A stretch of 64,000 nt of DNA from Rhodocyclaceae bacterium. Lineage in GTDB: Bacteria; Pseudomonadota; Gammaproteobacteria; Burkholderiales; Rhodocyclaceae. The stretch's first letter is position 1, and the number at the start of each line of letters is the position of its first letter. The notes beneath the pieces are model-generated. The model saw only the letters and a program-made list of their open reading frames with translations, was not told where the DNA came from and searched no databases. Shown here piece after piece: positions 1 to 64,000 of this stretch. A program made the position numbers and the translations under genes. The stretch spans positions 62,001-126,000 of the forward strand of contig JACFMQ010000005.1 in assembly GCA_019455325.1 (NCBI GenBank), given 5' to 3'.

Positions 1-818
1 ATGCGGTCGGAGAAGACGTGCGGCGCCCACAGCCGCGGCACGTCAGCGTAGAGCCGGTCGACATTGGAGAGGCCGCCGCCGAGCACGATCACGTCCGGAT
101 CGACGACGTTGATCACCGTTGCCAGCGCCTTCGCCAGCCGCGCCGCGTAGCGCGCGAGCGTCGCCGCGCAGGCGGCGTCGCCGGCATCGGCGCGCGCGGC
201 GATGGTTTCCGGCGTCAACGTCTCGCCGGTGGCCGCGGCATGGTCGCGCGTCAGGCCGGGGCCGGAGAGCCAGGTCTCGACGCAGCCGGCGCGGCCGCAG
301 TAGCACGGCGGCGCCGGCGTCTCGCTCGCGTCCGGCGCCGGCAGCGGGTTGTGTCCCCACTCGCCGGCGATGGCGTTGGCGCCGACGATGCTCCGGCCGT
401 CGACGACCAGGCCGCCGCCGACGCCGGTGCCGAGGATGACGCCGAAGACCACCGCGGCGCCCGCGCCAGCGCCGTCCGTGGCCTCCGACAGCGCGAAGCA
501 GTTGGCGTCGTTGGCCAGCCGCACCGGCCGTCGCAGCAGCGCCTCCAGGTCGTGCCGCAGCGCTTCCCCGATCAGGCAGGTGGAATTGGCGTTCTTGATG
601 CGTCCGGTCGCTGCCGCTTCGGCGCCGGGCGTGCCGACGCCGACCGAGCCGCGCCGGCCGAGTTCGCGCTCGATGTCCGCGACCAGCGCGGCGACCGCCG
701 CCAGCGTCGCCCGGTAGTCGCCGGCCGGCGTGGCGACGCGCCGGCGCGCCAGCTCGACGCGGCCGGCAAAGGCCGCCGCCTCGATCTTCGTGCCGCCGAG
801 ATCGACGCCGATGCGCAT
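1..818 (-). CDS. ROK-family sugar kinase (3' end beyond window)
   Basis: The protein starts MRIGVDLGGTKIEAA, the phosphate-1 motif of the ASKHA/ROK fold. It continues with a GVGTPG segment, an NDANCFA stretch, a second glycine-rich phosphate loop (GVILGTGVGGGLV), and the ROK signature with the E-GH zinc/sugar-binding element followed by a cysteine cluster (CYCGRAGCVE). About 272 residues are visible and the C-terminus lies before base 1; a complete ROK kinase is about 300 residues, so little is missing. The family phosphorylates hexoses such as fructose, glucose or N-acetylated amino sugars, and the substrate cannot be assigned here. It lies 7 bp downstream of the carbonic anhydrase gene on the same strand and is probably co-transcribed with it. 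Intact cysteine motif and no HTH extension argue for a kinase rather than a NagC-type repressor. Confidence 0.9.
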   Translation of the reverse strand, partial: MRIGVDLGGTKIEAAAFAGRVELARRRVATPAGDYRATLAAVAALVADIERELGRRGSVGVGTPGAEAAATGRIKNANSTCLIGEALRHDLEALLRRPVRLANDANCFALSEATDGAGAGAAVVFGVILGTGVGGGLVVDGRSIVGANAIAGEWGHNPLPAPDASETPAPPCYCGRAGCVETWLSGPGLTRDHAAATGETLTPETIAARADAGDAACAATLARYAARLAKALATVINVVDPDVIVLGGGLSNVDRLYADVPRLWAPHVFSDR

Positions 819-825
819 GCCGGGA

Positions 826-1476
826 TCAGGCCGCAGTGAGCGCCGCCAGCGCCTGCTCGTAGGTCGCCTGCACGGCGCCCGGCGCCTCGATCGTGACGCC
901 GAGGTCGCGCACGATGCCGTCGGTGAGGCCGAAGATCCAGCCGTGGATGGCCAGCGTCTGGCCGCGGTTCCAGGCTTCCTGGACGACCGTCGTCTGGCAG
1001 ACGTTGAGCACCTGTTCGACGACGTTCAGCTCGCAAAGCCGGTCGATCACCGCTTTTTCGTCGGCGATCGCCGCCAGCATCGCGGCGTGCCGCTGCTTCA
1101 CGTCCTGGATGTGGCGCAGCCAGTTGTCGACCAGGCCGAGGCGCAGGTTCTGGTACGCCGCCCGGACGCCGCCGCAGCCGTAGTGGCCGACGACCAGTAT
1201 GTGCCTGACGCGCAGCGCATCGACGCCGTACTGCAGCACGGAAAGACAGTTGAGATCGCTGTGCACCACCTGGTTGGCGACGTTGCGATGCACGAAGACC
1301 TCGCCCGGCAGCAGGCCGGCGATCTGGTTCGCCGGCACGCGCGAATCGGAGCAGCCGATCCACAGGTATTCGGGCGCCTGCAGGCGGGAGAGGCGCTGGA
1401 AGAAGTCGGGGTCGTCCTTGCGGATCGCCTCGGACCAGGCGCGGTTGTTCTCGAACAGGTGCTGGAGGCCGGACAT
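826..1476 (-). CDS. can: beta-class carbonic anhydrase
   Basis: A 216-residue protein closely resembling E. coli Can over its whole length. The zinc ligands of the beta class are present: C42 and D44 in the CSDSR motif, and H98 and C101 in HYGCGG. It interconverts CO2 and bicarbonate in the cytoplasm, which supports bicarbonate-dependent carboxylations. An upstream in-frame ATG exists at 1506, but it overlaps a TAGAAT sequence that reads as a -10 box, so translation from 1476 (MSGLQHLF) is preferred; this also matches the usual N-terminus of the family. The ROK kinase gene follows after 7 bp. Confidence 0.95.
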   Translation of the reverse strand: MSGLQHLFENNRAWSEAIRKDDPDFFQRLSRLQAPEYLWIGCSDSRVPANQIAGLLPGEVFVHRNVANQVVHSDLNCLSVLQYGVDALRVRHILVVGHYGCGGVRAAYQNLRLGLVDNWLRHIQDVKQRHAAMLAAIADEKAVIDRLCELNVVEQVLNVCQTTVVQEAWNRGQTLAIHGWIFGLTDGIVRDLGVTIEAPGAVQATYEQALAALTAA

Positions 1477-1535
1477 GACATGGGGCGGGATGTTGCGACG
1501 CGGCATTCTACCGCAGCCGCCGGCGCCCGCCGGCC

Positions 1536-2147
1536 TCAGACGCGGGCGGCGACGCCGCGCACGTGGCCGAGCGCGCTGGTCGAGGTCTTGATCACCGCGC
1601 CGCCGGCCTCCATCAGCAGCGAGAACAGGTTGCGCTCGGAGTACAGGCAGACCGGCCCGGCGAGGCCGTAGCGCTCGGCCAGCGCCGGCGCCACCGGCGC
1701 GAAGCGCTCGCCGACCAGCTTGCCGCCGTCGGCATAGTGGTCGCCGAGCTCGGAATGGATGCCGTAGAGCGAGAGGAACAGCTTGCCGCCGATGCGCAGG
1801 CGCGTCATGCGGCGCCGCAGCGCCTGCCGCGCCTCGTCGTAGCGCAGGGCGCACAGCGTGCGCTGGTCGAGGATCAGGTCGAAGGGTTCGAGCGGCAGCG
1901 GCGCCTGCGGGTCGGCGACGCCGGCCGCCGGCAGTTGCGCGATGTCGACGTGCGGCGGCGCCGGCCGGTCGGAGAGGAGCAGCACGCGGGCGCCGGCCTC
2001 GGCCATGCGCAGCGCCTGCTTTTCGGCGCCGATGCCGCAGACCATCGCCTTCACCGGCTCGCCGATGCGCCGGCGCTTCTCGATCTCGGCCAGGACCCAC
2101 TGCGCCAGCTCGCAGGTCGACTCGGTTGCGTTCGTCATGCCGGACAT
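1536..2147 (-). CDS. SAM-dependent methyltransferase-like protein
   Basis: 203 residues. Residues about 32-47 contain a glycine-containing Rossmann turn (AMVCGIGAEKQALRMAEAG) like methyltransferase motif I. Further on is an LILDQRTLCAL segment resembling motif IV, and a hydrophobic strand (GGKLFLSLYG) typical of the post-motif region of class I methyltransferases. No characteristic substrate motif is visible, so the reaction is unknown. The start at 2147 is backed by a strong ribosome-binding site (GAGGGAGGGG); a second ATG lies at 2138. Its 3' end is 60 bp upstream of the carbonic anhydrase start. It is divergent from the DUF1840 gene, with about 70 bp between them for both promoters. Confidence 0.6.
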   Translation of the reverse strand: MSGMTNATESTCELAQWVLAEIEKRRRIGEPVKAMVCGIGAEKQALRMAEAGARVLLLSDRPAPPHVDIAQLPAAGVADPQAPLPLEPFDLILDQRTLCALRYDEARQALRRRMTRLRIGGKLFLSLYGIHSELGDHYADGGKLVGERFAPVAPALAERYGLAGPVCLYSERNLFSLLMEAGGAVIKTSTSALGHVRGVAARV

Positions 2148-2220
2148 GGGCCCCTCCCTCGTCCCGCATTGTTCTCCAGTCGCGTGTGGATGACAATAGG
2201 GCCTTCCCTGGGAGAACGCG

Positions 2221-2538
2221 ATGCTCGTCAAGTTCGAATCGAATGTCGCCGGCGAAATGCTGATGTTCGCCGACGCCGCCCGCAGCCTGCTGCAGGCCGC
2301 CGGCAAGGAATGCACGGCGCGCGGCGTGATCCGCGCCGAGGAGGTGCCCGAGATCGTCGCCCGCCTGCGCCGGCTGGTCGACGTGGACCGGGCAGCCGGC
2401 GGGGGCGGCGACGAGGCCGACCCGGAAGCGGTCAGCCTCGGCCGGCGGGCGTTGCCCTTCATCGAGCTGCTTGAACTGACGGCGCGCGACAAGGGCGGCT
2501 TCGTCCTCTGGCAGGCGCCGCAGGACTTCGGCGGCTGA
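2221..2538 (+). CDS. DUF1840 family protein
   Basis: A 105-residue protein beginning MLVKFESNVAGEMLMFAD, the typical opening of DUF1840 proteins, which are small cytoplasmic proteins common in beta- and gammaproteobacteria. The central helix-rich part is followed by the conserved end (LPFIELLELTARDKGGFVLW). No function is established for the family. A variable glycine/alanine-rich loop lies around residues 58-66. No signal peptide or membrane segment. It is transcribed alone, divergently from the methyltransferase-like gene. Confidence 0.85.
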   Translation: MLVKFESNVAGEMLMFADAARSLLQAAGKECTARGVIRAEEVPEIVARLRRLVDVDRAAGGGGDEADPEAVSLGRRALPFIELLELTARDKGGFVLWQAPQDFGG

Positions 2539-2590
2539 TGGCGCGTATCCGCCGGTGCCCCCGGAACGCTTCGGGGCCGGCGAGGTGTGC

Positions 2591-2968
2591 TCACCGTTGC
2601 ATCCACCGCGCCCGCCCGTGCCCGGCCGGCGGCGCGCCGATCTCGTCGTGTTCGACCACCGCTTGGTGTCCCGGCCCGGCATCGAACAGCACATAGAAAC
2701 CGCCCTCGGGGCGGGGAAAGGTCAGCGTCGAATGCCGGTCCAGCTTGCCGGCCAGGATCGTCCTGTCGTCGTGACCGATCACCTCCATCGCCGCGCCGGG
2801 CGCGTCCTCGCCGTGGCCGTAGCCGCCCCGGCAGCGCACGGTCCGTTCGTCGAGCAGCACGCATTTGAGGATCGGCTCGTGGGCCAGGGCCGGCAGGACG
2901 GCGCCGGCCAGCAGGGCGGCGAGCAGCAGCGCCGCCGCCGGGCGTTTTCCCGCCTTATCGCGTTTCAT
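2591..2968 (-). CDS. Small exported protein at the end of the iron-uptake operon
   Basis: 125 residues. It has an N-terminal signal peptide (positively charged start, an alanine/leucine core, cleavage expected near PALAHE at about residue 30). The mature part has two cysteines (KCVLLDERTVRC) that could form a disulphide. It looks like a small beta-rich periplasmic protein, and the family is not recognised. The start overlaps the end of the preceding DUF3325 gene by 14 bp, so it belongs to the Fur-controlled operon and probably assists siderophore or iron handling in the periplasm. That role is inferred from position only. Confidence 0.7.
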   Translation of the reverse strand: MKRDKAGKRPAAALLLAALLAGAVLPALAHEPILKCVLLDERTVRCRGGYGHGEDAPGAAMEVIGHDDRTILAGKLDRHSTLTFPRPEGGFYVLFDAGPGHQAVVEHDEIGAPPAGHGRARWMQR

Positions 2969-3794
2969 CGGATTTCCTTTGCTGCTCGAACCACGCCACC
3001 GTGGCCGGCGATACCTGCGACATGGGCCACGACGCCTGGTGCACCGAGCCGTCCTTGCCGACGACGGTGAGCCACAGCTCGCTGTCGGCCGTCAGGTTGG
3101 CCGGCAATTGGATTTCCACACGCCGCTCCCAGCGCGCGCCGTTGAAGGCCATCCCCGCCGCGCGCAGCGAACGTGGCCGCTTGACCTTGAGGTAGGCGTG
3201 ACGGATGTCCAGGTCGCAGGCCTCGCAGAAGCGGAGGCGATAGGCCTTGAGCGGCACGTCCATGTCCACCACCTCGGGCGGCTGGCGGTCGGCCTCGGCC
3301 AGCGCGAAGGTCCACGGGCCGATGCGGCCCCGCTGCGCGTCGCCGCGCTGCAGGGGGTGGGGTTCCTCGCGCAGCAGCCCGACGGCGAACGCGGCGACGG
3401 TCGCGGCCAGCAGTGCCCAGGCCGTCCGGTGGCGGAATGCGTCGTCGGCAGGCAGCGGCGCACTCCCGTCGGCGGCCGGGTCGCGCGTCCTGCGCGCCGG
3501 TGCCGGCGCTGCCGCCGGCTGCCAGGGCCACTTGGGCAGCGCGAACACCAGGGCAAGGGCGGCGACGCTCAGCCAGCCCAGCCACAGGGTGAGGCCGACG
3601 TCGGCGCCCAGCGCGCGGATGCCGCTGGCCAGGGCGGCGGCCAGCAGCAGCCAGCCGGCGACGCGCGCCAGCAGGCGCCAGCGCGGCGTCGGCAGCCGGC
3701 GCAGCAGGTGCCGGGCGTGGCGTTCGGTGGCCAGCGCCAGCGCCGTGAAGCCGAGCAGGCTCAGGGCCAGCATGGAGAGATGGGCGAGCGTCAT
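2955..3794 (-). CDS. DUF3325 membrane protein with C-terminal periplasmic extension
   Basis: 279 residues. The first about 85 residues match the DUF3325 pattern: three hydrophobic segments, with LALATERHARHLL and later LTLWLGWLSVAALALVF. This small membrane domain accompanies PepSY and DUF3649 proteins in siderophore receptor operons. Unlike stand-alone DUF3325 proteins of about 100 residues, this one continues through a proline/alanine linker into a fourth membrane segment (about 117-135). A hydrophilic domain of about 140 residues follows, with a CEAC cysteine pair. The start ATG overlaps the DUF3649 stop (ATGA), indicating translational coupling. The role is presumed to be inner-membrane support of iron-siderophore reduction or uptake. 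Confidence 0.75.
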   Translation of the reverse strand: MTLAHLSMLALSLLGFTALALATERHARHLLRRLPTPRWRLLARVAGWLLLAAALASGIRALGADVGLTLWLGWLSVAALALVFALPKWPWQPAAAPAPARRTRDPAADGSAPLPADDAFRHRTAWALLAATVAAFAVGLLREEPHPLQRGDAQRGRIGPWTFALAEADRQPPEVVDMDVPLKAYRLRFCEACDLDIRHAYLKVKRPRSLRAAGMAFNGARWERRVEIQLPANLTADSELWLTVVGKDGSVHQASWPMSQVSPATVAWFEQQRKSDETR

Positions 3795-4096
3795 GCCGCG
3801 CCTCCCGCGCCGAGCAGCCAGGCCACTCCGGCCAGGGCCGCGGTGCCGGCGAGCATGCCGCCCCAGGCCCGCGTCGCGCTGGGCGTGGCAAAGGCCCACA
3901 GCACGGCGACGGTGTAGAGCGTGAAGCTCAGCATGGTCGCCGCCAGCACCGCCTGCGCCTTCGGGATCGGCCACAGCAGCGCCAGCGCCACCGTGGCGGC
4001 GGAGGTCAGGGCATAGCCGCCGAGCGCGGCGGCGGCCACGCGCGAGGCGACCGCCCAGCGGTAGCGGGCGGATACGGTCTCGGTCCGGCGGTTCAT
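3791..4096 (-). CDS. DUF3649 family inner-membrane protein
   Basis: 101 residues with three predicted membrane helices (VAAAALGGYALTSAATVALAL, the AATMLSFTLYTVAVLWAF segment, and the C-terminal GGMLAGTAALAGVAWLLG). The RYRWAVASR-A-A-GGY N-terminus is characteristic of DUF3649 proteins of TonB-receptor/PepSY iron operons. The ribosome-binding site AGGAGAG lies 9 bp before the ATG. It is linked by 4-bp ATGA overlaps to the 26-residue reading frame before it and to the DUF3325 gene after it. Function is unknown and is inferred to be part of an iron-siderophore handling complex in the inner membrane. Confidence 0.8.
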   Translation of the reverse strand: MNRRTETVSARYRWAVASRVAAAALGGYALTSAATVALALLWPIPKAQAVLAATMLSFTLYTVAVLWAFATPSATRAWGGMLAGTAALAGVAWLLGAGGAA

Positions 4097-4173
4097 TGGA
4101 CCACTCTCCTGTCGTTGCGCGACCCTTTTGCCGCGGGCGGGCGCATTCCCTTCGGGCGGTCGGGGGCGCTCAT
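4093..4173 (-). CDS. 26-residue reading frame bridging PepSY and DUF3649 genes
   Basis: This frame encodes MSAPDRPKGMRPPAAKGSRN followed by six more residues, a short basic, proline-rich peptide. Its ATG overlaps the PepSY gene stop (ATGA at 4170-4173) and its stop overlaps the DUF3649 ATG (ATGA at 4093-4096). It has a plausible ribosome-binding site (GGGAGAAG). The chained overlaps suggest that ribosomes traverse it and couple translation of the two neighbours. It could be a real microprotein or only a coupling device. No homologue is recognised. Confidence 0.4.
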   Translation of the reverse strand: MSAPDRPKGMRPPAAKGSRNDRRVVQ

Positions 4174-5804
4174 GCGCTTCTCCCATCCACTGCCGGCCGG
4201 TCGGCCGGCGGCACCGGCACGGGAACGCCGGCGGGCCGCAGGCCGCGCTCGATCTTCACGGCCATCAGGGCGAAGAGCGCGGCCAGCCCGCACATGGTGA
4301 GGTCGAAGCCGGCCAGCACCCAGTCGCCCTGCGGAATCGTCGTGCCCAGGTGGCGGTCGGTGGTCAGGGCGTTGATTACGGGCACCAGGACGTAGGCCGC
4401 GCAGGCAGCCCACGACAGCTCGACCCAGGCGCGGCGCAGCGGCCGCGCCAGCGCATAGAACAGGCTGCCCAGCCACGCGGCGAACAGGCCGTGAAGCTCC
4501 CATGCGGCGCGGTCGGCCAGCTCCACGGGCAGCAGGCGGTTGGCCCAGAAGTAGGCCGCCACCGCCAGCGGCAGGCCGGCCAGGGTGGCGACGTTGAGCG
4601 CCTCCACCAGACGCACGCCGAAGTGCTCCCGCCCTTCCAGCCCTGCGCTCAGGTGGTGGCGGCGGCGCTTGACGGTCCACAGCACCAGCCCGGTGCCGAT
4701 CATCGCGCAGCCGAGCAGGCCGGCGACGAAGTACAGCCAGCGCCCCCAGATGTCGACGAACATGCCTTCGTGCAGGTGGAGCAGCACGCTGTGGGTGGCG
4801 ACGGCGGCGCCGCCCGCGCGCGGTTCGTCGGGCAGGGGCTGGCCGGTGTCGGCGTCGAAGCGCAGCTTCGGCACGTTCCAGAAATCGACGCCGCCCGGCA
4901 CCCGGGAAAGAACGACCGTGGACGGCTCGCCGTCGTGGCGCTCGATGGCGATCGACGCCACCCCGCCCTTCCCCCAGGCGGACTCGGCCTGGGCGAGCAG
5001 CGGCGCCAGCGGCGCGGCCGGGCGGCCGATCGGCAGGTGCCGGTGCTCTCCGCGTTCGTACAGCGCGTCCTGATAGGCGTTGCGTCCCGCCTGGTCGGCC
5101 CCGTACAGCAGGTCGCGGCCGGCCGGCATGTAGACGAACAGGAAGAACACCAGCCCGCTGTAGGTGATCATCAGGAAGAAGGGCAGCGCCATGACGCTCA
5201 CCGCGTTGTGCGCGTCGAGCCAGGAACGGTGGCCCTTGCCGGGACGGAAGGTGAAGAAGTCCTTGAAGATCTTCTTGTGGACGACGACGCCGGTGACGAT
5301 GGCCAGCAACAGCAGCATGGTGCACACGCCGACGATGCGGATGGCCCAGTCGTAGGGCATGTAGTGCAGCGCGTAGTGCATGCGGTACAGGCCGTAGCCG
5401 CCGGCGGTGGTGCGCGGTTCGGCGTCGTGCGGCAGCACGGCGCCGGTCGCCGGGTCGAGCCGTTCGCTGCCGCCGGCGCCCCGTTCGTGGCCGTCCCTGG
5501 GCATGTCCTGCCAGCGGATGGCAAAGCCTTGCCGGGTGCGCGCTTCGTGCGGCAGCGTGATGCGCCAACTGGCCGCGGCCGGCGCGACCCGTTCCAGACG
5601 GTCGAGCGCCCGGCCGGCGGCGGTGGCGGGGTCGTCGACGGCCGGCGCCTCGGTCGACGGGCGTTCGGGCTGCATCCAGCGCGTGATCTCGTGCTGGAAA
5701 TAGCCCGCCGTGCCGGTGACGAAGACGAAGAACAGCACCCAGCCGGCGACGAGTCCGGTCCAGGTGTGCAGCCAGGCCATCGACTGGCGGAAGCCGTTTT
5801 TCAT
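4170..5804 (-). CDS. PepSY-associated TM-helix protein (iron-siderophore uptake)
   Basis: 544 residues. The N-terminus (FRQSMAWLHTWTGLVAGWVLFFVFVTG) is the first membrane helix with the HTWTG motif of PepSY_TM proteins. Other helices lie near residues 145-170 and 210-235, and there are several in the last 200 residues. Between the first helices is a large periplasmic region. Histidines in the helices are typical of the haem-linked ferric reductase members of the family, such as those proposed to reduce ferric siderophores in the inner membrane. It lies between the TonB-dependent receptor gene and the DUF3649/DUF3325 pair in a Fur-regulated operon, consistent with release of iron from a siderophore after outer-membrane import. 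Confidence 0.85.
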   Translation of the reverse strand: MKNGFRQSMAWLHTWTGLVAGWVLFFVFVTGTAGYFQHEITRWMQPERPSTEAPAVDDPATAAGRALDRLERVAPAAASWRITLPHEARTRQGFAIRWQDMPRDGHERGAGGSERLDPATGAVLPHDAEPRTTAGGYGLYRMHYALHYMPYDWAIRIVGVCTMLLLLAIVTGVVVHKKIFKDFFTFRPGKGHRSWLDAHNAVSVMALPFFLMITYSGLVFFLFVYMPAGRDLLYGADQAGRNAYQDALYERGEHRHLPIGRPAAPLAPLLAQAESAWGKGGVASIAIERHDGEPSTVVLSRVPGGVDFWNVPKLRFDADTGQPLPDEPRAGGAAVATHSVLLHLHEGMFVDIWGRWLYFVAGLLGCAMIGTGLVLWTVKRRRHHLSAGLEGREHFGVRLVEALNVATLAGLPLAVAAYFWANRLLPVELADRAAWELHGLFAAWLGSLFYALARPLRRAWVELSWAACAAYVLVPVINALTTDRHLGTTIPQGDWVLAGFDLTMCGLAALFALMAVKIERGLRPAGVPVPVPPADRPAVDGRSA

Positions 5805-5913
5805 GTCGTTCCTTCGATCGGCGCCGGCAGCGGGCGCGATGAATGGCGGGAAAGACCGCGCCGGGCCCGGCTGAATCGCCAGGTCCGGCGCGGCGTCCGA
5901 CGAAACGCCCGCA

Positions 5914-8412
5914 TCAGAACCGGTAGCGGGCGGTCAGCATGACGCTGCGCGGCGTGCCGTAGACCGAGTTGCCGCCCCAGATCACCGGCTGCGCGTTGAT
6001 CGAGCTGTAATAGACCTTGTCGAACAGGTTGCCGACGTTCAACTGGATGTCCAGGTGCCGGTCGTGCCGATACCCGACCATCGCGTCGACGATGGCGTAG
6101 GCGTCCTGTTCGCTGCGGTAGTTGCCGCCGGTCCATTGATAGTGGATGTCGTTCTGCCAGCGCAGGCTGCCGCCGACGCGCCATTTGCCGTCCGGCAGGC
6201 GGTAGGACGTCGACAGCTTGAACTGCCGGGTTGGCATCTGGGTGTTGAGCCTGAGGCCGACCCGGGCCGGGTTGCTGTCCTTGCGGACCTCCGTGGTGAC
6301 ATAGGTGTAGCCCGCGCCGATCTGCCAGTTCGGCGTCAGCGCGCCCTGGACTTCCAGCTCGTAGCCCTCGCTGCGCGCCATGCCGGTGGCCTCGTAGCAC
6401 GTCATGTTGGCGTTGAAGGGGCAGGCGCCGACCGACATCGCCAGGTTCTCCTGGTTCATCCGGAAGACCGAGGCGCTGGCGTTGAGCGCGCCGCCGAAAT
6501 ACTCGCCCTTGACGCCGGCCTCGTAGTTCTTGCCGACGATCGGCGTGATGAAGTCGTTGGACGTGCTGCGCGCGTTCTGCGGCTTGAACACGTCGGTGTA
6601 GCTGAGGTAGGCCGAATGCTGCCGGTTCAGGTCGTAGACGAGGCCCGCGTACTTGGTCAGGTGGCGGTCGTAGTCGTAGCCGCTGGCCGAGGCCGTCCAG
6701 GCGGTTCCGGCCTGATTGAGCACCCGCTGCCTGCTGCTGAACTCGAACCAGTCGGCCCGCAGGCCCAGGATGAGCTTGAGCGGATCGGCCAGGTTCAGGC
6801 GCGTCGTGCCGTAGAACCCGTGCTGCCGCTCCTCGGTGCGCTGGTAGTAATCGACGAGGAAGGACGCCGGCTTGGGCGCGTTATGGTGCCAGTCGTAGAT
6901 GTCGATGTCCTGCGCGTAGAGGAGGCTCCAGTACCCGGCCGTGTCGTTGCCTTCGTCGGCGGTGCGCTTGCTCGCGCCGACGACCAGTTCGTGCTCGCGG
7001 CCGAACAGGCGGAACGGCCCCTGCGCGTGCAGGTCGTAGCTGGTCCGGTCGTTGTAGAGGCTGGCCTTGCCGCCGGTCTGGTCCCACTGGCCGAGGTTCG
7101 CGTTCCAGGTGACCCCGGCCCTCAACTGCTCCTGCTCGCCCCAGATCCGGTTGATGGCGAAATTCAGCTTCCAGCCGCTGTCGAAACGGTGTTCCAGGCT
7201 GGCGAACAGGGACGTGGTGTCGTCGTCCCAGTAGTTCCACTTGTTGCCGAGGAAGGTCGAGCGCGGCAGCTTCAGGTCGCCGCCGTCGAGCGCCGTCGGC
7301 AGGCCGCCGTAGGTGGTGGTGTTGTCGTTTTCCTGGCGGGCGAGGCTCAGCGTCAGCAGCGTCCTGGCGGTGAGGTCGGCTTCGCCGATCAGATAGAAGA
7401 GCTGCCGCCTTTCATCGACCACGTCCATGAAGCTGTCGCTGTCGTGCCAGTGGACGACGGCGCGGCCGCGCAGGCTGCCGGATGCGTTGAGCGGGCCGGA
7501 GACGTCGGCTTCGGCGCCGTAGTGGTTCCAGCGGCCCGCCTGCCCCTGCACGCTGGCCTGGAAATCCCGGGTCGGCCGCTTGCGCACGAAGTTGAGCGCC
7601 GCCGACGGCGTGCCCGTGCCCTGCGTCAGCCCGGCGGCGCCGCGCACGACCTCGACCCGGTCGTACATCGCCAGATCGTTCAGGAAGGTGCCCCGCCGCG
7701 ACGAGTTCGTGGTCACGGGCAGGCCGTCGAAGAGGTAGTTTTCGATGGCGTAGCCGCGCGCGAAAAAGGTCTCGCGGTAGGGCGCGGTAGCGGTGACGGT
7801 GATGCCGGGGGTGTTCTTCAGGAGCTCGCTGGCCGTGATCAGGCCTTGGTCGTCCATGCGCTCGCGGGTGATGACGGTGACCGACTGCGGCGTTTCGCGG
7901 AGGGAGAGCGGCAGTTTGGTCGCCGTGCTCATGGACGGCGTGGTGTAGGAGCCGCTGCCTTCGGTCGTCGCGTTGCGCAGGCCGTCGGCGGTGACCGTCA
8001 CCGCCCTCAGCGTCGCATCCGAGGCTGCCGTCGGCGAGACCCGCAGCGTATAGCCGCCGTTGGCCTGCGGCACGGCTTCCAGGCCGGTGCCGGCGAGCAG
8101 CCGGGCGAGCGCCGCGGGAATCGTGTGGGCACCGCTGACGCCGGGGCTGCGGCGGCCGGCGGCGAGTTCGGGCGAGTAGCTGAGCAGCGCGCCGGAGGCC
8201 TGGCCGAAGCGGGCCAGCGCGGCGTCGAGGGCGCCGGCGGGGATGTCGAAGGCGGTGACGGCGGCGGCGGATTCGGCGGCCTGGGCGAACCGGGTCATGC
8301 CGGGGATCGCGGCGGCGAGGCCGATGGCGAGCAGCGCGGCGTGGACGGCGACGGCCGTCTTGCGGCGCGGTGCGGCGGGCTGCGTGGCGCGTTTGGCGCG
8401 GATGGGTTGCAT
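5914..8412 (-). CDS. TonB-dependent siderophore receptor with N-terminal signalling domain
   Basis: 832 residues. A long signal peptide (about 1-45, ending AQAAES) is followed by a secretin/TonB short N-terminal domain (about 50-125, starting FDIPAGALDAALARFG). A plug domain (about 160-280, TPQSVTVITRERMDDQG) and a 22-strand barrel come next, ending in the terminal aromatic MLTARYRF. The N-terminal domain marks a transducer-type receptor that signals through FecR to a FecI sigma factor, and both genes lie immediately upstream. The siderophore is not predictable. The start is supported by an AAGGAG site 8 bp upstream; an earlier in-frame ATG at 8457 lacks one. Confidence 0.93.
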   Translation of the reverse strand: MQPIRAKRATQPAAPRRKTAVAVHAALLAIGLAAAIPGMTRFAQAAESAAAVTAFDIPAGALDAALARFGQASGALLSYSPELAAGRRSPGVSGAHTIPAALARLLAGTGLEAVPQANGGYTLRVSPTAASDATLRAVTVTADGLRNATTEGSGSYTTPSMSTATKLPLSLRETPQSVTVITRERMDDQGLITASELLKNTPGITVTATAPYRETFFARGYAIENYLFDGLPVTTNSSRRGTFLNDLAMYDRVEVVRGAAGLTQGTGTPSAALNFVRKRPTRDFQASVQGQAGRWNHYGAEADVSGPLNASGSLRGRAVVHWHDSDSFMDVVDERRQLFYLIGEADLTARTLLTLSLARQENDNTTTYGGLPTALDGGDLKLPRSTFLGNKWNYWDDDTTSLFASLEHRFDSGWKLNFAINRIWGEQEQLRAGVTWNANLGQWDQTGGKASLYNDRTSYDLHAQGPFRLFGREHELVVGASKRTADEGNDTAGYWSLLYAQDIDIYDWHHNAPKPASFLVDYYQRTEERQHGFYGTTRLNLADPLKLILGLRADWFEFSSRQRVLNQAGTAWTASASGYDYDRHLTKYAGLVYDLNRQHSAYLSYTDVFKPQNARSTSNDFITPIVGKNYEAGVKGEYFGGALNASASVFRMNQENLAMSVGACPFNANMTCYEATGMARSEGYELEVQGALTPNWQIGAGYTYVTTEVRKDSNPARVGLRLNTQMPTRQFKLSTSYRLPDGKWRVGGSLRWQNDIHYQWTGGNYRSEQDAYAIVDAMVGYRHDRHLDIQLNVGNLFDKVYYSSINAQPVIWGGNSVYGTPRSVMLTARYRF

Positions 8413-8501
8413 CGAGGTTTCTCCTTCGGGACGGTGGTTGTCCACCGTCTGTCGCACGAGAAACGAAAACGGCTCACCGCCGCAGGATTTTTTTCGGGGG
8501 T

Positions 8502-9485
8502 TCAGTCCGGCGCGCCGCGGGGCCGGACGGCGGCCCAGTAGCGGGTGCGGCGGACGATGTCCACGGGCAGGGCGTTGGCCAGCGCGTCGAGGGCGCGGTC
8601 CGTGTCGGCCAGGGGGAAGGAGCCGGAGACGCGCAGCGCCGCAGCCTCCGGGTCGCAGAGCAGCCAGCCGGCGCGATAGCGGCCGAGTTCGGCGACGAAG
8701 TCGTCGAGCCGCATGCCGGTGGCGATGAGCATGCCGCGGCGCCAGGCGTCGTCGCTGTCCCGGGCGGGCTGGGTCCGATCCACGGCGTGCGCATCGAAAC
8801 GGGCCTGCTCGCCGGCGGCGAGGACGAGCGGAGTGCCGCCGCGCCGGGGCGTCAGCGCGACCCGGCCCTCATGGACGGCGACGTGGCTGCTGCCGTCGTC
8901 CTGGCGCACGGTGAAGCGGGTGCCGAGCGCCCGGGCGCTCCCTTGGGCGGTGTCCACGATGAAGGGCCGGCCGGCGCCGTCCGCCGCGGTGACGATGTGG
9001 ATGCGGCCGGCGAGCAGGCGCAGGCGGCGTTCGGCGTCGTCGAAGCGGACGTCGACGGCGCTGCCGGTGTCCAGCGTGATCTGCGTGCCGTCGGCGAGCA
9101 CCACGTCGCGCCGCTCGCCGGTGCCGGTCCGCAGGTCGGCCAGCCAGCGGGGCGCGGCGCCCGGCCGGTGCGCGGTCCACGCGGCGCCGCCGGCGAAGAC
9201 CAGCACGGCCAGGGTCTTGACGGCCTTGCGCCGGGCCGGGCTGCGCGGTGCCGCCAGGGCAGCGCGGGCGAGCGCGCCGGGCAGGCCGCTGGCGCGCAGC
9301 CGGCCGTGCGCGGCGGCGATGATCTGCCAGGCGCGTTCGTGTTCTGGACGGGTGGCGCGCCACTGCTGGCAGGCGGCGCGCAGGTCGTCGGCGACCGGGT
9401 CGGCGTGCAGTTCGACCCACCAGGTCATCGCCGCCTCGGCGACTTCGGGCGGGATGCCGTGAGGGGCGTTGCGGGCGGCGCTCAT
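8502..9485 (-). CDS. fecR: FecR-family anti-sigma/sigma regulator
   Basis: 327 residues. It has a cytoplasmic N-terminal domain of the FecR type (EAAMTWWVELHAD, then WRATRPEHERAWQ), a single membrane segment near 90-108 (KTLAVLVFAGGAAW), and a periplasmic FecR domain (DVVLADGTQITLDTGSAVDVRF, then GTRFTVRQDD). The family senses the loaded TonB receptor through its periplasmic part and controls the partner ECF sigma factor. The start codon overlaps the fecI stop (ATGA). The receptor gene follows 90 bp downstream. Confidence 0.93.
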   Translation of the reverse strand: MSAARNAPHGIPPEVAEAAMTWWVELHADPVADDLRAACQQWRATRPEHERAWQIIAAAHGRLRASGLPGALARAALAAPRSPARRKAVKTLAVLVFAGGAAWTAHRPGAAPRWLADLRTGTGERRDVVLADGTQITLDTGSAVDVRFDDAERRLRLLAGRIHIVTAADGAGRPFIVDTAQGSARALGTRFTVRQDDGSSHVAVHEGRVALTPRRGGTPLVLAAGEQARFDAHAVDRTQPARDSDDAWRRGMLIATGMRLDDFVAELGRYRAGWLLCDPEAAALRVSGSFPLADTDRALDALANALPVDIVRRTRYWAAVRPRGAPD

Positions 9486-9979
9486 TGGGCGAAATAGATC
9501 AGCGTGCCGGCCTTGACGATGTGGCGTTTGACCGTGGCGATGGAGATGCCGAGCTCGGCGGCGACCTGGGCGTGGCCGAGGCCGTCGAGCTGGGAGAGCA
9601 GGAAGGCGCGGCGCACGACGGGCGGCAGCGTGTCGAGCAGGCGGTCGATCTCGCACAGGGTCTCCAGCCACAGGGCGCGGGTCTCTGCCGACGGCGCGGC
9701 GAGCTCGGGCTGTTGCGCGAGGGCGTCGAGCCAGGCCCGTTCCAGGTGCTGGCGGCGGAAGTGGCTGGCCAGCACGCGCTGGGCGACGGTGGTGAGGAAG
9801 GCGCGCGACGTGGCGAGAGCCACCGGCTCGCGCTGGGCGAGCATGCGCAGAAAGGTGTCGTGGGCCAGGTCGGCGGCCTGCTCGCTGCACGAGAGGCGTC
9901 GTCGCAGCCAGTTCTTCAGCCAGCCGTGGTGCTCGGCGTAGAGGGTGGCGAGGCTGCGGTGGAGGGCGTCGTCGGCCAT
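9482..9979 (-). CDS. fecI: FecI-like ECF sigma factor
   Basis: 165 residues. Region 2 (LATLYAEHHGWLKNWLRRRL, then QAADLAHDTFLRML) and region 4 (LPPVVRRAFLLSQLDGLGHA, then AELGISIATVKRHI) are of the iron-type ECF sigma group. It directs RNA polymerase to the siderophore receptor promoter when released by FecR. A Fur box lies 35 bp upstream of the start codon, so its transcription should be iron-repressed. It is the first gene of the operon that runs to base 2591. Confidence 0.93.
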   Translation of the reverse strand: MADDALHRSLATLYAEHHGWLKNWLRRRLSCSEQAADLAHDTFLRMLAQREPVALATSRAFLTTVAQRVLASHFRRQHLERAWLDALAQQPELAAPSAETRALWLETLCEIDRLLDTLPPVVRRAFLLSQLDGLGHAQVAAELGISIATVKRHIVKAGTLIYFAQ

Positions 9980-10013
9980 GGATCGTGCTTCGGGCGAGGT
10001 GGATCGTCGAGTG

Positions 10014-10032
10014 GTTAATGGTAACCATTCTC
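10014..10032 (-). promoter_or_regulatory. Fur box upstream of fecI
   Basis: GTTAATGGTAACCATTCTC matches the 19-bp Fur consensus GATAATGATAATCATTATC at 15 positions by hand count. It sits 35 bp before the fecI start. This predicts iron-dependent repression of the whole fecI-fecR-receptor-PepSY operon. Confidence 0.8.
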
Positions 10033-10246
10033 ATGATCGGGGCGCAACATGGAACGGCCGGATTGCCGGCATGGCCGGCGCCTGCGCAGCGGAAAATCGT
10101 GGCACGCGGCGCGATTTCCGGGAAAATGACGCCTCCCCCGAGGGGCGGCGGCGGTCGTCCGCGCCGCCCTGCGGTTCTGCCTGGCGCGGCGATGCCGGCC
10201 GGCGCCGTCCGCGTGGGGACAACCTCACTTTCCGGCTTCCGGGACG

Positions 10247-10933
10247 ATGCGAAGAATCCTCATTGCGGCGGCGTTCGCCGCCACCGGCGCCGGCGCCGCC
10301 GAGGTCGCCGTCGACGTCGGCCACGGCCTCGTCGACCCCGGCGCGATCAGCGCGCGCGGCCGGCCGGAGTTCGAGTTCAACCGGGATTTCGCCGCGCTCC
10401 TGCGACCGGCCTTGGAGGCACGCGGCCTAGCCGTGCGGCCGGTGAACTTCGACGGCCGCATCGGCGGCTTGGCGGCGCGGCCGCAGGCCGCGGCCGGCGC
10501 CGACTTCTTTCTCTCGATACACCACGACTCGGTGCGCGAGGAACTGCTGCGGGAGTGGCAGTGGCAAGGCCGGACGCTCACCTACACCGACGCGCACAGC
10601 GGCTTCTCGCTCTACGTCTCGCGCGCCAATCCGGCGACGGAATTCAGCGGCCGCTGCGCGTCGGCGATCGGCGCCATGATGCGCCGCGCCGGCTTCGTCC
10701 CGACCCGCCACCACTACCCGAAGCGGCCGTGGGCGGACGAGACGAACGCCGTGCACCACTACGACAATCTCGTCGTGCTCTACCGCACGACGCTGCCGGC
10801 AGTGCTTTTCGAGGCCGGCGTCATCAAGCACCGCGACGAGGAGCTGCTGCTGCTCGACCCGGTGCGCCAGGCGCGCATGGCCGACGCCGTCGCCACCGGC
10901 GTCGCCGCCTGCCTCTACGCGGCGCCGAGGTAG
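10247..10933 (+). CDS. N-acetylmuramoyl-L-alanine amidase (Amidase_3), exported
   Basis: 228 residues with a short signal peptide (about 1-18, ending GAGAAE). The catalytic domain has the zinc-binding pattern of Amidase_3 enzymes: VDVGHG at the start, FEFNRDFA (family glutamate), LSIHHDS, and LFEAGVIKH near the end with the catalytic glutamate. It cleaves the amide bond between N-acetylmuramate and L-alanine in peptidoglycan, in the periplasm. It is a compact form without an AMIN or LysM domain. The last 19 bp overlap the 3' end of the convergent murB gene. Confidence 0.88.
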
Positions 10934-11952
10934 ATCGGCTCCGCTTCCAGGCGGACGCCGAAGCGGGCGAGCACGTCGGCCTGCACCGCCTGCGCCAGCG
11001 CGCGCACGTCGGCGCCGCGGGCACCGCCGCGGTTCACCAGCACCAGCGCCTGCTTTTCGAACATGCCGACCGGGCCGAGGTTCCTGCCCTTCCAGCCGGC
11101 CTGCTCGATCAGCCAGCCGGCGGCGAGCTTCACCCGGCCGTCGGCCTGCGCGTAGGTCGGCAGCGCCGGATGCGCGGCCTGCAGCCGCGCCGCCTCGGCG
11201 GCGGACACCGTCGGATTCTGGAAGAAGCTGCCGGCGTTCGGCAGCGCCGCCGGGTCGGGCAGCTTGCGCCGGCGCACGGCGATCACCGCCGCCGCCACGT
11301 CGGCCGGCGTCGGCCGCGCGACGCCGGCCGCGTCCAGCTCGGCGGCGACGTCGGCGTAGCGCGTCAGCGGCGTCCACGCCTTCGCCAGGCGGAAGGTGAC
11401 AGAAACGATCAGGAAGCGCCCGCACAGGTGCCAGCCCTCCCGCTTGAAGACGCTGTCGCGGTAGCCGAAGCCGCAGGTAGCGGCGTCGAAGCGGCGCGTC
11501 TCGCCGCTGTCGAGATCGACGGCGTCGAGCCAGGCCAGGCGCTCGCCCACTTCCAGCCCGTAGGCGCCGATGTTCTGGATCGGCGCGGCGCCGACCGTGC
11601 CCGGGATCAGCGACAGGTTTTCCAGCCCTGGCCGGCCCTGCGCCAGCGTCCATTGCACGAAGTCGTGCCAGTTCTCGCCGGCGCCGGCGCTGACGTAGAA
11701 GGCCTCCGCGTCCTCGCCGGCGAACGCGCGGCCGGGCAGCGCGACGTGCAGCACCAGCCCGTCGAAGTCGCCGCAGAGCACCAGGTTGCTGCCGCCGCCG
11801 AGGACGAAGCGGCGCTTCTCGCCGGCGATGTCGGGCAGCGCGGCGGCGAGCGTCGCCGGCGAGTCGACGCGCAGCAGCCGCGCCGCGGTCGCCGGCAGAC
11901 GCAGCGTGTTGAGGTCGGCGAGCGGCGCCTGGTGCTGGCAGTCGAGAGTCAT
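10915..11952 (-). CDS. murB: UDP-N-acetylenolpyruvoylglucosamine reductase
   Basis: 345 residues, the usual length of type I MurB. The FAD-binding motif VLGGGSN, the segment [15 protein letters not shown], the catalytic serine context (NAGSFFQNP) and the C-terminal glutamate region ([10 protein letters not shown]) are all present. It reduces UDP-GlcNAc-enolpyruvate to UDP-MurNAc in cytoplasmic peptidoglycan synthesis. It is transcribed convergently with the amidase gene and overlaps its end by 19 bp, and divergently from the DOMON-like gene. Confidence 0.95.
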
Positions 11953-12146
11953 CGGGCGGTCGGTGTCGGGAGGAAGGCGCGGCGGCGGACGGGGCCGGCG
12001 CGGCGCGCGGAATGCCGCGATTCTACCCTCTGCGCCGGCGCCGCCGGACGCCGGGCCGGCCGAAAAGGGGTTAGCATTCGGGCTTCGCCGATTCTTCGTT
12101 CGTCGTCCGCGTTTTTCCGCCCGCACCTTCCGCATTCCCCTGCGCC

Positions 12147-12713
12147 ATGCCCGCCGCCGAACCCGCATCGCCCTCCCGCGCCCGCGCGCTGCCGTTCGCG
12201 CTGCGGCCGCATCCGGCGCTGCCGGCACCGGCCTTCGTCGTGAGCGGCGAGATCGAGCGCGGTTCCGGCGGGCTCGTCGTCCGCTACGCGGTGCGCGGCG
12301 ACCTCGGCCGGCTGCGGCTGCCGCCGCCGATGCCGCCTGCCGCCGCCGACGATCTGTGGCAGCACACCTGCCTCGAACTCTTCGTCGCCGGCGACGAAGG
12401 CGCCGGCTACCGCGAGTTCAACTTCTCGCCGTCCTCGCAGTGGGCGAGCTACGCTTTTACCGACTACCGCGTCCGCACCGAGGCGCCGCCGGCGGCACCC
12501 GCCGTCGATTGCCGCGCCGGCGCCGACGCGCTGGTACTGCGGGCGACGCTGCCGGCCGCCGCGCTGCCGCCGGGCGACTGGCGCCTCGGCGTCGCCGCCG
12601 TGCTCGAAACGTGCGACGGCGATCTCTCCTGGTGGGCGCTGCATCACCCGGCCGCCCGCCCCGACTTCCACCACCGCGACGGCTTCGTCCTCGCACTCAC
12701 GGAACGACCATGA
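12147..12713 (+). CDS. DOMON-like domain protein
   Basis: 188 residues, predicted soluble. A beta-sandwich pattern is visible, with the segment [15 protein letters not shown], then [21 protein letters not shown], and later [11 protein letters not shown] near the end. This combination is found in stand-alone DOMON-like (carbohydrate-binding-like) proteins of betaproteobacteria, and function is unknown. No convincing signal peptide is seen. Its stop overlaps the start of the following DUF1343 gene (ATGA), so the two are translationally coupled and probably act together. Confidence 0.75.
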
Positions 12714-13918
12714 TCCGCTTCGGTCTCGACCGCCTGCTCGCCGACCCGGCGCTGCGCCGCCCGCTCGCCGGCCGCCGCCTGGCGCTGCTCGCCCATCCCG
12801 CGTCGGTGACGCGCGACCTGACGCATTCGCTCGACGCGCTCGCCGCGCTGCCCGAACTGCGGCTCGCCGCCGCCTTCGGCCCGCAGCACGGCCTCCGCGG
12901 CGACAAGCAGGACAACATGGTCGAGTCGCCGGACTACGTCGACCCGCTGCACGGCATCCCGGTGTTCAGCCTCTACGGTGAGGTGCGCCGGCCGACCGAC
13001 GCGATGATGGACACCTTCGACGTGCTGCTGGTCGACCTGCAGGACCTCGGCTGCCGCATCTACACCTTCATCACCACGCTGCGCTACGTGCTCGAAGCGG
13101 CGGCGGCGCACGGCAAGGCGGTGTGGGTGCTCGACCGGCCGAACCCGGTCGGCCGGCCGGTCGAGGGGCTGACGCTGCGGCCGGGCTGGGAGAGCTTCGT
13201 CGGCGCCGGCGCCATGCCGATGCGCCACGGCCTGACGCTCGGCGAGCTGGCGCGCTGGTTCGTCGCGACGCTGAAGCTCGACGTCGACTGCCGCGTCGTC
13301 GAAATGGACGGCTGGCAGCCCGACGCCGCGCCCGGTCACGGCTGGCCGCTCGGCGAGCGCAGTTGGGTGAACCCGAGCCCGAACGCGCCGAACCTCTCGA
13401 TGGCGCGCGCCTACGCCGGCACCGTGATGCTGGAAGGGACGACGCTCTCCGAAGGGCGCGGCACGACGCGGCCGCTCGAACTCCTCGGCGCGCCGGACCT
13501 CGACGCGCGCGCGCTGATCGCCGAAATGCGCGCGCTCGCGCCGCACTGGCTGCAAGGCTGCGCGCTGCGCGACTGCTGGTTCGAGCCGACCTTCCACAAG
13601 CACGCCGGCCGGCTGTGCCACGGCGTGCAGATCCACGTCGAGGACCCCGCGCACTACGCGCACGCCGCGTTCCGCCCGTGGCGCCTGACGGCGCTCGCCT
13701 TCAAGGCGCTGCGCCGCCTGGCGCCGGACTATCCGCTGTGGCGCGACTTCCCCTACGAATACGAGCACGAGCGGCTGGCGATCGACCTGATCAACGGCTC
13801 GCCGCTGCTGCGCGAATGGGTTGACGATGCGGCGGCGACGCCGGCCGACCTCGACGCGCTGGCGCTGCCGGACGAGGCAGCGTGGCGCGACGCCCGGCGG
13901 GAGTGCCTGCTCTACTGA
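12710..13918 (+). CDS. DUF1343/NamZ-like exo-beta-N-acetylmuramidase family protein
   Basis: 402 residues covering the whole DUF1343 domain: HPASVT near the start, FGPQHGLRGDKQDNM, LYGEVRRPTDAM, LVDLQDLGCRIYTF, VLDRPNPVGR, EGTTLSEGRGTTRPLE, and the C-terminal THHKHAG/CHGVQ-like region (FHKHAGRLCHGVQIHV). Characterised members (NamZ) are glycosidases that release MurNAc from peptidoglycan fragments during recycling. No clear signal peptide is visible, which would suggest a cytoplasmic or unusual export route. It is coupled to the DOMON-like gene and lies close to an amidase and murB, all cell-wall related. Confidence 0.8.
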   Translation: MIRFGLDRLLADPALRRPLAGRRLALLAHPASVTRDLTHSLDALAALPELRLAAAFGPQHGLRGDKQDNMVESPDYVDPLHGIPVFSLYGEVRRPTDAMMDTFDVLLVDLQDLGCRIYTFITTLRYVLEAAAAHGKAVWVLDRPNPVGRPVEGLTLRPGWESFVGAGAMPMRHGLTLGELARWFVATLKLDVDCRVVEMDGWQPDAAPGHGWPLGERSWVNPSPNAPNLSMARAYAGTVMLEGTTLSEGRGTTRPLELLGAPDLDARALIAEMRALAPHWLQGCALRDCWFEPTFHKHAGRLCHGVQIHVEDPAHYAHAAFRPWRLTALAFKALRRLAPDYPLWRDFPYEYEHERLAIDLINGSPLLREWVDDAAATPADLDALALPDEAAWRDARRECLLY

Positions 13919-14008
13919 GAAGACGCGGGCGTCCGCCCGTGCCGGCGTCATCCCCGCCGCAGCCCCCGGCAAAGGCCGCCATCCCTGGTTTCAGCGACCA
14001 GAAGGGCC

Positions 14009-14039
14009 TTGCGTCTGCACCATGGTGCAGTGTTTAGAC
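14009..14039 (+). promoter_or_regulatory. MerR-type promoter with overlapping dyad
   Basis: A -35 box TTGCGT (14009-14014) and a -10 box TTAGAC (14034-14039) are separated by 19 bp. The spacer holds a perfect 16-bp palindrome, CTGCACCATGGTGCAG (14015-14030). A 19-20 bp spacer filled by a dyad is the hallmark of promoters activated by MerR-family DNA distortion. The regulator gene starts 50 bp downstream, so it is probably autoregulated. Confidence 0.8.
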
Positions 14040-14088
14040 TCCATGCCTGCGTAGTAAGGCGGGCATGAGGCGACCGGGACGACAGGAC

Positions 14089-14520
14089 ATGAGCTCCAAT
14101 CCCAAAAAGAACACGAAGCTCACGATCGGACGCTTGGCCTGTGCGGCCGGCGTCGGCATCCCGACGATCCGCTATTACCAGCGGCGCGGACTGATGTCCC
14201 TGCCCAGGCGGCCGGCGGCCGGCGGCTTCCGCGAATACGGCGAGGACGACCTGGCGCGCCTGCTGCTGATCCGGCGCGCGCAGGAACTGGGTTTCACGCT
14301 CGCCGAGGTGCTCGAACTGATCGATTACGTGAACGACCACGACTGCGACGAGATTCTCGGACTGGCCAAGCGCAAGCTGAACGAGGTGAAGCAGCGCGTG
14401 GCCGCGCTGGAGAAGGTGCGGCTCCTCCTGTCCGGCCTGATCGCCGACTGCCCCTGCGGCTGTCCGGGGGCCTGCCCGTTCATCCTCAGGCTGCGCCCCT
14501 GCGAGGCGGGAAAGCCCTGA
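14089..14520 (+). CDS. MerR-family regulator with mercury-type cysteine spacing
   Basis: 143 residues. A winged-helix N-terminus (LTIGRLACAAGVGIPTIRYY) is followed by a long dimerisation helix and a cysteine-rich end, CPCGCPGACPF. C86 and C121 are 35 residues apart, exactly as C82 and C117 in Tn501 MerR, and C129 is close to the position of MerR C126. This suggests a soft thiophilic metal such as Hg(II), but no mer transport or reductase genes are near, and the extra cysteines C123 and C125 are unusual. An alternative ATG at 14065 would add eight residues. The diguanylate cyclase gene begins 4 bp after the stop. Confidence 0.85.
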   Translation: MSSNPKKNTKLTIGRLACAAGVGIPTIRYYQRRGLMSLPRRPAAGGFREYGEDDLARLLLIRRAQELGFTLAEVLELIDYVNDHDCDEILGLAKRKLNEVKQRVAALEKVRLLLSGLIADCPCGCPGACPFILRLRPCEAGKP

Positions 14521-14524
14521 GCCG

Positions 14525-15391
14525 ATGCCGGGTACGGCCAGATCCAGGGAACTCAAGCTGCGGACGATCCGGGACCTCGACCGGATCGCCGACGTGCATC
14601 TGCGCTGGATGCGCGGCTACCACCGCGTCCTGCTCTGCGGCGACGCGACGGCGCCCGACGTGCATTGCGCCTGCTCCTTCGGCCTCTGGTACGGGCAGAT
14701 CGATCCGACCGAGCACGAGCCGTGGCGCGACCATCTCCGTCACATCGAGGCGCTGCACCGGCAGATGCACGAAAGCGCCGTGCGGCTGGCGCGGGTGTCG
14801 TCGCAGGCGCCGGTGGCGATCGCCGACTACGAGCGCTTCGCCGAGCACGCCTACCGCTTCGAGACCGCCATGCGCGCGCTGCAGATGAAGCTGATGGACG
14901 ACGTCTGCCTGATCGACCACCTGACCGGCGTCTGGAACCGCAGCTCGCTCGCGCAGCGCCTCTCCGACGAGTGCGAGCGCGTGCTGCGCCACGGCGGCAG
15001 TTGCTGCCTGTGCATGATGGACATCGACCATTTCAAGGTGGTGAACGACCGCCACGGCCACGTCGTCGGCGACCGCGTCCTGCAGACGGTCGCCGGCATC
15101 GTGCAGCAGCGGCTGCGCCGCTCCGACAGCATCTTCCGCTACGGCGGCGAGGAGTTCCTCATCTGCCTGCCGCGCACCTCGGTCGACGAGGCGCTGGCGT
15201 CGATGGAGCGCATCCGCGTCGACATCGCCGCCGCCACGGTCGTCGAGGAAGGGGTGCCGATCCGCGTCACGGCCTCCTTCGGCATCGCCGAACTGCGCCC
15301 GGAGGCGGGCATCGAGTCCGGCATCGAGAGCGCCGACCAGGCGCTGTTCATGGCCAAGACGGGCGGCCGCAACCGCAGTTGCCGCCTGTAG
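14525..15391 (+). CDS. Diguanylate cyclase with N-terminal zinc-binding CZB domain (DgcZ-like)
   Basis: 288 residues. The N-terminal about 90 residues fit the chemoreceptor zinc-binding domain: H25 in VHLRW, C50 in CSFGLWY, and H78 and H82 in the following helix, paralleling H22, C52, H79 and H83 of E. coli DgcZ. The GGDEF domain (about 130-288) has an intact active site RYGGEEF, preceded by an RxxD inhibitory site (RRSD). It makes cyclic-di-GMP from GTP, and zinc binding inhibits DgcZ. It is in one operon with the MerR-type regulator, so metal may control both expression and activity. Confidence 0.92.
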   Translation: MPGTARSRELKLRTIRDLDRIADVHLRWMRGYHRVLLCGDATAPDVHCACSFGLWYGQIDPTEHEPWRDHLRHIEALHRQMHESAVRLARVSSQAPVAIADYERFAEHAYRFETAMRALQMKLMDDVCLIDHLTGVWNRSSLAQRLSDECERVLRHGGSCCLCMMDIDHFKVVNDRHGHVVGDRVLQTVAGIVQQRLRRSDSIFRYGGEEFLICLPRTSVDEALASMERIRVDIAAATVVEEGVPIRVTASFGIAELRPEAGIESGIESADQALFMAKTGGRNRSCRL

Positions 15392-15397
15392 CCGTTT

Positions 15398-15420
15398 CCG
15401 GAGCGCCGGCGCCGCTCCGG
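15398..15420. terminator. Hairpin between convergent diguanylate cyclase and metH genes
   Basis: CCGGAGCG and CGCTCCGG form a perfect 8-bp stem around a 7-base loop, between two convergent stops. There is no long U tract on either side, so it is a weak or bidirectional terminator candidate. Confidence 0.5.
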
Positions 15421-15474
15421 ATCGGCCGCCGCTGTATCGGGTCGCCGGATTGCACTACCTAGCGTTTGCCCGCC

Positions 15475-19143
<3,669 letters not shown>

Positions 19144-19161
19144 GTGGGTAACCTCAAAAGC

Positions 19162-19260
19162 AAAAAACCCGTTCAGCGTCGGGTGCGAACGGGTTTCGGA
19201 GACCCGCTTTAGCCGTATTTGTTATGCGCCCGCAAGCTGAAGTTCAAATCGGCGCGAAGC
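19162..19260 (-). promoter_or_regulatory. Structured metH leader with intrinsic terminator (attenuator/riboswitch candidate)
   Basis: Reading the minus strand, a stem pairs 19253-19245 with 19221-19212 (GCCG/CGGC plus ATTTG/CAAAT, one bulge) around a 23-base loop. Then comes an alternative helper stem, CGGGT (19206-19202) with ACCCG (19194-19190). Finally there is a perfect 10-bp terminator stem, AAACCCGTTC (19196-19187) with GAACGGGTTT (19174-19165), ending in a U run. The ACCCG segment can join either stem but not both. Only about 18 bases separate the U run from the metH start, too few for another promoter, so metH transcripts must read through this terminator. I could not match it to the SAM, SAH or cobalamin riboswitch consensus. 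Confidence 0.65.
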
Positions 19261-19264
19261 GCGG

Positions 19265-19293
19265 ATTCTAACGCCGGGAGGCCGATATCCCAA
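19265..19293 (-). promoter_or_regulatory. Sigma-70-type promoter of metH
   Basis: On the minus strand TTGGGA (19293-19288) and TAGAAT (19270-19265) are separated by 17 bp, the optimal spacing. Transcription would start near 19258, giving a leader of about 115 nt that contains the terminator. Confidence 0.6.
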
Positions 19294-19313
19294 GGGTGTG
19301 CGTTTCCGGCCGA

Positions 19314-20447
19314 TCAGCCGGCCGTTCCCGGCGGCACCCCGGTGCCCTGCGCCTTCGCTCGCAGGCGCGCAGGCAGGAGGCGGCGCAGGAGGCGGCCGAG
19401 GACTTCGCGGAAGCCGGCATTGTGCAGGCAGACGGCACCGGCCAGGCCGACCACGCAGCCGAGTAGGGTGTCGATGAAGCGCGCCTGCATCACCGCGTCC
19501 GGCGCGCCGTGGCCGAGCGTCGCCGCTTCGGCAAAAAGGATGGTCAGCGGCGTGATGAAGACCGTCGCCAGCCCGTAGTGGCGCACCACCAGGGTTTCGA
19601 TGACGAAGACCAGCGCCATCATCAGCAGGCCGATGCTCCACTTTTCGAGCGGCAGGACCAGCAGGCCCCAGCACAGCAGCAGGCCGACGCCGGTGCCGAC
19701 GATGCGCTGCACGTGCCGCGTCCATGCCGCGCGCAGCGACGCGCCCTGGATCACCGCCAGGCAACTCACCGGCACCCAGTACGGGCGCTCCAGTTGCAGG
19801 GCCTGCGCGATCGCCAGCGCAGCGCCGACGCAGACGCCGATGATCACCGAATCGAGGATGACGAAATCGAAGGTCGCCGGCGGTCGCGGCGGAACCGGCG
19901 CGGGCGGTTTCCGCCGGAGTTCGGCGAGGCTGTGGAAGAAGGCGACGATGCACGCGAGCAGGGCGCCCAGCGCGACCAGGCCGGTCTGCTGCGGAAGCTG
20001 CGGCAGGGTCATCGGCGAATAGGCGCCGATGGCCGCCACCATGATGAAGAACAGGCTGCCCGGCGGCCCCACCCGGTAGTAGCGGCAGACCATCGTGACC
20101 AGGGTGGCGACGGCGGCGAGGGCCAGCACGGCCAGCGGCGGATGGATCCGGCTCATCGCGCCGAGCGCGAAGCTCGCCGTCATGCCGAAGGCGGCCGCCA
20201 TCAGCAGCACCATGCGGTGGTGCAGCGGCGTGTTCGTCGTGTACAGGAAGACCAGCCCGCCGAACGACGCCACCAGCCCGAAGTCGAGCCGGTCGAGGCC
20301 GGCGCCGATCAGCAGTGGCAGGCCGGTGGCCAGCGCGGCGGCGAAGGGCATCCGCCAGTCGCGGTCGCTGCGGTTGATCGCCGTCAGGTGGCGCCATTCG
20401 GTGCGCAGCATCGACTGCAGGCGGGGCCATGACCAGCGCCGCCTCAT
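19314..20447 (-). CDS. FUSC-family inner-membrane protein
   Basis: 377 residues. Two blocks of about five to six membrane helices (about 32-150 and 195-330) form the duplicated fusaric-acid-resistance-like architecture. The second block begins DSVIIGVCVGAALAIAQALQLERPYW, with the typical YWVPVSCLAVIQGASLRAAWTRHVQRIVGT signature spread across it. FUSC proteins are associated with efflux of aromatic acids. This one is short, with no long cytoplasmic domain, and has no adjacent HlyD or outer-membrane partner. Substrate unknown. The metH promoter lies just beyond its stop. Confidence 0.85.
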   Translation of the reverse strand: MRRRWSWPRLQSMLRTEWRHLTAINRSDRDWRMPFAAALATGLPLLIGAGLDRLDFGLVASFGGLVFLYTTNTPLHHRMVLLMAAAFGMTASFALGAMSRIHPPLAVLALAAVATLVTMVCRYYRVGPPGSLFFIMVAAIGAYSPMTLPQLPQQTGLVALGALLACIVAFFHSLAELRRKPPAPVPPRPPATFDFVILDSVIIGVCVGAALAIAQALQLERPYWVPVSCLAVIQGASLRAAWTRHVQRIVGTGVGLLLCWGLLVLPLEKWSIGLLMMALVFVIETLVVRHYGLATVFITPLTILFAEAATLGHGAPDAVMQARFIDTLLGCVVGLAGAVCLHNAGFREVLGRLLRRLLPARLRAKAQGTGVPPGTAG

Positions 20448-20500
20448 CGCCCGTTTTCCCGGCGCTGGCGGCGTTCGTGGCGGCGTCTCGCGGCGTGCAT

Positions 20501-20992
20501 TCAGCCGCCCCGTTGCAGCGCCATCTTCGTCGTCCGCACGAGCAGGCCGCTGTCGACGTCGAAATGCGCGTGGAAGCGCCATTCGTCGTTCGATGGATGG
20601 CCTTCGACGCGCCATTCCCAGACCTCCTCGCGCTGGCGCGGGAAGGTCGTGGTGCTGCCCGGCCGGCCGAGGATGCGCTGCACCGCTTCCTTGGTCATGC
20701 CGTTCGCCAGCTTCGCGTAGTTCTCGTCGGTCAGCGCCTGCTCGATGCGCAGCAGGATGCGGTCGGCGCCGAAGGTCAGCATGTGCGTATGCACGCCCTG
20801 CGGCTGGCGGTTGTATTCCCAGGTGACGCTGCCGTCGGCGTTGGCGTACTCGGCGGCCGGCGCGCCCATGCGCTGGCGCACTTCGGCGGCGGTGCTGACG
20901 CCGGGCTCGAAGGTGTCGAGATGGACGGCGTCGCAGCCCGGCAGGACGGCAGCGGCGAGCGACACGAGACCGGCGGCGAACTGCTTGAACAT
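20501..20992 (-). CDS. BamE/SmpA-like lipoprotein
   Basis: 163 residues. The signal sequence (MFKQFAAGLVSLAAAVLPGC) ends in a lipobox-like LPGC, so lipidation at C20 is likely. The mature part has two tandem SmpA/OmlA-like segments: EPGVSTAAEVRQRMGAP with a following W-Y pair, and NGMTKEAVQRILGRPGST with WEWRV. It resembles BamE-fold proteins but is longer than E. coli BamE (about 113 residues), so it is a relative, perhaps an envelope-maintenance lipoprotein. It is divergent from the rhodanese gene, with 58 bp between. Confidence 0.75.
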   Translation of the reverse strand: MFKQFAAGLVSLAAAVLPGCDAVHLDTFEPGVSTAAEVRQRMGAPAAEYANADGSVTWEYNRQPQGVHTHMLTFGADRILLRIEQALTDENYAKLANGMTKEAVQRILGRPGSTTTFPRQREEVWEWRVEGHPSNDEWRFHAHFDVDSGLLVRTTKMALQRGG

Positions 20993-21050
20993 GGAAGGCT
21001 TCCTTGTAGAATCGTTCGACCGATTTTCCGCAAACGACAAAGTATAGGCA

Positions 21051-21443
21051 ATGAAACACCTGACGCCGCGCGAAACGCACGCCTTCCTCGAACGGACGCC
21101 GCAGGCCCTGTTCATCGACTGCCGGAGCACCATCGAATACTACTTCGTCGGCCACCCGGTCGGCGCTATCCACGTCGCCTGGAACGACGGCGAGGACTGG
21201 GAGACCAACCCCGACTTCGTCGACGAGGTGACGCGGCTGGCCGACGGCGACCGCCGCCGGCCGGTGGCGCTGATCTGCCGCAGCGGCCGGCGCACGGTGG
21301 AGGCCGGCGAGGCGCTGGAGGCGGCCGGCTTCGCCGAGGTGATCAACGTGCTGCACGGCTTCGAGGGCGAGCGCGACGAGAACATGCACCGCAACACGCT
21401 CAACGGCTGGCGCGTCGACGGCCTGCCGTGGGAGCAGAGTTGA
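21051..21443 (+). CDS. Rhodanese-like domain protein
   Basis: 130 residues, one rhodanese domain. DCRSTIEYYFVGHPVGAIHV is the substrate-entry CH2A-type motif. The active-site loop is CRSGRRT, with the persulphide-forming cysteine at about residue 81. Family members transfer sulphane sulphur in the cytoplasm. The stop codon overlaps a TTG start of the following transporter gene (TTGA), so the two are probably translationally coupled. Confidence 0.9.
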   Translation: MKHLTPRETHAFLERTPQALFIDCRSTIEYYFVGHPVGAIHVAWNDGEDWETNPDFVDEVTRLADGDRRRPVALICRSGRRTVEAGEALEAAGFAEVINVLHGFEGERDENMHRNTLNGWRVDGLPWEQS

Positions 21444-22726
21444 GCGAGAGCCGGCGCCACCCGCCGGCGGCGCTGGCCTGGAGCGTCTGGGGCCTGGGCG
21501 CCCTGCTCTACCTGATCGGCTTCTACCAGCGCGTGGCGCCGGCGGTGATCACCGACCGGCTGATGACCGATTTCGCGCTCGGCGCCGCCGCGCTCGGCAA
21601 CCTCTCCGCGTTCTACTTCTATTCGTACGTGGCGATGCAGATCCCGACCGGCATCATCGCCGACCGCTGGGGGCCGCGCCGGCTGCTCGCCGCCGGCGCC
21701 GGCGTCGCCGCGCTCGGCACCTTCCTCTTCGCCTTCGCGCCGACCATCTTCTGGGCCAACGCCGGCCGGCTGCTGATCGGCGCCTCGGTGGCGGTGGCCT
21801 TCGTCTCGATGCTCAAGCTCGCCACGCGCTGGTTCCGGCCGAACCAGTTCGCGCTCGCCTCGGGCATCGCGCTGTTCTGCGGCGTCTGCGGCGGCGTCGT
21901 CGCCGGCGTGCCGCTGCGCCTGCTGGTCGAGTCCTTCGGCTGGCGGCCGGTGATGATGGTGACGGCGGCGCTCACCGCGCTCCTGTGCGTCGCCATCTGG
22001 CTGTTCGTGCGCGACGACCCGAGCGAGCGCGGCTACCAGAGCCACGCGCCGGCGCCGGCCGCGGGCGGCCATCACCACGCCTCGGTCTGGCATGGGCTGA
22101 TGCAGGTGCTCTCCTACCGCAACAGTTGGATCCTGGTCATCGTGCCGATCGGCGTCGCCGGCTCGGTGCTGACCTTCGCCGGCCTGTGGGGCGTGCCCTA
22201 CCTCCGGCAGGTGCACGGGCTGGAGACGAAGACGGCGGCGGCGATCACCTCGGCGCTGCTGATCGCCTGGGCGCTCGGCGGGCCGATCCTCGGCGCGCTG
22301 TCCGAGCGCATGGGCCGAAGGAAGCCGCTCTACGTGATCACCACGGTCGTCGCGCTGATCGGCTGGGGCGTCGTCATCTACCTGCCGCTGCCGGTCTGGG
22401 CGCTGACCGGCGTGCTCGTCGTCAGCGGCTTTGCCTGCGGCAACCTGATCATCGGCTTCGCCTTCGCCAAGGAATCGGTGCCGGCGCGGCTGATGGGCAC
22501 GGCCTCCGGCGTCTGCAACATGGGCCCGCTGATGGGCGGCATGTTCCTGCAGCCGGGCGTCGGCTGGATCCTCGACCGCCACTGGCTCGGCCACGCCGTC
22601 GACGGCGCCCGCGTGTACGACGCCGCCGCTTACCAGGCGGGCTTCACGCTGATGTTCGCGGCCATTGCGCTGTCGCTCGCGCTGATCCTCTTCGCGCGCG
22701 AGACGCACTGCCGGCAGATGGCCTGA
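21440..22726 (+). CDS. MFS transporter
   Basis: 428 residues if started at TTG 21440, overlapping the rhodanese stop. There are twelve hydrophobic segments. The first is WSVWGLGALLYLIGFYQRVAP, and the loop 2-3 motif appears as GIIADRWGPRRLL. The half-way loop is long and charged (RDDPSERGYQSHAPAP). The fold resembles the anion/cation symporter-type or nitrate-type MFS group, but the substrate is not predictable. No stronger start was found, since the first in-frame ATG lies well inside helix 2. The stop directly abuts the stop of a convergent gene of the restriction island. Confidence 0.85.
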   Translation: MSESRRHPPAALAWSVWGLGALLYLIGFYQRVAPAVITDRLMTDFALGAAALGNLSAFYFYSYVAMQIPTGIIADRWGPRRLLAAGAGVAALGTFLFAFAPTIFWANAGRLLIGASVAVAFVSMLKLATRWFRPNQFALASGIALFCGVCGGVVAGVPLRLLVESFGWRPVMMVTAALTALLCVAIWLFVRDDPSERGYQSHAPAPAAGGHHHASVWHGLMQVLSYRNSWILVIVPIGVAGSVLTFAGLWGVPYLRQVHGLETKTAAAITSALLIAWALGGPILGALSERMGRRKPLYVITTVVALIGWGVVIYLPLPVWALTGVLVVSGFACGNLIIGFAFAKESVPARLMGTASGVCNMGPLMGGMFLQPGVGWILDRHWLGHAVDGARVYDAAAYQAGFTLMFAAIALSLALILFARETHCRQMA

Positions 22727-23110
22727 CTAGTGTAGTGTCGGTGGTGTTTCGTTCTCGTCCTCGACGGTCTCCGCTAGCCTTTCCGCTACCTCGTTAATGT
22801 CTTGTTGGGCTTCACGGCCGGCTTCCATCATTTCGTCCGCCGTCAATGGCTTTTCGACTGGGCGCAGCTCGACACGATGGATGTTCGGGTGTCGGTCGAC
22901 GGCGTCCTGCAGGGCGACATCGATCTTACGTTGCGTTACCCCGGCGATGAGCCGTTGCGTGATGAAAAGCCGTATCACGATGATGTCGTGCGGGCCCTTC
23001 GCCATCTCCTGAATCCGGGCCGCTTCCTGGCGGAACCAGCCCCGGAATTTCAGGGGTGTGATTTCCGGCCCGGGGTTGATGATCGAATAGCGCAGTTGGC
23101 CGGAAATCAT
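22727..23110 (-). CDS. Unknown protein of the restriction-modification operon
   Basis: 127 residues, not recognised. The N-terminus is mixed alpha/beta (LRYSIINPGPEITPLKFRGW). The middle has a basic stretch (FITQRLIAGVTQRKIDVALQDAVD), and the C-terminal 45 residues are acidic and probably helical (ADEMMEAGREAQQDINEVAE). Its start overlaps the restriction enzyme stop (ATGA), and base composition is lower-GC like the rest of the operon. It is likely a subunit or accessory protein of the endonuclease. Its stop touches the MFS gene stop without any gap. Confidence 0.6.
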   Translation of the reverse strand: MISGQLRYSIINPGPEITPLKFRGWFRQEAARIQEMAKGPHDIIVIRLFITQRLIAGVTQRKIDVALQDAVDRHPNIHRVELRPVEKPLTADEMMEAGREAQQDINEVAERLAETVEDENETPPTLH

Positions 23111-24141
23111 GCCTCGGTTCCCTTGATTGCCTCGTCTGCGGGCGGCTGCGGGTCTTCGAGTTGCGTCCTAAAGAAGTCCTCGATCCGGCCGGTAAGTGTC
23201 GAATTCTTCTCGACGTGACTGGCGTAATAGATCAGCGAGGCGACGGCCGTGCGCTGCTTGAGCGGGTCCCAAAGCTCAACGATGCGCAGCAGGTCATCGG
23301 TATCCAGCGGCTTTACACCAATGTTCTCGATCAGATCGCGCACCCCGTCACGGAAGCCCAGGGCGGCAACCAAGCCCAACGCACCGCGCCGGCCGATTTC
23401 ATTGGCGAAGGCCTCCAGATCCGGGACGTCCTCTTCTTTTATCTCGAATTGCTTGACCTCGGCAGAGATAGCGAGCCGCGCCCCTTCCCAGCCGTCAATG
23501 TCGCCGACGCGCTGCAATCGCTTCGAGCCGGTACGTACCTTGTCGATTTCGATTTGAAGGTGCGGGTTGTCCGCACGTAGAAAGCCGAAAACGATCCCCT
23601 GGAAAGCGGCGCCGGTCGGCTCCCCTTTCTGTGCGGTCATTTCAAAGCTTTCGAGCAGCCAACGGAACAACGGCGGTTCGGTTTTCACCGAGGCCGGATC
23701 AAACGCTTGGCTCTTGAGTTCTGCCAACACATAATCGGCTACCCGCTGGCGCAGTGCCGCCAGTTGCTCGGCATCGAAGGTCGCCAGTGCATCAAGCCAC
23801 GGGATGTAATCCGCCCAGGCCTGCGTCGCATGCGGGGCGCAGCTCGGATAATCGAAACGCTTGTTCTCCGCCCGAAAGAAACGCTCGGCAGCGTTGTAGA
23901 ACGGTCGGAGGCTAAGCGTCCTGCCATCCGGTCGAGCCACGATCAAGGTATTGGCTCGCTTACCGCCGTTGGTCGTCGTCTGGCGCGGGAACTGGTCAAT
24001 GACGTCCTGGTAGTTCGCGGCGCCGGCGCTCGGAATGCCCAGCTCGGTATAGAGGTCGATGAAGGCCATCAGCAACCCGGCTGAGAACTTCCGGGCCGGG
24101 AATCCCGAGGTGAATTCCTCAAACAGATTATCAGGTGTCAT
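23107..24141 (-). CDS. Putative type II restriction endonuclease
   Basis: 344 residues. It follows the DNA methyltransferase gene with a 4-bp overlap, the usual R-M arrangement. A candidate PD-(D/E)xK-type motif is present: D216 in GDIDGWEG, and E228 and K230 in LAISAEVKQ. The C-terminus is helical with hydrophobic patches (IGRRGALGLVAALGFRDGV). It might belong to the SacI-type endonuclease family, but that is from memory of family style and not verified; the recognition sequence is unknown. Codon use and GC are clearly lower than the flanking chromosome. Confidence 0.7.
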   Translation of the reverse strand: MTPDNLFEEFTSGFPARKFSAGLLMAFIDLYTELGIPSAGAANYQDVIDQFPRQTTTNGGKRANTLIVARPDGRTLSLRPFYNAAERFFRAENKRFDYPSCAPHATQAWADYIPWLDALATFDAEQLAALRQRVADYVLAELKSQAFDPASVKTEPPLFRWLLESFEMTAQKGEPTGAAFQGIVFGFLRADNPHLQIEIDKVRTGSKRLQRVGDIDGWEGARLAISAEVKQFEIKEEDVPDLEAFANEIGRRGALGLVAALGFRDGVRDLIENIGVKPLDTDDLLRIVELWDPLKQRTAVASLIYYASHVEKNSTLTGRIEDFFRTQLEDPQPPADEAIKGTEA

Positions 24142-25145
24142 CGCTCACCTACCGGCAACGTAGAGAGCGGTCCGAAGGCCTCGCGAGCAAGTCCGAAATA
24201 GCCCATATCGCGATCCGTGCCGATAGCGTGATAGCCAACAGCCTCGGCAGCGGCCAGCGTCGAGCCACTGCCGGCGAACGGGTCGAACACGATACCGATA
24301 CCAAGCGGCAGCGCCCCGCGCACGACCTGGCGCATGAAGCGCTGCGGCTTGAGCGAGGGATGCGGTGCGATCTCCTTTTCGCGGCCACGGGTCGGCGAGC
24401 AGGTAATCACGTCTTTGAACGGCTCATCATCCGAAATGCGACGCAGCCCGCCGGTTCCCCAGCGGCGAAGGTTCTCGGCAGCGGTCCCCTCGAAGGGCTT
24501 GCGGAAAATGCCCCACGGCTCCCAGCATGAACGAGCCATCACGGAAACGTCGGAAAACTCTTTCTCGGCCCCCTTCGGGCGATCCCCGCCGCGCAAGGTC
24601 TGAACGAGGCGAATCAACTCGCCGCGCTTCTCAAGGCCGGCACGCTGGAAGGCGTGGAAAGTCATCGTCGAGAGCAGCGGATTCGAGGCGATGAAAATGT
24701 GCCCACCAGGCACCAAGGCACGCTGTAGCCCATAGGCCAGGGCACCAAAGAAGTTGTAAAGGCCGGCAATTTCATCCTGGGAGAGAACGGTAAAGCGCGG
24801 CAACGGCTTACGATTGGCGCCGTCGAACGATGGCGGAATCCGCCACACGCCGCCCTTGCCCTTCTTCAGCTTGTCATGGTCCTTGTCCTCGTACTCGATC
24901 AAGCCATAGGGTGGATCAGTCACGACGGCATGGATCGAGTTCGGCGGCAGCTCGGCAAGCCACTGGATAGCATCGCCCAGGATGTACGTAGCACGCTCCG
25001 AAAGGTTGGTGCGTTGTTGCTCGCCAACTTCCCGCACCTGCTCCCATAGTTCAGCTTGGCGTTCAACAAGCGTCTCGCGCCAGCTCGGGCCGCGCTGCTT
25101 GGTGCGGCGCATAGGCGTAGAGGCCGAACGTTCAAGTCGTGACAT
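24138..25145 (-). CDS. Type II DNA methyltransferase (beta-group, N6-adenine or N4-cytosine)
   Basis: 335 residues. The catalytic motif IV, VTDPPYGLIEYED, lies near residues 76-90. The SAM-binding motif I, VFDPFAGSGSTLAAAEA, lies near residue 290, preceded by HPSLKPQRFMRQVV (motif X region). This catalytic-before-SAM order defines the beta group, and DPPY favours N6-adenine. It protects host DNA against the adjoining endonuclease. The ribosome-binding site is AGGAG, 8 bp from the ATG. Its stop overlaps the endonuclease start. Confidence 0.9.
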   Translation of the reverse strand: MSRLERSASTPMRRTKQRGPSWRETLVERQAELWEQVREVGEQQRTNLSERATYILGDAIQWLAELPPNSIHAVVTDPPYGLIEYEDKDHDKLKKGKGGVWRIPPSFDGANRKPLPRFTVLSQDEIAGLYNFFGALAYGLQRALVPGGHIFIASNPLLSTMTFHAFQRAGLEKRGELIRLVQTLRGGDRPKGAEKEFSDVSVMARSCWEPWGIFRKPFEGTAAENLRRWGTGGLRRISDDEPFKDVITCSPTRGREKEIAPHPSLKPQRFMRQVVRGALPLGIGIVFDPFAGSGSTLAAAEAVGYHAIGTDRDMGYFGLAREAFGPLSTLPVGER

Positions 25146-25165
25146 GGTTTCTCCTCGTGTATGCG

Positions 25166-25504
25166 TCAGATCAATTGTTCTTGCTTCGGGCGGGTCCTGG
25201 TCTTACGCAAGGCTTCCGCGCGATCCGGGCGGGGCTTACGCAACCGCCCTGGTTCATATCCAGTAGCGTCAACCTCGAAGCGACCCAGCCCAAGCTGTTT
25301 GAGATAGGGCACGGCGGTATCGAGGGAGGCGAACAGGCGGACTTGGCCGCGCGTGCTCGACAAAGCACGCTCGACAACGCCATAACGGACGACAACGCCG
25401 AAGCCGCCACGCTGCCCGACCAGGCACGCACCGCGCACACTGCCGGCTTTCGCAAGCTCCTTGAGTGTCTGATGGCTAATGGTTTCCAGCGCTGGCCCCG
25501 TCAT
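25166..25504 (-). CDS. ParC/StbC-like plasmid-type protein
   Basis: 112 residues. The N-terminal about 75 residues (LETISHQTLKELAKAGSVRG, then GGFGVVVRYGVVERALSSTRG and GLGRFEVDATGYEP) resemble the ParC-family partition-associated proteins found on broad-host-range plasmids and integrative elements. The usual longer C-terminal part is replaced by a short basic tail (RLRKPRPDRAEALRKTRTRP). As the first gene of the R-M operon, 20 bp before the methyltransferase, it may serve as its regulator or be a relic of plasmid origin. The assignment rests on recalled similarity only. Confidence 0.55.
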   Translation of the reverse strand: MTGPALETISHQTLKELAKAGSVRGACLVGQRGGFGVVVRYGVVERALSSTRGQVRLFASLDTAVPYLKQLGLGRFEVDATGYEPGRLRKPRPDRAEALRKTRTRPKQEQLI

Positions 25505-25745
25505 CGCAAATTGCTATCGTTCAAATTGGGTGAATGATAGACACAAATAACATAAATCGCCACGGCAATTGTTGTTAAACGATATAACGAACGTCATAGG
25601 AAGCCACGCGGAATCGGATTCCCTCCCCTTTGCAGACAATTTCCCCTGTTGAGCAATAAGCCGGACGCCGAAGGCGCGCCGTAAATGGCTGCAAGCCCGT
25701 AGAGCGCCGCAGACAGGCTTTACGGCGACTTGGCCCGCTTGCGGC
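25505..25745. other. AT-rich intergenic upstream of the R-M operon
   Basis: About 240 bp without a convincing gene. The half next to the ParC-like gene is AT-rich (TTATATCG and TTATGTTATTTG on the minus strand) and probably holds the operon promoter. The half next to the Bcr/CflA gene is GC-rich, with short inverted segments such as CGCCGTAAA/TTTACGGCG around 25678-25728. It is the likely right-hand junction of an acquired segment. I saw no terminal repeats or integrase remnant. Confidence 0.4.
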
Positions 25746-26936
25746 TTAGCCGCGCCGGCTGCGCAGATAGAGCGCGGTGGCGCCGGCGCCGAGCAGCACG
25801 AAGCCGGCCATGCCCCAGGCCAGCGTCGTCGTCGACGCCCACAGGAGCGGCGCCACCAGTCCGGCGGCGAGGCCATTGACGCCGGACTGCAGGAAGGTCT
25901 GGCACGACGCGGCCAGCCCGCGCTCGTCGGCAAAGGGGTCGAGCGCCAGGAGCGTCAGCGCCGGCATGGCCAGCGACATCCCCACCGTATAGACGAACAG
26001 CGGCGCCACGCTCCACGGCACGGCCGGCGGCAGCGCGTGGCTGACCGCCAGGTTGAGGAGCGTCGCCAGCGCCATCACGGCGTAGCCGCGGCCGATGCAC
26101 TGCAGCGGCGTGAGCTTCCCCGCCAGCCGGCCGGACAGCCAACTGCCGAGCACCAGCCCGCACATCGCCGGCCCGAACAGCCAGAGGAAGGCACGCTCGG
26201 AGACGCCGAGGTGCGTCATCAGGAAGATCGGCGCCGACAGCACGTAGATGAAGAAGCCGCAGAAGTTGAGCGACAGCGCGGCGGTGACGGCGAGGAAGCT
26301 CGGCCGCGTCAGCACCTTCCAGTAGGTGCGGCCGAGATAGACCGGGTGCAGCGAGCGCCGCTTCTCGACCGGCAGCGTCTCCGGCAGCCAGCGCCAACTG
26401 ACCAGCCACAGCGCGGCGGCGAACAGCGCCATGAAGACGAACACCGAGCGCCAGCCGAACCACGAGTGCAGCCAGCCGCCGATCACCGGCGCGATCGCCG
26501 GCGCCAGCGCGAAGGTGATGGTCACGTGCGACATCAGCCGCTGCGCCGCTGCGCCGTCGTAGAGGTCGCGCACGATGGCGCGGCCGATGACGACGCCGGC
26601 GCCGGCGCTGATCCCCTGCGCCGCGCGCAGCAGCCAGAGGTGCTCGATCTTCGTGGCGAAGACGCAGCCGGCCGAGGCGATGCCGAACAGCGCCAGCGCC
26701 CAGAGGATCACCTGGCGGCGGCCGAGCGCGTCGGCGATGGCGCCGTGCCATAGCGCCATGACGGCGAACGGGATGAGGTAGGCGGAGAGCGTCTGCTGCA
26801 CCTCGATCGGCGACGCGGCGAGCGTTTCGCCGATCTCCGGGAAGGACGGCAGATAGGTGTCGATCGAGAACGGACCGAGCGCCGAGAGCGTGGCGAGCAG
26901 CAGCGCGAAGCTGCGGTCGGAGAGGCGGCGGGTCAT
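25746..26936 (-). CDS. Bcr/CflA-type drug resistance MFS transporter
   Basis: 396 residues with twelve membrane segments. The first helix contains LGPFSIDTYLPSFPEIG, characteristic of Bcr/CflA proteins. The loop 2-3 motif is GAIADALGRRQVIL, and the helix 5 antiporter motif is GRAIVRDL followed by APAIAPVIGGW. It is a proton-driven exporter of small hydrophobic drugs, such as bicyclomycin, in the inner membrane; substrate not defined. It is transcribed alone. A palindromic repeat lies immediately upstream. Confidence 0.92.
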   Translation of the reverse strand: MTRRLSDRSFALLLATLSALGPFSIDTYLPSFPEIGETLAASPIEVQQTLSAYLIPFAVMALWHGAIADALGRRQVILWALALFGIASAGCVFATKIEHLWLLRAAQGISAGAGVVIGRAIVRDLYDGAAAQRLMSHVTITFALAPAIAPVIGGWLHSWFGWRSVFVFMALFAAALWLVSWRWLPETLPVEKRRSLHPVYLGRTYWKVLTRPSFLAVTAALSLNFCGFFIYVLSAPIFLMTHLGVSERAFLWLFGPAMCGLVLGSWLSGRLAGKLTPLQCIGRGYAVMALATLLNLAVSHALPPAVPWSVAPLFVYTVGMSLAMPALTLLALDPFADERGLAASCQTFLQSGVNGLAAGLVAPLLWASTTTLAWGMAGFVLLGAGATALYLRSRRG

Positions 26937-26949
26937 GGATGAACACCTA

Positions 26950-27039
26950 CCGCAGAGGCGCAGAGGCGCAGAGGTAACGCAGAGAAATGCCTTGCCTCGG
27001 TTTTCCTCTGCGAATCTCTGCGTCTCTGCGCCTCTGCGG
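26950..27039. repeat. GCAGAGGC-based palindromic repeat
   Basis: The left arm is a tandem of CCGCAGAGG/CGCAGAGG units (26950-26974). The right arm is the inverse, with CCTCTGCG, TCTCTGCG and CTCTGCGCCTCTGCGG units (27005-27039). The arms can form a long imperfect hairpin around about 30 bases. Similar CGCAGAG-rich palindromes occur scattered in many proteobacterial genomes. Placement is intergenic, between two minus-strand transporter genes. Confidence 0.75.
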
Positions 27040-27054
27040 TGGACGTTAGTCTTC

Positions 27055-28008
27055 TCACACCACCCCCCGCCGGCACGCGCGCACGCCGATGACGACGCCG
27101 ACGACGAGCAGCGCGATGCCGCCGGCGCTCGCCGTGTCCGGCCATTCGCCGCGCAGCGCGTAGGCGAAGGCCAGTCCGAACAGCGTCTCGAAGACGATCA
27201 TCTGGCCGGTGAGCGTCGGCGGCAGCTCGCGGCTGGCGACGTTCCAGAACAGCGTGCCGAGCCACGAGGCGACCAGCCCGAGCGCCGCCATCAGCGCCAC
27301 GTAGCGCAGCGGATCGGCGCCGAGCGGCCAGTCGTGGCCCGGCAGCCAGGCCAGCGCGATAAACGCGGCGAGCGCCGGCGGCAGCGTCGCCAGCCCCTGC
27401 GCGGTCGCCCAGGCGGTCATCGACAGGCCGGGGCGGCGGGCGATCCAGGCGGCGTTGCGCAGCGGATACCAGGTCCAGCAGAAGAGCGCGAAGAGCGCGC
27501 CGGCGATGCCCAGCAGGTAGTCGCCGCCGGCCGCGTCGCCGGCGGCGCGGCCGAACTCGCGGCCGTGGATCAGCGCCAGCCCGCCGGCGATGACGACGAG
27601 CGGCAGCGCCAGCCGCCGCCAGCGCACCTGCTTGTCGATGAGGTTGCCGCTGACGGCGATGACCACCGGCAGCGTGCCGATGATCGCCGCCGTCATCGGC
27701 GCCCCGGCGTGCTGCGCGGCGAAGGCGATGCCGCAGTAGTAGAGCAGGTTGCCGACCAACGCCAGTTCCAGCGCCTTCTTCCAGTCGGCGGCGGCGAGCG
27801 CGGCCAGCCGGCGGCGGTCGAGCCAGGCCGGCAGCAGCACGATCAGGCCGAAGGCGAGGTAGCGGCCGGCGGAGAGCGCCAGCGGCGAGTACGCGGGCAG
27901 CAGCGTCGGCACCGAGAAGATCATGCCCCAGCACAGGCCGGCGGCCATGGCGCCGGCGACGCCGACGGACAGGCGGGGCGCGCGCCCCGCGGCGGCAAGC
28001 GCGGTCAT
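27055..28008 (-). CDS. EamA/DMT-superfamily transporter
   Basis: 317 residues with ten hydrophobic segments in two EamA repeats (about 15-145 and 165-310). The second repeat ends with the pattern LTGQMIVFETLFGLAFAY, corresponding to the usual E-P-V-A-A motif of drug/metabolite transporters. Substrate unknown. It starts 6 bp after the comM stop and is likely co-transcribed with comM. Confidence 0.88.
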   Translation of the reverse strand: MTALAAAGRAPRLSVGVAGAMAAGLCWGMIFSVPTLLPAYSPLALSAGRYLAFGLIVLLPAWLDRRRLAALAAADWKKALELALVGNLLYYCGIAFAAQHAGAPMTAAIIGTLPVVIAVSGNLIDKQVRWRRLALPLVVIAGGLALIHGREFGRAAGDAAGGDYLLGIAGALFALFCWTWYPLRNAAWIARRPGLSMTAWATAQGLATLPPALAAFIALAWLPGHDWPLGADPLRYVALMAALGLVASWLGTLFWNVASRELPPTLTGQMIVFETLFGLAFAYALRGEWPDTASAGGIALLVVGVVIGVRACRRGVV

Positions 28009-28013
28009 CGGGC

Positions 28014-29513
28014 TTACTCCGGCGCCGCCTGCCGGCGCAACTGCACGGCCTCGGCGACGTGCGCGGCGGCGATGCGCTCGGCGCCGGCGAGGTCGGCGAT
28101 CGTTCGCGCCACCTTCTGCACGCGGTGGAAGGCGCGGGCGGAAAGGCCGAGCCGGGTCGCCGCCTGCTGCAAGAGCGCGGCGCCGGCGTCGTCGGGCCGG
28201 CAGTGCGCGTCGACGTCGCGCGGCGTCAGGCGGGCGTTCGGCCGGCTCTGGCGCGCGTACTGGCGGGCGAGCGCGGCGGCGACGCGGGCGCGCACGGTCG
28301 CCGAGGTTTCGCCGGCGGGCGCCTGTTGCAGGGCCTCCGCCGGCACGGCCGGTACCTCGACGCAGAGGTCGATGCGGTCGAGCAGCGGGCCGGAGAGCCT
28401 GCCGCGGTAGCGCGCCACCTGCTCCGGCGTGCACCGGCAGCGGCCGGACGGCGCGCCGCGGTGGCCGCAGGGGCACGGGTTCATCGCCGCGACGAGCTGG
28501 AAGCGCGCCGGGAACTCGGCCTGCCGCGCCGCGCGCGAGATGTGGATGCGGCCGCTTTCCAGCGGCTCGCGCAGCGATTCGAGCACGCGCCGGTCGAACT
28601 CCGGCAGCTCGTCGAGGAAGAGCACGCCGTGGTGGGCGAGCGAGATCTCGCCGGGGCGCGGCGTGCCGCCGCCGCCGACCAGCGCCGCCGCCGACGCGGT
28701 GTGGTGCGGGCTGCGGAAGCTGCGGCGGCCGAAGGCGGCCGGGCGGAACTGGCCGGCCAGCGAGAGCACGGCCGCCGAGGCCAGCGCCTCGTCGTCGGCG
28801 AGCGGCGGCAGCAGGCCGGGCAGGCGCGCCGCCAGCATCGACTTGCCGCTGCCCGGCGGCCCGGACATCAGCAGCGAATGGCCGCCGGCCGCGGCGATCT
28901 CCAGCGCGCGCTTGGCCTGCGCCTGGCCGCGCACCTCGGCGAGGTCGGGGTGGCTCGCCGCGTCGTCGGCGGGCGGCACGGCGACGGCCGGCGGCAGCGG
29001 CGCCTCGCCGCGCAGGTGGGCGCAGACGGCGAGCAGGCTGCCGGCGGCGAAGACGCCGTCCGGACGCGCCAGCGCCGCCTCGGCCGCGCTCTCGTCGGGG
29101 AGCACGAAGCTGCGCGCCGCGCCGTCGGCGGCGAGCACCATGGCCAGCGCGCCGCGCACCGGGCGCAGCTCGCCGGAGAGCGACAGTTCGCCGGCGAATT
29201 CGTGCGCGTCGAGCCGGTCGGCGGGAAGCTGGCCGGCGGCGGCGAGGATGCCGAGCGCGATCGGCAGGTCGAAGCGGCCGGATTCCTTGGGCAGGTCGGC
29301 CGGCGCCAGGTTGATGGTGATGCGGCGGGCGGGGAATTCGAAGCCGGAATTGATCAGCGCGGCGCGTACGCGGTCGCGCGCTTCCTTGACCTCGGTGTCG
29401 GGCAGGCCGACCAGCGTCACCGACGGCAGGCCGCCGGCGAGATGCACCTCGACCGCCACCGCCGGCGCGGCGAGGCCGTCGAGACCCCGGCTGCGGACGA
29501 TGGCCAGCGGCAT
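28014..29513 (-). CDS. comM: YifB/ComM-type Mg-chelatase-like AAA+ ATPase
   Basis: 499 residues. The N-terminal Lon-S16-like domain (VEVHLAGGLPSVTLVGLPD) is followed by an AAA+ magnesium-chelatase-type ATPase with Walker A GPPGSGKSM, Walker B GVLFLDELPEF and the zinc-like cluster NPCPCGHRG. The C-terminal Mg-chelatase domain comes last (SARAFHRVQKVARTIADL). ComM proteins promote branch migration during natural transformation. It sits between ubiK and the EamA transporter, all on the minus strand. Confidence 0.95.
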   Translation of the reverse strand: MPLAIVRSRGLDGLAAPAVAVEVHLAGGLPSVTLVGLPDTEVKEARDRVRAALINSGFEFPARRITINLAPADLPKESGRFDLPIALGILAAAGQLPADRLDAHEFAGELSLSGELRPVRGALAMVLAADGAARSFVLPDESAAEAALARPDGVFAAGSLLAVCAHLRGEAPLPPAVAVPPADDAASHPDLAEVRGQAQAKRALEIAAAGGHSLLMSGPPGSGKSMLAARLPGLLPPLADDEALASAAVLSLAGQFRPAAFGRRSFRSPHHTASAAALVGGGGTPRPGEISLAHHGVLFLDELPEFDRRVLESLREPLESGRIHISRAARQAEFPARFQLVAAMNPCPCGHRGAPSGRCRCTPEQVARYRGRLSGPLLDRIDLCVEVPAVPAEALQQAPAGETSATVRARVAAALARQYARQSRPNARLTPRDVDAHCRPDDAGAALLQQAATRLGLSARAFHRVQKVARTIADLAGAERIAAAHVAEAVQLRRQAAPE

Positions 29514-29520
29514 GCGGCGC

Positions 29521-29772
29521 TTACTTCGGCTGCGCGGCCTTCTGTGCGGCTTCCAGCTCGGCGACGCGCGCCTCCAGCGCAGTGAGCTTCTCGCGCGTGC
29601 GGGCGAGAAGCTGCGCCTGCACCTCGAATTCCTCGCGCGTGACCAGATCCATTTTCTCGAAGAGGCCGCCGAGCAGGGCCTTGACGTTCTTCTCGATGTC
29701 CCGCGCCGGGCTGGCGGCGATCAGCGCCGACAGGCGGGCGTTCAGTTCCTCGAAGAGCTTCGGGTCGAGCAT
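29521..29772 (-). CDS. ubiK: Ubiquinone biosynthesis accessory factor UbiK (BMFP domain)
   Basis: 83 residues. An amphipathic N-terminus (MLDPKLFEELNARLSALIAA) leads into a C-terminal coiled coil (TREEFEVQAQLLARTREKLT), the form of the BMFP/UbiK family. The family assists the aerobic Ubi complex together with UbiJ and lipids. It is 7 bp upstream of comM, and divergent from the torF-glnK-amtB operon, the usual arrangement in related betaproteobacteria. Confidence 0.92.
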   Translation of the reverse strand: MLDPKLFEELNARLSALIAASPARDIEKNVKALLGGLFEKMDLVTREEFEVQAQLLARTREKLTALEARVAELEAAQKAAQPK

Positions 29773-29843
29773 CGTGTTTTCCCCCGTCGGAGAGGCGTTG
29801 GCAAGCGGCCGAGTTTAGCACGGCCGGGTGGCCGGGCCGGCCC

Positions 29844-29889
29844 GCACCGCGCTGGCGCGCGGCCGCCCGGACGCGCACCGCGCCGGTGC
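29844..29889 (+). promoter_or_regulatory. Tandem NtrC-type enhancer sites
   Basis: GCACCGCGCCGGTGC (29875-29889) matches the NtrC dyad GCACC-N5-GGTGC perfectly. GCACCGCGCTGGCGC (29844-29858) matches with one change. The sites are 31 bp apart, about three helical turns, and lie 63-108 bp upstream of a sigma-54 promoter, as expected for nitrogen-control enhancers. Confidence 0.8.
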
Positions 29890-29951
29890 GGCGTTTTTCC
29901 GTCCGTCGTGGTGCGCTGCGGCAAGTGATTGATTGATCGGAGAAAAAAATC

Positions 29952-29967
29952 TGGCACGGCTGATGCT
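29952..29967 (+). promoter_or_regulatory. Sigma-54 promoter of torF-glnK-amtB
   Basis: TGGCAC-GGCTG-ATGCT fits the -24/-12 consensus TGGCAC-N5-TTGCW with one change. It is 72 bp upstream of the torF-like start and downstream of the NtrC sites, predicting induction under nitrogen limitation. Confidence 0.85.
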
Positions 29968-30023
29968 AAGAACGGATGCAAGGCTTTTGTCCGAACCCGA
30001 TTCAACCAAGAAGGAGTCACCCC

Positions 30024-30905
30024 ATGAAGAAGCTGCTCACCGCCACCGTCCTGGCCTCGGCCGTCTCGGCCCTCTCGGCCTTCTCCGTGCCCGCCTTCGC
30101 GCAGTCGGCGCCGGCCGCCGAAGCCGCGCCGGCCAGCCCGCACGAACTGTCGGCGAACCTCGCCCTGGTTTCCAGCTATCGCTTCCGCGGCATCGACCAG
30201 ACCTTCGGCCGGCCGGCGCTGCAGGGCGGCTTCGACTACGCGCACGAGAGCGGCTTCTACGCCGGCAACTGGAACTCGAACGTCAGCTCCGGCGCCGGCT
30301 TCCCCGACGGCAACCTGGAAATGGACCTCTACGGCGGCTGGAAGAAGACCTGGGGCGACTTCGGCCTCGACCTCGGCGCCATCCTCTACTACTACCCCGG
30401 CTCCCAGGGGCGCGGCCTCGGCCTCGGCGCCGACAGCGGCGCGGTGACCAACAAGGAAGTCTACGTCGGCGCTTCGTGGCAGTTCCTGTCGCTGAAGTAT
30501 TCGCACTCGGTCGACGACTACTTCTCGCTGCGCGGCTGGGACGCCACCGGCGCCTCCACCGGCAAGAGCACGCGCGGCACGCACTACCTCGAACTGGCGG
30601 CGAGCTACGACCTGGGCGACGGCTGGGGCATCGACGCCCACGTCGGCCGCCTGTCGGCGAAGCACATGAAGAACGGCAGCTACACCGACTGGAAGATCGG
30701 CGTCAGCAAGGACGTCAACGGCTGGCTGGTCGGCCTCGCCTACGTCGACACCAACGCCAAGGGCAGTTGCTCCGGCTCCGGCAGCTTCCAGCCGTACTGC
30801 TTCGCCAAGTCGCTGCAGGACGACGCCGGCGCGCTCGACGCGAGCAGCAGCACCAAGGACGCCGGCCGCGGCATCGCCGTGCTGTCGGTCTCGCGCAGCT
30901 TCTGA
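30024..30905 (+). CDS. TorF-family putative porin
   Basis: 293 residues with a signal peptide cleaved near AFAQSA (about residue 27). A beta-barrel-like mature part follows, with the family opening LSANLALVSSYRFRGIDQTF, repeated aromatic strands (EMDLYGGWKKTWGDF, LDLGAILYYYPG), and the terminal VLSVSRSF. It is an outer-membrane barrel of the TIGR02001-like group often encoded before glnK-amtB. It may help ammonium or amine passage, which is inferred from position. AAGGAG lies 7 bp before the ATG. Confidence 0.88.
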   Translation: MKKLLTATVLASAVSALSAFSVPAFAQSAPAAEAAPASPHELSANLALVSSYRFRGIDQTFGRPALQGGFDYAHESGFYAGNWNSNVSSGAGFPDGNLEMDLYGGWKKTWGDFGLDLGAILYYYPGSQGRGLGLGADSGAVTNKEVYVGASWQFLSLKYSHSVDDYFSLRGWDATGASTGKSTRGTHYLELAASYDLGDGWGIDAHVGRLSAKHMKNGSYTDWKIGVSKDVNGWLVGLAYVDTNAKGSCSGSGSFQPYCFAKSLQDDAGALDASSSTKDAGRGIAVLSVSRSF

Positions 30906-31268
<363 letters not shown>

Positions 31269-31282
31269 CAGGAGCGCACATC

Positions 31283-32653
31283 ATGAAACGCCTATTTGCA
31301 ATGCTGGCCCTGACCGCCGCCGTCCTCGTCGGCGCCCCGGCCTGGGCCGAGGAGGCACCGGCGGCGGCAGCGGTAGCCGCCGCCGCTGCTGCCGAGGCGC
31401 CGGCCGCGGCCGAGGCACCGGCCGCCGCGCCCGCGCTGGACAGCGGCGACACGGCCTGGATGCTGACCTCGACGATGCTCGTCATCCTCATGACCATCCC
31501 CGGCCTCGCCCTGTTCTACGGGGGCCTCGCGCGCAGCAAGAACATGCTCTCGGTGCTCATGCAGGTGTTCACCATCTTCTCGCTGATCACCGTGCTCTGG
31601 GCCGTCTACGGCTTCAGCCTGGCCTTCGGCGGCGAGGGCACGTTCTACGGCGGCTTCGACAAGCTCTTCCTGGCGGGCATCACGGCCGACACGCTGTCGG
31701 GCGCGCTGCCGACCATCCCGGAGTTCGTCTTCGTCGCCTTCCAGTCCACCTTCGCCGCCATCACCACGGCGCTGATCGTCGGCTCCTTCGCCGAGCGCAT
31801 CAAGTTCTCGGCGGTGATGCTGTTCTCGGTGCTGTGGTTCACCTTCAGCTACATCCCGCTCGCCCACATGGTCTGGGGCGGCGGTCTGCTCGCCCAGGAC
31901 GGCGCGCTCGACTTCGCCGGCGGCACCGTGGTGCACATCAACGCCGGCGTCGCCGGTCTGGTCGGCGCCTACCTGCTCGGCAAGCGCGTCGGCTACGGCC
32001 GGGAGGCGATGACGCCGCACTCGCTGACGCTGACCATGGTCGGTGCCTCGCTGCTGTGGGTCGGCTGGTTCGGCTTCAACGCCGGCTCCGCCGGCGCGGC
32101 CAACGGCACGGCCGGGCTTGCCTTCATCAACACCATCCTCGCCACCGGCGCCGCCGTGCTCGCCTGGGCCATCGGCGAGGCCGTGTTCAAGGGCGGCAAG
32201 GCGTCGATGCTCGGCGCCGCCTCCGGCGCGGTCGCCGGTCTGGTCGCGGTGACGCCGGCGGCCGGCTTCATCGGCCCGATGGGCTCGATCATTCTCGGCC
32301 TGGTCGCCGGCTTCGTCTGCCTGTGGGGGGTGAACGGCCTGAAGAAGCTGCTCGGCGCGGACGACGCCTTCGACGTCTTCGGCGTCCATGGCCTCGGCGG
32401 CATCGTCGGCGCGATCCTCACCGGCGTGCTCGGCGCGCCGTGGTTCGGCGGCACCGGCGCGGCGGACTTCTCCATCGCCGGCCAGGTCCTGGTCCAGGTC
32501 AAGAGCGTCGGCCTGACCATCGTCTGGTCCGGCGTGGTCGCCTTCGTCGCCTACAAGCTGGTGGACCTCGCCGTCGGCCTGCGCGTGTCGGAAGAAGAAG
32601 AGCGCGAAGGCCTGGACATCGTGTCCCACGGCGAATCGGCCTACCACCACTGA
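31283..32653 (+). CDS. amtB: Ammonium transporter
   Basis: 456 residues. A signal peptide (to about residue 22) and an unusual alanine/proline/glutamate-rich stretch (about 23-52) precede eleven membrane helices. GLALFYGGLARSKNMLS is the ammonium transporter signature. The pore histidines lie in VVHINAGVAG and in FGVHGLGG. The C-terminal tail ends with the conserved EEREGLDIVSHGESAY, which contacts GlnK. It moves ammonium across the inner membrane under GlnK control. Confidence 0.96.
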   Translation: MKRLFAMLALTAAVLVGAPAWAEEAPAAAAVAAAAAAEAPAAAEAPAAAPALDSGDTAWMLTSTMLVILMTIPGLALFYGGLARSKNMLSVLMQVFTIFSLITVLWAVYGFSLAFGGEGTFYGGFDKLFLAGITADTLSGALPTIPEFVFVAFQSTFAAITTALIVGSFAERIKFSAVMLFSVLWFTFSYIPLAHMVWGGGLLAQDGALDFAGGTVVHINAGVAGLVGAYLLGKRVGYGREAMTPHSLTLTMVGASLLWVGWFGFNAGSAGAANGTAGLAFINTILATGAAVLAWAIGEAVFKGGKASMLGAASGAVAGLVAVTPAAGFIGPMGSIILGLVAGFVCLWGVNGLKKLLGADDAFDVFGVHGLGGIVGAILTGVLGAPWFGGTGAADFSIAGQVLVQVKSVGLTIVWSGVVAFVAYKLVDLAVGLRVSEEEEREGLDIVSHGESAYHH

Positions 32654-32683
32654 TCCTTTCCCTCTCGCGGCAAGCTCCGCTTT

Positions 32684-32710
32684 CGGGCGCCTCCGGGCGC
32701 CCGTTTCTTT
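32684..32710 (+). terminator. Intrinsic terminator after amtB
   Basis: CGGGCGCC-TCCG-GGCGCCCG, an 8-bp perfect stem with a 4-base loop, is followed by TTTCTTT. It closes the nitrogen operon 30 bp after the amtB stop. Confidence 0.85.
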
Positions 32711-32845
32711 GCCATAATCGACCTCCCGGAACCGGCGCCGCGCGCCGACAGCAGCGAAGGAAGATCTCTTGGCGTCGTACCTCTCCCCCGAACGACGATT
32801 CCTGCCCGCCGCCGGCGCGCGGGCGACACGGCGGCGGCGTCGGCC

Positions 32846-33637
32846 GTGACGCGCATCGTCCAGCTCAGCGACCTGCACCTGCGCGCGCCGGGCAGGCGGC
32901 TCTATGGCCGGGTCGATACCGCCGGCGCGCTCGTCCGCGCCATCGCGCGCATCGACGCGCTGACGCCGCGGCCGGACCTCGTCGTCCTCTCCGGCGACCT
33001 CACCGACGCCGGCGCCGCCGACGAATACGCCCACCTGCGCGAGCGGCTGGCGGCGCTGGCCGTGCCGTACGCGACGATGCCCGGCAACCACGACGACCGC
33101 GCCGCGCTGCGCGCGGCCTTTCCCGATCAGCCGTGGGCGGCCGGCGAACTGGCGCAGCAGCGGCGCGAGTGCGACGCCGGCGACCTGCTGCTCGTCGACA
33201 CGCTCGTTCCCGGCGAGGAAGGCGGCGCCGTCGGCGCGGCGCAGCTTGCCTGGCTGGACGCCAACGCGCGCGCCGACCGCGACGCCCTGCTCTTCCTGCA
33301 CCATCCGCCGGTGCGCACCGGCATCGCCGGCATGGACGCGATCGGGCTGGCCGGCGCCGATGCGCTGGCCGCCTGGCTGACGCGGCATCCGCGCGTGCGC
33401 GCCGTGTTCTGCGGCCACGTGCACCGCGCCATCTTCACCGCCTTCGCCGGCCGGCCGCTGGCGATCGCGCCGTCGCCGGCGCATCAGATGGCGCTCGATC
33501 TCTCGGGCGACGCGAGCGCGCTGGCGTGGACCATGGAACCCGGCGGCATGCTGCTGATCGACTGGCCGGCCGGCGGCGAGCCGGTCGCGCATCTGCTGCC
33601 GGTCGCCGCCGCGGCGGTGCACCGCTGCGCCGGCTGA
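32846..33637 (+). CDS. CpdA-like metallophosphodiesterase
   Basis: 263 residues with the full metallophosphoesterase motif set: QLSDLHL (DxH), VLSGDLTD (GD), MPGNHDDR (GNHD), LHHPP and CGHVHR (GHxH). It resembles 3',5'-cyclic-AMP phosphodiesterase CpdA. The start is a GTG at 32846, which overlaps the stop of a short upstream frame (see findings). A weak -10-like CATAAT lies near 32713. It is convergent with the isochorismatase-like gene. Confidence 0.88.
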   Translation: MTRIVQLSDLHLRAPGRRLYGRVDTAGALVRAIARIDALTPRPDLVVLSGDLTDAGAADEYAHLRERLAALAVPYATMPGNHDDRAALRAAFPDQPWAAGELAQQRRECDAGDLLLVDTLVPGEEGGAVGAAQLAWLDANARADRDALLFLHHPPVRTGIAGMDAIGLAGADALAAWLTRHPRVRAVFCGHVHRAIFTAFAGRPLAIAPSPAHQMALDLSGDASALAWTMEPGGMLLIDWPAGGEPVAHLLPVAAAAVHRCAG

Positions 33638-33656
33638 AGGCGGGCGGCGGCGCCCG

Positions 33657-34199
33657 CTACTTGATGAGCGGCAGCAGCGCGCGGAAGTCGTCGGTGCCGG
33701 CGCGCTCCAGCCACTCGAAGAGAACCATCTCGGTGGTGACGATGTGGGCGCCGGCGGCGCGCGCGCGGGCGATGGCCGCGGCGCGGTTCTCCGGCGCGCG
33801 CGAGGAAGCGGCGTCCTCGATCAGGAAGACGGCGTAGCCGGCGTCGATCAGGCCGAGCACCGTCTGCAGCACGCAGACGTGCGTCTCCATGCCGGTGACG
33901 AGGATCTGCCGGCGGCCTGCCTGCGCCAGCCGCGCCAGGAAGCCGGGCTCGCGCGTGCACGAGAAGTGCGTCTTGTCGAAGCGCCAGGCGTCGGCCGGCA
34001 GCGGCTGCAGTTCCGGCACCGTCGGCCCGAGGCCGCGCACGTACTGTTCGGAGACGAAGACGGGAACGCCGAGGCGCTCGGCGGCGGCGAGCAGCCGGCC
34101 GTTGTTGGCGATGGCCGCCGCGCCCTCGTGGATCGCCGGCGCCAGCCGTTCCTGGACGTCGACGATGAGCAGCAGCGACTGGTTGCGGTCGATCAGCAT
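33657..34199 (-). CDS. Isochorismatase-family cysteine hydrolase
   Basis: 180 residues. The catalytic triad of the family is visible: D14 in IVDVQERL, K76 in RFDKTHFSC and C109 in GMETHVCV. Enzymes of this form hydrolyse amides or vinyl ethers such as nicotinamide or isochorismate; the YcaC-like subgroup fits best by length. The substrate is unknown. It is downstream of purU on the same strand, with a 48-bp gap. Confidence 0.88.
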   Translation of the reverse strand: MLIDRNQSLLLIVDVQERLAPAIHEGAAAIANNGRLLAAAERLGVPVFVSEQYVRGLGPTVPELQPLPADAWRFDKTHFSCTREPGFLARLAQAGRRQILVTGMETHVCVLQTVLGLIDAGYAVFLIEDAASSRAPENRAAAIARARAAGAHIVTTEMVLFEWLERAGTDDFRALLPLIK

Positions 34200-34247
34200 G
34201 TGCGGCCTCCTTCGTTGAAAGCGGGCGCCCTGCCCGCCGCCCCGCGC

Positions 34248-35111
34248 CTAGCGGAAGACGACGGTCTTGTTGCCATGCACCAGCACCCGGTCTTCCAGAT
34301 GGTAGCGCAGGCCGCGCGCCAGCACGGTCTTCTCGATGTCTTTGCCGTAGCGGACCATGTCCTCGATCGAATCGGAATGGTCGATGCGGATCACGTCCTG
34401 CTCGATGATCGGACCCTGGTCGAGCTCCTCGGTGACGTAGTGGCAGGTCGCGCCGATCAGCTTGACGCCGCGCTCGTAGGCCTGATGGTACGGCCTGGCG
34501 CCGACGAACGAGGGCAGGAACGAATGGTGGATGTTGATGATGCGCCCCGGATAGGCGGCGCACAGCTCGGGCGACAGGATCTGCATGTAGCGCGCCAGCA
34601 CCATGCAGTCGCCGCGCACGTCCTCGAAGATGCGCCGCACCTCGGCGTAGGCCGCCGGCTTGTTGTCGGCCGCCACCGGCACGTGGTGGAACGGGATGCC
34701 GTGCCACTCGACGAAGCCGCGGAAGGTGTCGTGGTTCGAGATCACGCACGGAATCTCGATGTCCAGCTCCTTCGCCTGCCAGCGCGCGAGCAGGTCGTAG
34801 AGGCAGTGCTCCTGCTTCGAGACGAGCACGACCAGGCGCTTCTTGACCGCGCTGTCGGCGATCCGCCAGTCCATCGCCAGCGGCTCGCCGACCTCGCGCC
34901 GGAAGCGTTCGCGGAATTCGGCGAGCAGGAAGGGCAGCGAGTCGGCCTTGATCTCGATGCGCATGAAGTAGCGGCCGGTGAGGTCGTCGGCGTGGAAGCT
35001 CGATTCGAGGATCCAGCCGCCGTGCCCGGCGATGAAGCCGGACACGCGGGCGATGATGCCGACCTGGTCCGGACAGGAGGCGGTCAGCGTGTAGAAGCGG
35101 GTCTTGTGCAT
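34248..35111 (-). CDS. purU: Formyltetrahydrofolate deformylase
   Basis: 287 residues. An N-terminal ACT-like domain (FYTLTASCPDQVGIIARVSG) precedes a formyltransferase-like catalytic domain. Key elements include the NHDTFRG segment, HHVPVAADNKP, NIHHSFLPSF with the catalytic N-H pair, and TCHYVTEELDQGPII with the terminal aspartate. It hydrolyses 10-formyl-THF to formate and THF, balancing one-carbon pools; together with metH in this window it belongs to folate metabolism, though the two genes are 15 kb apart. Confidence 0.95.
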   Translation of the reverse strand: MHKTRFYTLTASCPDQVGIIARVSGFIAGHGGWILESSFHADDLTGRYFMRIEIKADSLPFLLAEFRERFRREVGEPLAMDWRIADSAVKKRLVVLVSKQEHCLYDLLARWQAKELDIEIPCVISNHDTFRGFVEWHGIPFHHVPVAADNKPAAYAEVRRIFEDVRGDCMVLARYMQILSPELCAAYPGRIINIHHSFLPSFVGARPYHQAYERGVKLIGATCHYVTEELDQGPIIEQDVIRIDHSDSIEDMVRYGKDIEKTVLARGLRYHLEDRVLVHGNKTVVFR

Positions 35112-35130
35112 GTGAGGAGTGATGAGTTAT

Positions 35131-35172
35131 GAGTGAGGAGCGGAGAGCCGGCAGCGGGTTTACTCCTCACTC
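35131..35172. repeat. Inverted repeat between purU and thrH
   Basis: GAGTGAGGAG (35131-35140) and CTCCTCACTC (35163-35172) form a perfect 10-bp stem around 22 bases. They are embedded in a wider purine/pyrimidine-rich stretch with more GAGGAG and CTCCTC units (35113-35191). It may act as a terminator-like hairpin for thrH transcripts, or be a dispersed genomic repeat. Confidence 0.6.
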
Positions 35173-35187
35173 CTCTCTCCTTCCTCC

Positions 35188-35796
35188 TCACTGCCGCGCG
35201 AACGCGCGGTCGATTTCCGCGCGCAGCGCGCCGTAGTCGCGCACCACCGGGAACTGCGGGAACTCGCGGACGACGTTCTCCGGCGGGTGGAAGAGGATGC
35301 CGCCGTGCGCCTCGCCGAGCATCGCCGTGTCGTTGTACGAATCGCCGGCGGCGACGGTCGTGAACTTCAGTTCCTTGAAGCGCCGCACCGCCTCCTGCTT
35401 CTGGTTCGGCATGCGCAGGTGGTAGTTCACCAGCATGCCGCCGGCGTCGGCTTCCAGCGAATGGCAGAACAGCGTCGGCCAGCCGAGCTGGCGCATCAGC
35501 GGGTGCGCGAACTCGTAGAAGGTGTCGGAGAGGATCACCACCTGGTAGGCCTCGCGCAGCGCGTCGAGGAATTCGCGGGCGCCGGCCATCGGGCCCATCT
35601 CGGCGATCACCTTCTGGATGTCCGGCAGGCCCAGCCCGTGCCGGCGCAGGATGTCCAGCCGGTAGCTCATCAGCTTGTCGTAGTCCGGCTCGTCGCGCGT
35701 CGTGCGCTTCAGTTCGGGAATGCCGGTGCGCTCGGCAAACTCGATCCAGATTTCGGGAACGAGGACACCCTCGAGGTCAAGACAGACGATTCTCAC
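35188..35796 (-). CDS. thrH: Bifunctional phosphoserine phosphatase/homoserine phosphotransferase ThrH
   Basis: 202 residues, HAD superfamily. Motif I is DLEGVLVPEIW, with the first glutamate-containing DxE form typical of ThrH. Motif II is VILSDTFYEF, motif III includes K159 in the KELKF region, and motif IV is AAGDSYNDTAML. ThrH dephosphorylates phosphoserine and can transfer the phosphate to homoserine. The next gene downstream is purU. Confidence 0.93.
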   Translation of the reverse strand: MRIVCLDLEGVLVPEIWIEFAERTGIPELKRTTRDEPDYDKLMSYRLDILRRHGLGLPDIQKVIAEMGPMAGAREFLDALREAYQVVILSDTFYEFAHPLMRQLGWPTLFCHSLEADAGGMLVNYHLRMPNQKQEAVRRFKELKFTTVAAGDSYNDTAMLGEAHGGILFHPPENVVREFPQFPVVRDYGALRAEIDRAFARQ

Positions 35797-35869
35797 CGGA
35801 ATTCTCCCTGTGTCGGTTCGCTCGCCGCGCGCGGCGAAAGGGCGGATTCTATCATCGCCGCCGGGCGGC

Positions 35870-37780
<1,911 letters not shown>

Positions 37781-37876
37781 GCGGCGGACGGGGCGGGTGG
37801 GGTCGGAGGCGGGCCGGCGGGCGGCGCGGGTGCGAGTAGAATCGGCATTTTACCGGCTTCGCGCCGCCAGACCGCC

Positions 37877-38518
37877 ATGCGCCCGACGATCGTTTCCGTC
37901 TTCCTGCTGCTGCTTCCCGTCGCCGCCTTCGCCCAGGCCGCCGCGCCGCCGTATACCGAGGCCGAGCGCGCCGAGCGGCTGGCGCGGGCGGCCGAGCTGA
38001 AGCACGAGGCCGAGCGCCTGCAGCAGGCGGCCGACGCGCGCCACAAGGCGGCCAGCGAAGCCTGCCAAAAGAAGTTCCTGATCAACGATTGCCTGGACGA
38101 CGCGAAGCGCGCGCATACGCAGGAGACGCGCGCCGCCAAGCGCATGGAGCTGGAAGGCACGGAGATCGAGCGCGACGTGAAGCGCCGCGACGTCGCCGCC
38201 AGGGAAGCGCAGCGCGCCGCCGACGCGCCGCGCCGCGAGGCCGAGCAGAAGGCGCAGGGCGAGGCCTACCGCGCCGAGGAAGCGCAGCGCGCGGAGGAGC
38301 GCGCAGCGAAGATCGCCGACAAGGAGCGCAAGGCTGCCGAGAACCGGCAGAAGCTCGCCGAGGAGGAGGCGAAGCGGCAGAAGAAGCTGGAAGCGCAGAA
38401 GCAGAAGGAAGCGAAGGCCGCCGAAAAGCGGAAGAAGCGCGAGGCCAAGGAAGCCGAGCGCGCGGCGCGCAAGGCCGAGAAGGAAGCTGCCGCGGCCGCG
38501 GCGCCGGCTAGTCGTTGA
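37877..38518 (+). CDS. Exported lysine/glutamate-rich coiled-coil protein
   Basis: 213 residues. A signal peptide (MRPTIVSVFLLLLPVAAFAQ) is followed by an almost wholly helical, charged region rich in A, E, K and R; residues about 30-205 form one long coiled coil. Two cysteines (EACQKKFLINDCLDDAKRA) lie near residues 63 and 73 and could form a disulphide. It is probably periplasmic. Proteins of this make-up are known in beta- and gammaproteobacteria without an assigned function. Its last 11 bp overlap the convergent acyltransferase gene. Confidence 0.8.
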   Translation: MRPTIVSVFLLLLPVAAFAQAAAPPYTEAERAERLARAAELKHEAERLQQAADARHKAASEACQKKFLINDCLDDAKRAHTQETRAAKRMELEGTEIERDVKRRDVAAREAQRAADAPRREAEQKAQGEAYRAEEAQRAEERAAKIADKERKAAENRQKLAEEEAKRQKKLEAQKQKEAKAAEKRKKREAKEAERAARKAEKEAAAAAAPASR

Positions 38519-39062
38519 AGCGGATGTCGCCGGCCTGCTGCGGCCGATAGCCGCGCTTGTCGGCGTAGAACGCGCGGATGCGTTCGAGGTCGGCCGCGCG
38601 TTCGCCCGAGAGCGTGATCCAGTCGCCGATGCCGAGCGTCTTCGTGCCGTAGTCGAGGAAGCCGAGGCCGAGCGGCACGCCGGCGGCGAGGGTCAGCCGG
38701 TAGAAGCCGGATTTCCAGTGCGCCGTCTTGCGGCGCGTGCCCTCCGGCGCGATCACCAGGTGGAGGCGGTCGCGGCGGCGGAACTCCTCGCATATCTGGT
38801 CGATGAAGCCGCCGGGGTACGCGCGGTCGAGCGGCACGCCGCCCCAGCGCCGGAACAGCCCGCCGAGCGGGTTTTCGAACATCTCCTTCTTCGCCACCCA
38901 GTGGAACGGAAAGCCGGTGGCGAAGCGCCACAGCATGGCCAGCGGAAAATCCCAGTTCGAGGTGTGCGGGTAGCCGATGACCACCGTCTTCGCCGACGGC
39001 GGCGGCACGAGCACGATGCGCCAGCCGAGCAGCCGGAGCAGCAGCGCGCAGAGGCGGGCCAT
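38508..39062 (-). CDS. PlsC-type lysophospholipid acyltransferase family protein
   Basis: 184 residues. The acyltransferase box HTSNWDF (HX4D) is near residue 33, and the second motif APEGTRRK is near 104. A short hydrophobic N-terminus may anchor it to the inner membrane. It is shorter than PlsC (about 245), resembling the small acyltransferases placed beside ABC-F genes; the acceptor lipid is unknown. It starts 7 bp after the YbiT-like gene stop. Confidence 0.88.
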   Translation of the reverse strand: MARLCALLLRLLGWRIVLVPPPSAKTVVIGYPHTSNWDFPLAMLWRFATGFPFHWVAKKEMFENPLGGLFRRWGGVPLDRAYPGGFIDQICEEFRRRDRLHLVIAPEGTRRKTAHWKSGFYRLTLAAGVPLGLGFLDYGTKTLGIGDWITLSGERAADLERIRAFYADKRGYRPQQAGDIRFND

Positions 39063-39069
39063 GCCCGTG

Positions 39070-40680
<1,611 letters not shown>

Positions 40681-40769
40681 GGCGGAATCCTGAATGGGCG
40701 CTGGCCAGGGCGCAGCGGCGGTGAAACTGGACGGCGAAGAGAGCGGCTATGGCGGTGCCAGAAGCGACA

Positions 40770-40789
40770 AGGGCGGCACGCGCCGCCCT
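40770..40789 (-). terminator. Hairpin after the 54-residue gene
   Basis: AGGGCGGC-ACGC-GCCGCCCT is a perfect 8-bp stem with a 4-base loop, 25 bp beyond the stop of the small minus-strand gene. It is followed on that strand by TTGTCGCTT, a poor U tract. Confidence 0.55.
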
Positions 40790-40813
40790 CGGAAGCCTCC
40801 GGTCTCGCCGGAA

Positions 40814-40978
40814 TTACTTGCTGGCGCCCAGCTGCGGCTTGCCGCGCTGGTGGCACTCGGCGGCGTAGATCGCCTTGCGCACGCCCTTGGTGTTGTTGCG
40901 GTACAGACGCTTGGCGGCCTTCGAGAGGCAGCGGCGCTCGATGGCCGAGCGGCGGTCGCGGTTGGAAGTGGAAGCCAT
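40814..40978 (-). CDS. 54-residue highly basic small protein
   Basis: This protein is too short for usual cut-offs but well supported. It has a ribosome-binding site GGAG 7 bp before the ATG, high-GC codon use like its neighbours, and a hairpin after the stop. The sequence opens MASTSNRDRRSAIERRCLSK and has a middle AAKRLYRNNTKGVRKAIYAA. It is rich in arginine and lysine, with cysteines at 17 and 42. The composition resembles small ribosome- or nucleic-acid-binding proteins, but I do not recognise it as any standard ribosomal protein. Confidence 0.7.
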   Translation of the reverse strand: MASTSNRDRRSAIERRCLSKAAKRLYRNNTKGVRKAIYAAECHQRGKPQLGASK

Positions 40979-41105
40979 GTTCGAACTCCGGATTGTGTGG
41001 GTACTGCGGTTGATCGGCGGGGCGAAATTTGTTGAACCGTGAATTTTAACGGTTTTTCAGAGAATTTGCCGGAATTTTCGCCGACGGCGACGGCGGGCCG
41101 TTCCC

Positions 41106-41336
41106 CTATTCCTCCCGGCACAGGATTTCCGCTTCCCGCACCAGATCGCTGGCGTCGCACGCCAGGGGGCCGGCCAGCTTGAGCAGGGTGGTCAGGGTGG
41201 GCTGCCGCTGGCCGCGTTCGAGCAGGGAAATGTAGACCCGCTCGAGGCCGGCTTCCAGCGCCAGCTTCTCCTGGCTCAATCCGCTGGCGCTGCGCCGCTC
41301 CCGCAGTACCTTTCCGAATGCCTTGCTCGGCTCCAC
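41106..41336 (-). CDS. XRE-family HTH regulator
   Basis: 76 residues from a GTG start (VEPSKAFGKVLRERRSASG); an ATG 13 codons earlier at 41375 has no ribosome-binding site, while GGGAG precedes the GTG. The helix-turn-helix LSQEKLALEAGLERVYISLLE spans about residues 21-41 and is of the XRE/SinR form. The protein is little more than the DNA-binding domain plus a short tail with one cysteine. It is divergent from the FlgP/FlgT-like genes and shares with them an upstream 14-bp palindrome, so it may regulate itself and them. Confidence 0.8.
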   Translation of the reverse strand: MEPSKAFGKVLRERRSASGLSQEKLALEAGLERVYISLLERGQRQPTLTTLLKLAGPLACDASDLVREAEILCREE

Positions 41337-41388
41337 GCCCTCTCCCTGAAGAAGGGAGAAAGGTAGAGGCCGCATCCGCGCCCGTCTT

Positions 41389-41402
41389 TATACTATAGTA
41401 TA
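41389..41402. promoter_or_regulatory. Palindromic operator/promoter between XRE and FlgP-like genes
   Basis: TATACTATAGTATA is a perfect 14-bp palindrome, in AT-rich DNA between two divergent genes in an otherwise very GC-rich region. It contains -10-like hexamers on both strands and is the natural candidate for the operator of the adjoining XRE regulator. Confidence 0.6.
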
Positions 41403-41471
41403 CAAATTCAAGGCCGCGCCGCCGTCATGAACCCACGCGTTTCCATCGTCCACCCTCGGAGAAAAACCAAC

Positions 41472-42098
41472 ATGGCGCTCAAGATCTCCCGCCTTCCCTT
41501 CGTCGTCGTCCTCCTGTCGCTGCTGGCCGGCTGCGCCACGCCATGCTGCGACGCGACCAGGACCGTGACGGTCACCACGACCACGGAGGAAGTGGCGGAG
41601 CAGTCCTGCGGCACATCCCGCTGCAAGTCTTCCGCCGCCGTGGCCCCTGCGACCGCAGCGATGCCGAACGCCGACGCTCCGGCCGCGCAGACCGTCCGGC
41701 TGCTGGCCACCGGCTACGGCGCCAGCGGCGCCTACAGCCGCTACACCCAGGGCCAGCGGGAGCTGATGGCCATACGGGCGGCGCAGGTGGACGCCTACCG
41801 CAACCTCGCCGAGCAGGTCTATGGGTTCCGCGTCTGGGGCAACACGGCCGTTTCCGCCTTCGCCACGCAGAACGACAGCGTGCGCACCTATGTCGATGCC
41901 TTCATCCGCGGCGCCCGGGTGGTCAATCTGACCACGCTCGAAAACGGCAACTACGAGGCCACGGTGGAGCTGGTCATCTCCAGCCAGTTCCTCGACTGCG
42001 TGCAGCGGCAGGGTCGCTGCACGGCGCCGGTCCCGGCGCCGGCCGCCTGCTTCTCGGCCGGCTGCACGGCGCCCGGCGTCACCTACGTCGGCCACTGA
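41472..42098 (+). CDS. LPP20/FlgP-like flagellar lipoprotein
   Basis: 208 residues from ATG 41472; GGAG lies 11 bp upstream, and a longer frame from 41427 would bury the signal peptide. The signal sequence ends with a lipobox (LSLLAGC), so it is a lipoprotein. The mature part is rich in cysteine and threonine at first. The LPP20 domain follows (about 85-190), with the core AIRAAQVDAYRNLAEQVYGF and VRTYVDAFIRGARVV. FlgP proteins form outer-membrane-associated disks around the flagellar motor in Vibrio and Campylobacter. The FlgT-like gene follows 9 bp later. Confidence 0.75.
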   Translation: MALKISRLPFVVVLLSLLAGCATPCCDATRTVTVTTTTEEVAEQSCGTSRCKSSAAVAPATAAMPNADAPAAQTVRLLATGYGASGAYSRYTQGQRELMAIRAAQVDAYRNLAEQVYGFRVWGNTAVSAFATQNDSVRTYVDAFIRGARVVNLTTLENGNYEATVELVISSQFLDCVQRQGRCTAPVPAPAACFSAGCTAPGVTYVGH

Positions 42099-42106
42099 GC
42101 CCTGGC

Positions 42107-43267
42107 ATGGGTGCCCGCGGCGCCCTGGCCTGCGCGCTAGGCCTGCTGCTCGCGTCCTCCGCCTGGGCGGAGATGGTGGTCGAAGGCAGCGCCGAGATCG
42201 TCGCCGGGAACTTGGCCGAGGCCCGCGAACTGGCCACCCGCCGCGCCCTGGCGCGGGCCGCCGAATCCCGGGGGGCGACGGTGAGCGCCGCGTCCCTGCT
42301 GCAGCCGGATGCCGTGCTGGAATTCATCCAGGTCAGAAGCTCGGCCTGCGCGGACGTCGTCGAGCAAGTATCCGAACGGCAGGAGGGCGGGCGGTTGACC
42401 GTCGTACTCCGGGTCTCCGTCAGCGACGGCCCGGATTGCCAGCCGGCGTGCCGACGCGCCTACGTGAATCGCGTGCTCGTCCTCGGCTTCGCGCTCGAAC
42501 ATCCGGAGCAGAAGCGCAGCCGCGAACACACGCTGGTCAGCCGGATGACGGCCGTCGAGCTGGCCAAGAAGATACGGCAGCGCCCCATCCTGCTGTCGGA
42601 TTTCAGCAGCGACGCCTTTCCCTACGCCTCCCCTGCCCGGGCGCCCATGCTCCACCATCCCGGCGACGGCGGCGAACCGCCGATCACGCTGCTGGCCAGG
42701 CAGCATCGCGCCCAGTACGTGCTCTCCGGGATTTATCGCGATTTCGGACTGGAGGCTCCGGGCCTGGGCAAGCCGGGCGTGCGTCGCATCGCCATCGAAG
42801 CCTTCGTGCACGATGGCGTGAACGGCGGCGTGCTGGCCCAGAAACGCTTTGCCGCGACGGCCATGGGCCGCGTGCTGCTCGAAGGTGGGCCGAGCGTGGG
42901 GACGCCGCAGTTCTATCAGGGCGATTTCGGGCGGGTCTGGGGCCGCCTGCTCGACGACATCGCGGCCTGGGCCGAGCGGAGCGCCGCCTGTCTGCCTTTC
43001 AGCGCCCGCATCCTGAGGGCGGAAGGCCGCCGGCTGCAGATCGATGCCGGCGCCGAGTCCGGTCTTTCGGCGGGCGACACCCTGCTCATCCACGGCTGGA
43101 AGGAACCGCCGGTCACCGGCCTGAACGGCCAGATGCTGGGCGCGGAAAGAAAGATCCGGGCGAGCGCCGCCATCCGGGAGGTCTATCCGCGATTCTCCGT
43201 CATCGAAATCAGTGACCCGCCGGATGGGCCGGCCATCAAGCCTGGGGACGTCATCTTTACCCTGTAA
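42107..43267 (+). CDS. FlgT-like flagellar assembly protein
   Basis: 386 residues. A signal peptide (about 1-22, ending SAWAEM) is followed by an N-terminal domain of the FlgT type (VVEGSAEIVAGNLAEARELA), a middle domain with YVNRVLVLGFALEHPEQ and RQHRAQYVLSGIYRDFGL, and a C-terminal SH3-like domain (LQIDAGAESGLSAGDTLLIHG, ending KPGDVIFTL). FlgT builds the periplasmic H-ring around the basal body in Vibrio. Together with the FlgP-like gene this suggests a motor with extra rings. FlgO is not seen next to it. Confidence 0.75.
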   Translation: MGARGALACALGLLLASSAWAEMVVEGSAEIVAGNLAEARELATRRALARAAESRGATVSAASLLQPDAVLEFIQVRSSACADVVEQVSERQEGGRLTVVLRVSVSDGPDCQPACRRAYVNRVLVLGFALEHPEQKRSREHTLVSRMTAVELAKKIRQRPILLSDFSSDAFPYASPARAPMLHHPGDGGEPPITLLARQHRAQYVLSGIYRDFGLEAPGLGKPGVRRIAIEAFVHDGVNGGVLAQKRFAATAMGRVLLEGGPSVGTPQFYQGDFGRVWGRLLDDIAAWAERSAACLPFSARILRAEGRRLQIDAGAESGLSAGDTLLIHGWKEPPVTGLNGQMLGAERKIRASAAIREVYPRFSVIEISDPPDGPAIKPGDVIFTL

Positions 43268-43318
43268 CGACGGAGGTAGGTCTGTTCTGCGGTTTCGGCC
43301 GCATTTTTCCGATGGCGT

Positions 43319-43624
43319 TCAGCGGCCTTTCGCCCTGCACTGGATGGGCACCATGCGGCCGATCTCGACCGTGAGTTCGTCACCCTTGCCGCGAATGGTG
43401 TTCGGGCCGTTGCTGTAGATGAAGCCGGAGCCGCTGGGCTGCTGCCGCAGTTCGATGGCTTCGCCGCTGCGCATCAGGACGGCGATCTCTTGCGCGGGAA
43501 AAAAGCGCACCGACAGCGACTGTCCGTCGGCGCACGCGAAGGCGACTTCGTGGGCGTTGGGCGGGGTGTTCGCGCAGGCAGCGGCGACGAGGCTTGCGAG
43601 CGCCGTGGCAATGAGCTGTTTCAT
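43319..43624 (-). CDS. mliC: MliC-family C-type lysozyme inhibitor
   Basis: 101 residues. The signal sequence (MKQLIATALASLVAAACA) has a lipobox-like AAAC, so it may be a lipoprotein. The mature domain matches MliC: FACADGQSLSVRFFP, then the glutamine-rich strand ELRQQPSGSGFIYS, and a C-terminal cysteine (PIQC) pairing with that of FACA. It inhibits host or environmental C-type lysozyme at the envelope. The ribosome-binding site is GGGAGG, 6 bp from the ATG. Confidence 0.82.
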   Translation of the reverse strand: MKQLIATALASLVAAACANTPPNAHEVAFACADGQSLSVRFFPAQEIAVLMRSGEAIELRQQPSGSGFIYSNGPNTIRGKGDELTVEIGRMVPIQCRAKGR

Positions 43625-43772
43625 GGATTCCTCCCTCACTTGGAGATTCGAGACGAGCGGCCGCCGGGTCACGCCGCGTTGCGCATCGGCATGGCCGACA
43701 TCCGCTGCTCCGACGCACGGAAGCCCCGGCCGGGAAAAAACGTCTTCTTCGTCTTCGCTGCGTATGCGCGCG

Positions 43773-44114
43773 TCAGGCAAACTCATCCACCTTGCTGCCG
43801 ATCGTCGAATCCGATGCACCGGGCGAAGTCGCTGCGTTGGCCTTTGCCGTATCGCTTGTCGCTGCCAGTTCGTCATTCGCCTTTTTTTCCTCCTGGGCCT
43901 GCAAGCGGGCGAGGCGAACCTCAAGCGCCTGGATTTGCCGCTCGATCTGTTCAGCCTGTTTTTGGGAGTCCTCGGAATCGTCATCCTGCAACTTGGCCAA
44001 CTGCTTTTCCAGCGAGGCGATCTGCTTTTCCAGCGCGGCAACCTGGGAACTGGTGCCGCTGCTGCCCGTATTGCCTATGCTGCCCGTAGTCGATGAAGCG
44101 ATGTTCGATACCAT
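43773..44114 (-). CDS. FlxA-like family protein
   Basis: 113 residues. A serine/glycine/threonine-rich start is followed by a coiled coil (VAALEKQIASLEKQLAKLQ, then a second heptad block AEQIERQIQALEVRLARLQ), characteristic of FlxA-like proteins; FlxA of E. coli belongs to the flagellar class 3 regulon. Function is unknown. A sigma-28-like promoter about 50 bp upstream supports membership of the flagellar regulon, and FlgP/FlgT-like genes are nearby. AGGAG lies 7 bp before the ATG. Confidence 0.8.
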   Translation of the reverse strand: MVSNIASSTTGSIGNTGSSGTSSQVAALEKQIASLEKQLAKLQDDDSEDSQKQAEQIERQIQALEVRLARLQAQEEKKANDELAATSDTAKANAATSPGASDSTIGSKVDEFA

Positions 44115-44161
44115 TTTCGTTCTCCTGGTCAGGTTGTGTCATCAAAACTGCCCTGTCCATT

Positions 44162-44188
44162 TTCTCGGTGGCCTGACGGAGAACTTGA
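44162..44188 (-). promoter_or_regulatory. Sigma-28 (FliA)-like promoter of the FlxA-like gene
   Basis: On the minus strand TCAAGTTC-N11-ACCGAGAA compares with TAAAGTTT-N11-GCCGATAA, six of eight matches in each half and the exact 11-bp spacing. The start codon is 48 bp downstream. Confidence 0.6.
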
Positions 44189-44248
44189 TCGTTGCGGGGG
44201 TAAAACGATGTAAAGCTGCGCTTGCGGAACGCTCCCTCAACCGCAATG

Positions 44249-44827
44249 TCAGGCCGATGGTTTGCCATAGCCGGTCGTATCAACCAGGATGGCCCATTGA
44301 TTGCTGGTTTCCACCAAAGCCTCTCGCGTGCCGTGATGAGTGACTGTTTGATGGACGACCTTGCCCCAGGCATGGCTGGCGGCTTCCAGCGAGGAAACCC
44401 ATATGTAGGGAATCGTTTGCCCCACGAGTGGCGCAATAATTTCTGCCGGGTAGTTGCCAGCCATGAAGGCGCGGGAGCACAGAAGGTGATAGCTGCTGCC
44501 TGCCACTACGCCTGTGCAGCCGGGGTCGTCGGTTTCAATCACGCCGAAACCCATTCGGCGAAATCGATCGAGGCTGGGCTCGATATCGGGCAGAATGGTC
44601 AGTGGAGTGATGCGTCGGACCGGGCCGATGGAGGCCGTGAGCGCGTCCACGGATAGGGCGAGCGTGGACGCTAGAGCCGCGAGCGAGGAAATGGTTGCCT
44701 TGCCGCCGCGTTCCAGGCGCTGCACTGTGCGCGTGCTTATCCCGCTTGCCGCCGCCAGATGATCCTGCGACCAGCCGCGCTTGCGACGTTCCGATTTGAG
44801 ACGGGCTTGGTTGACGGCGATGGGCAT
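44249..44827 (-). CDS. HTH transcriptional regulator with VOC/glyoxalase-like C-terminal domain
   Basis: 192 residues. The XRE-type helix-turn-helix (RGWSQDHLAAASGISTRTVQ) occupies about residues 17-37. The second half (about 72-190) has the pattern of a glyoxalase-fold domain: LTILPDIEPSLDRFRRMGF, then IPYIWVSSLEAASHAWG and a terminal WAILVDTTGYG. Such fusions are presumed to bind a small ligand in the VOC domain. No target is visible beside it; downstream lies the FlxA-like gene and upstream the amt remnant. Confidence 0.75.
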   Translation of the reverse strand: MPIAVNQARLKSERRKRGWSQDHLAAASGISTRTVQRLERGGKATISSLAALASTLALSVDALTASIGPVRRITPLTILPDIEPSLDRFRRMGFGVIETDDPGCTGVVAGSSYHLLCSRAFMAGNYPAEIIAPLVGQTIPYIWVSSLEAASHAWGKVVHQTVTHHGTREALVETSNQWAILVDTTGYGKPSA

Positions 44828-44984
44828 GGCAGTGCTCCTTGGTGTGATTCAAACCGGAACCACGCTAGCACTGGAACGAACGCGTCGCCACGACGGGAAC
44901 GCGTCACCGTGTGCGATCACAGTGCTGCGGTGGCGGCCTTCGTCCTGCTGCGGCTGTTTTAGCACCCGACATCGGCCGTAGCGC

Positions 44985-45207
44985 ATCCGAGGCCGCTGCA
45001 CGGCCTGTGCGGGGTATGGGACGGAATCGCCGTCGGCATTTTCGGCAGCAAAGCGCAGGGGGCGTCGGCGGTGTCACCTCCGGTCCGCAACTGGTCGGCG
45101 GCTTCGCGGTGTACGGCAGGCTCAAGCTACCGGTCGGTCTGCGTCTGGATACGGAAGAAGAAGGTGAAGGTGCGGACCTTTCCATCCCCCCAAAGTCTTG
45201 GCGACGG
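44985..45207 (+). pseudogene. 3' remnant of an ammonium transporter gene
   Basis: One frame gives LHGLCGVWDGIAVGIFGSKA (from about 44996), matching the second histidine-helix region of Amt proteins. After a frameshift, the next frame gives GVGGVTSGPQLVGGF, then VYGRLKLPVGLRLDTEEEGE and ADLSIP (to about 45200), matching the last helix and cytoplasmic tail of the same family. About 15 codons seem to be missing between GPQLVG and GFAVYG, and everything upstream is gone. This Amt type differs from the intact amtB at 31283, so it is a second, lost transporter. The surrounding 44828-45247 holds nothing else that I recognise. Confidence 0.75.
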
Positions 45208-45247
45208 CGGAGCGTGAAACCGCTTGGCGAGGCGGGGCGCGCCCCGG

Positions 45248-46567
45248 CTAAGGTTCCGCTGTCGCCATCTTCTCGATGTGCGCGGTGGTGTCGCGGGTGC
45301 GTTCCGCGAGCTTGCGGACCTCGTCGGCGACGACCGCGAATCCGCGCCCGCTCTCGCCCGCCCGGGCAGCTTCGATGGCGGCGTTGAGTGCGAGCAGATT
45401 GGTCTGGTCGGCGATCTCCTTGATCGTGCCCACGAGCTCGTTGATGCGGCGCAGCGTCGCTTCCAGCTTGCCCTGTTGCTGCTCCATCGCCTCGCGTTGC
45501 TCCTGCTCGCGCAGTTGAGTGTCGATGTCGGTCAGTGCACCGACGACGCGCAGCGGGCTGCCGTCCTGACTTCGGCGCGTCTGGGCCAGGGCACGGAACC
45601 AGCGGTATTCGCCGGTCTTGAGCGCGAGACGGTGCGGCCGGTCGTACGGGGTCTGGCCGCTGCGGTCGTCGACGTGGGCGAGAAAGGCCTTGAACACCTG
45701 GTCGCGATCGTCCGGGTGGATACGGCTGGCCCAGGCGTCGAGCGTGTTCGGAAAGTCACTCTCGTCGGTGTAGCCCAGCAGGCGCCGGAGTTGCTGCGAC
45801 CACCACACGGTGTTGGCCGTGTCGAGGGCCTTGCCGGCGCGGATCTCGATGTCCCACAGCCCGTCGCTCAGCAGCTCGCGCACCAGCTCGAAGCGGTCCA
45901 GGCTGCGGTCGAGCAGCGCCTCGCGTTCCAGCCTCTCGTGGATGTCCAGCAGCGAGCCGGCAACCCGTAGCGGGTCGCCGCCCGGTCCCCGCAGCGTCGT
46001 GCCTATGGCCCTGAACCAGCGGTATTCGCCGCTCTTGGTGGCGAGTCGATAGTCGATGTCATAGGGCGTATTCCCGCTGCTGTCGGCAAGGTGGGCGGCG
46101 AAGGCGGTGAGCACGCGTTTCGTATCCTCCGGGTGTATGCGACTGCGCCAGCTCTCCAGGCGGTTGGGGAAATCGGTTTCGTCCTCGAAACCGAGCAGCT
46201 GACGCAACTGGCGTGACCACCACACCATACTTGCGGCGCTGGCCGGATCGCCGTCAGCGATACTGATGTCCCACAGGCCCTCGCCGCTGGCGCGGCTAAT
46301 CAGGTCAAAGCGTTCGGCAAGGCGGTCGGCCTCGCTGCTGGCAGCGAACAGCGCGGTGCGCAGCTGTCCCGCCTCCATCTCCAGCGATTCGAGCGCGCGT
46401 CGTGTCGCCGCGTGACGGTCGAGCAGCGCGCCGTAGGCTGCATCCAGACGCATGGACAGCCGTGCAAGCCGCTTCGGCCCGCTGAAGGTCGCGGTGAATG
46501 TGGCGCCGGTGTCGAGCGCGTCGGCGAAGTATTCGAGATGGCGCAGCCATTTACCGGTGGAAAACAC
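45248..46567 (-). CDS. Soluble PAS-PAS chemoreceptor-like protein with short signalling domain
   Basis: 439 residues from a GTG at 46567 (AGGGAG about 12 bp upstream). A helical N-terminus (1-105) is followed by two very similar PAS domains, about 106-225 and 230-350, each with [20 protein letters not shown] and SGEYRWFRA. The end has the methyl-accepting hairpin tip [20 protein letters not shown], then [13 protein letters not shown]. No transmembrane segment. The protein stops about 20 residues after the tip, so the returning helix of a full signalling domain is missing. BdlA-like and short PAS receptors exist, but truncation beside the amt remnant is also possible. Confidence 0.8.
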
Positions 46568-46619
46568 GATGGCTTGTCTCCCTTGAGGATTTGCGTTGAG
46601 AGATGCCGGTGGCCGTCGC

Positions 46620-47894
46620 TCAGGCGCGGCTGCCGGCGGCGCGGCGGGCGAAGCGCTTGGGCTGCACGAACCAGGCATCGAGCGCCATGCCGCCGCGCGG
46701 GGCAACCGGCATGCGCTGGCTCAGCCAGCAGCGGGTGGCGAGCATCGGCTGTGCGGCGCTGATGCGGGCGGCGGCGGCGTCGCCCGGGAGTTCGGCCAGC
46801 GCCTGGCGGATGGAATCGATCGCCGCCGCATCGAGATCCTGCACGATGAACACCAGGCGTCCGCAGCGATCGGCAAAGCCACCGCCCTCGGGCCAGGCCG
46901 GCAGGCGGAGCGCGGGATAGGCGGTGTGCTGCACGCACTGGATGACGTGCGGCAGGGGATCGCCGGCTACGTTCATCAGACCCTTCATCCGGAGGATCTT
47001 CGCGCCATGGACGGCGAGGATGCCGCCCACCGCCACGGCGAAGCCGAGCCATGCCACCGGCGCGTCGAAGCGGATGACGAAGGACGACACCGTGCCGTCA
47101 TGGTGCCGGGCCGGCGGGCGGCGCAATGGCATGCGCGCCTTGGTCCATTGCGGCGTGGCCACCGCGGACATTGCAGCTTTCTGCGCCTGCTCGCGTTCGT
47201 CCGAGAGCCAGCGGACCACGTCCGGCAGCTTGTCGCCGATCGAGTAGATGCCGCTGCCGAAGAGCTGGTCCGGCGCCACCTTGCCGTGTCGTACCTCGAT
47301 CCGGAGGGCGCCCGGGTTGAGGAGGTCGAGCTGCGCTTCCAGTCGCGTCCGGGTGGCGGTGTTGGTCAGGTCCGTCTTGGTGATCAGCAGGCGGTCGGCC
47401 ATCGCCACCTGCCGCAGCGCCTCGCGATGCCGGCCGAGCTGTTCGCAGCCGTGGCTGGCGTCGACCGCAGTGAGCACGCTGTCGCAGACGTAGCGCGCCG
47501 CGACGAAGCGTTCTTCCATCAGCGTCTGCACCACCGGCACCGGGTCGGCGAGGCCGGTGGTCTCGATGACCACCCGCGACAGCGCCGGAATTTCGCGGCG
47601 CGAGAAGCGTTGGTGGAGCTGCCTTAAGGCGCGCACGAGATCGCCCTGCACGCTGCAGCAGATGCAGCCGGAATCCAGTAGCAGGGTGCTGTCGTCCAGC
47701 GTGTCGACCAGGTAGTGGTCGATGCCGATTTCACCGAATTCGTTGATGAGCAGGGCGGTCCCTGCCATCGCCGGGTCCTTCATCAACCGGTTCAGCAGGG
47801 TCGTCTTGCCCGTACCCAGGAAGCCGGTGAGCAGGCTGACCGGGATGCGATCGATCGGGCGGCGGGTCGGCCGCGACGCAGCAGGGCTGGGCAT
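46620..47894 (-). CDS. CobW/COG0523-family GTP-binding metallochaperone
   Basis: 424 residues. The P-loop [12 protein letters not shown], the metal-binding CxCC motif ([11 protein letters not shown]), ETTGLADP and the TKTD guanine motif are present. The C-terminal CobW domain (about 275-420) is variable, with a short basic insertion ([13 protein letters not shown]). These proteins insert or deliver zinc, cobalt or other metals into target enzymes using GTP. The start at 47894 has GGAG 9 bp upstream; a longer frame exists. It is the gene nearest the ketone carboxylase cluster but divergent from it, and a role in supplying metal to that enzyme is possible but speculative. Confidence 0.85.
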
Positions 47895-48026
47895 GTTTGT
47901 CTCCGGTATCGTTCTTGATGAAGCAGGCCGGAACGATGCAAAGGCCATGCCACCGCATAAAGGCGTCGGCAATCCCGTCGAGGCAGTGGCACCGCGGTAC
48001 CCATGACGGCAGTCGCCGGCTGAATG

Positions 48027-48076
48027 CGTACTGGAATCGAACGCGAGGATCTGGGCGAGCGTCCGACAATCGGACG
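48027..48076 (+). promoter_or_regulatory. Tandem activator-binding dyads upstream of thiolase promoter
   Basis: CGTACTGGAATCGAACG (48027-48043) and CGTCCGACAATCGGACG (48060-48076) share the right half ATCGRACG with sites before four other sigma-54 promoters in this window. Starts are 33 bp apart, about three helical turns. They lie 85-135 bp upstream of the -24/-12 promoter, as enhancers should. An IHF-like AATCAGGGGTTTG (48122-48134) lies between. Confidence 0.7.
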
Positions 48077-48159
48077 CCGGGGCGCCGCCGGCGTTCCGCC
48101 GGTGCCTCTTTGGCTTTGGAAAATCAGGGGTTTGCGAGCGTCATCCGAAGCCGCGCCTT

Positions 48160-48175
48160 TGGCATGGCCGATGCT
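48160..48175 (+). promoter_or_regulatory. Sigma-54 promoter of the thiolase-ligase operon
   Basis: TGGCAT-GGCCG-ATGCT keeps the invariant GG and GC at exact 12-bp spacing, with two departures from TGGCAC-N5-TTGC. The thiolase ATG is 41 bp after it. A perfect 7-bp inverted repeat (TAAATGA/TCATTTA, 48175-48197) is centred on the expected start site. Confidence 0.65.
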
Positions 48176-48215
48176 AAATGACCCTGCGGATCATTTACTC
48201 ACAAGGGGAAACAAC

Positions 48216-49382
48216 ATGGGCGTCAGCATTATCGGTTGGGCACATTCGTCGTTCGGACGGCTGGACATGGTCGACCTCGAGTCGCTCATCGTCGGCGTCA
48301 GCCGCGGCGCACTGCAGGATGCGGGAGTTCCGGCCGGGGATGTCGATGGCATCTGGCTGGGCCACCTGAACGGGGGCCTGGTGCCGGAGATCTTCTGTTC
48401 GTCGCTCGTCCTGCAGGCCGCTCCCGCCTTGCGCTGGTGCCCCGCGACCCGCGTCGAGAATGCCTGCGCGTCCGGCGCCGCGGCGGTCTATGCGGCCTGC
48501 GATGCGATCGAGGCCGGGCGGGCGCGCATCGCGCTGGTGGTCGGCGCCGAGAAGATGACGGCGGTGTCCGGCCCCGAGGTCACACAGGTGCTGGCGTCGG
48601 CCTCCTACGTTCCCGAAGAGGCGGCCAAGGGGCTGACCTTCCCGGGGTTGTTCGGCCAACTGGCCGAGCAGTACTTCGGCCGCTACGGCGACCACGCAGC
48701 GACACTGGCCCGCATCGCCGCGAAGAATCATGCCAACGGCACGCGCAATCCCTGGGCACACATGCGCCGGGATCTGGGTTTCGAGTTCTGCAACACCGAG
48801 TCGGAGCGCAATCCGCGGATTGCCGGCCCGCTGCGCAAGACCGACTGCTCCCTGGTGTCCGACGGTGCAGCCGCGCTCGTGCTGGCCGACGATGCGGTGG
48901 CCGCGGGTGCCCGCCGCGCGGTGCGCCTGCGCGCCCGCGCCCAGGTCAATGACTTCCTGCCGGTTTCCAGCCGCGACGTCCTCGGTTTTGAGGGCCCGCG
49001 GCGAGCCTGGCAGCGGGCGCTGGCCGATGCCCGATGCGCGGTGCACGACCTCTCGCTCGCCGAGGTGCACGACTGCTTCACCATCGCCGAACTGCTGACC
49101 TACGAGGCCATGGGGCTGGCCGCACCCGGCCACGGCGGAGACTGCCTTCTGGACGGCAGCGTCCATGCGGGCGGCAGGCTCCCGGTGAATCCGTCCGGCG
49201 GTCTCAAGGCCAAGGGGCATCCGATCGGCGCGACGGGGGTGTCCATGCACGTGATGGCGGCCATGCAACTGACCGGGGAGGCGCTCGACATGCAGGTCAA
49301 GGATGCGAGTCTGGCGGGTGTCTTCAACATGGGCGGCGCGGCGGTCGCCAACTACGTGAGTATCCTGGAGCGCACAAAATGA
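48216..49382 (+). CDS. Thiolase-family protein (SCP2-thiolase type)
   Basis: 388 residues. The nucleophilic cysteine is C84 in VENACASGAAAV. The HDCF motif near residue 285 (AEVHDCFTIAELLTYEAMG) and GHPIGATG near 333 complete the active site. The C-terminal cysteine of classical thiolases is replaced (FNMGGAAVANY), as in SCP2-type thiolases, which use the HDCF cysteine. Within this cluster it would cleave a 3-oxoacyl-CoA with CoA to acetyl-CoA and a shortened acyl-CoA, for example benzoylacetyl-CoA to benzoyl-CoA. The stop overlaps the ligase start (ATGA). Confidence 0.88.
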   Translation: MGVSIIGWAHSSFGRLDMVDLESLIVGVSRGALQDAGVPAGDVDGIWLGHLNGGLVPEIFCSSLVLQAAPALRWCPATRVENACASGAAAVYAACDAIEAGRARIALVVGAEKMTAVSGPEVTQVLASASYVPEEAAKGLTFPGLFGQLAEQYFGRYGDHAATLARIAAKNHANGTRNPWAHMRRDLGFEFCNTESERNPRIAGPLRKTDCSLVSDGAAALVLADDAVAAGARRAVRLRARAQVNDFLPVSSRDVLGFEGPRRAWQRALADARCAVHDLSLAEVHDCFTIAELLTYEAMGLAAPGHGGDCLLDGSVHAGGRLPVNPSGGLKAKGHPIGATGVSMHVMAAMQLTGEALDMQVKDASLAGVFNMGGAAVANYVSILERTK

Positions 49383-50932
49383 ACCTCGCCCAACTGCTCG
49401 CGCGTTCGGCGCGGACCTTTCCAGAGCGGCCCGCAGTCATGGCCGGCCCCCGCCTGCTGCATACCTATGCCGGGCTGGCCGCGCGCTCGGCCCGGCTGGC
49501 CGGCTTTCTGCGGCGCAACCTCAGGCTGGAGCCCGGGGAGCGGGTGGCCATCCACATGACGAACTGCCCCGAATACCTCGAATGCCTTTACGGGGTGCTG
49601 TGGGCGGGGCTGGTGGCGGTGCCGATCAATGCCAAGCTGCATCCGCGCGAGACGGCCTTCATCCTCGCCGATGCCGGCGCCCGCCTGGCGTGCGTGTCGC
49701 GCGATCTGGCGGAGGGACTGGGCGCCTGCCTCGGCGGCAACGGCGGCGTGCTGCCGACGCTGGTGCCCGGCGACGCGCTGTACACCCGTGCGGTGTCCGC
49801 CCTGGCGATTCCGGTACAGGAACGTCTGCCCGATGACCTGGCCTGGCTGTTCTACACCTCGGGTACGACCGGCAAGCCCAAAGGGGTGATGCTCAGCCAC
49901 CGCAACCTGCTGACGATGACGTCCTGCTTCTTCATGGACGTGGACCCGGTCGCCGAGGCCGATGTGGCGGTCTATGCGGCACCGTTGTCGCACGGCGCCG
50001 GCCTCTACAGCTTCCCCTACGTGCTGCGGGGCTGCCGCCACGTCGTCCCGGAGTCCGGAGGGTTCGATCCGGCCGAGCTGATCGCGCTTGCGGCCCGGGT
50101 TGGGCGGCTGGCCATGTTCGTCGCGCCGACCATGGTGAAGCGGCTCACCGACCGGGTGAAGCAGGCGGGCAGCGATCCGTCGGGTTTCCAGACCATCGTC
50201 TACGGCGGTGGTCCGATGTACGCCGAGGACATCGCCGAGGCGCTCACGGTGATGGGGCCGCGCTTCGTGCAGATCTACGGCCAGGGCGAATCGCCGATGA
50301 CCATCACCGCGCTGTCGCGCGCCATCCTGGCCGACCGCAGCGATCCTGCCTGGGCGTCGCGCATCGCCTCGGTCGGGGTCGCGCAGTCGCTCGTCGAAGT
50401 CCGCATCGTCGATGCCGAGGGTCGGCCGCTGGCGAACGACGAGGTTGGCGAGGTGGTGGTCCGCGGCGAGACGGTGATGGCGGGCTACTGGCAGCAGCCC
50501 GAGGCGAGCGCGGCTGCGCTGCGTGGCGGATGGCTGTGGACGGGCGACATAGGGGCGATGGATTCGCACGGCTTCGTCACGCTCAAGGATCGCTCCAAGG
50601 ACGTGATCATCTCGGGCGGCGCCAACATCTACCCGCGCGAGGTGGAGGAGGTACTCGTCACCCATCCTGCGGTCAGGGAGGTGTCGGTGGTCGGCCGGCG
50701 CGACGAGGACTGGGGCGAGGTGGTGATTGCCTTCGTGGTGGTCGATCCGGAGGCCGGCGTCGCTGCCGAAGAACTGGACCGCCACTGCCTGGACCGCATC
50801 GCCCGCTTCAAGCGGCCCAAGGAATACCGCTTCGTCGCCGCCCTGCCGAAGAACAACTACGGCAAGGTGCTGAAGACGGCCCTGCGCGAAATGCTGGAAG
50901 ACACGGCAGCGGCGCCGTCCTGCCGCGTTTGA
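49379..50932 (+). CDS. AMP-forming acyl-CoA ligase (3-oxoacid/benzoylacetate-CoA ligase candidate)
   Basis: 517 residues of the ANL superfamily. The P-loop YTSGTTGKPKGVMLSH starts near residue 158. The later motifs include YGQGESPM, WLWTGDIG, KDRSKDVIISGGANIYPREVEE in segments, and the C-terminal catalytic lysine in PKNNYGKVLK near residue 500. It activates a carboxylic acid to its CoA thioester with ATP in the cytoplasm. It is coupled to the thiolase by a 4-bp overlap. Given the carboxylase operon, a 3-oxoacid such as benzoylacetate is the likely substrate (compare the Bal enzyme of Aromatoleum), but this is inference. Confidence 0.85.
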   Translation: MNLAQLLARSARTFPERPAVMAGPRLLHTYAGLAARSARLAGFLRRNLRLEPGERVAIHMTNCPEYLECLYGVLWAGLVAVPINAKLHPRETAFILADAGARLACVSRDLAEGLGACLGGNGGVLPTLVPGDALYTRAVSALAIPVQERLPDDLAWLFYTSGTTGKPKGVMLSHRNLLTMTSCFFMDVDPVAEADVAVYAAPLSHGAGLYSFPYVLRGCRHVVPESGGFDPAELIALAARVGRLAMFVAPTMVKRLTDRVKQAGSDPSGFQTIVYGGGPMYAEDIAEALTVMGPRFVQIYGQGESPMTITALSRAILADRSDPAWASRIASVGVAQSLVEVRIVDAEGRPLANDEVGEVVVRGETVMAGYWQQPEASAAALRGGWLWTGDIGAMDSHGFVTLKDRSKDVIISGGANIYPREVEEVLVTHPAVREVSVVGRRDEDWGEVVIAFVVVDPEAGVAAEELDRHCLDRIARFKRPKEYRFVAALPKNNYGKVLKTALREMLEDTAAAPSCRV

Positions 50933-50945
50933 GTGATGCGATCCG

Positions 50946-50993
50946 CCCGGCGGCATCGAATGGTCCGTTCACTGCCCGCCTTGAATTCGAACG
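50946..50993 (+). promoter_or_regulatory. Activator-binding dyads upstream of CoA-transferase promoter
   Basis: CCCGGCGGCATCGAATG (50946-50962) and CGCCTTGAATTCGAACG (50977-50993) each keep seven of eight bases of the shared right half ATCGAACG, with starts 31 bp apart. They lie about 100-145 bp upstream of the sigma-54 promoter. The left halves are degenerate. Confidence 0.5.
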
Positions 50994-51091
50994 AAGCCTG
51001 GTCGCGATCGACCGCAAACGAAACGACGACGCGGCTCGCCGGAATCCGGCTTCGGGTTCGTTCTTGTTTTGAATCAGGTGGTTGGCCGTTC

Positions 51092-51107
51092 TGGCACTGC
51101 CTTTGCT
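51092..51107 (+). promoter_or_regulatory. Sigma-54 promoter of the CoA-transferase operon
   Basis: TGGCAC-TGCCT-TTGCT is a perfect match to TGGCAC-N5-TTGCW, 93 bp before the GTG start. An IHF-like AATCAGGTGGTTG (51072-51084), nearly the same as that before the thiolase promoter, is just upstream. Confidence 0.88.
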
Positions 51108-51199
51108 GTGCAAGTCATGCGGGCGGAAATGCTCCGCGCGGGAATTCCGGCCAATGCGAATTCCGGGAAACGGCGCAACTCAAATCGAAGGAATGCAAA

Positions 51200-51922
51200 G
51201 TGTCTTCAAGAAAGCGATATCCGACGGCAGCTTCGGCATTGAAAGACCTGCTGCACGATGACATGACGATCATGTCGGGCGGCTTCGGCCTGTGCGGCAT
51301 TCCCGCCATTTTGATCGACGCGGTGCTCGAATCCGGGGTGAAGGGGCTGACCCTCATCTCGAACAATCCGGGCAGCGATGGCTTCGGTCTCGGCAAGCTT
51401 TTCGACACCCGCCAGGTGCGCAAGCTGATTTGCTCCTATGCGGGCGAGAATGCCCAGTTCGCGCGCCAGTACATGGCCGGTGAAGTGGAAGTGGAATTCA
51501 ACCCGCAGGGCACCCTGGCCGAGCGCATCCGCGCCGGCGGTGCCGGCATTCCCGCCTTCTACACCCCTACCGGCATCGGCACGGTAATCGCCGAAGGCAA
51601 GCCGACGGCCGAATTCGACGGCAAGACCTATGTGCTCGAGCGGGGCCTGCGGGCGGATCTGGCTCTGGTGCACGCCTGGCAGGGCGATACCGAGGGCAAT
51701 CTTGTCTATCGCATGACGGCGCGCAACTTCAACCCCATGATGGCTACGGCTGCAGCCGCGACTGTGGCTGAGGTCGAGCAACTGGTCGAGCCGGGCGCAA
51801 TGGCTCCGGACCATATCGTCACGCCCGGCATCTATGTGGATCGCATCGTGCTCGTGGAGAGGGTCGACAAGCGGATCGAACAGCGGACGGTGCGCCGTCG
51901 CACGGCCTTGGCGGAGGAGTGA
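51200..51922 (+). CDS. 3-oxoacid CoA-transferase subunit A
   Basis: 240 residues from a GTG preceded by AAGGAA. MSGGFGLCGIP is the CoA-binding glycine-rich loop of family I alpha subunits, followed by LTLISNNPG, a LAERIRAGGAGIPAFYTPTG segment and NLVYRMTARNFNP. It pairs with the next gene product to move CoA, usually from succinyl-CoA or an acyl-CoA, to a 3-oxoacid such as acetoacetate. As a member of the sigma-54 regulon here, it probably activates the carboxylation product. The gap to subunit B is 3 bp. Confidence 0.92.
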   Translation: MSSRKRYPTAASALKDLLHDDMTIMSGGFGLCGIPAILIDAVLESGVKGLTLISNNPGSDGFGLGKLFDTRQVRKLICSYAGENAQFARQYMAGEVEVEFNPQGTLAERIRAGGAGIPAFYTPTGIGTVIAEGKPTAEFDGKTYVLERGLRADLALVHAWQGDTEGNLVYRMTARNFNPMMATAAAATVAEVEQLVEPGAMAPDHIVTPGIYVDRIVLVERVDKRIEQRTVRRRTALAEE

Positions 51923-51925
51923 GAA

Positions 51926-52561
51926 ATGGCCTGGACAAGAGATCAAATGGCGGCACGTGCCGCCCGGGAATTGCGTGACGGCTATTACGTCAACCTGGGC
52001 ATCGGCATTCCCACCCTGGTGGCGAATCACGTGCCGCCCGGCATGTCCATTCAGCTCCAGAGCGAGAACGGCATGCTCGGCATGGGCCCTTTCCCGTGGG
52101 AAGGCGAGGAGGATGCCGACCTGATTAACGCCGGCAAGCAGACCATCACCACGCTGCCGACCACCAGCTTTTTCGACAGCGCCACCTCCTTCGGCATGAT
52201 CCGCGGCGGCCATATCCAGCTGTCCATGCTGGGGGCGCTGCAGGTGTCGGAGAAGGGCGACCTGGCGAACTGGGCCGTGCCGGGCAAGATGATCAAGGGC
52301 ATAGGCGGCGCGATGGATCTGGTGGCCGGGGTCGGCCGCGTCGTGGTGATCATGGAACACACCGCGCGCGGGGAGCCCAAGATCGTCCGCGAGTGCTCGC
52401 TGCCGCTGACCGGGACGGGCGTGGTGGATCTCATCGTGACCGATCTCTGCGTATTCGAAGTGCGCGACGGCGGTCTGGCGCTGGTCGATCTCGCGCCGGA
52501 TACCAGTGTGGACGATGTGAGGGCCGCCACCGCCGTCGATTTCGTCGTCGCCCTGCAATAG
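51926..52561 (+). CDS. 3-oxoacid CoA-transferase subunit B
   Basis: 211 residues. The catalytic glutamate E47 is in the conserved [10 protein letters not shown] motif. [31 protein letters not shown] and [15 protein letters not shown] are further family motifs. It forms the beta subunit with the preceding gene product. The two together match the form of ScoAB/PcaIJ-type transferases. Having both this enzyme and an AMP-forming ligase gives two routes to 3-oxoacyl-CoA. Confidence 0.93.
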
Positions 52562-52624
52562 GCGTGCAGTCCGCCGCCTTGCAGGTGCGGGCATTTTCCC
52601 GCCACTGCACGCTTTTAGACAGGG

Positions 52625-52665
52625 CGTTCGATAATCGGACTACACCAGCGTTCGATTATCGAACG
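52625..52665 (+). promoter_or_regulatory. Best-conserved pair of activator-binding dyads (regulator promoter)
   Basis: CGTTCGATAATCGGACT (52625-52641) and CGTTCGATTATCGAACG (52649-52665). The second is a perfect palindrome about its central T. Starts are 24 bp apart and lie 75-115 bp upstream of a sigma-54 promoter. As the strongest copies in the window they define the motif, and suggest autoactivation of the regulator gene. Confidence 0.8.
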
Positions 52666-52739
52666 TCCCTCGTCACCTAGCCCCTCACCACGAAGCTGAA
52701 GGCGGGTGAATCCGCCTCCTTGTCAATCATTTGTCGGAT

Positions 52740-52755
52740 TGGCGCAGAATTTGCT
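52740..52755 (+). promoter_or_regulatory. Sigma-54 promoter of the activator gene
   Basis: TGGCGC-AGAAT-TTGCT differs from the consensus at one base. It lies 284 bp before the regulator ATG, leaving a long leader with several hairpins, such as TCCCG-TTTG-CGGGA near 52862-52875 and a GTGCC/GGCAC pair at 52908-52937. No gene is seen in 52562-53038. Confidence 0.75.
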
Positions 52756-53038
52756 GGGTCCGAACATCGGTCTGCACGGCGCTTGATTTTTGCGCGGATC
52801 GAGACCAGTCTGACAAGCCATCCCGGTCTGTCAAGACGGGGCCGCGTGCCGAGACACACGCCGGTCCCGTTTGCGGGAACAACACGGGATCGAAGAAGCG
52901 GTCGTGTGCCGGTGCCTCGGCGGAGGCACTCCGGCACGGGGACACGGCCAGGAGACATGAGAGAACTGCACGCGGCGTACGGACCGGAGGTCCGCAGCCG
53001 ACGACGCAGTCAGCGTATCGGCACAAAGGAGGGTGGAC

Positions 53039-55054
53039 ATGCCTGCCACTATTTCAGGCCAGATGTTTTCCGTTCCGGAAAACGATGGCCGCATCATGGC
53101 CTCATGGGAGCACTTCGTTAATGGGGGTGAGGCCGGGTCGGACGCACTGCGCCGGCTGATAGACGATTCGTGGCGCCGCTGCTTTGGTGCCAGCGTGGAT
53201 CCCGGGTGCTTTCAGGCGCCACCGCCGGTCGGCGACGACTCCCTGCACTACCTGTGCGACGAATCCTCCGATCTGCTGACCGCCAGCGCCCCGGTAATGG
53301 CCTCAGCGCGGGATTTTCTGTCCGAAACCGGGACGGTGATGGTTCTGACCAATCACAGCGGCACCATCCTCAGTCTTGAAGGCGACATGTTCACCCGCGG
53401 TGCCGCGGAGAGCGTGCATCTCCTGTCCGGTGCGAACTGGAGCGAACTGGCCTGCGGCACCAATGCCATCGGCACTGCGCTCGAGATCGGCCAGCCGGTG
53501 CAGATCCACTCGGCGGAGCACTACTGCGCCGGCATCAAGCGGTGGTCCTGTTCGGCAACGGTGATCCGCGATCCATATGATGAAACGATACTCGGCGTGG
53601 TCGACGTGTCCGGACTGTCGGCCTCCTACAGCCGCCACAGCTTGGCGCTGGTGGTGGCTACCGCGGGGCGGATCGAGAACCGGCTGGCGCGCATGGAGAT
53701 GGCTGTGCGTTACCGGCTGCTCGAGACCTGCGTCGATCGTCTGTCGCCGTCGGCTCTGGACGGCGTGATCGTGTTCGACCGTCGCGGCCGCGCGATCAAG
53801 GCCAACCCGCGGGCGTCGACGGTCATGGCCGACCTCGCCGGATGCTCGTCTGCCGGCGCGTTGGACGCGCTGACGTTGAAGTGGAAGCAGACCGAAGGGG
53901 TAGCGGAGGGATTGCCCGATTGGATAGACCGGAACTGGCTGGAGCCGGTGATCATTGGCGGGGAGCTCCTCGGTACCGTCTTAACCCTGCCGAGCCGCCA
54001 TCCCCAGGCCGGCAGCCTGTCCCGGTCGGTACCGCTGTACTTCGGCGAAGCCGTCGAAAAGGGCGCCTTCGAGAAGGTCGTGGGTGCGTCGTCGGCGCTG
54101 ATGCAGGCCGTCGGCCGGGCGCAGCTGCTGGCAAAATCGCGCGTGCCCGTGCTGCTACTGGGTGAAACCGGCGTGGGCAAGGACGTTTTCGCGCGCTGCA
54201 TTCACGAATCCGGTGCGACCAAGGGCGGCCCTTTCGTCGCCCTCAACTGTGGCGGGTTTTCGCGCGAGCTGCTGACCAGTGAACTGTTCGGCTACACCGA
54301 GGGCTCGTTCACCGGCGCGCGCCGTGGCGGCATGATTGGCAAGATCGAGGCCGCCAACGGCGGCACCCTGTTCCTGGACGAGATCGGCGAGATGCCGATC
54401 GACTTGCAGCCGCATTTCCTGCGTGTGCTGGAAGAAGGCGAGGTCTATCGCATCGGCGAGAACAAGCCGCGCAAGGTGAATTTCCGCCTCATCGCCGCGA
54501 CCAACCGCGATCTACGCAGGGAAATCCAGGCCGGCAGTTTTCGCATGGACCTCTTCTACCGGGTGGCGGTGACGAGCATCAGCATTCCGTCGCTGCGCGA
54601 TCGTCCCGGCGACATTCCCCTGCTCGGCGACCATTACCTGAAGGCGCTGGCGCAGCAGCACGGGCTGGGGCCGCGGACGCTGTCGGCCGGCGCGGCCGAA
54701 CGCCTGGCGCAATACGGCTGGCCGGGGAACATCCGCGAGTTCCGCAACGTCATCGAAAGCATGCTGCTGACCTCGCAGGCGAGCGTCCTTACCGAAGCGG
54801 ACCTGCCGCTCGACATCCGGGCGGCGCTGGAGATCGCGCCGCAGGGTGACCCGGATGCGCCGTGCGATGCGCGCGACCTGACCTGCCTGGAAAGTGCGGA
54901 GCGCGAGGCCATCCTGCGTGCAATCAAGGCCTGCCGCGGCAACATGACGGCCGTTGCGCGCGAACTGGGCATCGCCAAAAGCACCGTCTACGCAAAGCTC
55001 AAGCGCTTCGGCCTGGAAGCCTATGTGGACGATCTGCGCAACTATCGCGTCTGA
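53039..55054 (+). CDS. AcoR/AcxR-like sigma-54-dependent activator
   Basis: 671 residues. A GAF sensor domain (about 75-215, with [19 protein letters not shown] and the C-rich [12 protein letters not shown]) is followed by a PAS-like region (about 230-320) and the AAA+ domain. That domain has Walker A GETGVGKD near 374, the sigma-54 contact loop GSFTGA near 421, and Walker [14 protein letters not shown] Fis-type helix-turn-helix ends it ([20 protein letters not shown]). The ATG at 53039 has GGAGG 6 bp upstream; an in-frame GTG at 53033 falls within that site. The GAF domain probably senses the ketone or a product. It should act at all the -24/-12 promoters of this cluster. Confidence 0.92.
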
Positions 55055-55088
55055 TATCGCTCCGGCGTCCTGATCGTCGCGCTGATCC

Positions 55089-55117
55089 ATCCGCCCCTGC
55101 AGCCGTCGGGGGCGGAT
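55089..55117 (+). terminator. Hairpin after the activator gene
   Basis: ATCCGCCCC and GGGGCGGAT form a 9-bp perfect stem with an 11-base loop, 35 bp after the stop. There is no clear U tract. Confidence 0.5.
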
Positions 55118-55217
55118 GAAATCCCCGGCGCCGCCGCATCCGAACGGCGCGTTCGCGCCCTTGCCGCGGCCCGGTAATTCCGGCCGGCCTGCCGGCAGTC
55201 TCATTCCATTCCGTTTC

Positions 55218-55254
55218 GCCCTTGCCCCGCGCCATTTGCCGCGGGCGCAAGGGC
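55218..55254. other. Very stable hairpin between activator and carboxylase genes
   Basis: GCCCTTGCCCCGCG pairs with CGCGGGCGCAAGGGC, with one unpaired base around an 8-base loop. It is followed by TATTCAATT. It could terminate read-through into the apc promoter region in either direction. Confidence 0.5.
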
Positions 55255-55341
55255 TATTCAATTGCCTCGCCGAACCTCCGTCGTCTGCCGGGCGTCGCGC
55301 CGATTGACCGATTCAATTCCGGATATTGCGTCGCATCAATC

Positions 55342-55358
55342 AAACCGGAAATCGAACG
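55342..55358 (+). promoter_or_regulatory. Activator-binding site upstream of carboxylase promoter
   Basis: AAACCGGAAATCGAACG contains the full right half ATCGAACG of the shared motif, with a diverged left half. A weaker copy, CGATTCAATTCCGGATA (55309-55325), lies 33 bp before. The site is about 105-120 bp upstream of the sigma-54 promoter. Confidence 0.6.
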
Positions 55359-55461
55359 CTTTATCTGGAGGAAAAACGCGTTTGATTTGAAGGCTATTCC
55401 CAATGAATTAAAAACTCATTGAAAACAATTGGTTGGTTGATCTGCTCCAGCTTTCGAAAAT

Positions 55462-55477
55462 TGGCACGGGGCTTGCG
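55462..55477 (+). promoter_or_regulatory. Sigma-54 promoter of the carboxylase operon
   Basis: TGGCAC-GGGGC-TTGCG matches the -24/-12 core perfectly, 151 bp before the first carboxylase gene. The DNA between site and promoter is AT-rich, compatible with IHF bending, though no exact IHF consensus is present. Confidence 0.88.
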
Positions 55478-55627
55478 ATAAGAGTTTTCGGAAGGTCCGG
55501 TTTCGTCGATTCAGTCCGTTGTGTCACGGCTGCGGCGACGAAATCTGGAATCCAGACGATCCGAGTACCAGGAACGGAAGTCGGAAGAATCTCAATCCAC
55601 GAACGAGATGGCAGGAGGTAATGCAGC

Positions 55628-57565
55628 ATGGCATTGCAAATCAATATCGATAACGGTGGGACACTCACTGATATCTGCATCATGGCCGATGATGCGGTCA
55701 GGAAGACCAAGGTGCTGACCACGCCTTATGACCTGAGCAAGTGCTTTTTCGAAGGCCTGCAGAAGGCCTCCGGGGTGCTCTACGAGACCCCGGACGTCGG
55801 GCGCCTCCTCGAGGAAGTCGACCTGATCCGCTACTCGACGACGCAGGGCACCAACGCCATCTGCGAACGCAAGGGTCCGCGCCTGGGCCTGATCATCGAT
55901 GCCGGCGCACGCGATCTACCGGTGCGGCTGGCCGAGCACGATCCAGAGGTGTACGAGGCGCTGGTCGGCGACCGTGTCGCCTTCCTCGATGCCGCGGTGG
56001 TTTGCGGCGACAGCGCGGACGTCGACGTGGTGAAGGCGATCAACCAGCTCACCGCCGCCGGTGCCAACCGGCTGGTGGTCAGCTTCGGCGGCAGCGCCTT
56101 CCGCGAGGTGGAAGAGCGATTCCGCAAGGTGGTGTTGCGCAAGTATCCGCGCCACCTGCTGGGCGCGGTGCCGGTGCTCTACGGCAGTGATCTGACCACG
56201 GACCGCGACGTCGTCCGCCGCACCTGGACGGCGTTGATCAACTCCTTCCTGCATCCGGCGATGGAAGCCTTCCTGTTCAACGCCGAGAACCGCCTGCGCG
56301 CCTATCGTACGAAGAACCCGCTGCTCATCTTCCGCAACGATGGCGATGCTTCGCGGGTCGCCAAGACAGTGGCGATCAAGACCTACAGCTCCGGTCCGCG
56401 CGGCGGCATGGAGGGCATGAAGTCCTTCGCCCGGCTCTACGGCATGTCCGACGTGGTCGCCATCGACGTCGGCGGCACCACCACCGACATCGGCCAGTGC
56501 CTGAACGGCAAGGTGGCCGAGGTGCAGCGCGGCCACGTCGAAGGCATCAGCGTGTCCTTCCCGCTGTGCGAAATCATGAGCGCCGGTGCGGGCGGCAGCT
56601 CCATCTGCAAGGTGGTCAACAACCGTATCGTGATCGGCCCCGAGAGCGTGGGCGCGGTGCCTGGGCCGGCGGCCTTCGGCCGCGGCGGCAAGGAAGCCAC
56701 CATCACCGACACCAGCCTGCTGTGCGGCATCTTCGACCCGAAGTCCTACTTCGGCGGCGGCATGGCGCTCGACCTCGACCGCGCGGCGACAGCGGTGAGC
56801 CTCAACATCGCCCAGCCGCTCGGCGTTGGCCTGGACGACGCGCTGCTGCAGATGGAGCACGCCTACGAGGAGAAGATCGCAGTCGAGCTGCACCGCTTCA
56901 CCAAGGTCTCCAAGGACACCGTGATGCTCGCCTTCGGCGGAGCCGGCCCGCTCAATGCGTGCGGTGTCGCCGAGAAGGCCGGCATCGACCGGGTCGCGGT
57001 GCCCAAGCTGGCGGCCGTGTTCAGCGCCTTCGGCATCGGCTCCTGCGACATCTCCCAGCGCTACGCGGTCGCGCTCGACGACCGCAGCACCGCGGGCCTG
57101 GGTGAGGCACTCGCCGGCCTCAAGCTCAAGGCGGCGCGCGACATGTTCGCCGAGGGCTTTGCCGAAGGCCAGTACGACATCGAAGCCTGGCTCGCCGGTG
57201 AGATGGAGGATGGCAGCGAGCTGAGCTGCCCGCTCGCGGACGGTGCCGATTTCCCGCCGGAGTTGGCCCGCGCCAGCACGGTGGAACTTGGCCTGCGCGC
57301 GGTCAAGCCGCTGCGCGCCGACGCCGGCAAGGCCGCCCGCTTCGCGCCCGCCCAGGTGGCCACGGCAGCGGGGACGCGCAAGGTTCTGAGCCGCGGCAAG
57401 GGCCGCATCGACATCCCCGTCTATCGCCTTGCCGACCTCGCCACAGGCGACCACGCGAGCGGCCCGGCGATCGTCGAGGAAGACTTTTTCACGTGCCACG
57501 TGCTCGATGGCTGGAGCTTCGTCATCAGCGATGCGGGCGACATCATGCTGAACAGGAAGGCCTGA
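55628..57565 (+). CDS. apcA: ATP-dependent ketone carboxylase subunit, HyuA-like (ApcA-type)
   Basis: 645 residues, about 70 kDa. It has the hydantoinase A/oxoprolinase fold, with ASKHA-type ATP-binding elements at the start (QINIDNGGTLTDICIMADD; note NGG instead of the usual VGG) and at VVAIDVGGTTTDIGQCLNG near residue 278. SAGAGGSSICKV and a C-terminal ASGPAIVEEDFFT complete the family pattern. Size and gene order equal ApcA, one of two related kinase-like subunits of acetophenone carboxylase. The ribosome-binding site AGGAGG lies 9 bp upstream. The next gene starts 3 bp later. Confidence 0.8.
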   Translation: MALQINIDNGGTLTDICIMADDAVRKTKVLTTPYDLSKCFFEGLQKASGVLYETPDVGRLLEEVDLIRYSTTQGTNAICERKGPRLGLIIDAGARDLPVRLAEHDPEVYEALVGDRVAFLDAAVVCGDSADVDVVKAINQLTAAGANRLVVSFGGSAFREVEERFRKVVLRKYPRHLLGAVPVLYGSDLTTDRDVVRRTWTALINSFLHPAMEAFLFNAENRLRAYRTKNPLLIFRNDGDASRVAKTVAIKTYSSGPRGGMEGMKSFARLYGMSDVVAIDVGGTTTDIGQCLNGKVAEVQRGHVEGISVSFPLCEIMSAGAGGSSICKVVNNRIVIGPESVGAVPGPAAFGRGGKEATITDTSLLCGIFDPKSYFGGGMALDLDRAATAVSLNIAQPLGVGLDDALLQMEHAYEEKIAVELHRFTKVSKDTVMLAFGGAGPLNACGVAEKAGIDRVAVPKLAAVFSAFGIGSCDISQRYAVALDDRSTAGLGEALAGLKLKAARDMFAEGFAEGQYDIEAWLAGEMEDGSELSCPLADGADFPPELARASTVELGLRAVKPLRADAGKAARFAPAQVATAAGTRKVLSRGKGRIDIPVYRLADLATGDHASGPAIVEEDFFTCHVLDGWSFVISDAGDIMLNRKA

Positions 57566-57568
57566 CAA

Positions 57569-57967
57569 ATGAAAGTACCGATGACTGAATACCTGTGCGT
57601 CGACCTCGACTCCGAAAAGTGGGAGTGCCGCGTGTGCAACCACGAGATCGGTCCGGCGACCAAGGGCTACAAGGAAGGCATGCTGGTCTACGACCGCGAC
57701 CCGCGCGAAATCCATCCACCCATCATTGATCCCGAGAAGTACCGCTTCACCTTCAGTCCCGATCCCGAGTGGGTGCGCATCCTCGAGTACTACTGCCCGC
57801 ATTGCGGAACGATGGTCGAGACCGAGTACGCCGTCCCCGGCCATCCGCCGCTGCACGACATGCAGCCCGACCTGCCCGCGCTGCGCGCGCAGTGGGCCAA
57901 ACGCGGCGAGGTCACGGTGCCGGTGGTCGGCCCCGCGGTGACGGCCGATCAGGGCCACAGCCACTAA
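57569..57967 (+). CDS. apcB: Small zinc-binding carboxylase subunit (ApcB-type)
   Basis: 132 residues, about 15 kDa. Two CxxC pairs, C20-C23 (ECRVCNHEIG) and C76-C79 (YYCPHCGTM), form a probable zinc ribbon. The rest is charged, with a WVRILEYYCPHCG strand, and ends in a histidine-containing tail (GHSH). It corresponds in size and place to the gamma-type subunit of acetophenone carboxylase, and more distantly to the gamma subunit of acetone carboxylase. It lies between the two HyuA-like genes in one operon. Confidence 0.78.
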   Translation: MKVPMTEYLCVDLDSEKWECRVCNHEIGPATKGYKEGMLVYDRDPREIHPPIIDPEKYRFTFSPDPEWVRILEYYCPHCGTMVETEYAVPGHPPLHDMQPDLPALRAQWAKRGEVTVPVVGPAVTADQGHSH

Positions 57968-58042
57968 GCCCCATTCAAGCGCCGGACAGGAAGGCCGCCC
58001 GCGATCCGGGCGGCCCCGGCGGAACAGAATCAAGGAGATAGC

Positions 58043-60178
58043 ATGAGGCGCGTTTCAGTCGATATCGGTGGCACCTTCACCGATTGCTTTGTGGTGTGGG
58101 ACGGCAAGTACATCGAAGCCAAGGCCCTGACCACCCATCACAACCTGGCACTGGGTTTCAACGAAGCCCTGAGCAAGGCCTATCACGATCTCGGCCTGGA
58201 GCTGGAGGAAATCCTCTCCCAGGTGGACTCGGTGCGCTATGCGACGACGCTGGGCACCAACGCCCTGATCGAGCACAAGGGGCCCAAGATCGGCATGCTG
58301 GTCACGGCCGGCTACGAGGCCACGGTGCCGCTGTCGCGTGCCCGCGGCTACGGCGAAGGGCTGGACAACCTCGGCCAGCAGGACATGCCGAACGCCCGGC
58401 GCCCCGATCCGCTGGTGCTGCCGCACATGATCCGCGGCGTGCGCGAGCGGGTGGACTTCCAGGGCGAGCTGGTGATGCCGCTCGACGAGGGCGACGTGCG
58501 CACCCAGATCCGCGAGCTGGTGGACCGCGGCGCCGAGATCATCGTCGTGGCGCTGGTCAATGCGGTGGTCAATCCGGCGCACGAGCAGCGCATCGAGGAG
58601 ATTCTGCTCGAGGAATATCCGTCGCATCTGCTCGGCGCCATCCCGGTGATCCTGTCGCACCAGGTGGCGGGCCGCAAGGGCGAATACGTGCGGGCGACCT
58701 CGGCCATCGTCGACGGCTACCTGCACAACACCATGTACCACGCCCTGTCGGCGCTGGAGCAGAACCTGCGGGCGCACCGCTACGAGAAGCCGATGCTGGT
58801 CATCCACAACTCCGGCGGCATGGCCCAGCTCAACTCCACCGATGCCCTGCAGACCATCCACTCCGGCCCGGTGTCCGGCATCGGCGCCTCCGAGCACCTG
58901 GCGATGCAGTGCGACCTGGGCAATGTGGTCGCCACCGACATGGGCGGCACCAGCTACGACATCGGCATCGTGGTCGAAGGCGGCATCAAGCACTACGACT
59001 TCAACCCGGTGATCGACCGCTGGCTGGTGTCGGTGCCGATGGTGCACCTGGTGACCCTGGGCGCGGGCGGCGGCTCCATCGCCAGCTATGACCGCATGTA
59101 TAACACGGTGAAGTGCGGCCCCGAGTCCGCCGGTTCCGACCCCGGGCCAGCCTGCTACGACCGCGGCGGCATGCGGCCGACGGTGACCGACGCCGACCTG
59201 CTGCTCGGCTACCTCGACCCGAAGAACTATGCCGGCGGCTCGATCCCGCTCAACCCGCGACGCGCGTCGGCGGCGATCGAGGACGCGCTGTGCGACGACC
59301 TCGACTGTTCGGTGATCGAGGCAGCGTTGCTGATCCGCGAGAAGGTGGACGACAACATGGCCAACGGGCTATTCACCGAACTGCGCGCGCGCGGCTACGA
59401 CCCCAAGGACTTCACCATGCTCGCCTATGGCGGCAACGGGCCGCTGCACTGCTGCGGCATCGCCCAGAACCTGAACATCGACAGGATTCTGGCGCCTCCG
59501 CTCAGCTCGGTGTTCTCGGCCGTTGGCGCCGGCAACATGCACCAGCTCCACATCCACGAGGCCTCGCTTTACATGGTGCTGTACGACTCGAACACGCGCC
59601 ACCTGTTCGATGACTACGACCGTTTCAACACCATCGTCGCCGACCTCAAGGAGCAAGGCACCCAGGATCTGCTGCGTCAGGGCGTGGCGCGCGAGGACAT
59701 CTGCCACAACCTGGAGCTGGATCTGCGCTACGGCAACCAGCTGGTGCAGACCACCGCGGTGATTCCGCGCCACGAGGTGCACGGTCCGGCCGATGTGCTG
59801 GCGATCATCGAGCAGTTCTCCAACGACTACGGCAAGCGCTTCGGCGAAGGCTCGCAGGCGCCGGAGGCCGGCATCCGCATCAACACCATCCGCGTGGCCG
59901 CCTTCGTGCGTCACGAGACGGTGAAGTTCGAGAACATCAAGCCGCTCCCGGCCGAGCAGCGCAAGTCGCCGCCGCCGCCGTCGGCCACCCGCAAGTGCCA
60001 CTTCGTCGGCCACGAGGGTGCGTTCGAGACCCCGGTGTGGAGCCGCGCGGCGATCGAGCCCGGCGTGCAGATCGCCGGCCCCGCCATCGTCGCCTCCGAA
60101 GTGACCACCTTCCTGGTCAATCCCGGCTGGAACTTCGTCGCCGCCAAGCAGGGGGCCTCCTGGTTCCTGCGCGCCTGA
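58043..60178 (+). CDS. apcC: ATP-dependent ketone carboxylase subunit, second HyuA-like (ApcC-type)
   Basis: 711 residues, about 78 kDa. The standard N-terminal motif DIGGTFTDCFV is intact (residues 5-15), unlike in the ApcA-type subunit. NVVATDMGGTSYDIGIVVEGG near 295, TLGAGGGSIASYD, and a late AIEPGVQIAGPAIV complete the HyuA family features. It probably performs one of the two ATP-dependent phosphorylation steps, that is bicarbonate or the ketone enol. The operon continues after 44 bp. It is the counterpart of ApcC, and alternatively of the beta subunit of acetone carboxylase. Confidence 0.8.
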   Translation: MRRVSVDIGGTFTDCFVVWDGKYIEAKALTTHHNLALGFNEALSKAYHDLGLELEEILSQVDSVRYATTLGTNALIEHKGPKIGMLVTAGYEATVPLSRARGYGEGLDNLGQQDMPNARRPDPLVLPHMIRGVRERVDFQGELVMPLDEGDVRTQIRELVDRGAEIIVVALVNAVVNPAHEQRIEEILLEEYPSHLLGAIPVILSHQVAGRKGEYVRATSAIVDGYLHNTMYHALSALEQNLRAHRYEKPMLVIHNSGGMAQLNSTDALQTIHSGPVSGIGASEHLAMQCDLGNVVATDMGGTSYDIGIVVEGGIKHYDFNPVIDRWLVSVPMVHLVTLGAGGGSIASYDRMYNTVKCGPESAGSDPGPACYDRGGMRPTVTDADLLLGYLDPKNYAGGSIPLNPRRASAAIEDALCDDLDCSVIEAALLIREKVDDNMANGLFTELRARGYDPKDFTMLAYGGNGPLHCCGIAQNLNIDRILAPPLSSVFSAVGAGNMHQLHIHEASLYMVLYDSNTRHLFDDYDRFNTIVADLKEQGTQDLLRQGVAREDICHNLELDLRYGNQLVQTTAVIPRHEVHGPADVLAIIEQFSNDYGKRFGEGSQAPEAGIRINTIRVAAFVRHETVKFENIKPLPAEQRKSPPPPSATRKCHFVGHEGAFETPVWSRAAIEPGVQIAGPAIVASEVTTFLVNPGWNFVAAKQGASWFLRA

Positions 60179-60222
60179 GGGCTGCAGGACGACCATCGAC
60201 CATCTTTCAGACAGGATCGAAC

Positions 60223-62499
60223 ATGAACGACATCGCTACGCCTGTGAAGGCAAAGACGCCCAGCGCCGAGGAACTGGCGCTGATCAAGAAGTTCCTCAGC
60301 GACACCACGCTGTTCCTCGGGCCCGACCCGGAGATCATGCAGAACCATGACCTCATGCCGCGCACCGAGGCCGAAGACGAGGCCATCCGCAAGATGAGCG
60401 ACGCCCACACCATCGCCAAGATCCGCGACCGCATCCAGGCCGGTTGCGACGAAGGCTACGAGATGGTCGAGCAGATGGGCGCGGCGCCCGGTGCCAAATG
60501 GGGCGACGTCATCACCGGGGTGTATTCGGCCTCGGGCGACCTCGCCATCGCCAGCGCCGGCGGCGTGCTGATCTTCTCCGCGCTGGTGCACCATCCGATC
60601 AAGTTCATCATCAAGAACTGGATGAACGACCCGACGGTGGGCGTGCGCGAGGGCGACGGCTTCATCCACAACGACTCGCGCTACGGCAACGTGCACAACA
60701 CCGACCAGTCGATGATTCTGCCCATCTTTCACGAGGGGAAGCTGGTGTGTTGGGTGGCCTCGACGGTGCACGAGGGCGAGAACGGCGCGATCGAGCCGGG
60801 CGGCATGCCGTCGATGGCCGAAAGCCCGTGCGACGAAGGCCTCAAGATGAGCCCCTTCAAGGTCGCCGAGAACTACGAGATCAAGCGCGACATCCTCACC
60901 TTCCTGCAGAACTCGGTGCGCGAGCCCAAGCTGCAGTACGAGGACATGAAGGTCAAGCTGTTTGCCTGCCTGCGCATCAAGCAGCGCATCGAGGAAACGC
61001 TCAAGACCGATGGTCCCAGTGCCCTCGTCTCCACCCTGCGCCTGACCATGGAGAACGTGCGCGCCGAGGTGAAGCGCCGCATCAGCGAATGGCCGGACAT
61101 GACGGTGCGCACCTACATCATCCAGGACTCGACCCTGCGCGAGAACTGCGTGGTGAAGATCAACTGCAAGCTCACCAAGACCGGCGACCGGTTGATCTTC
61201 GATTTCCGCGGCTCGGCGCCGGAATTCACCAACCGGCCGACCAACACCATCGTCGCCGGCCTCAAGGGCATGCTGGCGCAGGTCTTCCTGTGCTACGTGT
61301 GGCCGGATCTGCCGCGCGGCCAGGCCGCCTTCGCACCGATCGAGGTGATCACCGACCCGCACTCCATCGTCAATTGCTCCTACGACGCACCGAACTCGCA
61401 GAGCCTGATGTCGATCTTCACCGGCTTCACCGCCGGCCAGCACGCGGTGGCCAAGTTCCTCTACAGCTGCCCGGAGAAGTACACCAAGGTCCATGCCCCG
61501 ACCTTCAACATGATCAACACCTTCATCTGGGGTGGGGTCAGCCAGCACGGCGAGACCCTCGGCAACCTCTGCGCCGACCTCAACGGCATGGGCGCGGGCG
61601 CCACGGTGGACCGTGACGGCGAGCATGCGCTGGCACCGATCTTCGCCACCATGGCCGACATCGGCGAACAGGAGCTCAACGAGGAGGACGTGCCCTTCCT
61701 GCAGCTCGTCTCCAAGAAGATGACGCGCGACGCCATCGCCCCGGGCAAGTACCGCGGCGGCCAGGGCTACACCATGATCGTGGCGACCAAGGACAGTGAG
61801 CAGTGGGGATTCATGACCACCTGCCAGGGCGCCAAGATTCCGCCGCTGCAGGGCCTGTTCGGCGGCTACGCCTGCGGCGCCTATCCGCTCTCCAAGGTCA
61901 AGGGCGTGGATGTGTACGACGTGCTGCTCGACACGCCGGAGAAGTTCAAGCACTCCATCGAGGAGATCATGAACGAGCAGCCTTTCGAGGGCGCGAGCTA
62001 TACCACCCACCACATGGGCATGGGCTTCGAGATCTCCAAGCGCGGCGAACTCTTCATGATCTCGCAGGGTGCCGGTGCCGGTTACGGCGACCTGCTGGAG
62101 CGCGATCCGGCCGGCGTCATCCGCGACATCGAGCAAGGCCTGATCTCGCCGGCCGTGGCCGAGCGTCTGTACAAGGTCAAGTTCGATCCGGCGACGCTGG
62201 CGATCAACCACGACGCCACCGCCGCGGCGCGCGATGCCGAGCGCAAGGCGCGCGTGGCGCGCGGCGTGCCCTACGCCGAGTTCGTCAAGTCGTGGAACAA
62301 GCCGACGCCGCCGTCGCACCTGCAGTACTTCGGCTGCTGGGGCGACGACGTCGGCAAGCTCTACATGGGCGACGTGGGCAAGTACCGCGAAGCCGCCGCA
62401 CCGCGACCCAACTACATGCCCCACCCGAAAGACGTGCGCATCGCCGAACTGGAAGCGCGGCTCGCGGCACTCGGCGCACTGGGAGGTGAAAAGCAATGA
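60223..62499 (+). CDS. apcD: ATP-dependent ketone carboxylase subunit, HyuB-like (ApcD-type)
   Basis: 758 residues, about 84 kDa. It is a hydantoinase B-type protein. The metal-binding region FIHNDSRYGNVHNTDQ near residues 147-162 fits the ND-x-H-x-D pattern of the family. GLKGMLAQVFLCYVWPDLP, NCSYDAPNSQS and GAGAGYGDLLERDP are later conserved stretches. The N-terminal 100 residues include a helical lead (EAIRKMSDAHTIAKIRDRIQ). This subunit should carry the carboxylation site. Its stop overlaps the next start by 4 bp. Confidence 0.82.
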   Translation: MNDIATPVKAKTPSAEELALIKKFLSDTTLFLGPDPEIMQNHDLMPRTEAEDEAIRKMSDAHTIAKIRDRIQAGCDEGYEMVEQMGAAPGAKWGDVITGVYSASGDLAIASAGGVLIFSALVHHPIKFIIKNWMNDPTVGVREGDGFIHNDSRYGNVHNTDQSMILPIFHEGKLVCWVASTVHEGENGAIEPGGMPSMAESPCDEGLKMSPFKVAENYEIKRDILTFLQNSVREPKLQYEDMKVKLFACLRIKQRIEETLKTDGPSALVSTLRLTMENVRAEVKRRISEWPDMTVRTYIIQDSTLRENCVVKINCKLTKTGDRLIFDFRGSAPEFTNRPTNTIVAGLKGMLAQVFLCYVWPDLPRGQAAFAPIEVITDPHSIVNCSYDAPNSQSLMSIFTGFTAGQHAVAKFLYSCPEKYTKVHAPTFNMINTFIWGGVSQHGETLGNLCADLNGMGAGATVDRDGEHALAPIFATMADIGEQELNEEDVPFLQLVSKKMTRDAIAPGKYRGGQGYTMIVATKDSEQWGFMTTCQGAKIPPLQGLFGGYACGAYPLSKVKGVDVYDVLLDTPEKFKHSIEEIMNEQPFEGASYTTHHMGMGFEISKRGELFMISQGAGAGYGDLLERDPAGVIRDIEQGLISPAVAERLYKVKFDPATLAINHDATAAARDAERKARVARGVPYAEFVKSWNKPTPPSHLQYFGCWGDDVGKLYMGDVGKYREAAAPRPNYMPHPKDVRIAELEARLAALGALGGEKQ

Positions 62500-63356
62500 G
62501 CCGGAGCCTCGCCGACGATCTGCCCGGCGGCACGGGCAACGGGCGCCTGCGGGTGTGGCTCAAGTCTTCGGCCTACACCCGTCGGCTTCTCCTGGGCGCA
62601 GGGGGCGACCCCTGGGCCAGCGCGCCGCAGTACCTCGCCTACTTCAGTCAGGCCCAGGGCCTGCTGCGCCCCGATGTCGCCGTGGTCGAAGTTGGCGAGC
62701 TGTTCGACGCCTGGCTGGCTCGCCACCCGACGGTGGCGGTGGAGCTGGGCGCCAAGCGGCGCCTCTCGTATCCGCTGCGCAAGCTGCTCGAACAGGAGGC
62801 GCCGCGCCAGCTCCTCGCCGAGGTGGTCGAGGCCGTGATCGCCAACCTGCGGGGTCAGACCCCGCTGGTACTGGCGATGCCGTCGCCCAGGCATTGGTTG
62901 CACCATGCCAATGCGCTGGTGGGACGGGGCGACGCCGAACTGGACCCGGACGGCATCGAGGATGCCGCCATGTACATGGCCGATCTGCTGCGCTCGGTGT
63001 CGGCCTACGCGGTGGGCGGCGTGCTGCTGGAAGAACATCCAGCCGACATCGGCGTGGCCGACGTCGAGCGTTATCGCCCGCTCATCAATGTCGCCAAGCA
63101 CTATCGCTGGTCGCTGGTGCTGCGGCCGCGCGGCGATGCAGAGCGGGTGTCGCTGCCGCCGGCCGATTTCGACGCGCTCATCTCGCCAATCGTCCGGGCC
63201 GCCGCGTCCATGTCCTCGGGCGTGGATGTCAGCGCCGCACTGTGGGCCGGAAGCGCCTTGCCGGTGCTGGGGCCGGGTCAGTTCTACTTCGTCGAGATCC
63301 CGGCCGAACAGCCCCCCGAACTGGTGCTGGAAAGCCTTGCCCGGTTACGAGCGTGA
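62496..63356 (+). CDS. apcE: ApcE-type accessory subunit of ketone carboxylase
   Basis: 286 residues, about 31 kDa, soluble alpha/beta protein. Features include YLAYFSQAQGLLRPDVAVV, VIANLRGQTPLVLAMPSPRH, a run of small residues in YAVGGVLLEEHP, and the end QFYFVEIPAEQPPELV. I recognise no general fold. A fifth gene of this size at the end of an HyuA-small-HyuA-HyuB operon is diagnostic of acetophenone-carboxylase-type clusters, where ApcE is needed with the ApcABCD core. The ATGA overlap with apcD supports strict co-expression. No clear terminator follows within 140 bp. Confidence 0.72.
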   Translation: MSRSLADDLPGGTGNGRLRVWLKSSAYTRRLLLGAGGDPWASAPQYLAYFSQAQGLLRPDVAVVEVGELFDAWLARHPTVAVELGAKRRLSYPLRKLLEQEAPRQLLAEVVEAVIANLRGQTPLVLAMPSPRHWLHHANALVGRGDAELDPDGIEDAAMYMADLLRSVSAYAVGGVLLEEHPADIGVADVERYRPLINVAKHYRWSLVLRPRGDAERVSLPPADFDALISPIVRAAASMSSGVDVSAALWAGSALPVLGPGQFYFVEIPAEQPPELVLESLARLRA

Positions 63357-63496
63357 TCCATCGGGCGGGCGTCGTGGTGTTTTCATGATGCCGGCCTGAT
63401 TCCCTTAGCGTCCCGAACAGGACATTCCCACCGAGTCCAGGAGCAATGCGCCTCCGTGCGCAGGGGGACGGCTGCTCACCGCGTCGCAAGGCGACC

Positions 63497-63536
63497 CGTT
63501 CGATAACCGGGCGGAGATGCGGCGGATTACCGGACG
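63497..63536 (+). promoter_or_regulatory. Tandem activator-binding dyads upstream of the last promoter
   Basis: CGTTCGATAACCGGGCG (63497-63513) and CGGCGGATTACCGGACG (63520-63536), starts 23 bp apart, match the dyads in front of the activator gene (left half CGTTCGAT identical in the first). They lie 95-135 bp upstream of the sigma-54 promoter at 63631. Confidence 0.7.
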
Positions 63537-63589
63537 GGCAATCCGGAATGTTGCTACGCCGCAATGGGATAGCCGGGCTGGTGTTTTTT

Positions 63590-63602
63590 TAACCAATTGA
63601 TA
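63590..63602 (+). promoter_or_regulatory. IHF site
   Basis: TAACCAATTGATA is an exact match to the complement of WATCAA-N4-TTR, in an AT-rich tract. It is placed midway between the activator dyads and the -24/-12 promoter, where bending would bring the activator to polymerase. Confidence 0.7.
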
Positions 63603-63630
63603 ATAAACATATAAATATGAAATTTCTGGC

Positions 63631-63646
63631 TGGCACCTAATTTGCT
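63631..63646 (+). promoter_or_regulatory. Sigma-54 promoter of the truncated last operon
   Basis: TGGCAC-CTAAT-TTGCT is a perfect -24/-12 match. It lies 269 bp upstream of the last gene start in the window. Nothing coding is evident in 63357-63914. Confidence 0.9.
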
Positions 63647-63914
63647 GACTGGATCGTGCGGCGGTTCGGAATGTGTTCCGGCCTGCTCCGCTGCGAAATC
63701 GGATGGCGTGGTGGAAGGCCGGATCGGGGGGGCAGGCGTTTTTCAATTGCCGCAGGAATGACAACCCTCGCCGGCGGCATTTCGACAATTTGGAAACACC
63801 TTGGAGCAGGTATGGAGACAATAAAAATCTGTCCGCGGCGCGGCCCGGCGACACCAATGGCTGCTGGCTTGAACGGCAGGTCTGCGGGCATATCCGCAGA
63901 AGGCGGGAGGCAGC

Positions 63915-64000
63915 ATGCTTAAGGCCATCGGCAAATTTGGGCGTGGTGCGCAGCTGGTGTCCTCGGTAGGCACTTCGTTGTTGCCCGTGGTCATCATTGG
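63915..64000 (+). CDS. Start of a probable membrane protein (cut by window end)
   Basis: A strong ribosome-binding site (GGGAGG, 4 bp gap) precedes an ATG followed by 28 codons. The visible start reads MLKAIGKFGRGAQLVSSVGT and then turns hydrophobic (SLLPVVIIG), like a first transmembrane helix. Too little is visible to name the family. Its promoter belongs to the same activator regulon, so a transporter for the ketone, its precursor or a product is a reasonable guess but not shown. Confidence 0.6.
   Translation, partial: MLKAIGKFGRGAQLVSSVGTSLLPVVII

Follow-up and report, generated by a model that had tools for sequence, protein, structure and literature searches.

The window analysed here is a stretch of 64,000 nucleotides (64 kb) from a Rhodocyclaceae bacterium with a genome of 4.46 Mb. 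Towards its end lies a gene cluster that combines thiolase, CoA-transferase and carboxylase genes with a single gene for a sigma-54 activator:

46620..47894, minus strand: CobW/COG0523-type GTPase gene, divergent (Pfam cobW, 142 bits, and CobW_C)
48216..49382, plus strand: thiolase-like gene of the PRK07516 family (NCBIfam, 656.9 bits, cut-off 412)
49379..50932, plus strand: acyl-CoA synthetase gene (AMP-binding domains)
51200-51922, plus strand: 3-oxoacid CoA-transferase subunit A, ctfA (TIGR02429, above cut-off)
51926-52561, plus strand: 3-oxoacid CoA-transferase subunit B (TIGR02428, above cut-off)
53039..55054, plus strand: AcxR/AcoR-like activator gene (Pfam: GAF, sigma-54 AAA+, Fis-type HTH)
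55628-57565, plus strand: ApcA-like subunit (344 bits; NCBIfam equivalog cut-off 1250)
57569-57967, plus strand: ApcB-like subunit (122 bits; cut-off 250)
58043-60178, plus strand: ApcC-like subunit (578 bits; cut-off 1500)
about 60175-62499, plus strand: ApcD-like subunit (321 bits; cut-off 1500)
62496..63356, plus strand: conserved gene, relatives of which also follow ApcD in other loci
63915, running past the window end: YCF48/RND/DUF1302/DUF1329 genes (RND-type export operon)

Judged by its sequence, the carboxylase is acetophenone-carboxylase-like and belongs to the acetone/acetophenone carboxylase superfamily. Acetophenone carboxylase itself (ApcABCDE) was rejected, all four subunits lying far under the NCBIfam equivalog cut-offs, and so was acetone carboxylase (AcxABC), with 138 bits to the solved alpha subunit 5m45_A compared with 1284 bits for the corresponding protein of locus L135. 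The product of 62496..63356 had no Pfam or NCBIfam match at E 0.001. A 94% orthologue (G086) was used for comparison.

The activator has the domains of sigma-54 enhancer-binding proteins (PF00158 with 209.8 bits, PF02954 with 40.2 bits), its translation reads GSFTGA at the position of the GAFTGA loop, and GAF is the sole sensor domain among its Pfam matches. RpoN is encoded in the same genome. The activator gene stands beside a carboxylase of the acetone/acetophenone superfamily, the arrangement of AcxR-type regulators, and its relatives at E <= 1e-130 are present in 79 of 395 genomes of the family.

Promoters, IHF sites and dyads in the window

Promoters were described with the model TGGCAC-N5-TTGCW, mismatches being counted over 16-mers, and IHF sites with the consensus WATCARNNNNTTR:

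47937..47952, minus strand: -24/-12 promoter TGGCATGGCCTTTGCA, 1 mismatch, reading into the CobW gene
48160..48175, plus strand: -24/-12 promoter of the thiolase/acyl-CoA synthetase genes, 2 mismatches, identical in G086
51092..51107, plus strand: -24/-12 promoter of ctfAB, 0 mismatches
52740..52755, plus strand: -24/-12 promoter of the activator gene (autoregulation), 1 mismatch, identical in G086
55462..55477, plus strand: -24/-12 promoter of the carboxylase genes, 1 mismatch
63631..63646, plus strand: -24/-12 promoter of the YCF48/RND/DUF1302/DUF1329 genes, 0 mismatches
48122..48134, plus strand: IHF consensus site AATCAGGGGTTTG, exact, also in G086
51072..51084, plus strand: IHF consensus site AATCAGGTGGTTG, exact; G086 has only a 2-mismatch match
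63590..63602, minus strand: IHF consensus site TATCAATTGGTTA, exact; G086 has only a 2-mismatch match

An earlier, sequence-only reading had listed the five plus-strand promoters and the three IHF sites, and all of them were found where it placed them, the promoters with 0-2 mismatches and the IHF sites as exact matches. The exact IHF consensus occurs four times in the whole 64 kb, and three of these occurrences fall in gaps between a dyad and a promoter. The sixth promoter, at 47937, has identical letters in G086 and variant spellings in eight more loci.

The same reading had proposed nine copies of a 17-bp dyad upstream of these promoters. We scored the window with a matrix built from 74 sites, all from other genomes, and counted mismatches to the ideal dyad CGTTCGATWATCGAACG; the background was given by 20 shuffled windows, in which the top score was 15.9 bits. 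The dyads that can be recognized, in whole or in part, are as follows (no strand assigned):

48027..48043: weak dyad CGTACTGGAATCGAACG, 9.9 bits, rank 9, 4 mismatches, 33 bp from 48060, unchanged in G086
48060..48076: dyad CGTCCGACAATCGGACG between the divergent promoters, 22.2 bits, rank 2, 3 mismatches, strict genome-wide match
50977..50993: half-dyad CGCCTTGAATTCGAACG before ctfA, 3.5 bits, rank 17, 7 mismatches, only the right half good
52625..52641: first dyad CGTTCGATAATCGGACT of the pair before the regulator gene, 22.1 bits, rank 3, 2 mismatches, strict match
52649..52665: perfect dyad CGTTCGATTATCGAACG, 26.9 bits, rank 1, 24 bp from its partner at 52625
55342..55358: weak dyad AAACCGGAAATCGAACG before the carboxylase, 10.1 bits, rank 8, 6 mismatches
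63497..63513: dyad CGTTCGATAACCGGGCG, 16.7 bits, rank 4, 3 mismatches, strict genome-wide match
63520..63536: dyad CGGCGGATTACCGGACG, 11.4 bits, rank 6, 5 mismatches, 23 bp from its partner at 63497

Four of the nine (52649, 48060, 52625 and 63497) are the best in the window and exceed the shuffled maximum. Three others (63520, 55342 and 48027) have scores of about 10 bits, such as turn up roughly once in shuffled windows; all three are rightly placed, though 55342 and 48027 are close to chance level when judged by their letters alone. The site at 50977, which differs by one base in G086, holds up as a half-site only, and 50946 was wrong: it has 9 mismatches to the ideal and rank 6322, and the stretch is absent from G086 as well. 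Two places outside the proposed set rank among the first seven, 9334 as fifth and 53319 as seventh. The distance from dyad centre to the -24 element is 84-127 bp in the window.

The dyads could in principle be chance palindromes of GC-rich DNA next to common look-alikes of -24/-12 elements, and loose forms of the motif are indeed about as frequent in the genome as a reversed control. Looser IUPAC dyads with up to 2 mismatches show no enrichment in the window genome (31 against 30 in the control); with up to 1 mismatch there are six sites, four of them in the cluster, against two, and 96 against 60 when 18 genomes are summed. Counts so close to the controls make genome-wide counting of loose dyads of little use. 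The strict form, allowing at most 3 mismatches to the ideal dyad, on the other hand has four sites in the genome, all in the cluster, and none in the reversed control; it is thus not frequent elsewhere in this genome, and 52649 is the sole mismatch-free dyad of the 4.46 Mb. Combinations of a sigma-54 site with a dyad of at least 9.5 bits number five in the window, all in the cluster, while the mean for 30 shuffled windows is 0.17 and other loci (L008-L080, 1.35 Mb) contain four. Together with the conservation described below, these counts, in our reading, refute chance for 52649, 52625, 48060 and 63497 and make it extremely improbable as a general explanation. Chance could still account for 50946 and, if that half-site is considered by itself, for 50977.

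Conservation in related bacteria

The comparison set comprised 107 loci, reduced to 80 distinct regulators after duplicates were dropped. Sixteen loci from the window's clade were examined (G270, L001, L002, L004, L187 and short loci left out), and dyads are present before most of the matching genes: those scoring 10 bits or more stand before the CobW gene in 10 of 10, the thiolase gene in 9 of 10, ctfA in 8 of 11 and the carboxylase genes in 14 of 15 cases, and the export operon in only 4 of 11. The regulator gene has such a dyad in 16 of 16 loci, a circular count, since regulator sites had gone into the matrix. CobW homologues occur in 15 of the 80 loci, the window counted, all from the window's clade. 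The CobW-type GTPase gene, which the sequence-only reading did not name, is probably a member of the regulon.

Among the 62 regulators more than 50% identical to that of the window, 39 have a dyad pair within 800 bp upstream, followed in 36 of the 39 by a -24/-12 element (up to 2 mismatches) within 240 bp. The remaining 23 have no pair within 800 bp. They include a Methyloversatilis-like group (G270, L001, L002 and L187, 68-72% identical) with no dyad within 800 bp and, in L001 and L002, no dyad of 13.5 bits anywhere in the stretch. A nine-member subclade at 59% identity has at most one 2-mismatch match within 800 bp; the three loci of this subclade with longer sequence do have a dyad, about 1.6 kb upstream.

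The distances between dyad and promoter step by approximately one helical turn at the CobW gene (95-96, 107-108 and 117-118 bp) and at the thiolase gene (82, 92-93 and 102-104 bp). Merging the distances to three states gave p values of 0.03-0.06 at the CobW gene and of less than 0.03 at the thiolase gene; such phasing was not found at the regulator and carboxylase promoters. Differences in which member of a pair scores higher can mimic a step of 22-24 bp, therefore only steps of 10-11 bp are informative here. Autorepression through a dyad at the transcript start was considered and dropped, the arrangement being true in only a few near relatives.

The regulators fall into three clades, and carboxylase genes are near many members of each. 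Paired CGT-N11-ACG dyads have a spacing of mostly 22-24 bp in the window's clade and of mostly 32-33 bp in a sister clade, which stands beside acetone carboxylase; in the third clade, about 43% identical, the dyad is TGT-N11-ACA. The recognition helix was observed to co-vary with the operator: IAKST (VAKST in L136) pairs with CGT...ACG and ISRST, the helix of the third clade, with TGT...ACA. The strong window dyads are of the CGT...ACG class and not of the TGT...ACA class, which is that of 13 of the 16 members of the 43% clade; 3 of these 16 have no dyad within 800 bp, and one member (L148) has both types. Of the loci with regulators above 50% identity, 15 have 300 bp or more before the acetone carboxylase genes, and all 15 show a CGT-type dyad there (at most 2 mismatches); six further loci were too short. 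In the 43% clade an exact TGT-type dyad precedes these genes in 13 of 13. On a regulator tree built without a short, broken copy (L185) and without the AcxR proteins of Xanthobacter autotrophicus and Cupriavidus metallidurans, the three architectures need three changes, compared with a mean of 23.2 after shuffling, and none of 200 shuffles was as low.

A single activator and its probable operator

The dyad precedes most promoters of the cluster and the matching genes of many related bacteria, therefore it is very probably the docking site of one activator. We estimate at about 90% the probability that the product of the gene at 53039 uses the 17-bp dyad CGT-YCGR-NNN-YCGR-ACG as its enhancer (UAS), that this protein drives six sigma-54 promoters, and that the same dyad with another pair spacing serves at acetone carboxylase genes in the wider AcxR-type clade. 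One AcxR/AcoR-like activator acting through the dyad, as proposed earlier, is thus strongly supported by a dyad that follows the regulator through the tree and by an operator that changes with the helix. To call the regulon complete was too strong, because the divergent CobW promoter had been overlooked and the ctfA promoter at 51092 has a half-dyad only. At least 16 further genes with a match to the sigma-54 activator domain are present in the genome, and another protein, a repressor or a different sigma-54 activator travelling with the cluster, might bind the dyads instead. We consider this very unlikely, since the dyad accompanies the regulator even where the enzymes and neighbours of the cluster are different, sits before the regulator's own gene and the carboxylase genes, and changes when the activator's recognition helix changes.

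In the mechanism that we infer for the 53039 activator, its GAF domain would sense a ketone or a ketone-derived compound, and dimers would dock on one or two dyads 84-127 bp upstream of the -24 element. On sensing, the protein would assemble and then drive sigma-54 RNA polymerase, the gap between dyad and promoter being bent by IHF or AT-rich DNA. The six promoters served would be those of the CobW-type GTPase, the thiolase/acyl-CoA synthetase genes, the CoA transferase (a weak site), the activator, the carboxylase and the RND-type export operon. The GTPase is possibly a metal chaperone for the carboxylase.

In Xanthobacter autotrophicus and Cupriavidus metallidurans a sigma-54-type activator, AcxR, is encoded beside the acetone carboxylase genes acxABC, and the acxRA gap contains a sigma-54 promoter; the portion of the article text available gives no operator for AcxR (PMC2864759). 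Two of the regulator clades described here likewise adjoin acetone carboxylase (for example L135, with its 1284 bits to 5m45_A), whereas the window enzyme is not an acetone carboxylase. EtpR, with its XylR/DmpR-type sensor domain, was rejected as the window regulator because the sensor domain differs, the window activator having a GAF domain. The likeness lies in one sigma-54 activator with catabolic and efflux clusters, both carrying sigma-54 motifs. In Aromatoleum aromaticum EbN1 EtpR governs the p-ethylphenol/p-hydroxyacetophenone regulon, is encoded between these two clusters and has been compared with the phenol- and alkylbenzene-responsive XylR and DmpR; no enhancer sequence for the regulon is found in the accessible part of that text (PMC4630880).

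Fifteen groups of Clostridiales enhancer-binding proteins have TGT...ACA motifs with a spacer of 10-12 bp, and the AcoR group there has a distinct predicted motif, according to the sections available (PMC6615313). These are dyad enhancers of sigma-54 activators too, and the 43% clade has TGT-N11-ACA, but the window's clade differs in its CGT-N11-ACG and paired dyads. BmoR of Thauera butanivorans is similar by its description in the available sections, being a sigma-54 activator whose PBMO promoter has an IHF-like region and an inverted repeat as putative enhancer; its inducer is an alcohol, while ketone sensing is proposed for the window activator, and the response stayed like that of the wild type when the putative site was removed, which leaves the enhancer of BmoR unsettled (PMC8899819). 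In the accessible text, figures and supplements aside, of PMC8784404, PMC4729919, PMC4630880, PMC6615313, PMC2864759 and PMC8899819 an enhancer of the dyad's sequence is absent. The earlier reading knew of no published operator for this activator group; two predictions that bear on this point have been published, the AcoR motif of Clostridiales and a putative hairpin for BmoR.

The dyad would be a new operator and architecture inside the known sigma-54 enhancer scheme. It provides a concrete operator, a spacing rule and a member list for bacterial ketone carboxylase regulators, adds a CobW-type GTPase to the regulon, and could be of use in ketone biosensors. The natural series of one dyad, two spacings and one recognition-helix change lends itself to asking in what way enhancer-binding proteins count dyads and what keeps paralogues apart.

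Mirror-image co-variation of the regulator pair

At the regulator gene the second dyad of a pair resembles the reverse complement of the first beyond the consensus they share. In 39 pairs (40 before L148 was removed from the mirror tests) the identity is 581, compared with 513 +/- 8 from the shared consensus, and in 14 representatives 200 compared with 172 +/- 6; with five very divergent representatives the test is not significant (p 0.08). The sister-pair test was made after identical pairs were dropped, leaving 34. Across 14 sister pairs the first dyad has 37 changes; 16 of them were matched by a complementary change at the mirror position and none by a change at the same position, and mirror coincidences numbered 18 compared with 10.0 +/- 2.1 (p 0.0004).

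Both the resemblance and the complementary changes would suit a pair that is mainly a nucleic-acid hairpin at which the transcript of the preceding gene ends or is processed, with single dyads as the only operators. This reading is nevertheless very unlikely: no T-run follows the window's pair, a -24/-12 element follows 36 of the 39 pairs, the resemblance loses significance in the five divergent representatives, and the inner halves co-vary less than the outer halves, in which co-variation is strong, a pattern not expected of a simple hairpin. More speculatively, with the pair kept as an operator of the activator, it may be a palindrome of palindromes whose members evolve as mirror images, tightest in the outer halves, through hairpin-templated mutation, selected secondary structure or a mirror-symmetric protein assembly. 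On the same reading, sister activators, which often share a genome, might be kept to their respective ketone carboxylase genes by a code made up of the outer base pair (CGT or TGT) and the spacing within the pair (22-24 or 32-33 bp). We put the whole of this forward tentatively, as doubtful overall. In the inner halves 260 of 312 positions are complementary (237 expected), in the outer halves 288 of 312 (247 expected), and 36 of the 39 pairs (17.8 expected) have complementary mirror bases at position 4.

The cluster and its promoters

As judged from sequence comparison, the cluster in the window is a real sigma-54 regulon with a well-defined predicted operator, the 17-bp inverted repeat (dyad), and it very probably comprises six promoters. 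In kind it is ordinary, being built of enhancer, IHF and -24/-12 elements; nothing alike in sequence, architecture or clade-wide comparison was met in the part of the literature covered by our search. The window (G000:C8:62001-126000) is part of a 4.46 Mb genome and holds the following features:

46620-47894, minus strand: CobW-type GTPase gene; loci titled Methyloversatilis, Xanthobacter and Celeribacter likewise have one next to the regulator
47937-47952, minus strand: sixth promoter, TGGCATGGCCTTTGCA, directed into the CobW-type gene
After the CobW-type gene: thiolase, acyl-CoA synthetase, CoA transferase A and B, then the activator
53039-55054: activator gene (GAF/sigma-54/Fis-HTH)
Past the activator: four acetophenone-carboxylase-like subunits, then a gene without family match
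63915 onward, straddling the window end (L112:916-7296): gene row YCF48, RND (MMPL), DUF1302 and DUF1329

The five -24/-12 promoters and three IHF consensus sites of the sequence-only reading were all confirmed as written. Its nine dyads were ranked with a matrix of 74 mutually non-independent sites, forming 37 pairs that lie before the regulator gene in genomes other than that of the window and G086, its 94% relative. Four of the nine are strong, three moderate and one a half-site, and the remaining one is no site. Scanned across the genome with at most three mismatches, the strict dyad gave four matches, all in the cluster, and the reversed control none. A looser pattern with one mismatch gave six sites in the window's genome, four of them in the cluster, against two for the control, and 96 against 60 summed over 18 genomes; with two mismatches the signal of the genome scan was lost in noise.

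By sequence the window's carboxylase resembles acetophenone carboxylase more than acetone carboxylase (285 versus 138 bits for the ApcD-like subunit), and its subunits score under all equivalog cut-offs. The gene at 62496-63356, which has no Pfam or NCBIfam match, may correspond to the fifth subunit in the ApcABCDE naming of acetophenone carboxylase. In many loci it lies after the ApcD-like gene.

A CobW/COG0523-type GTPase gene was found in 15 loci in the gene-neighbourhood listing, and in all 10 loci where it was given to the promoter survey it is preceded by both a dyad scoring 10 bits or more and a -24/-12 that has one mismatch or none. In the window, dyad 48060 sits between the sixth promoter and that of the thiolase. 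A role as metal chaperone is a fair guess for this GTPase, because bacterial acetone carboxylase is called a manganese-dependent metalloenzyme in the title of a reference in PMC2864759.

Regulator clades and spacing of the pair

Of the family's 395 genomes, which are related to one another, 79 carry a relative of the activator (E <= 1e-130), and the 107 loci were reduced to 80 distinct regulators. The window's clade mostly adjoins acetophenone-carboxylase-like genes, and the distance within the pair of dyads before the regulator gene is 22-24 bp in 17 of 18 cases and 34 bp in one (L004, Celeribacter). Its sister clade adjoins acetone carboxylase or CoA-transferase genes, with 32-33 bp in 18 of 21 and 31, 30 and 21 bp in the remaining three. 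Locus L145 belongs to the window's clade by the tree, yet lies beside acetone carboxylase; its pair distance is 23 bp, therefore spacing there tracks the regulator and not the enzyme. In the third clade (41-45% identical) the regulator genes mostly point away from acetone carboxylase, and 13/16 have TGTCCGGAATCCGGACA-type dyads. This clade has the recognition helix ISRST; rows above 45% identity have IAKST (one VAKST). On the regulator tree 3 changes account for the three architectures, versus a shuffled mean of 23.2, the tree being of 79 regulators by a quick method, with some long branches and with labels assigned by us from upstream dyad scans (29 rows carry no label). Two of these activators, each with its own site type or spacing, occur together in five genomes that were checked (G060, G204, G260, G286 and G342).

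Exceptions were also found. No pair was present within 800 bp upstream in 23 of the 62 regulators above 50% identity, including a Methyloversatilis-like group, and in a nine-member subclade the dyads lie about 1.6 kb upstream in its three sufficiently long loci. Pairs are present in L004, L131 and L145, with no promoter of two or fewer mismatches downstream of them. At L185 (G260:C2) part of the cluster occurs again in a partly broken copy, in which the regulator has an internal stop and the upstream dyads look intact.

Predicted target promoters across loci

The regulator's own promoter, on which the matrix was trained, is omitted from these counts. A dyad scoring 10 bits or more stands before the thiolase in 9/10 loci, ctfA in 8/11, the carboxylase in 14/15 and the export row in 4/11. 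In the latter a dyad-promoter distance of 127-129 bp occurs in six of nine loci with a promoter, and is often kept where the dyad is weak. This YCF48/RND/DUF1302/DUF1329 row perhaps serves export or outer-membrane handling of ketones; such genes are often found with the activators, also in part of the sister-clade loci. Upstream of acetone carboxylase, all 15 loci with over-50% regulators have a CGT-type dyad, and all 13 of the third clade have an exact TGT-type dyad. A -24/-12 is present in 13 of the former, and in 12 of these a dyad begins either 106-107 or 136-137 bp upstream of it, two classes differing by about three helical turns. No helical phasing of the dyad-promoter distance was detected at regulator and carboxylase promoters. 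An exact IHF consensus lies in the dyad-promoter gap at the carboxylase (7/15), ctfA (3/11), thiolase (2/10) and export row (3/9), and at none of 16 regulator and 10 CobW promoters.

Mirror symmetry of the regulator pair

Equal direct and reverse identity of the two dyads is expected by chance because each is itself nearly palindromic. Reverse identity exceeded direct in 35 of 39 pairs, and 10 of 40 pairs are perfect mirror images, with the second dyad reading exactly as the first does on the opposite strand. Symmetry is lower in the pair of the window (15/17 reverse, 14 direct). Pair-specific co-variation was above shuffles overall and in 14 representatives, and not above them in five very divergent ones. 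Of the 37 changes seen among 14 sister pairs, 16 were mirrored and none direct (p 0.0004). Co-variation is strongest in the outer halves (288/312 complementary, 247 expected) and weaker in the inner halves (260/312, 237 expected), with spacers (136/439) and flanks (172/585) near the chance level of 27%; at position 4 mirror bases are complementary in 36/39 pairs versus 17.8 expected. Such lineage-specific mirror changes are not obviously predicted by the preference of a single protein, and might be explained by hairpin-templated mutation, selected structure or a mirror-symmetric assembly.

A further dyad (52757-52773 in the window) begins exactly 17 bp past the start of the activator's -24/-12 box, thus near the transcript start. 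It scores 5.0 bits in the window and 11.3-13.5 bits in four relatives (G086, G094, G190 and G309), and this slot reaches at least 10 bits in 4/36 promoters versus 0/260 control slots. This could reflect autorepression in a few lineages.
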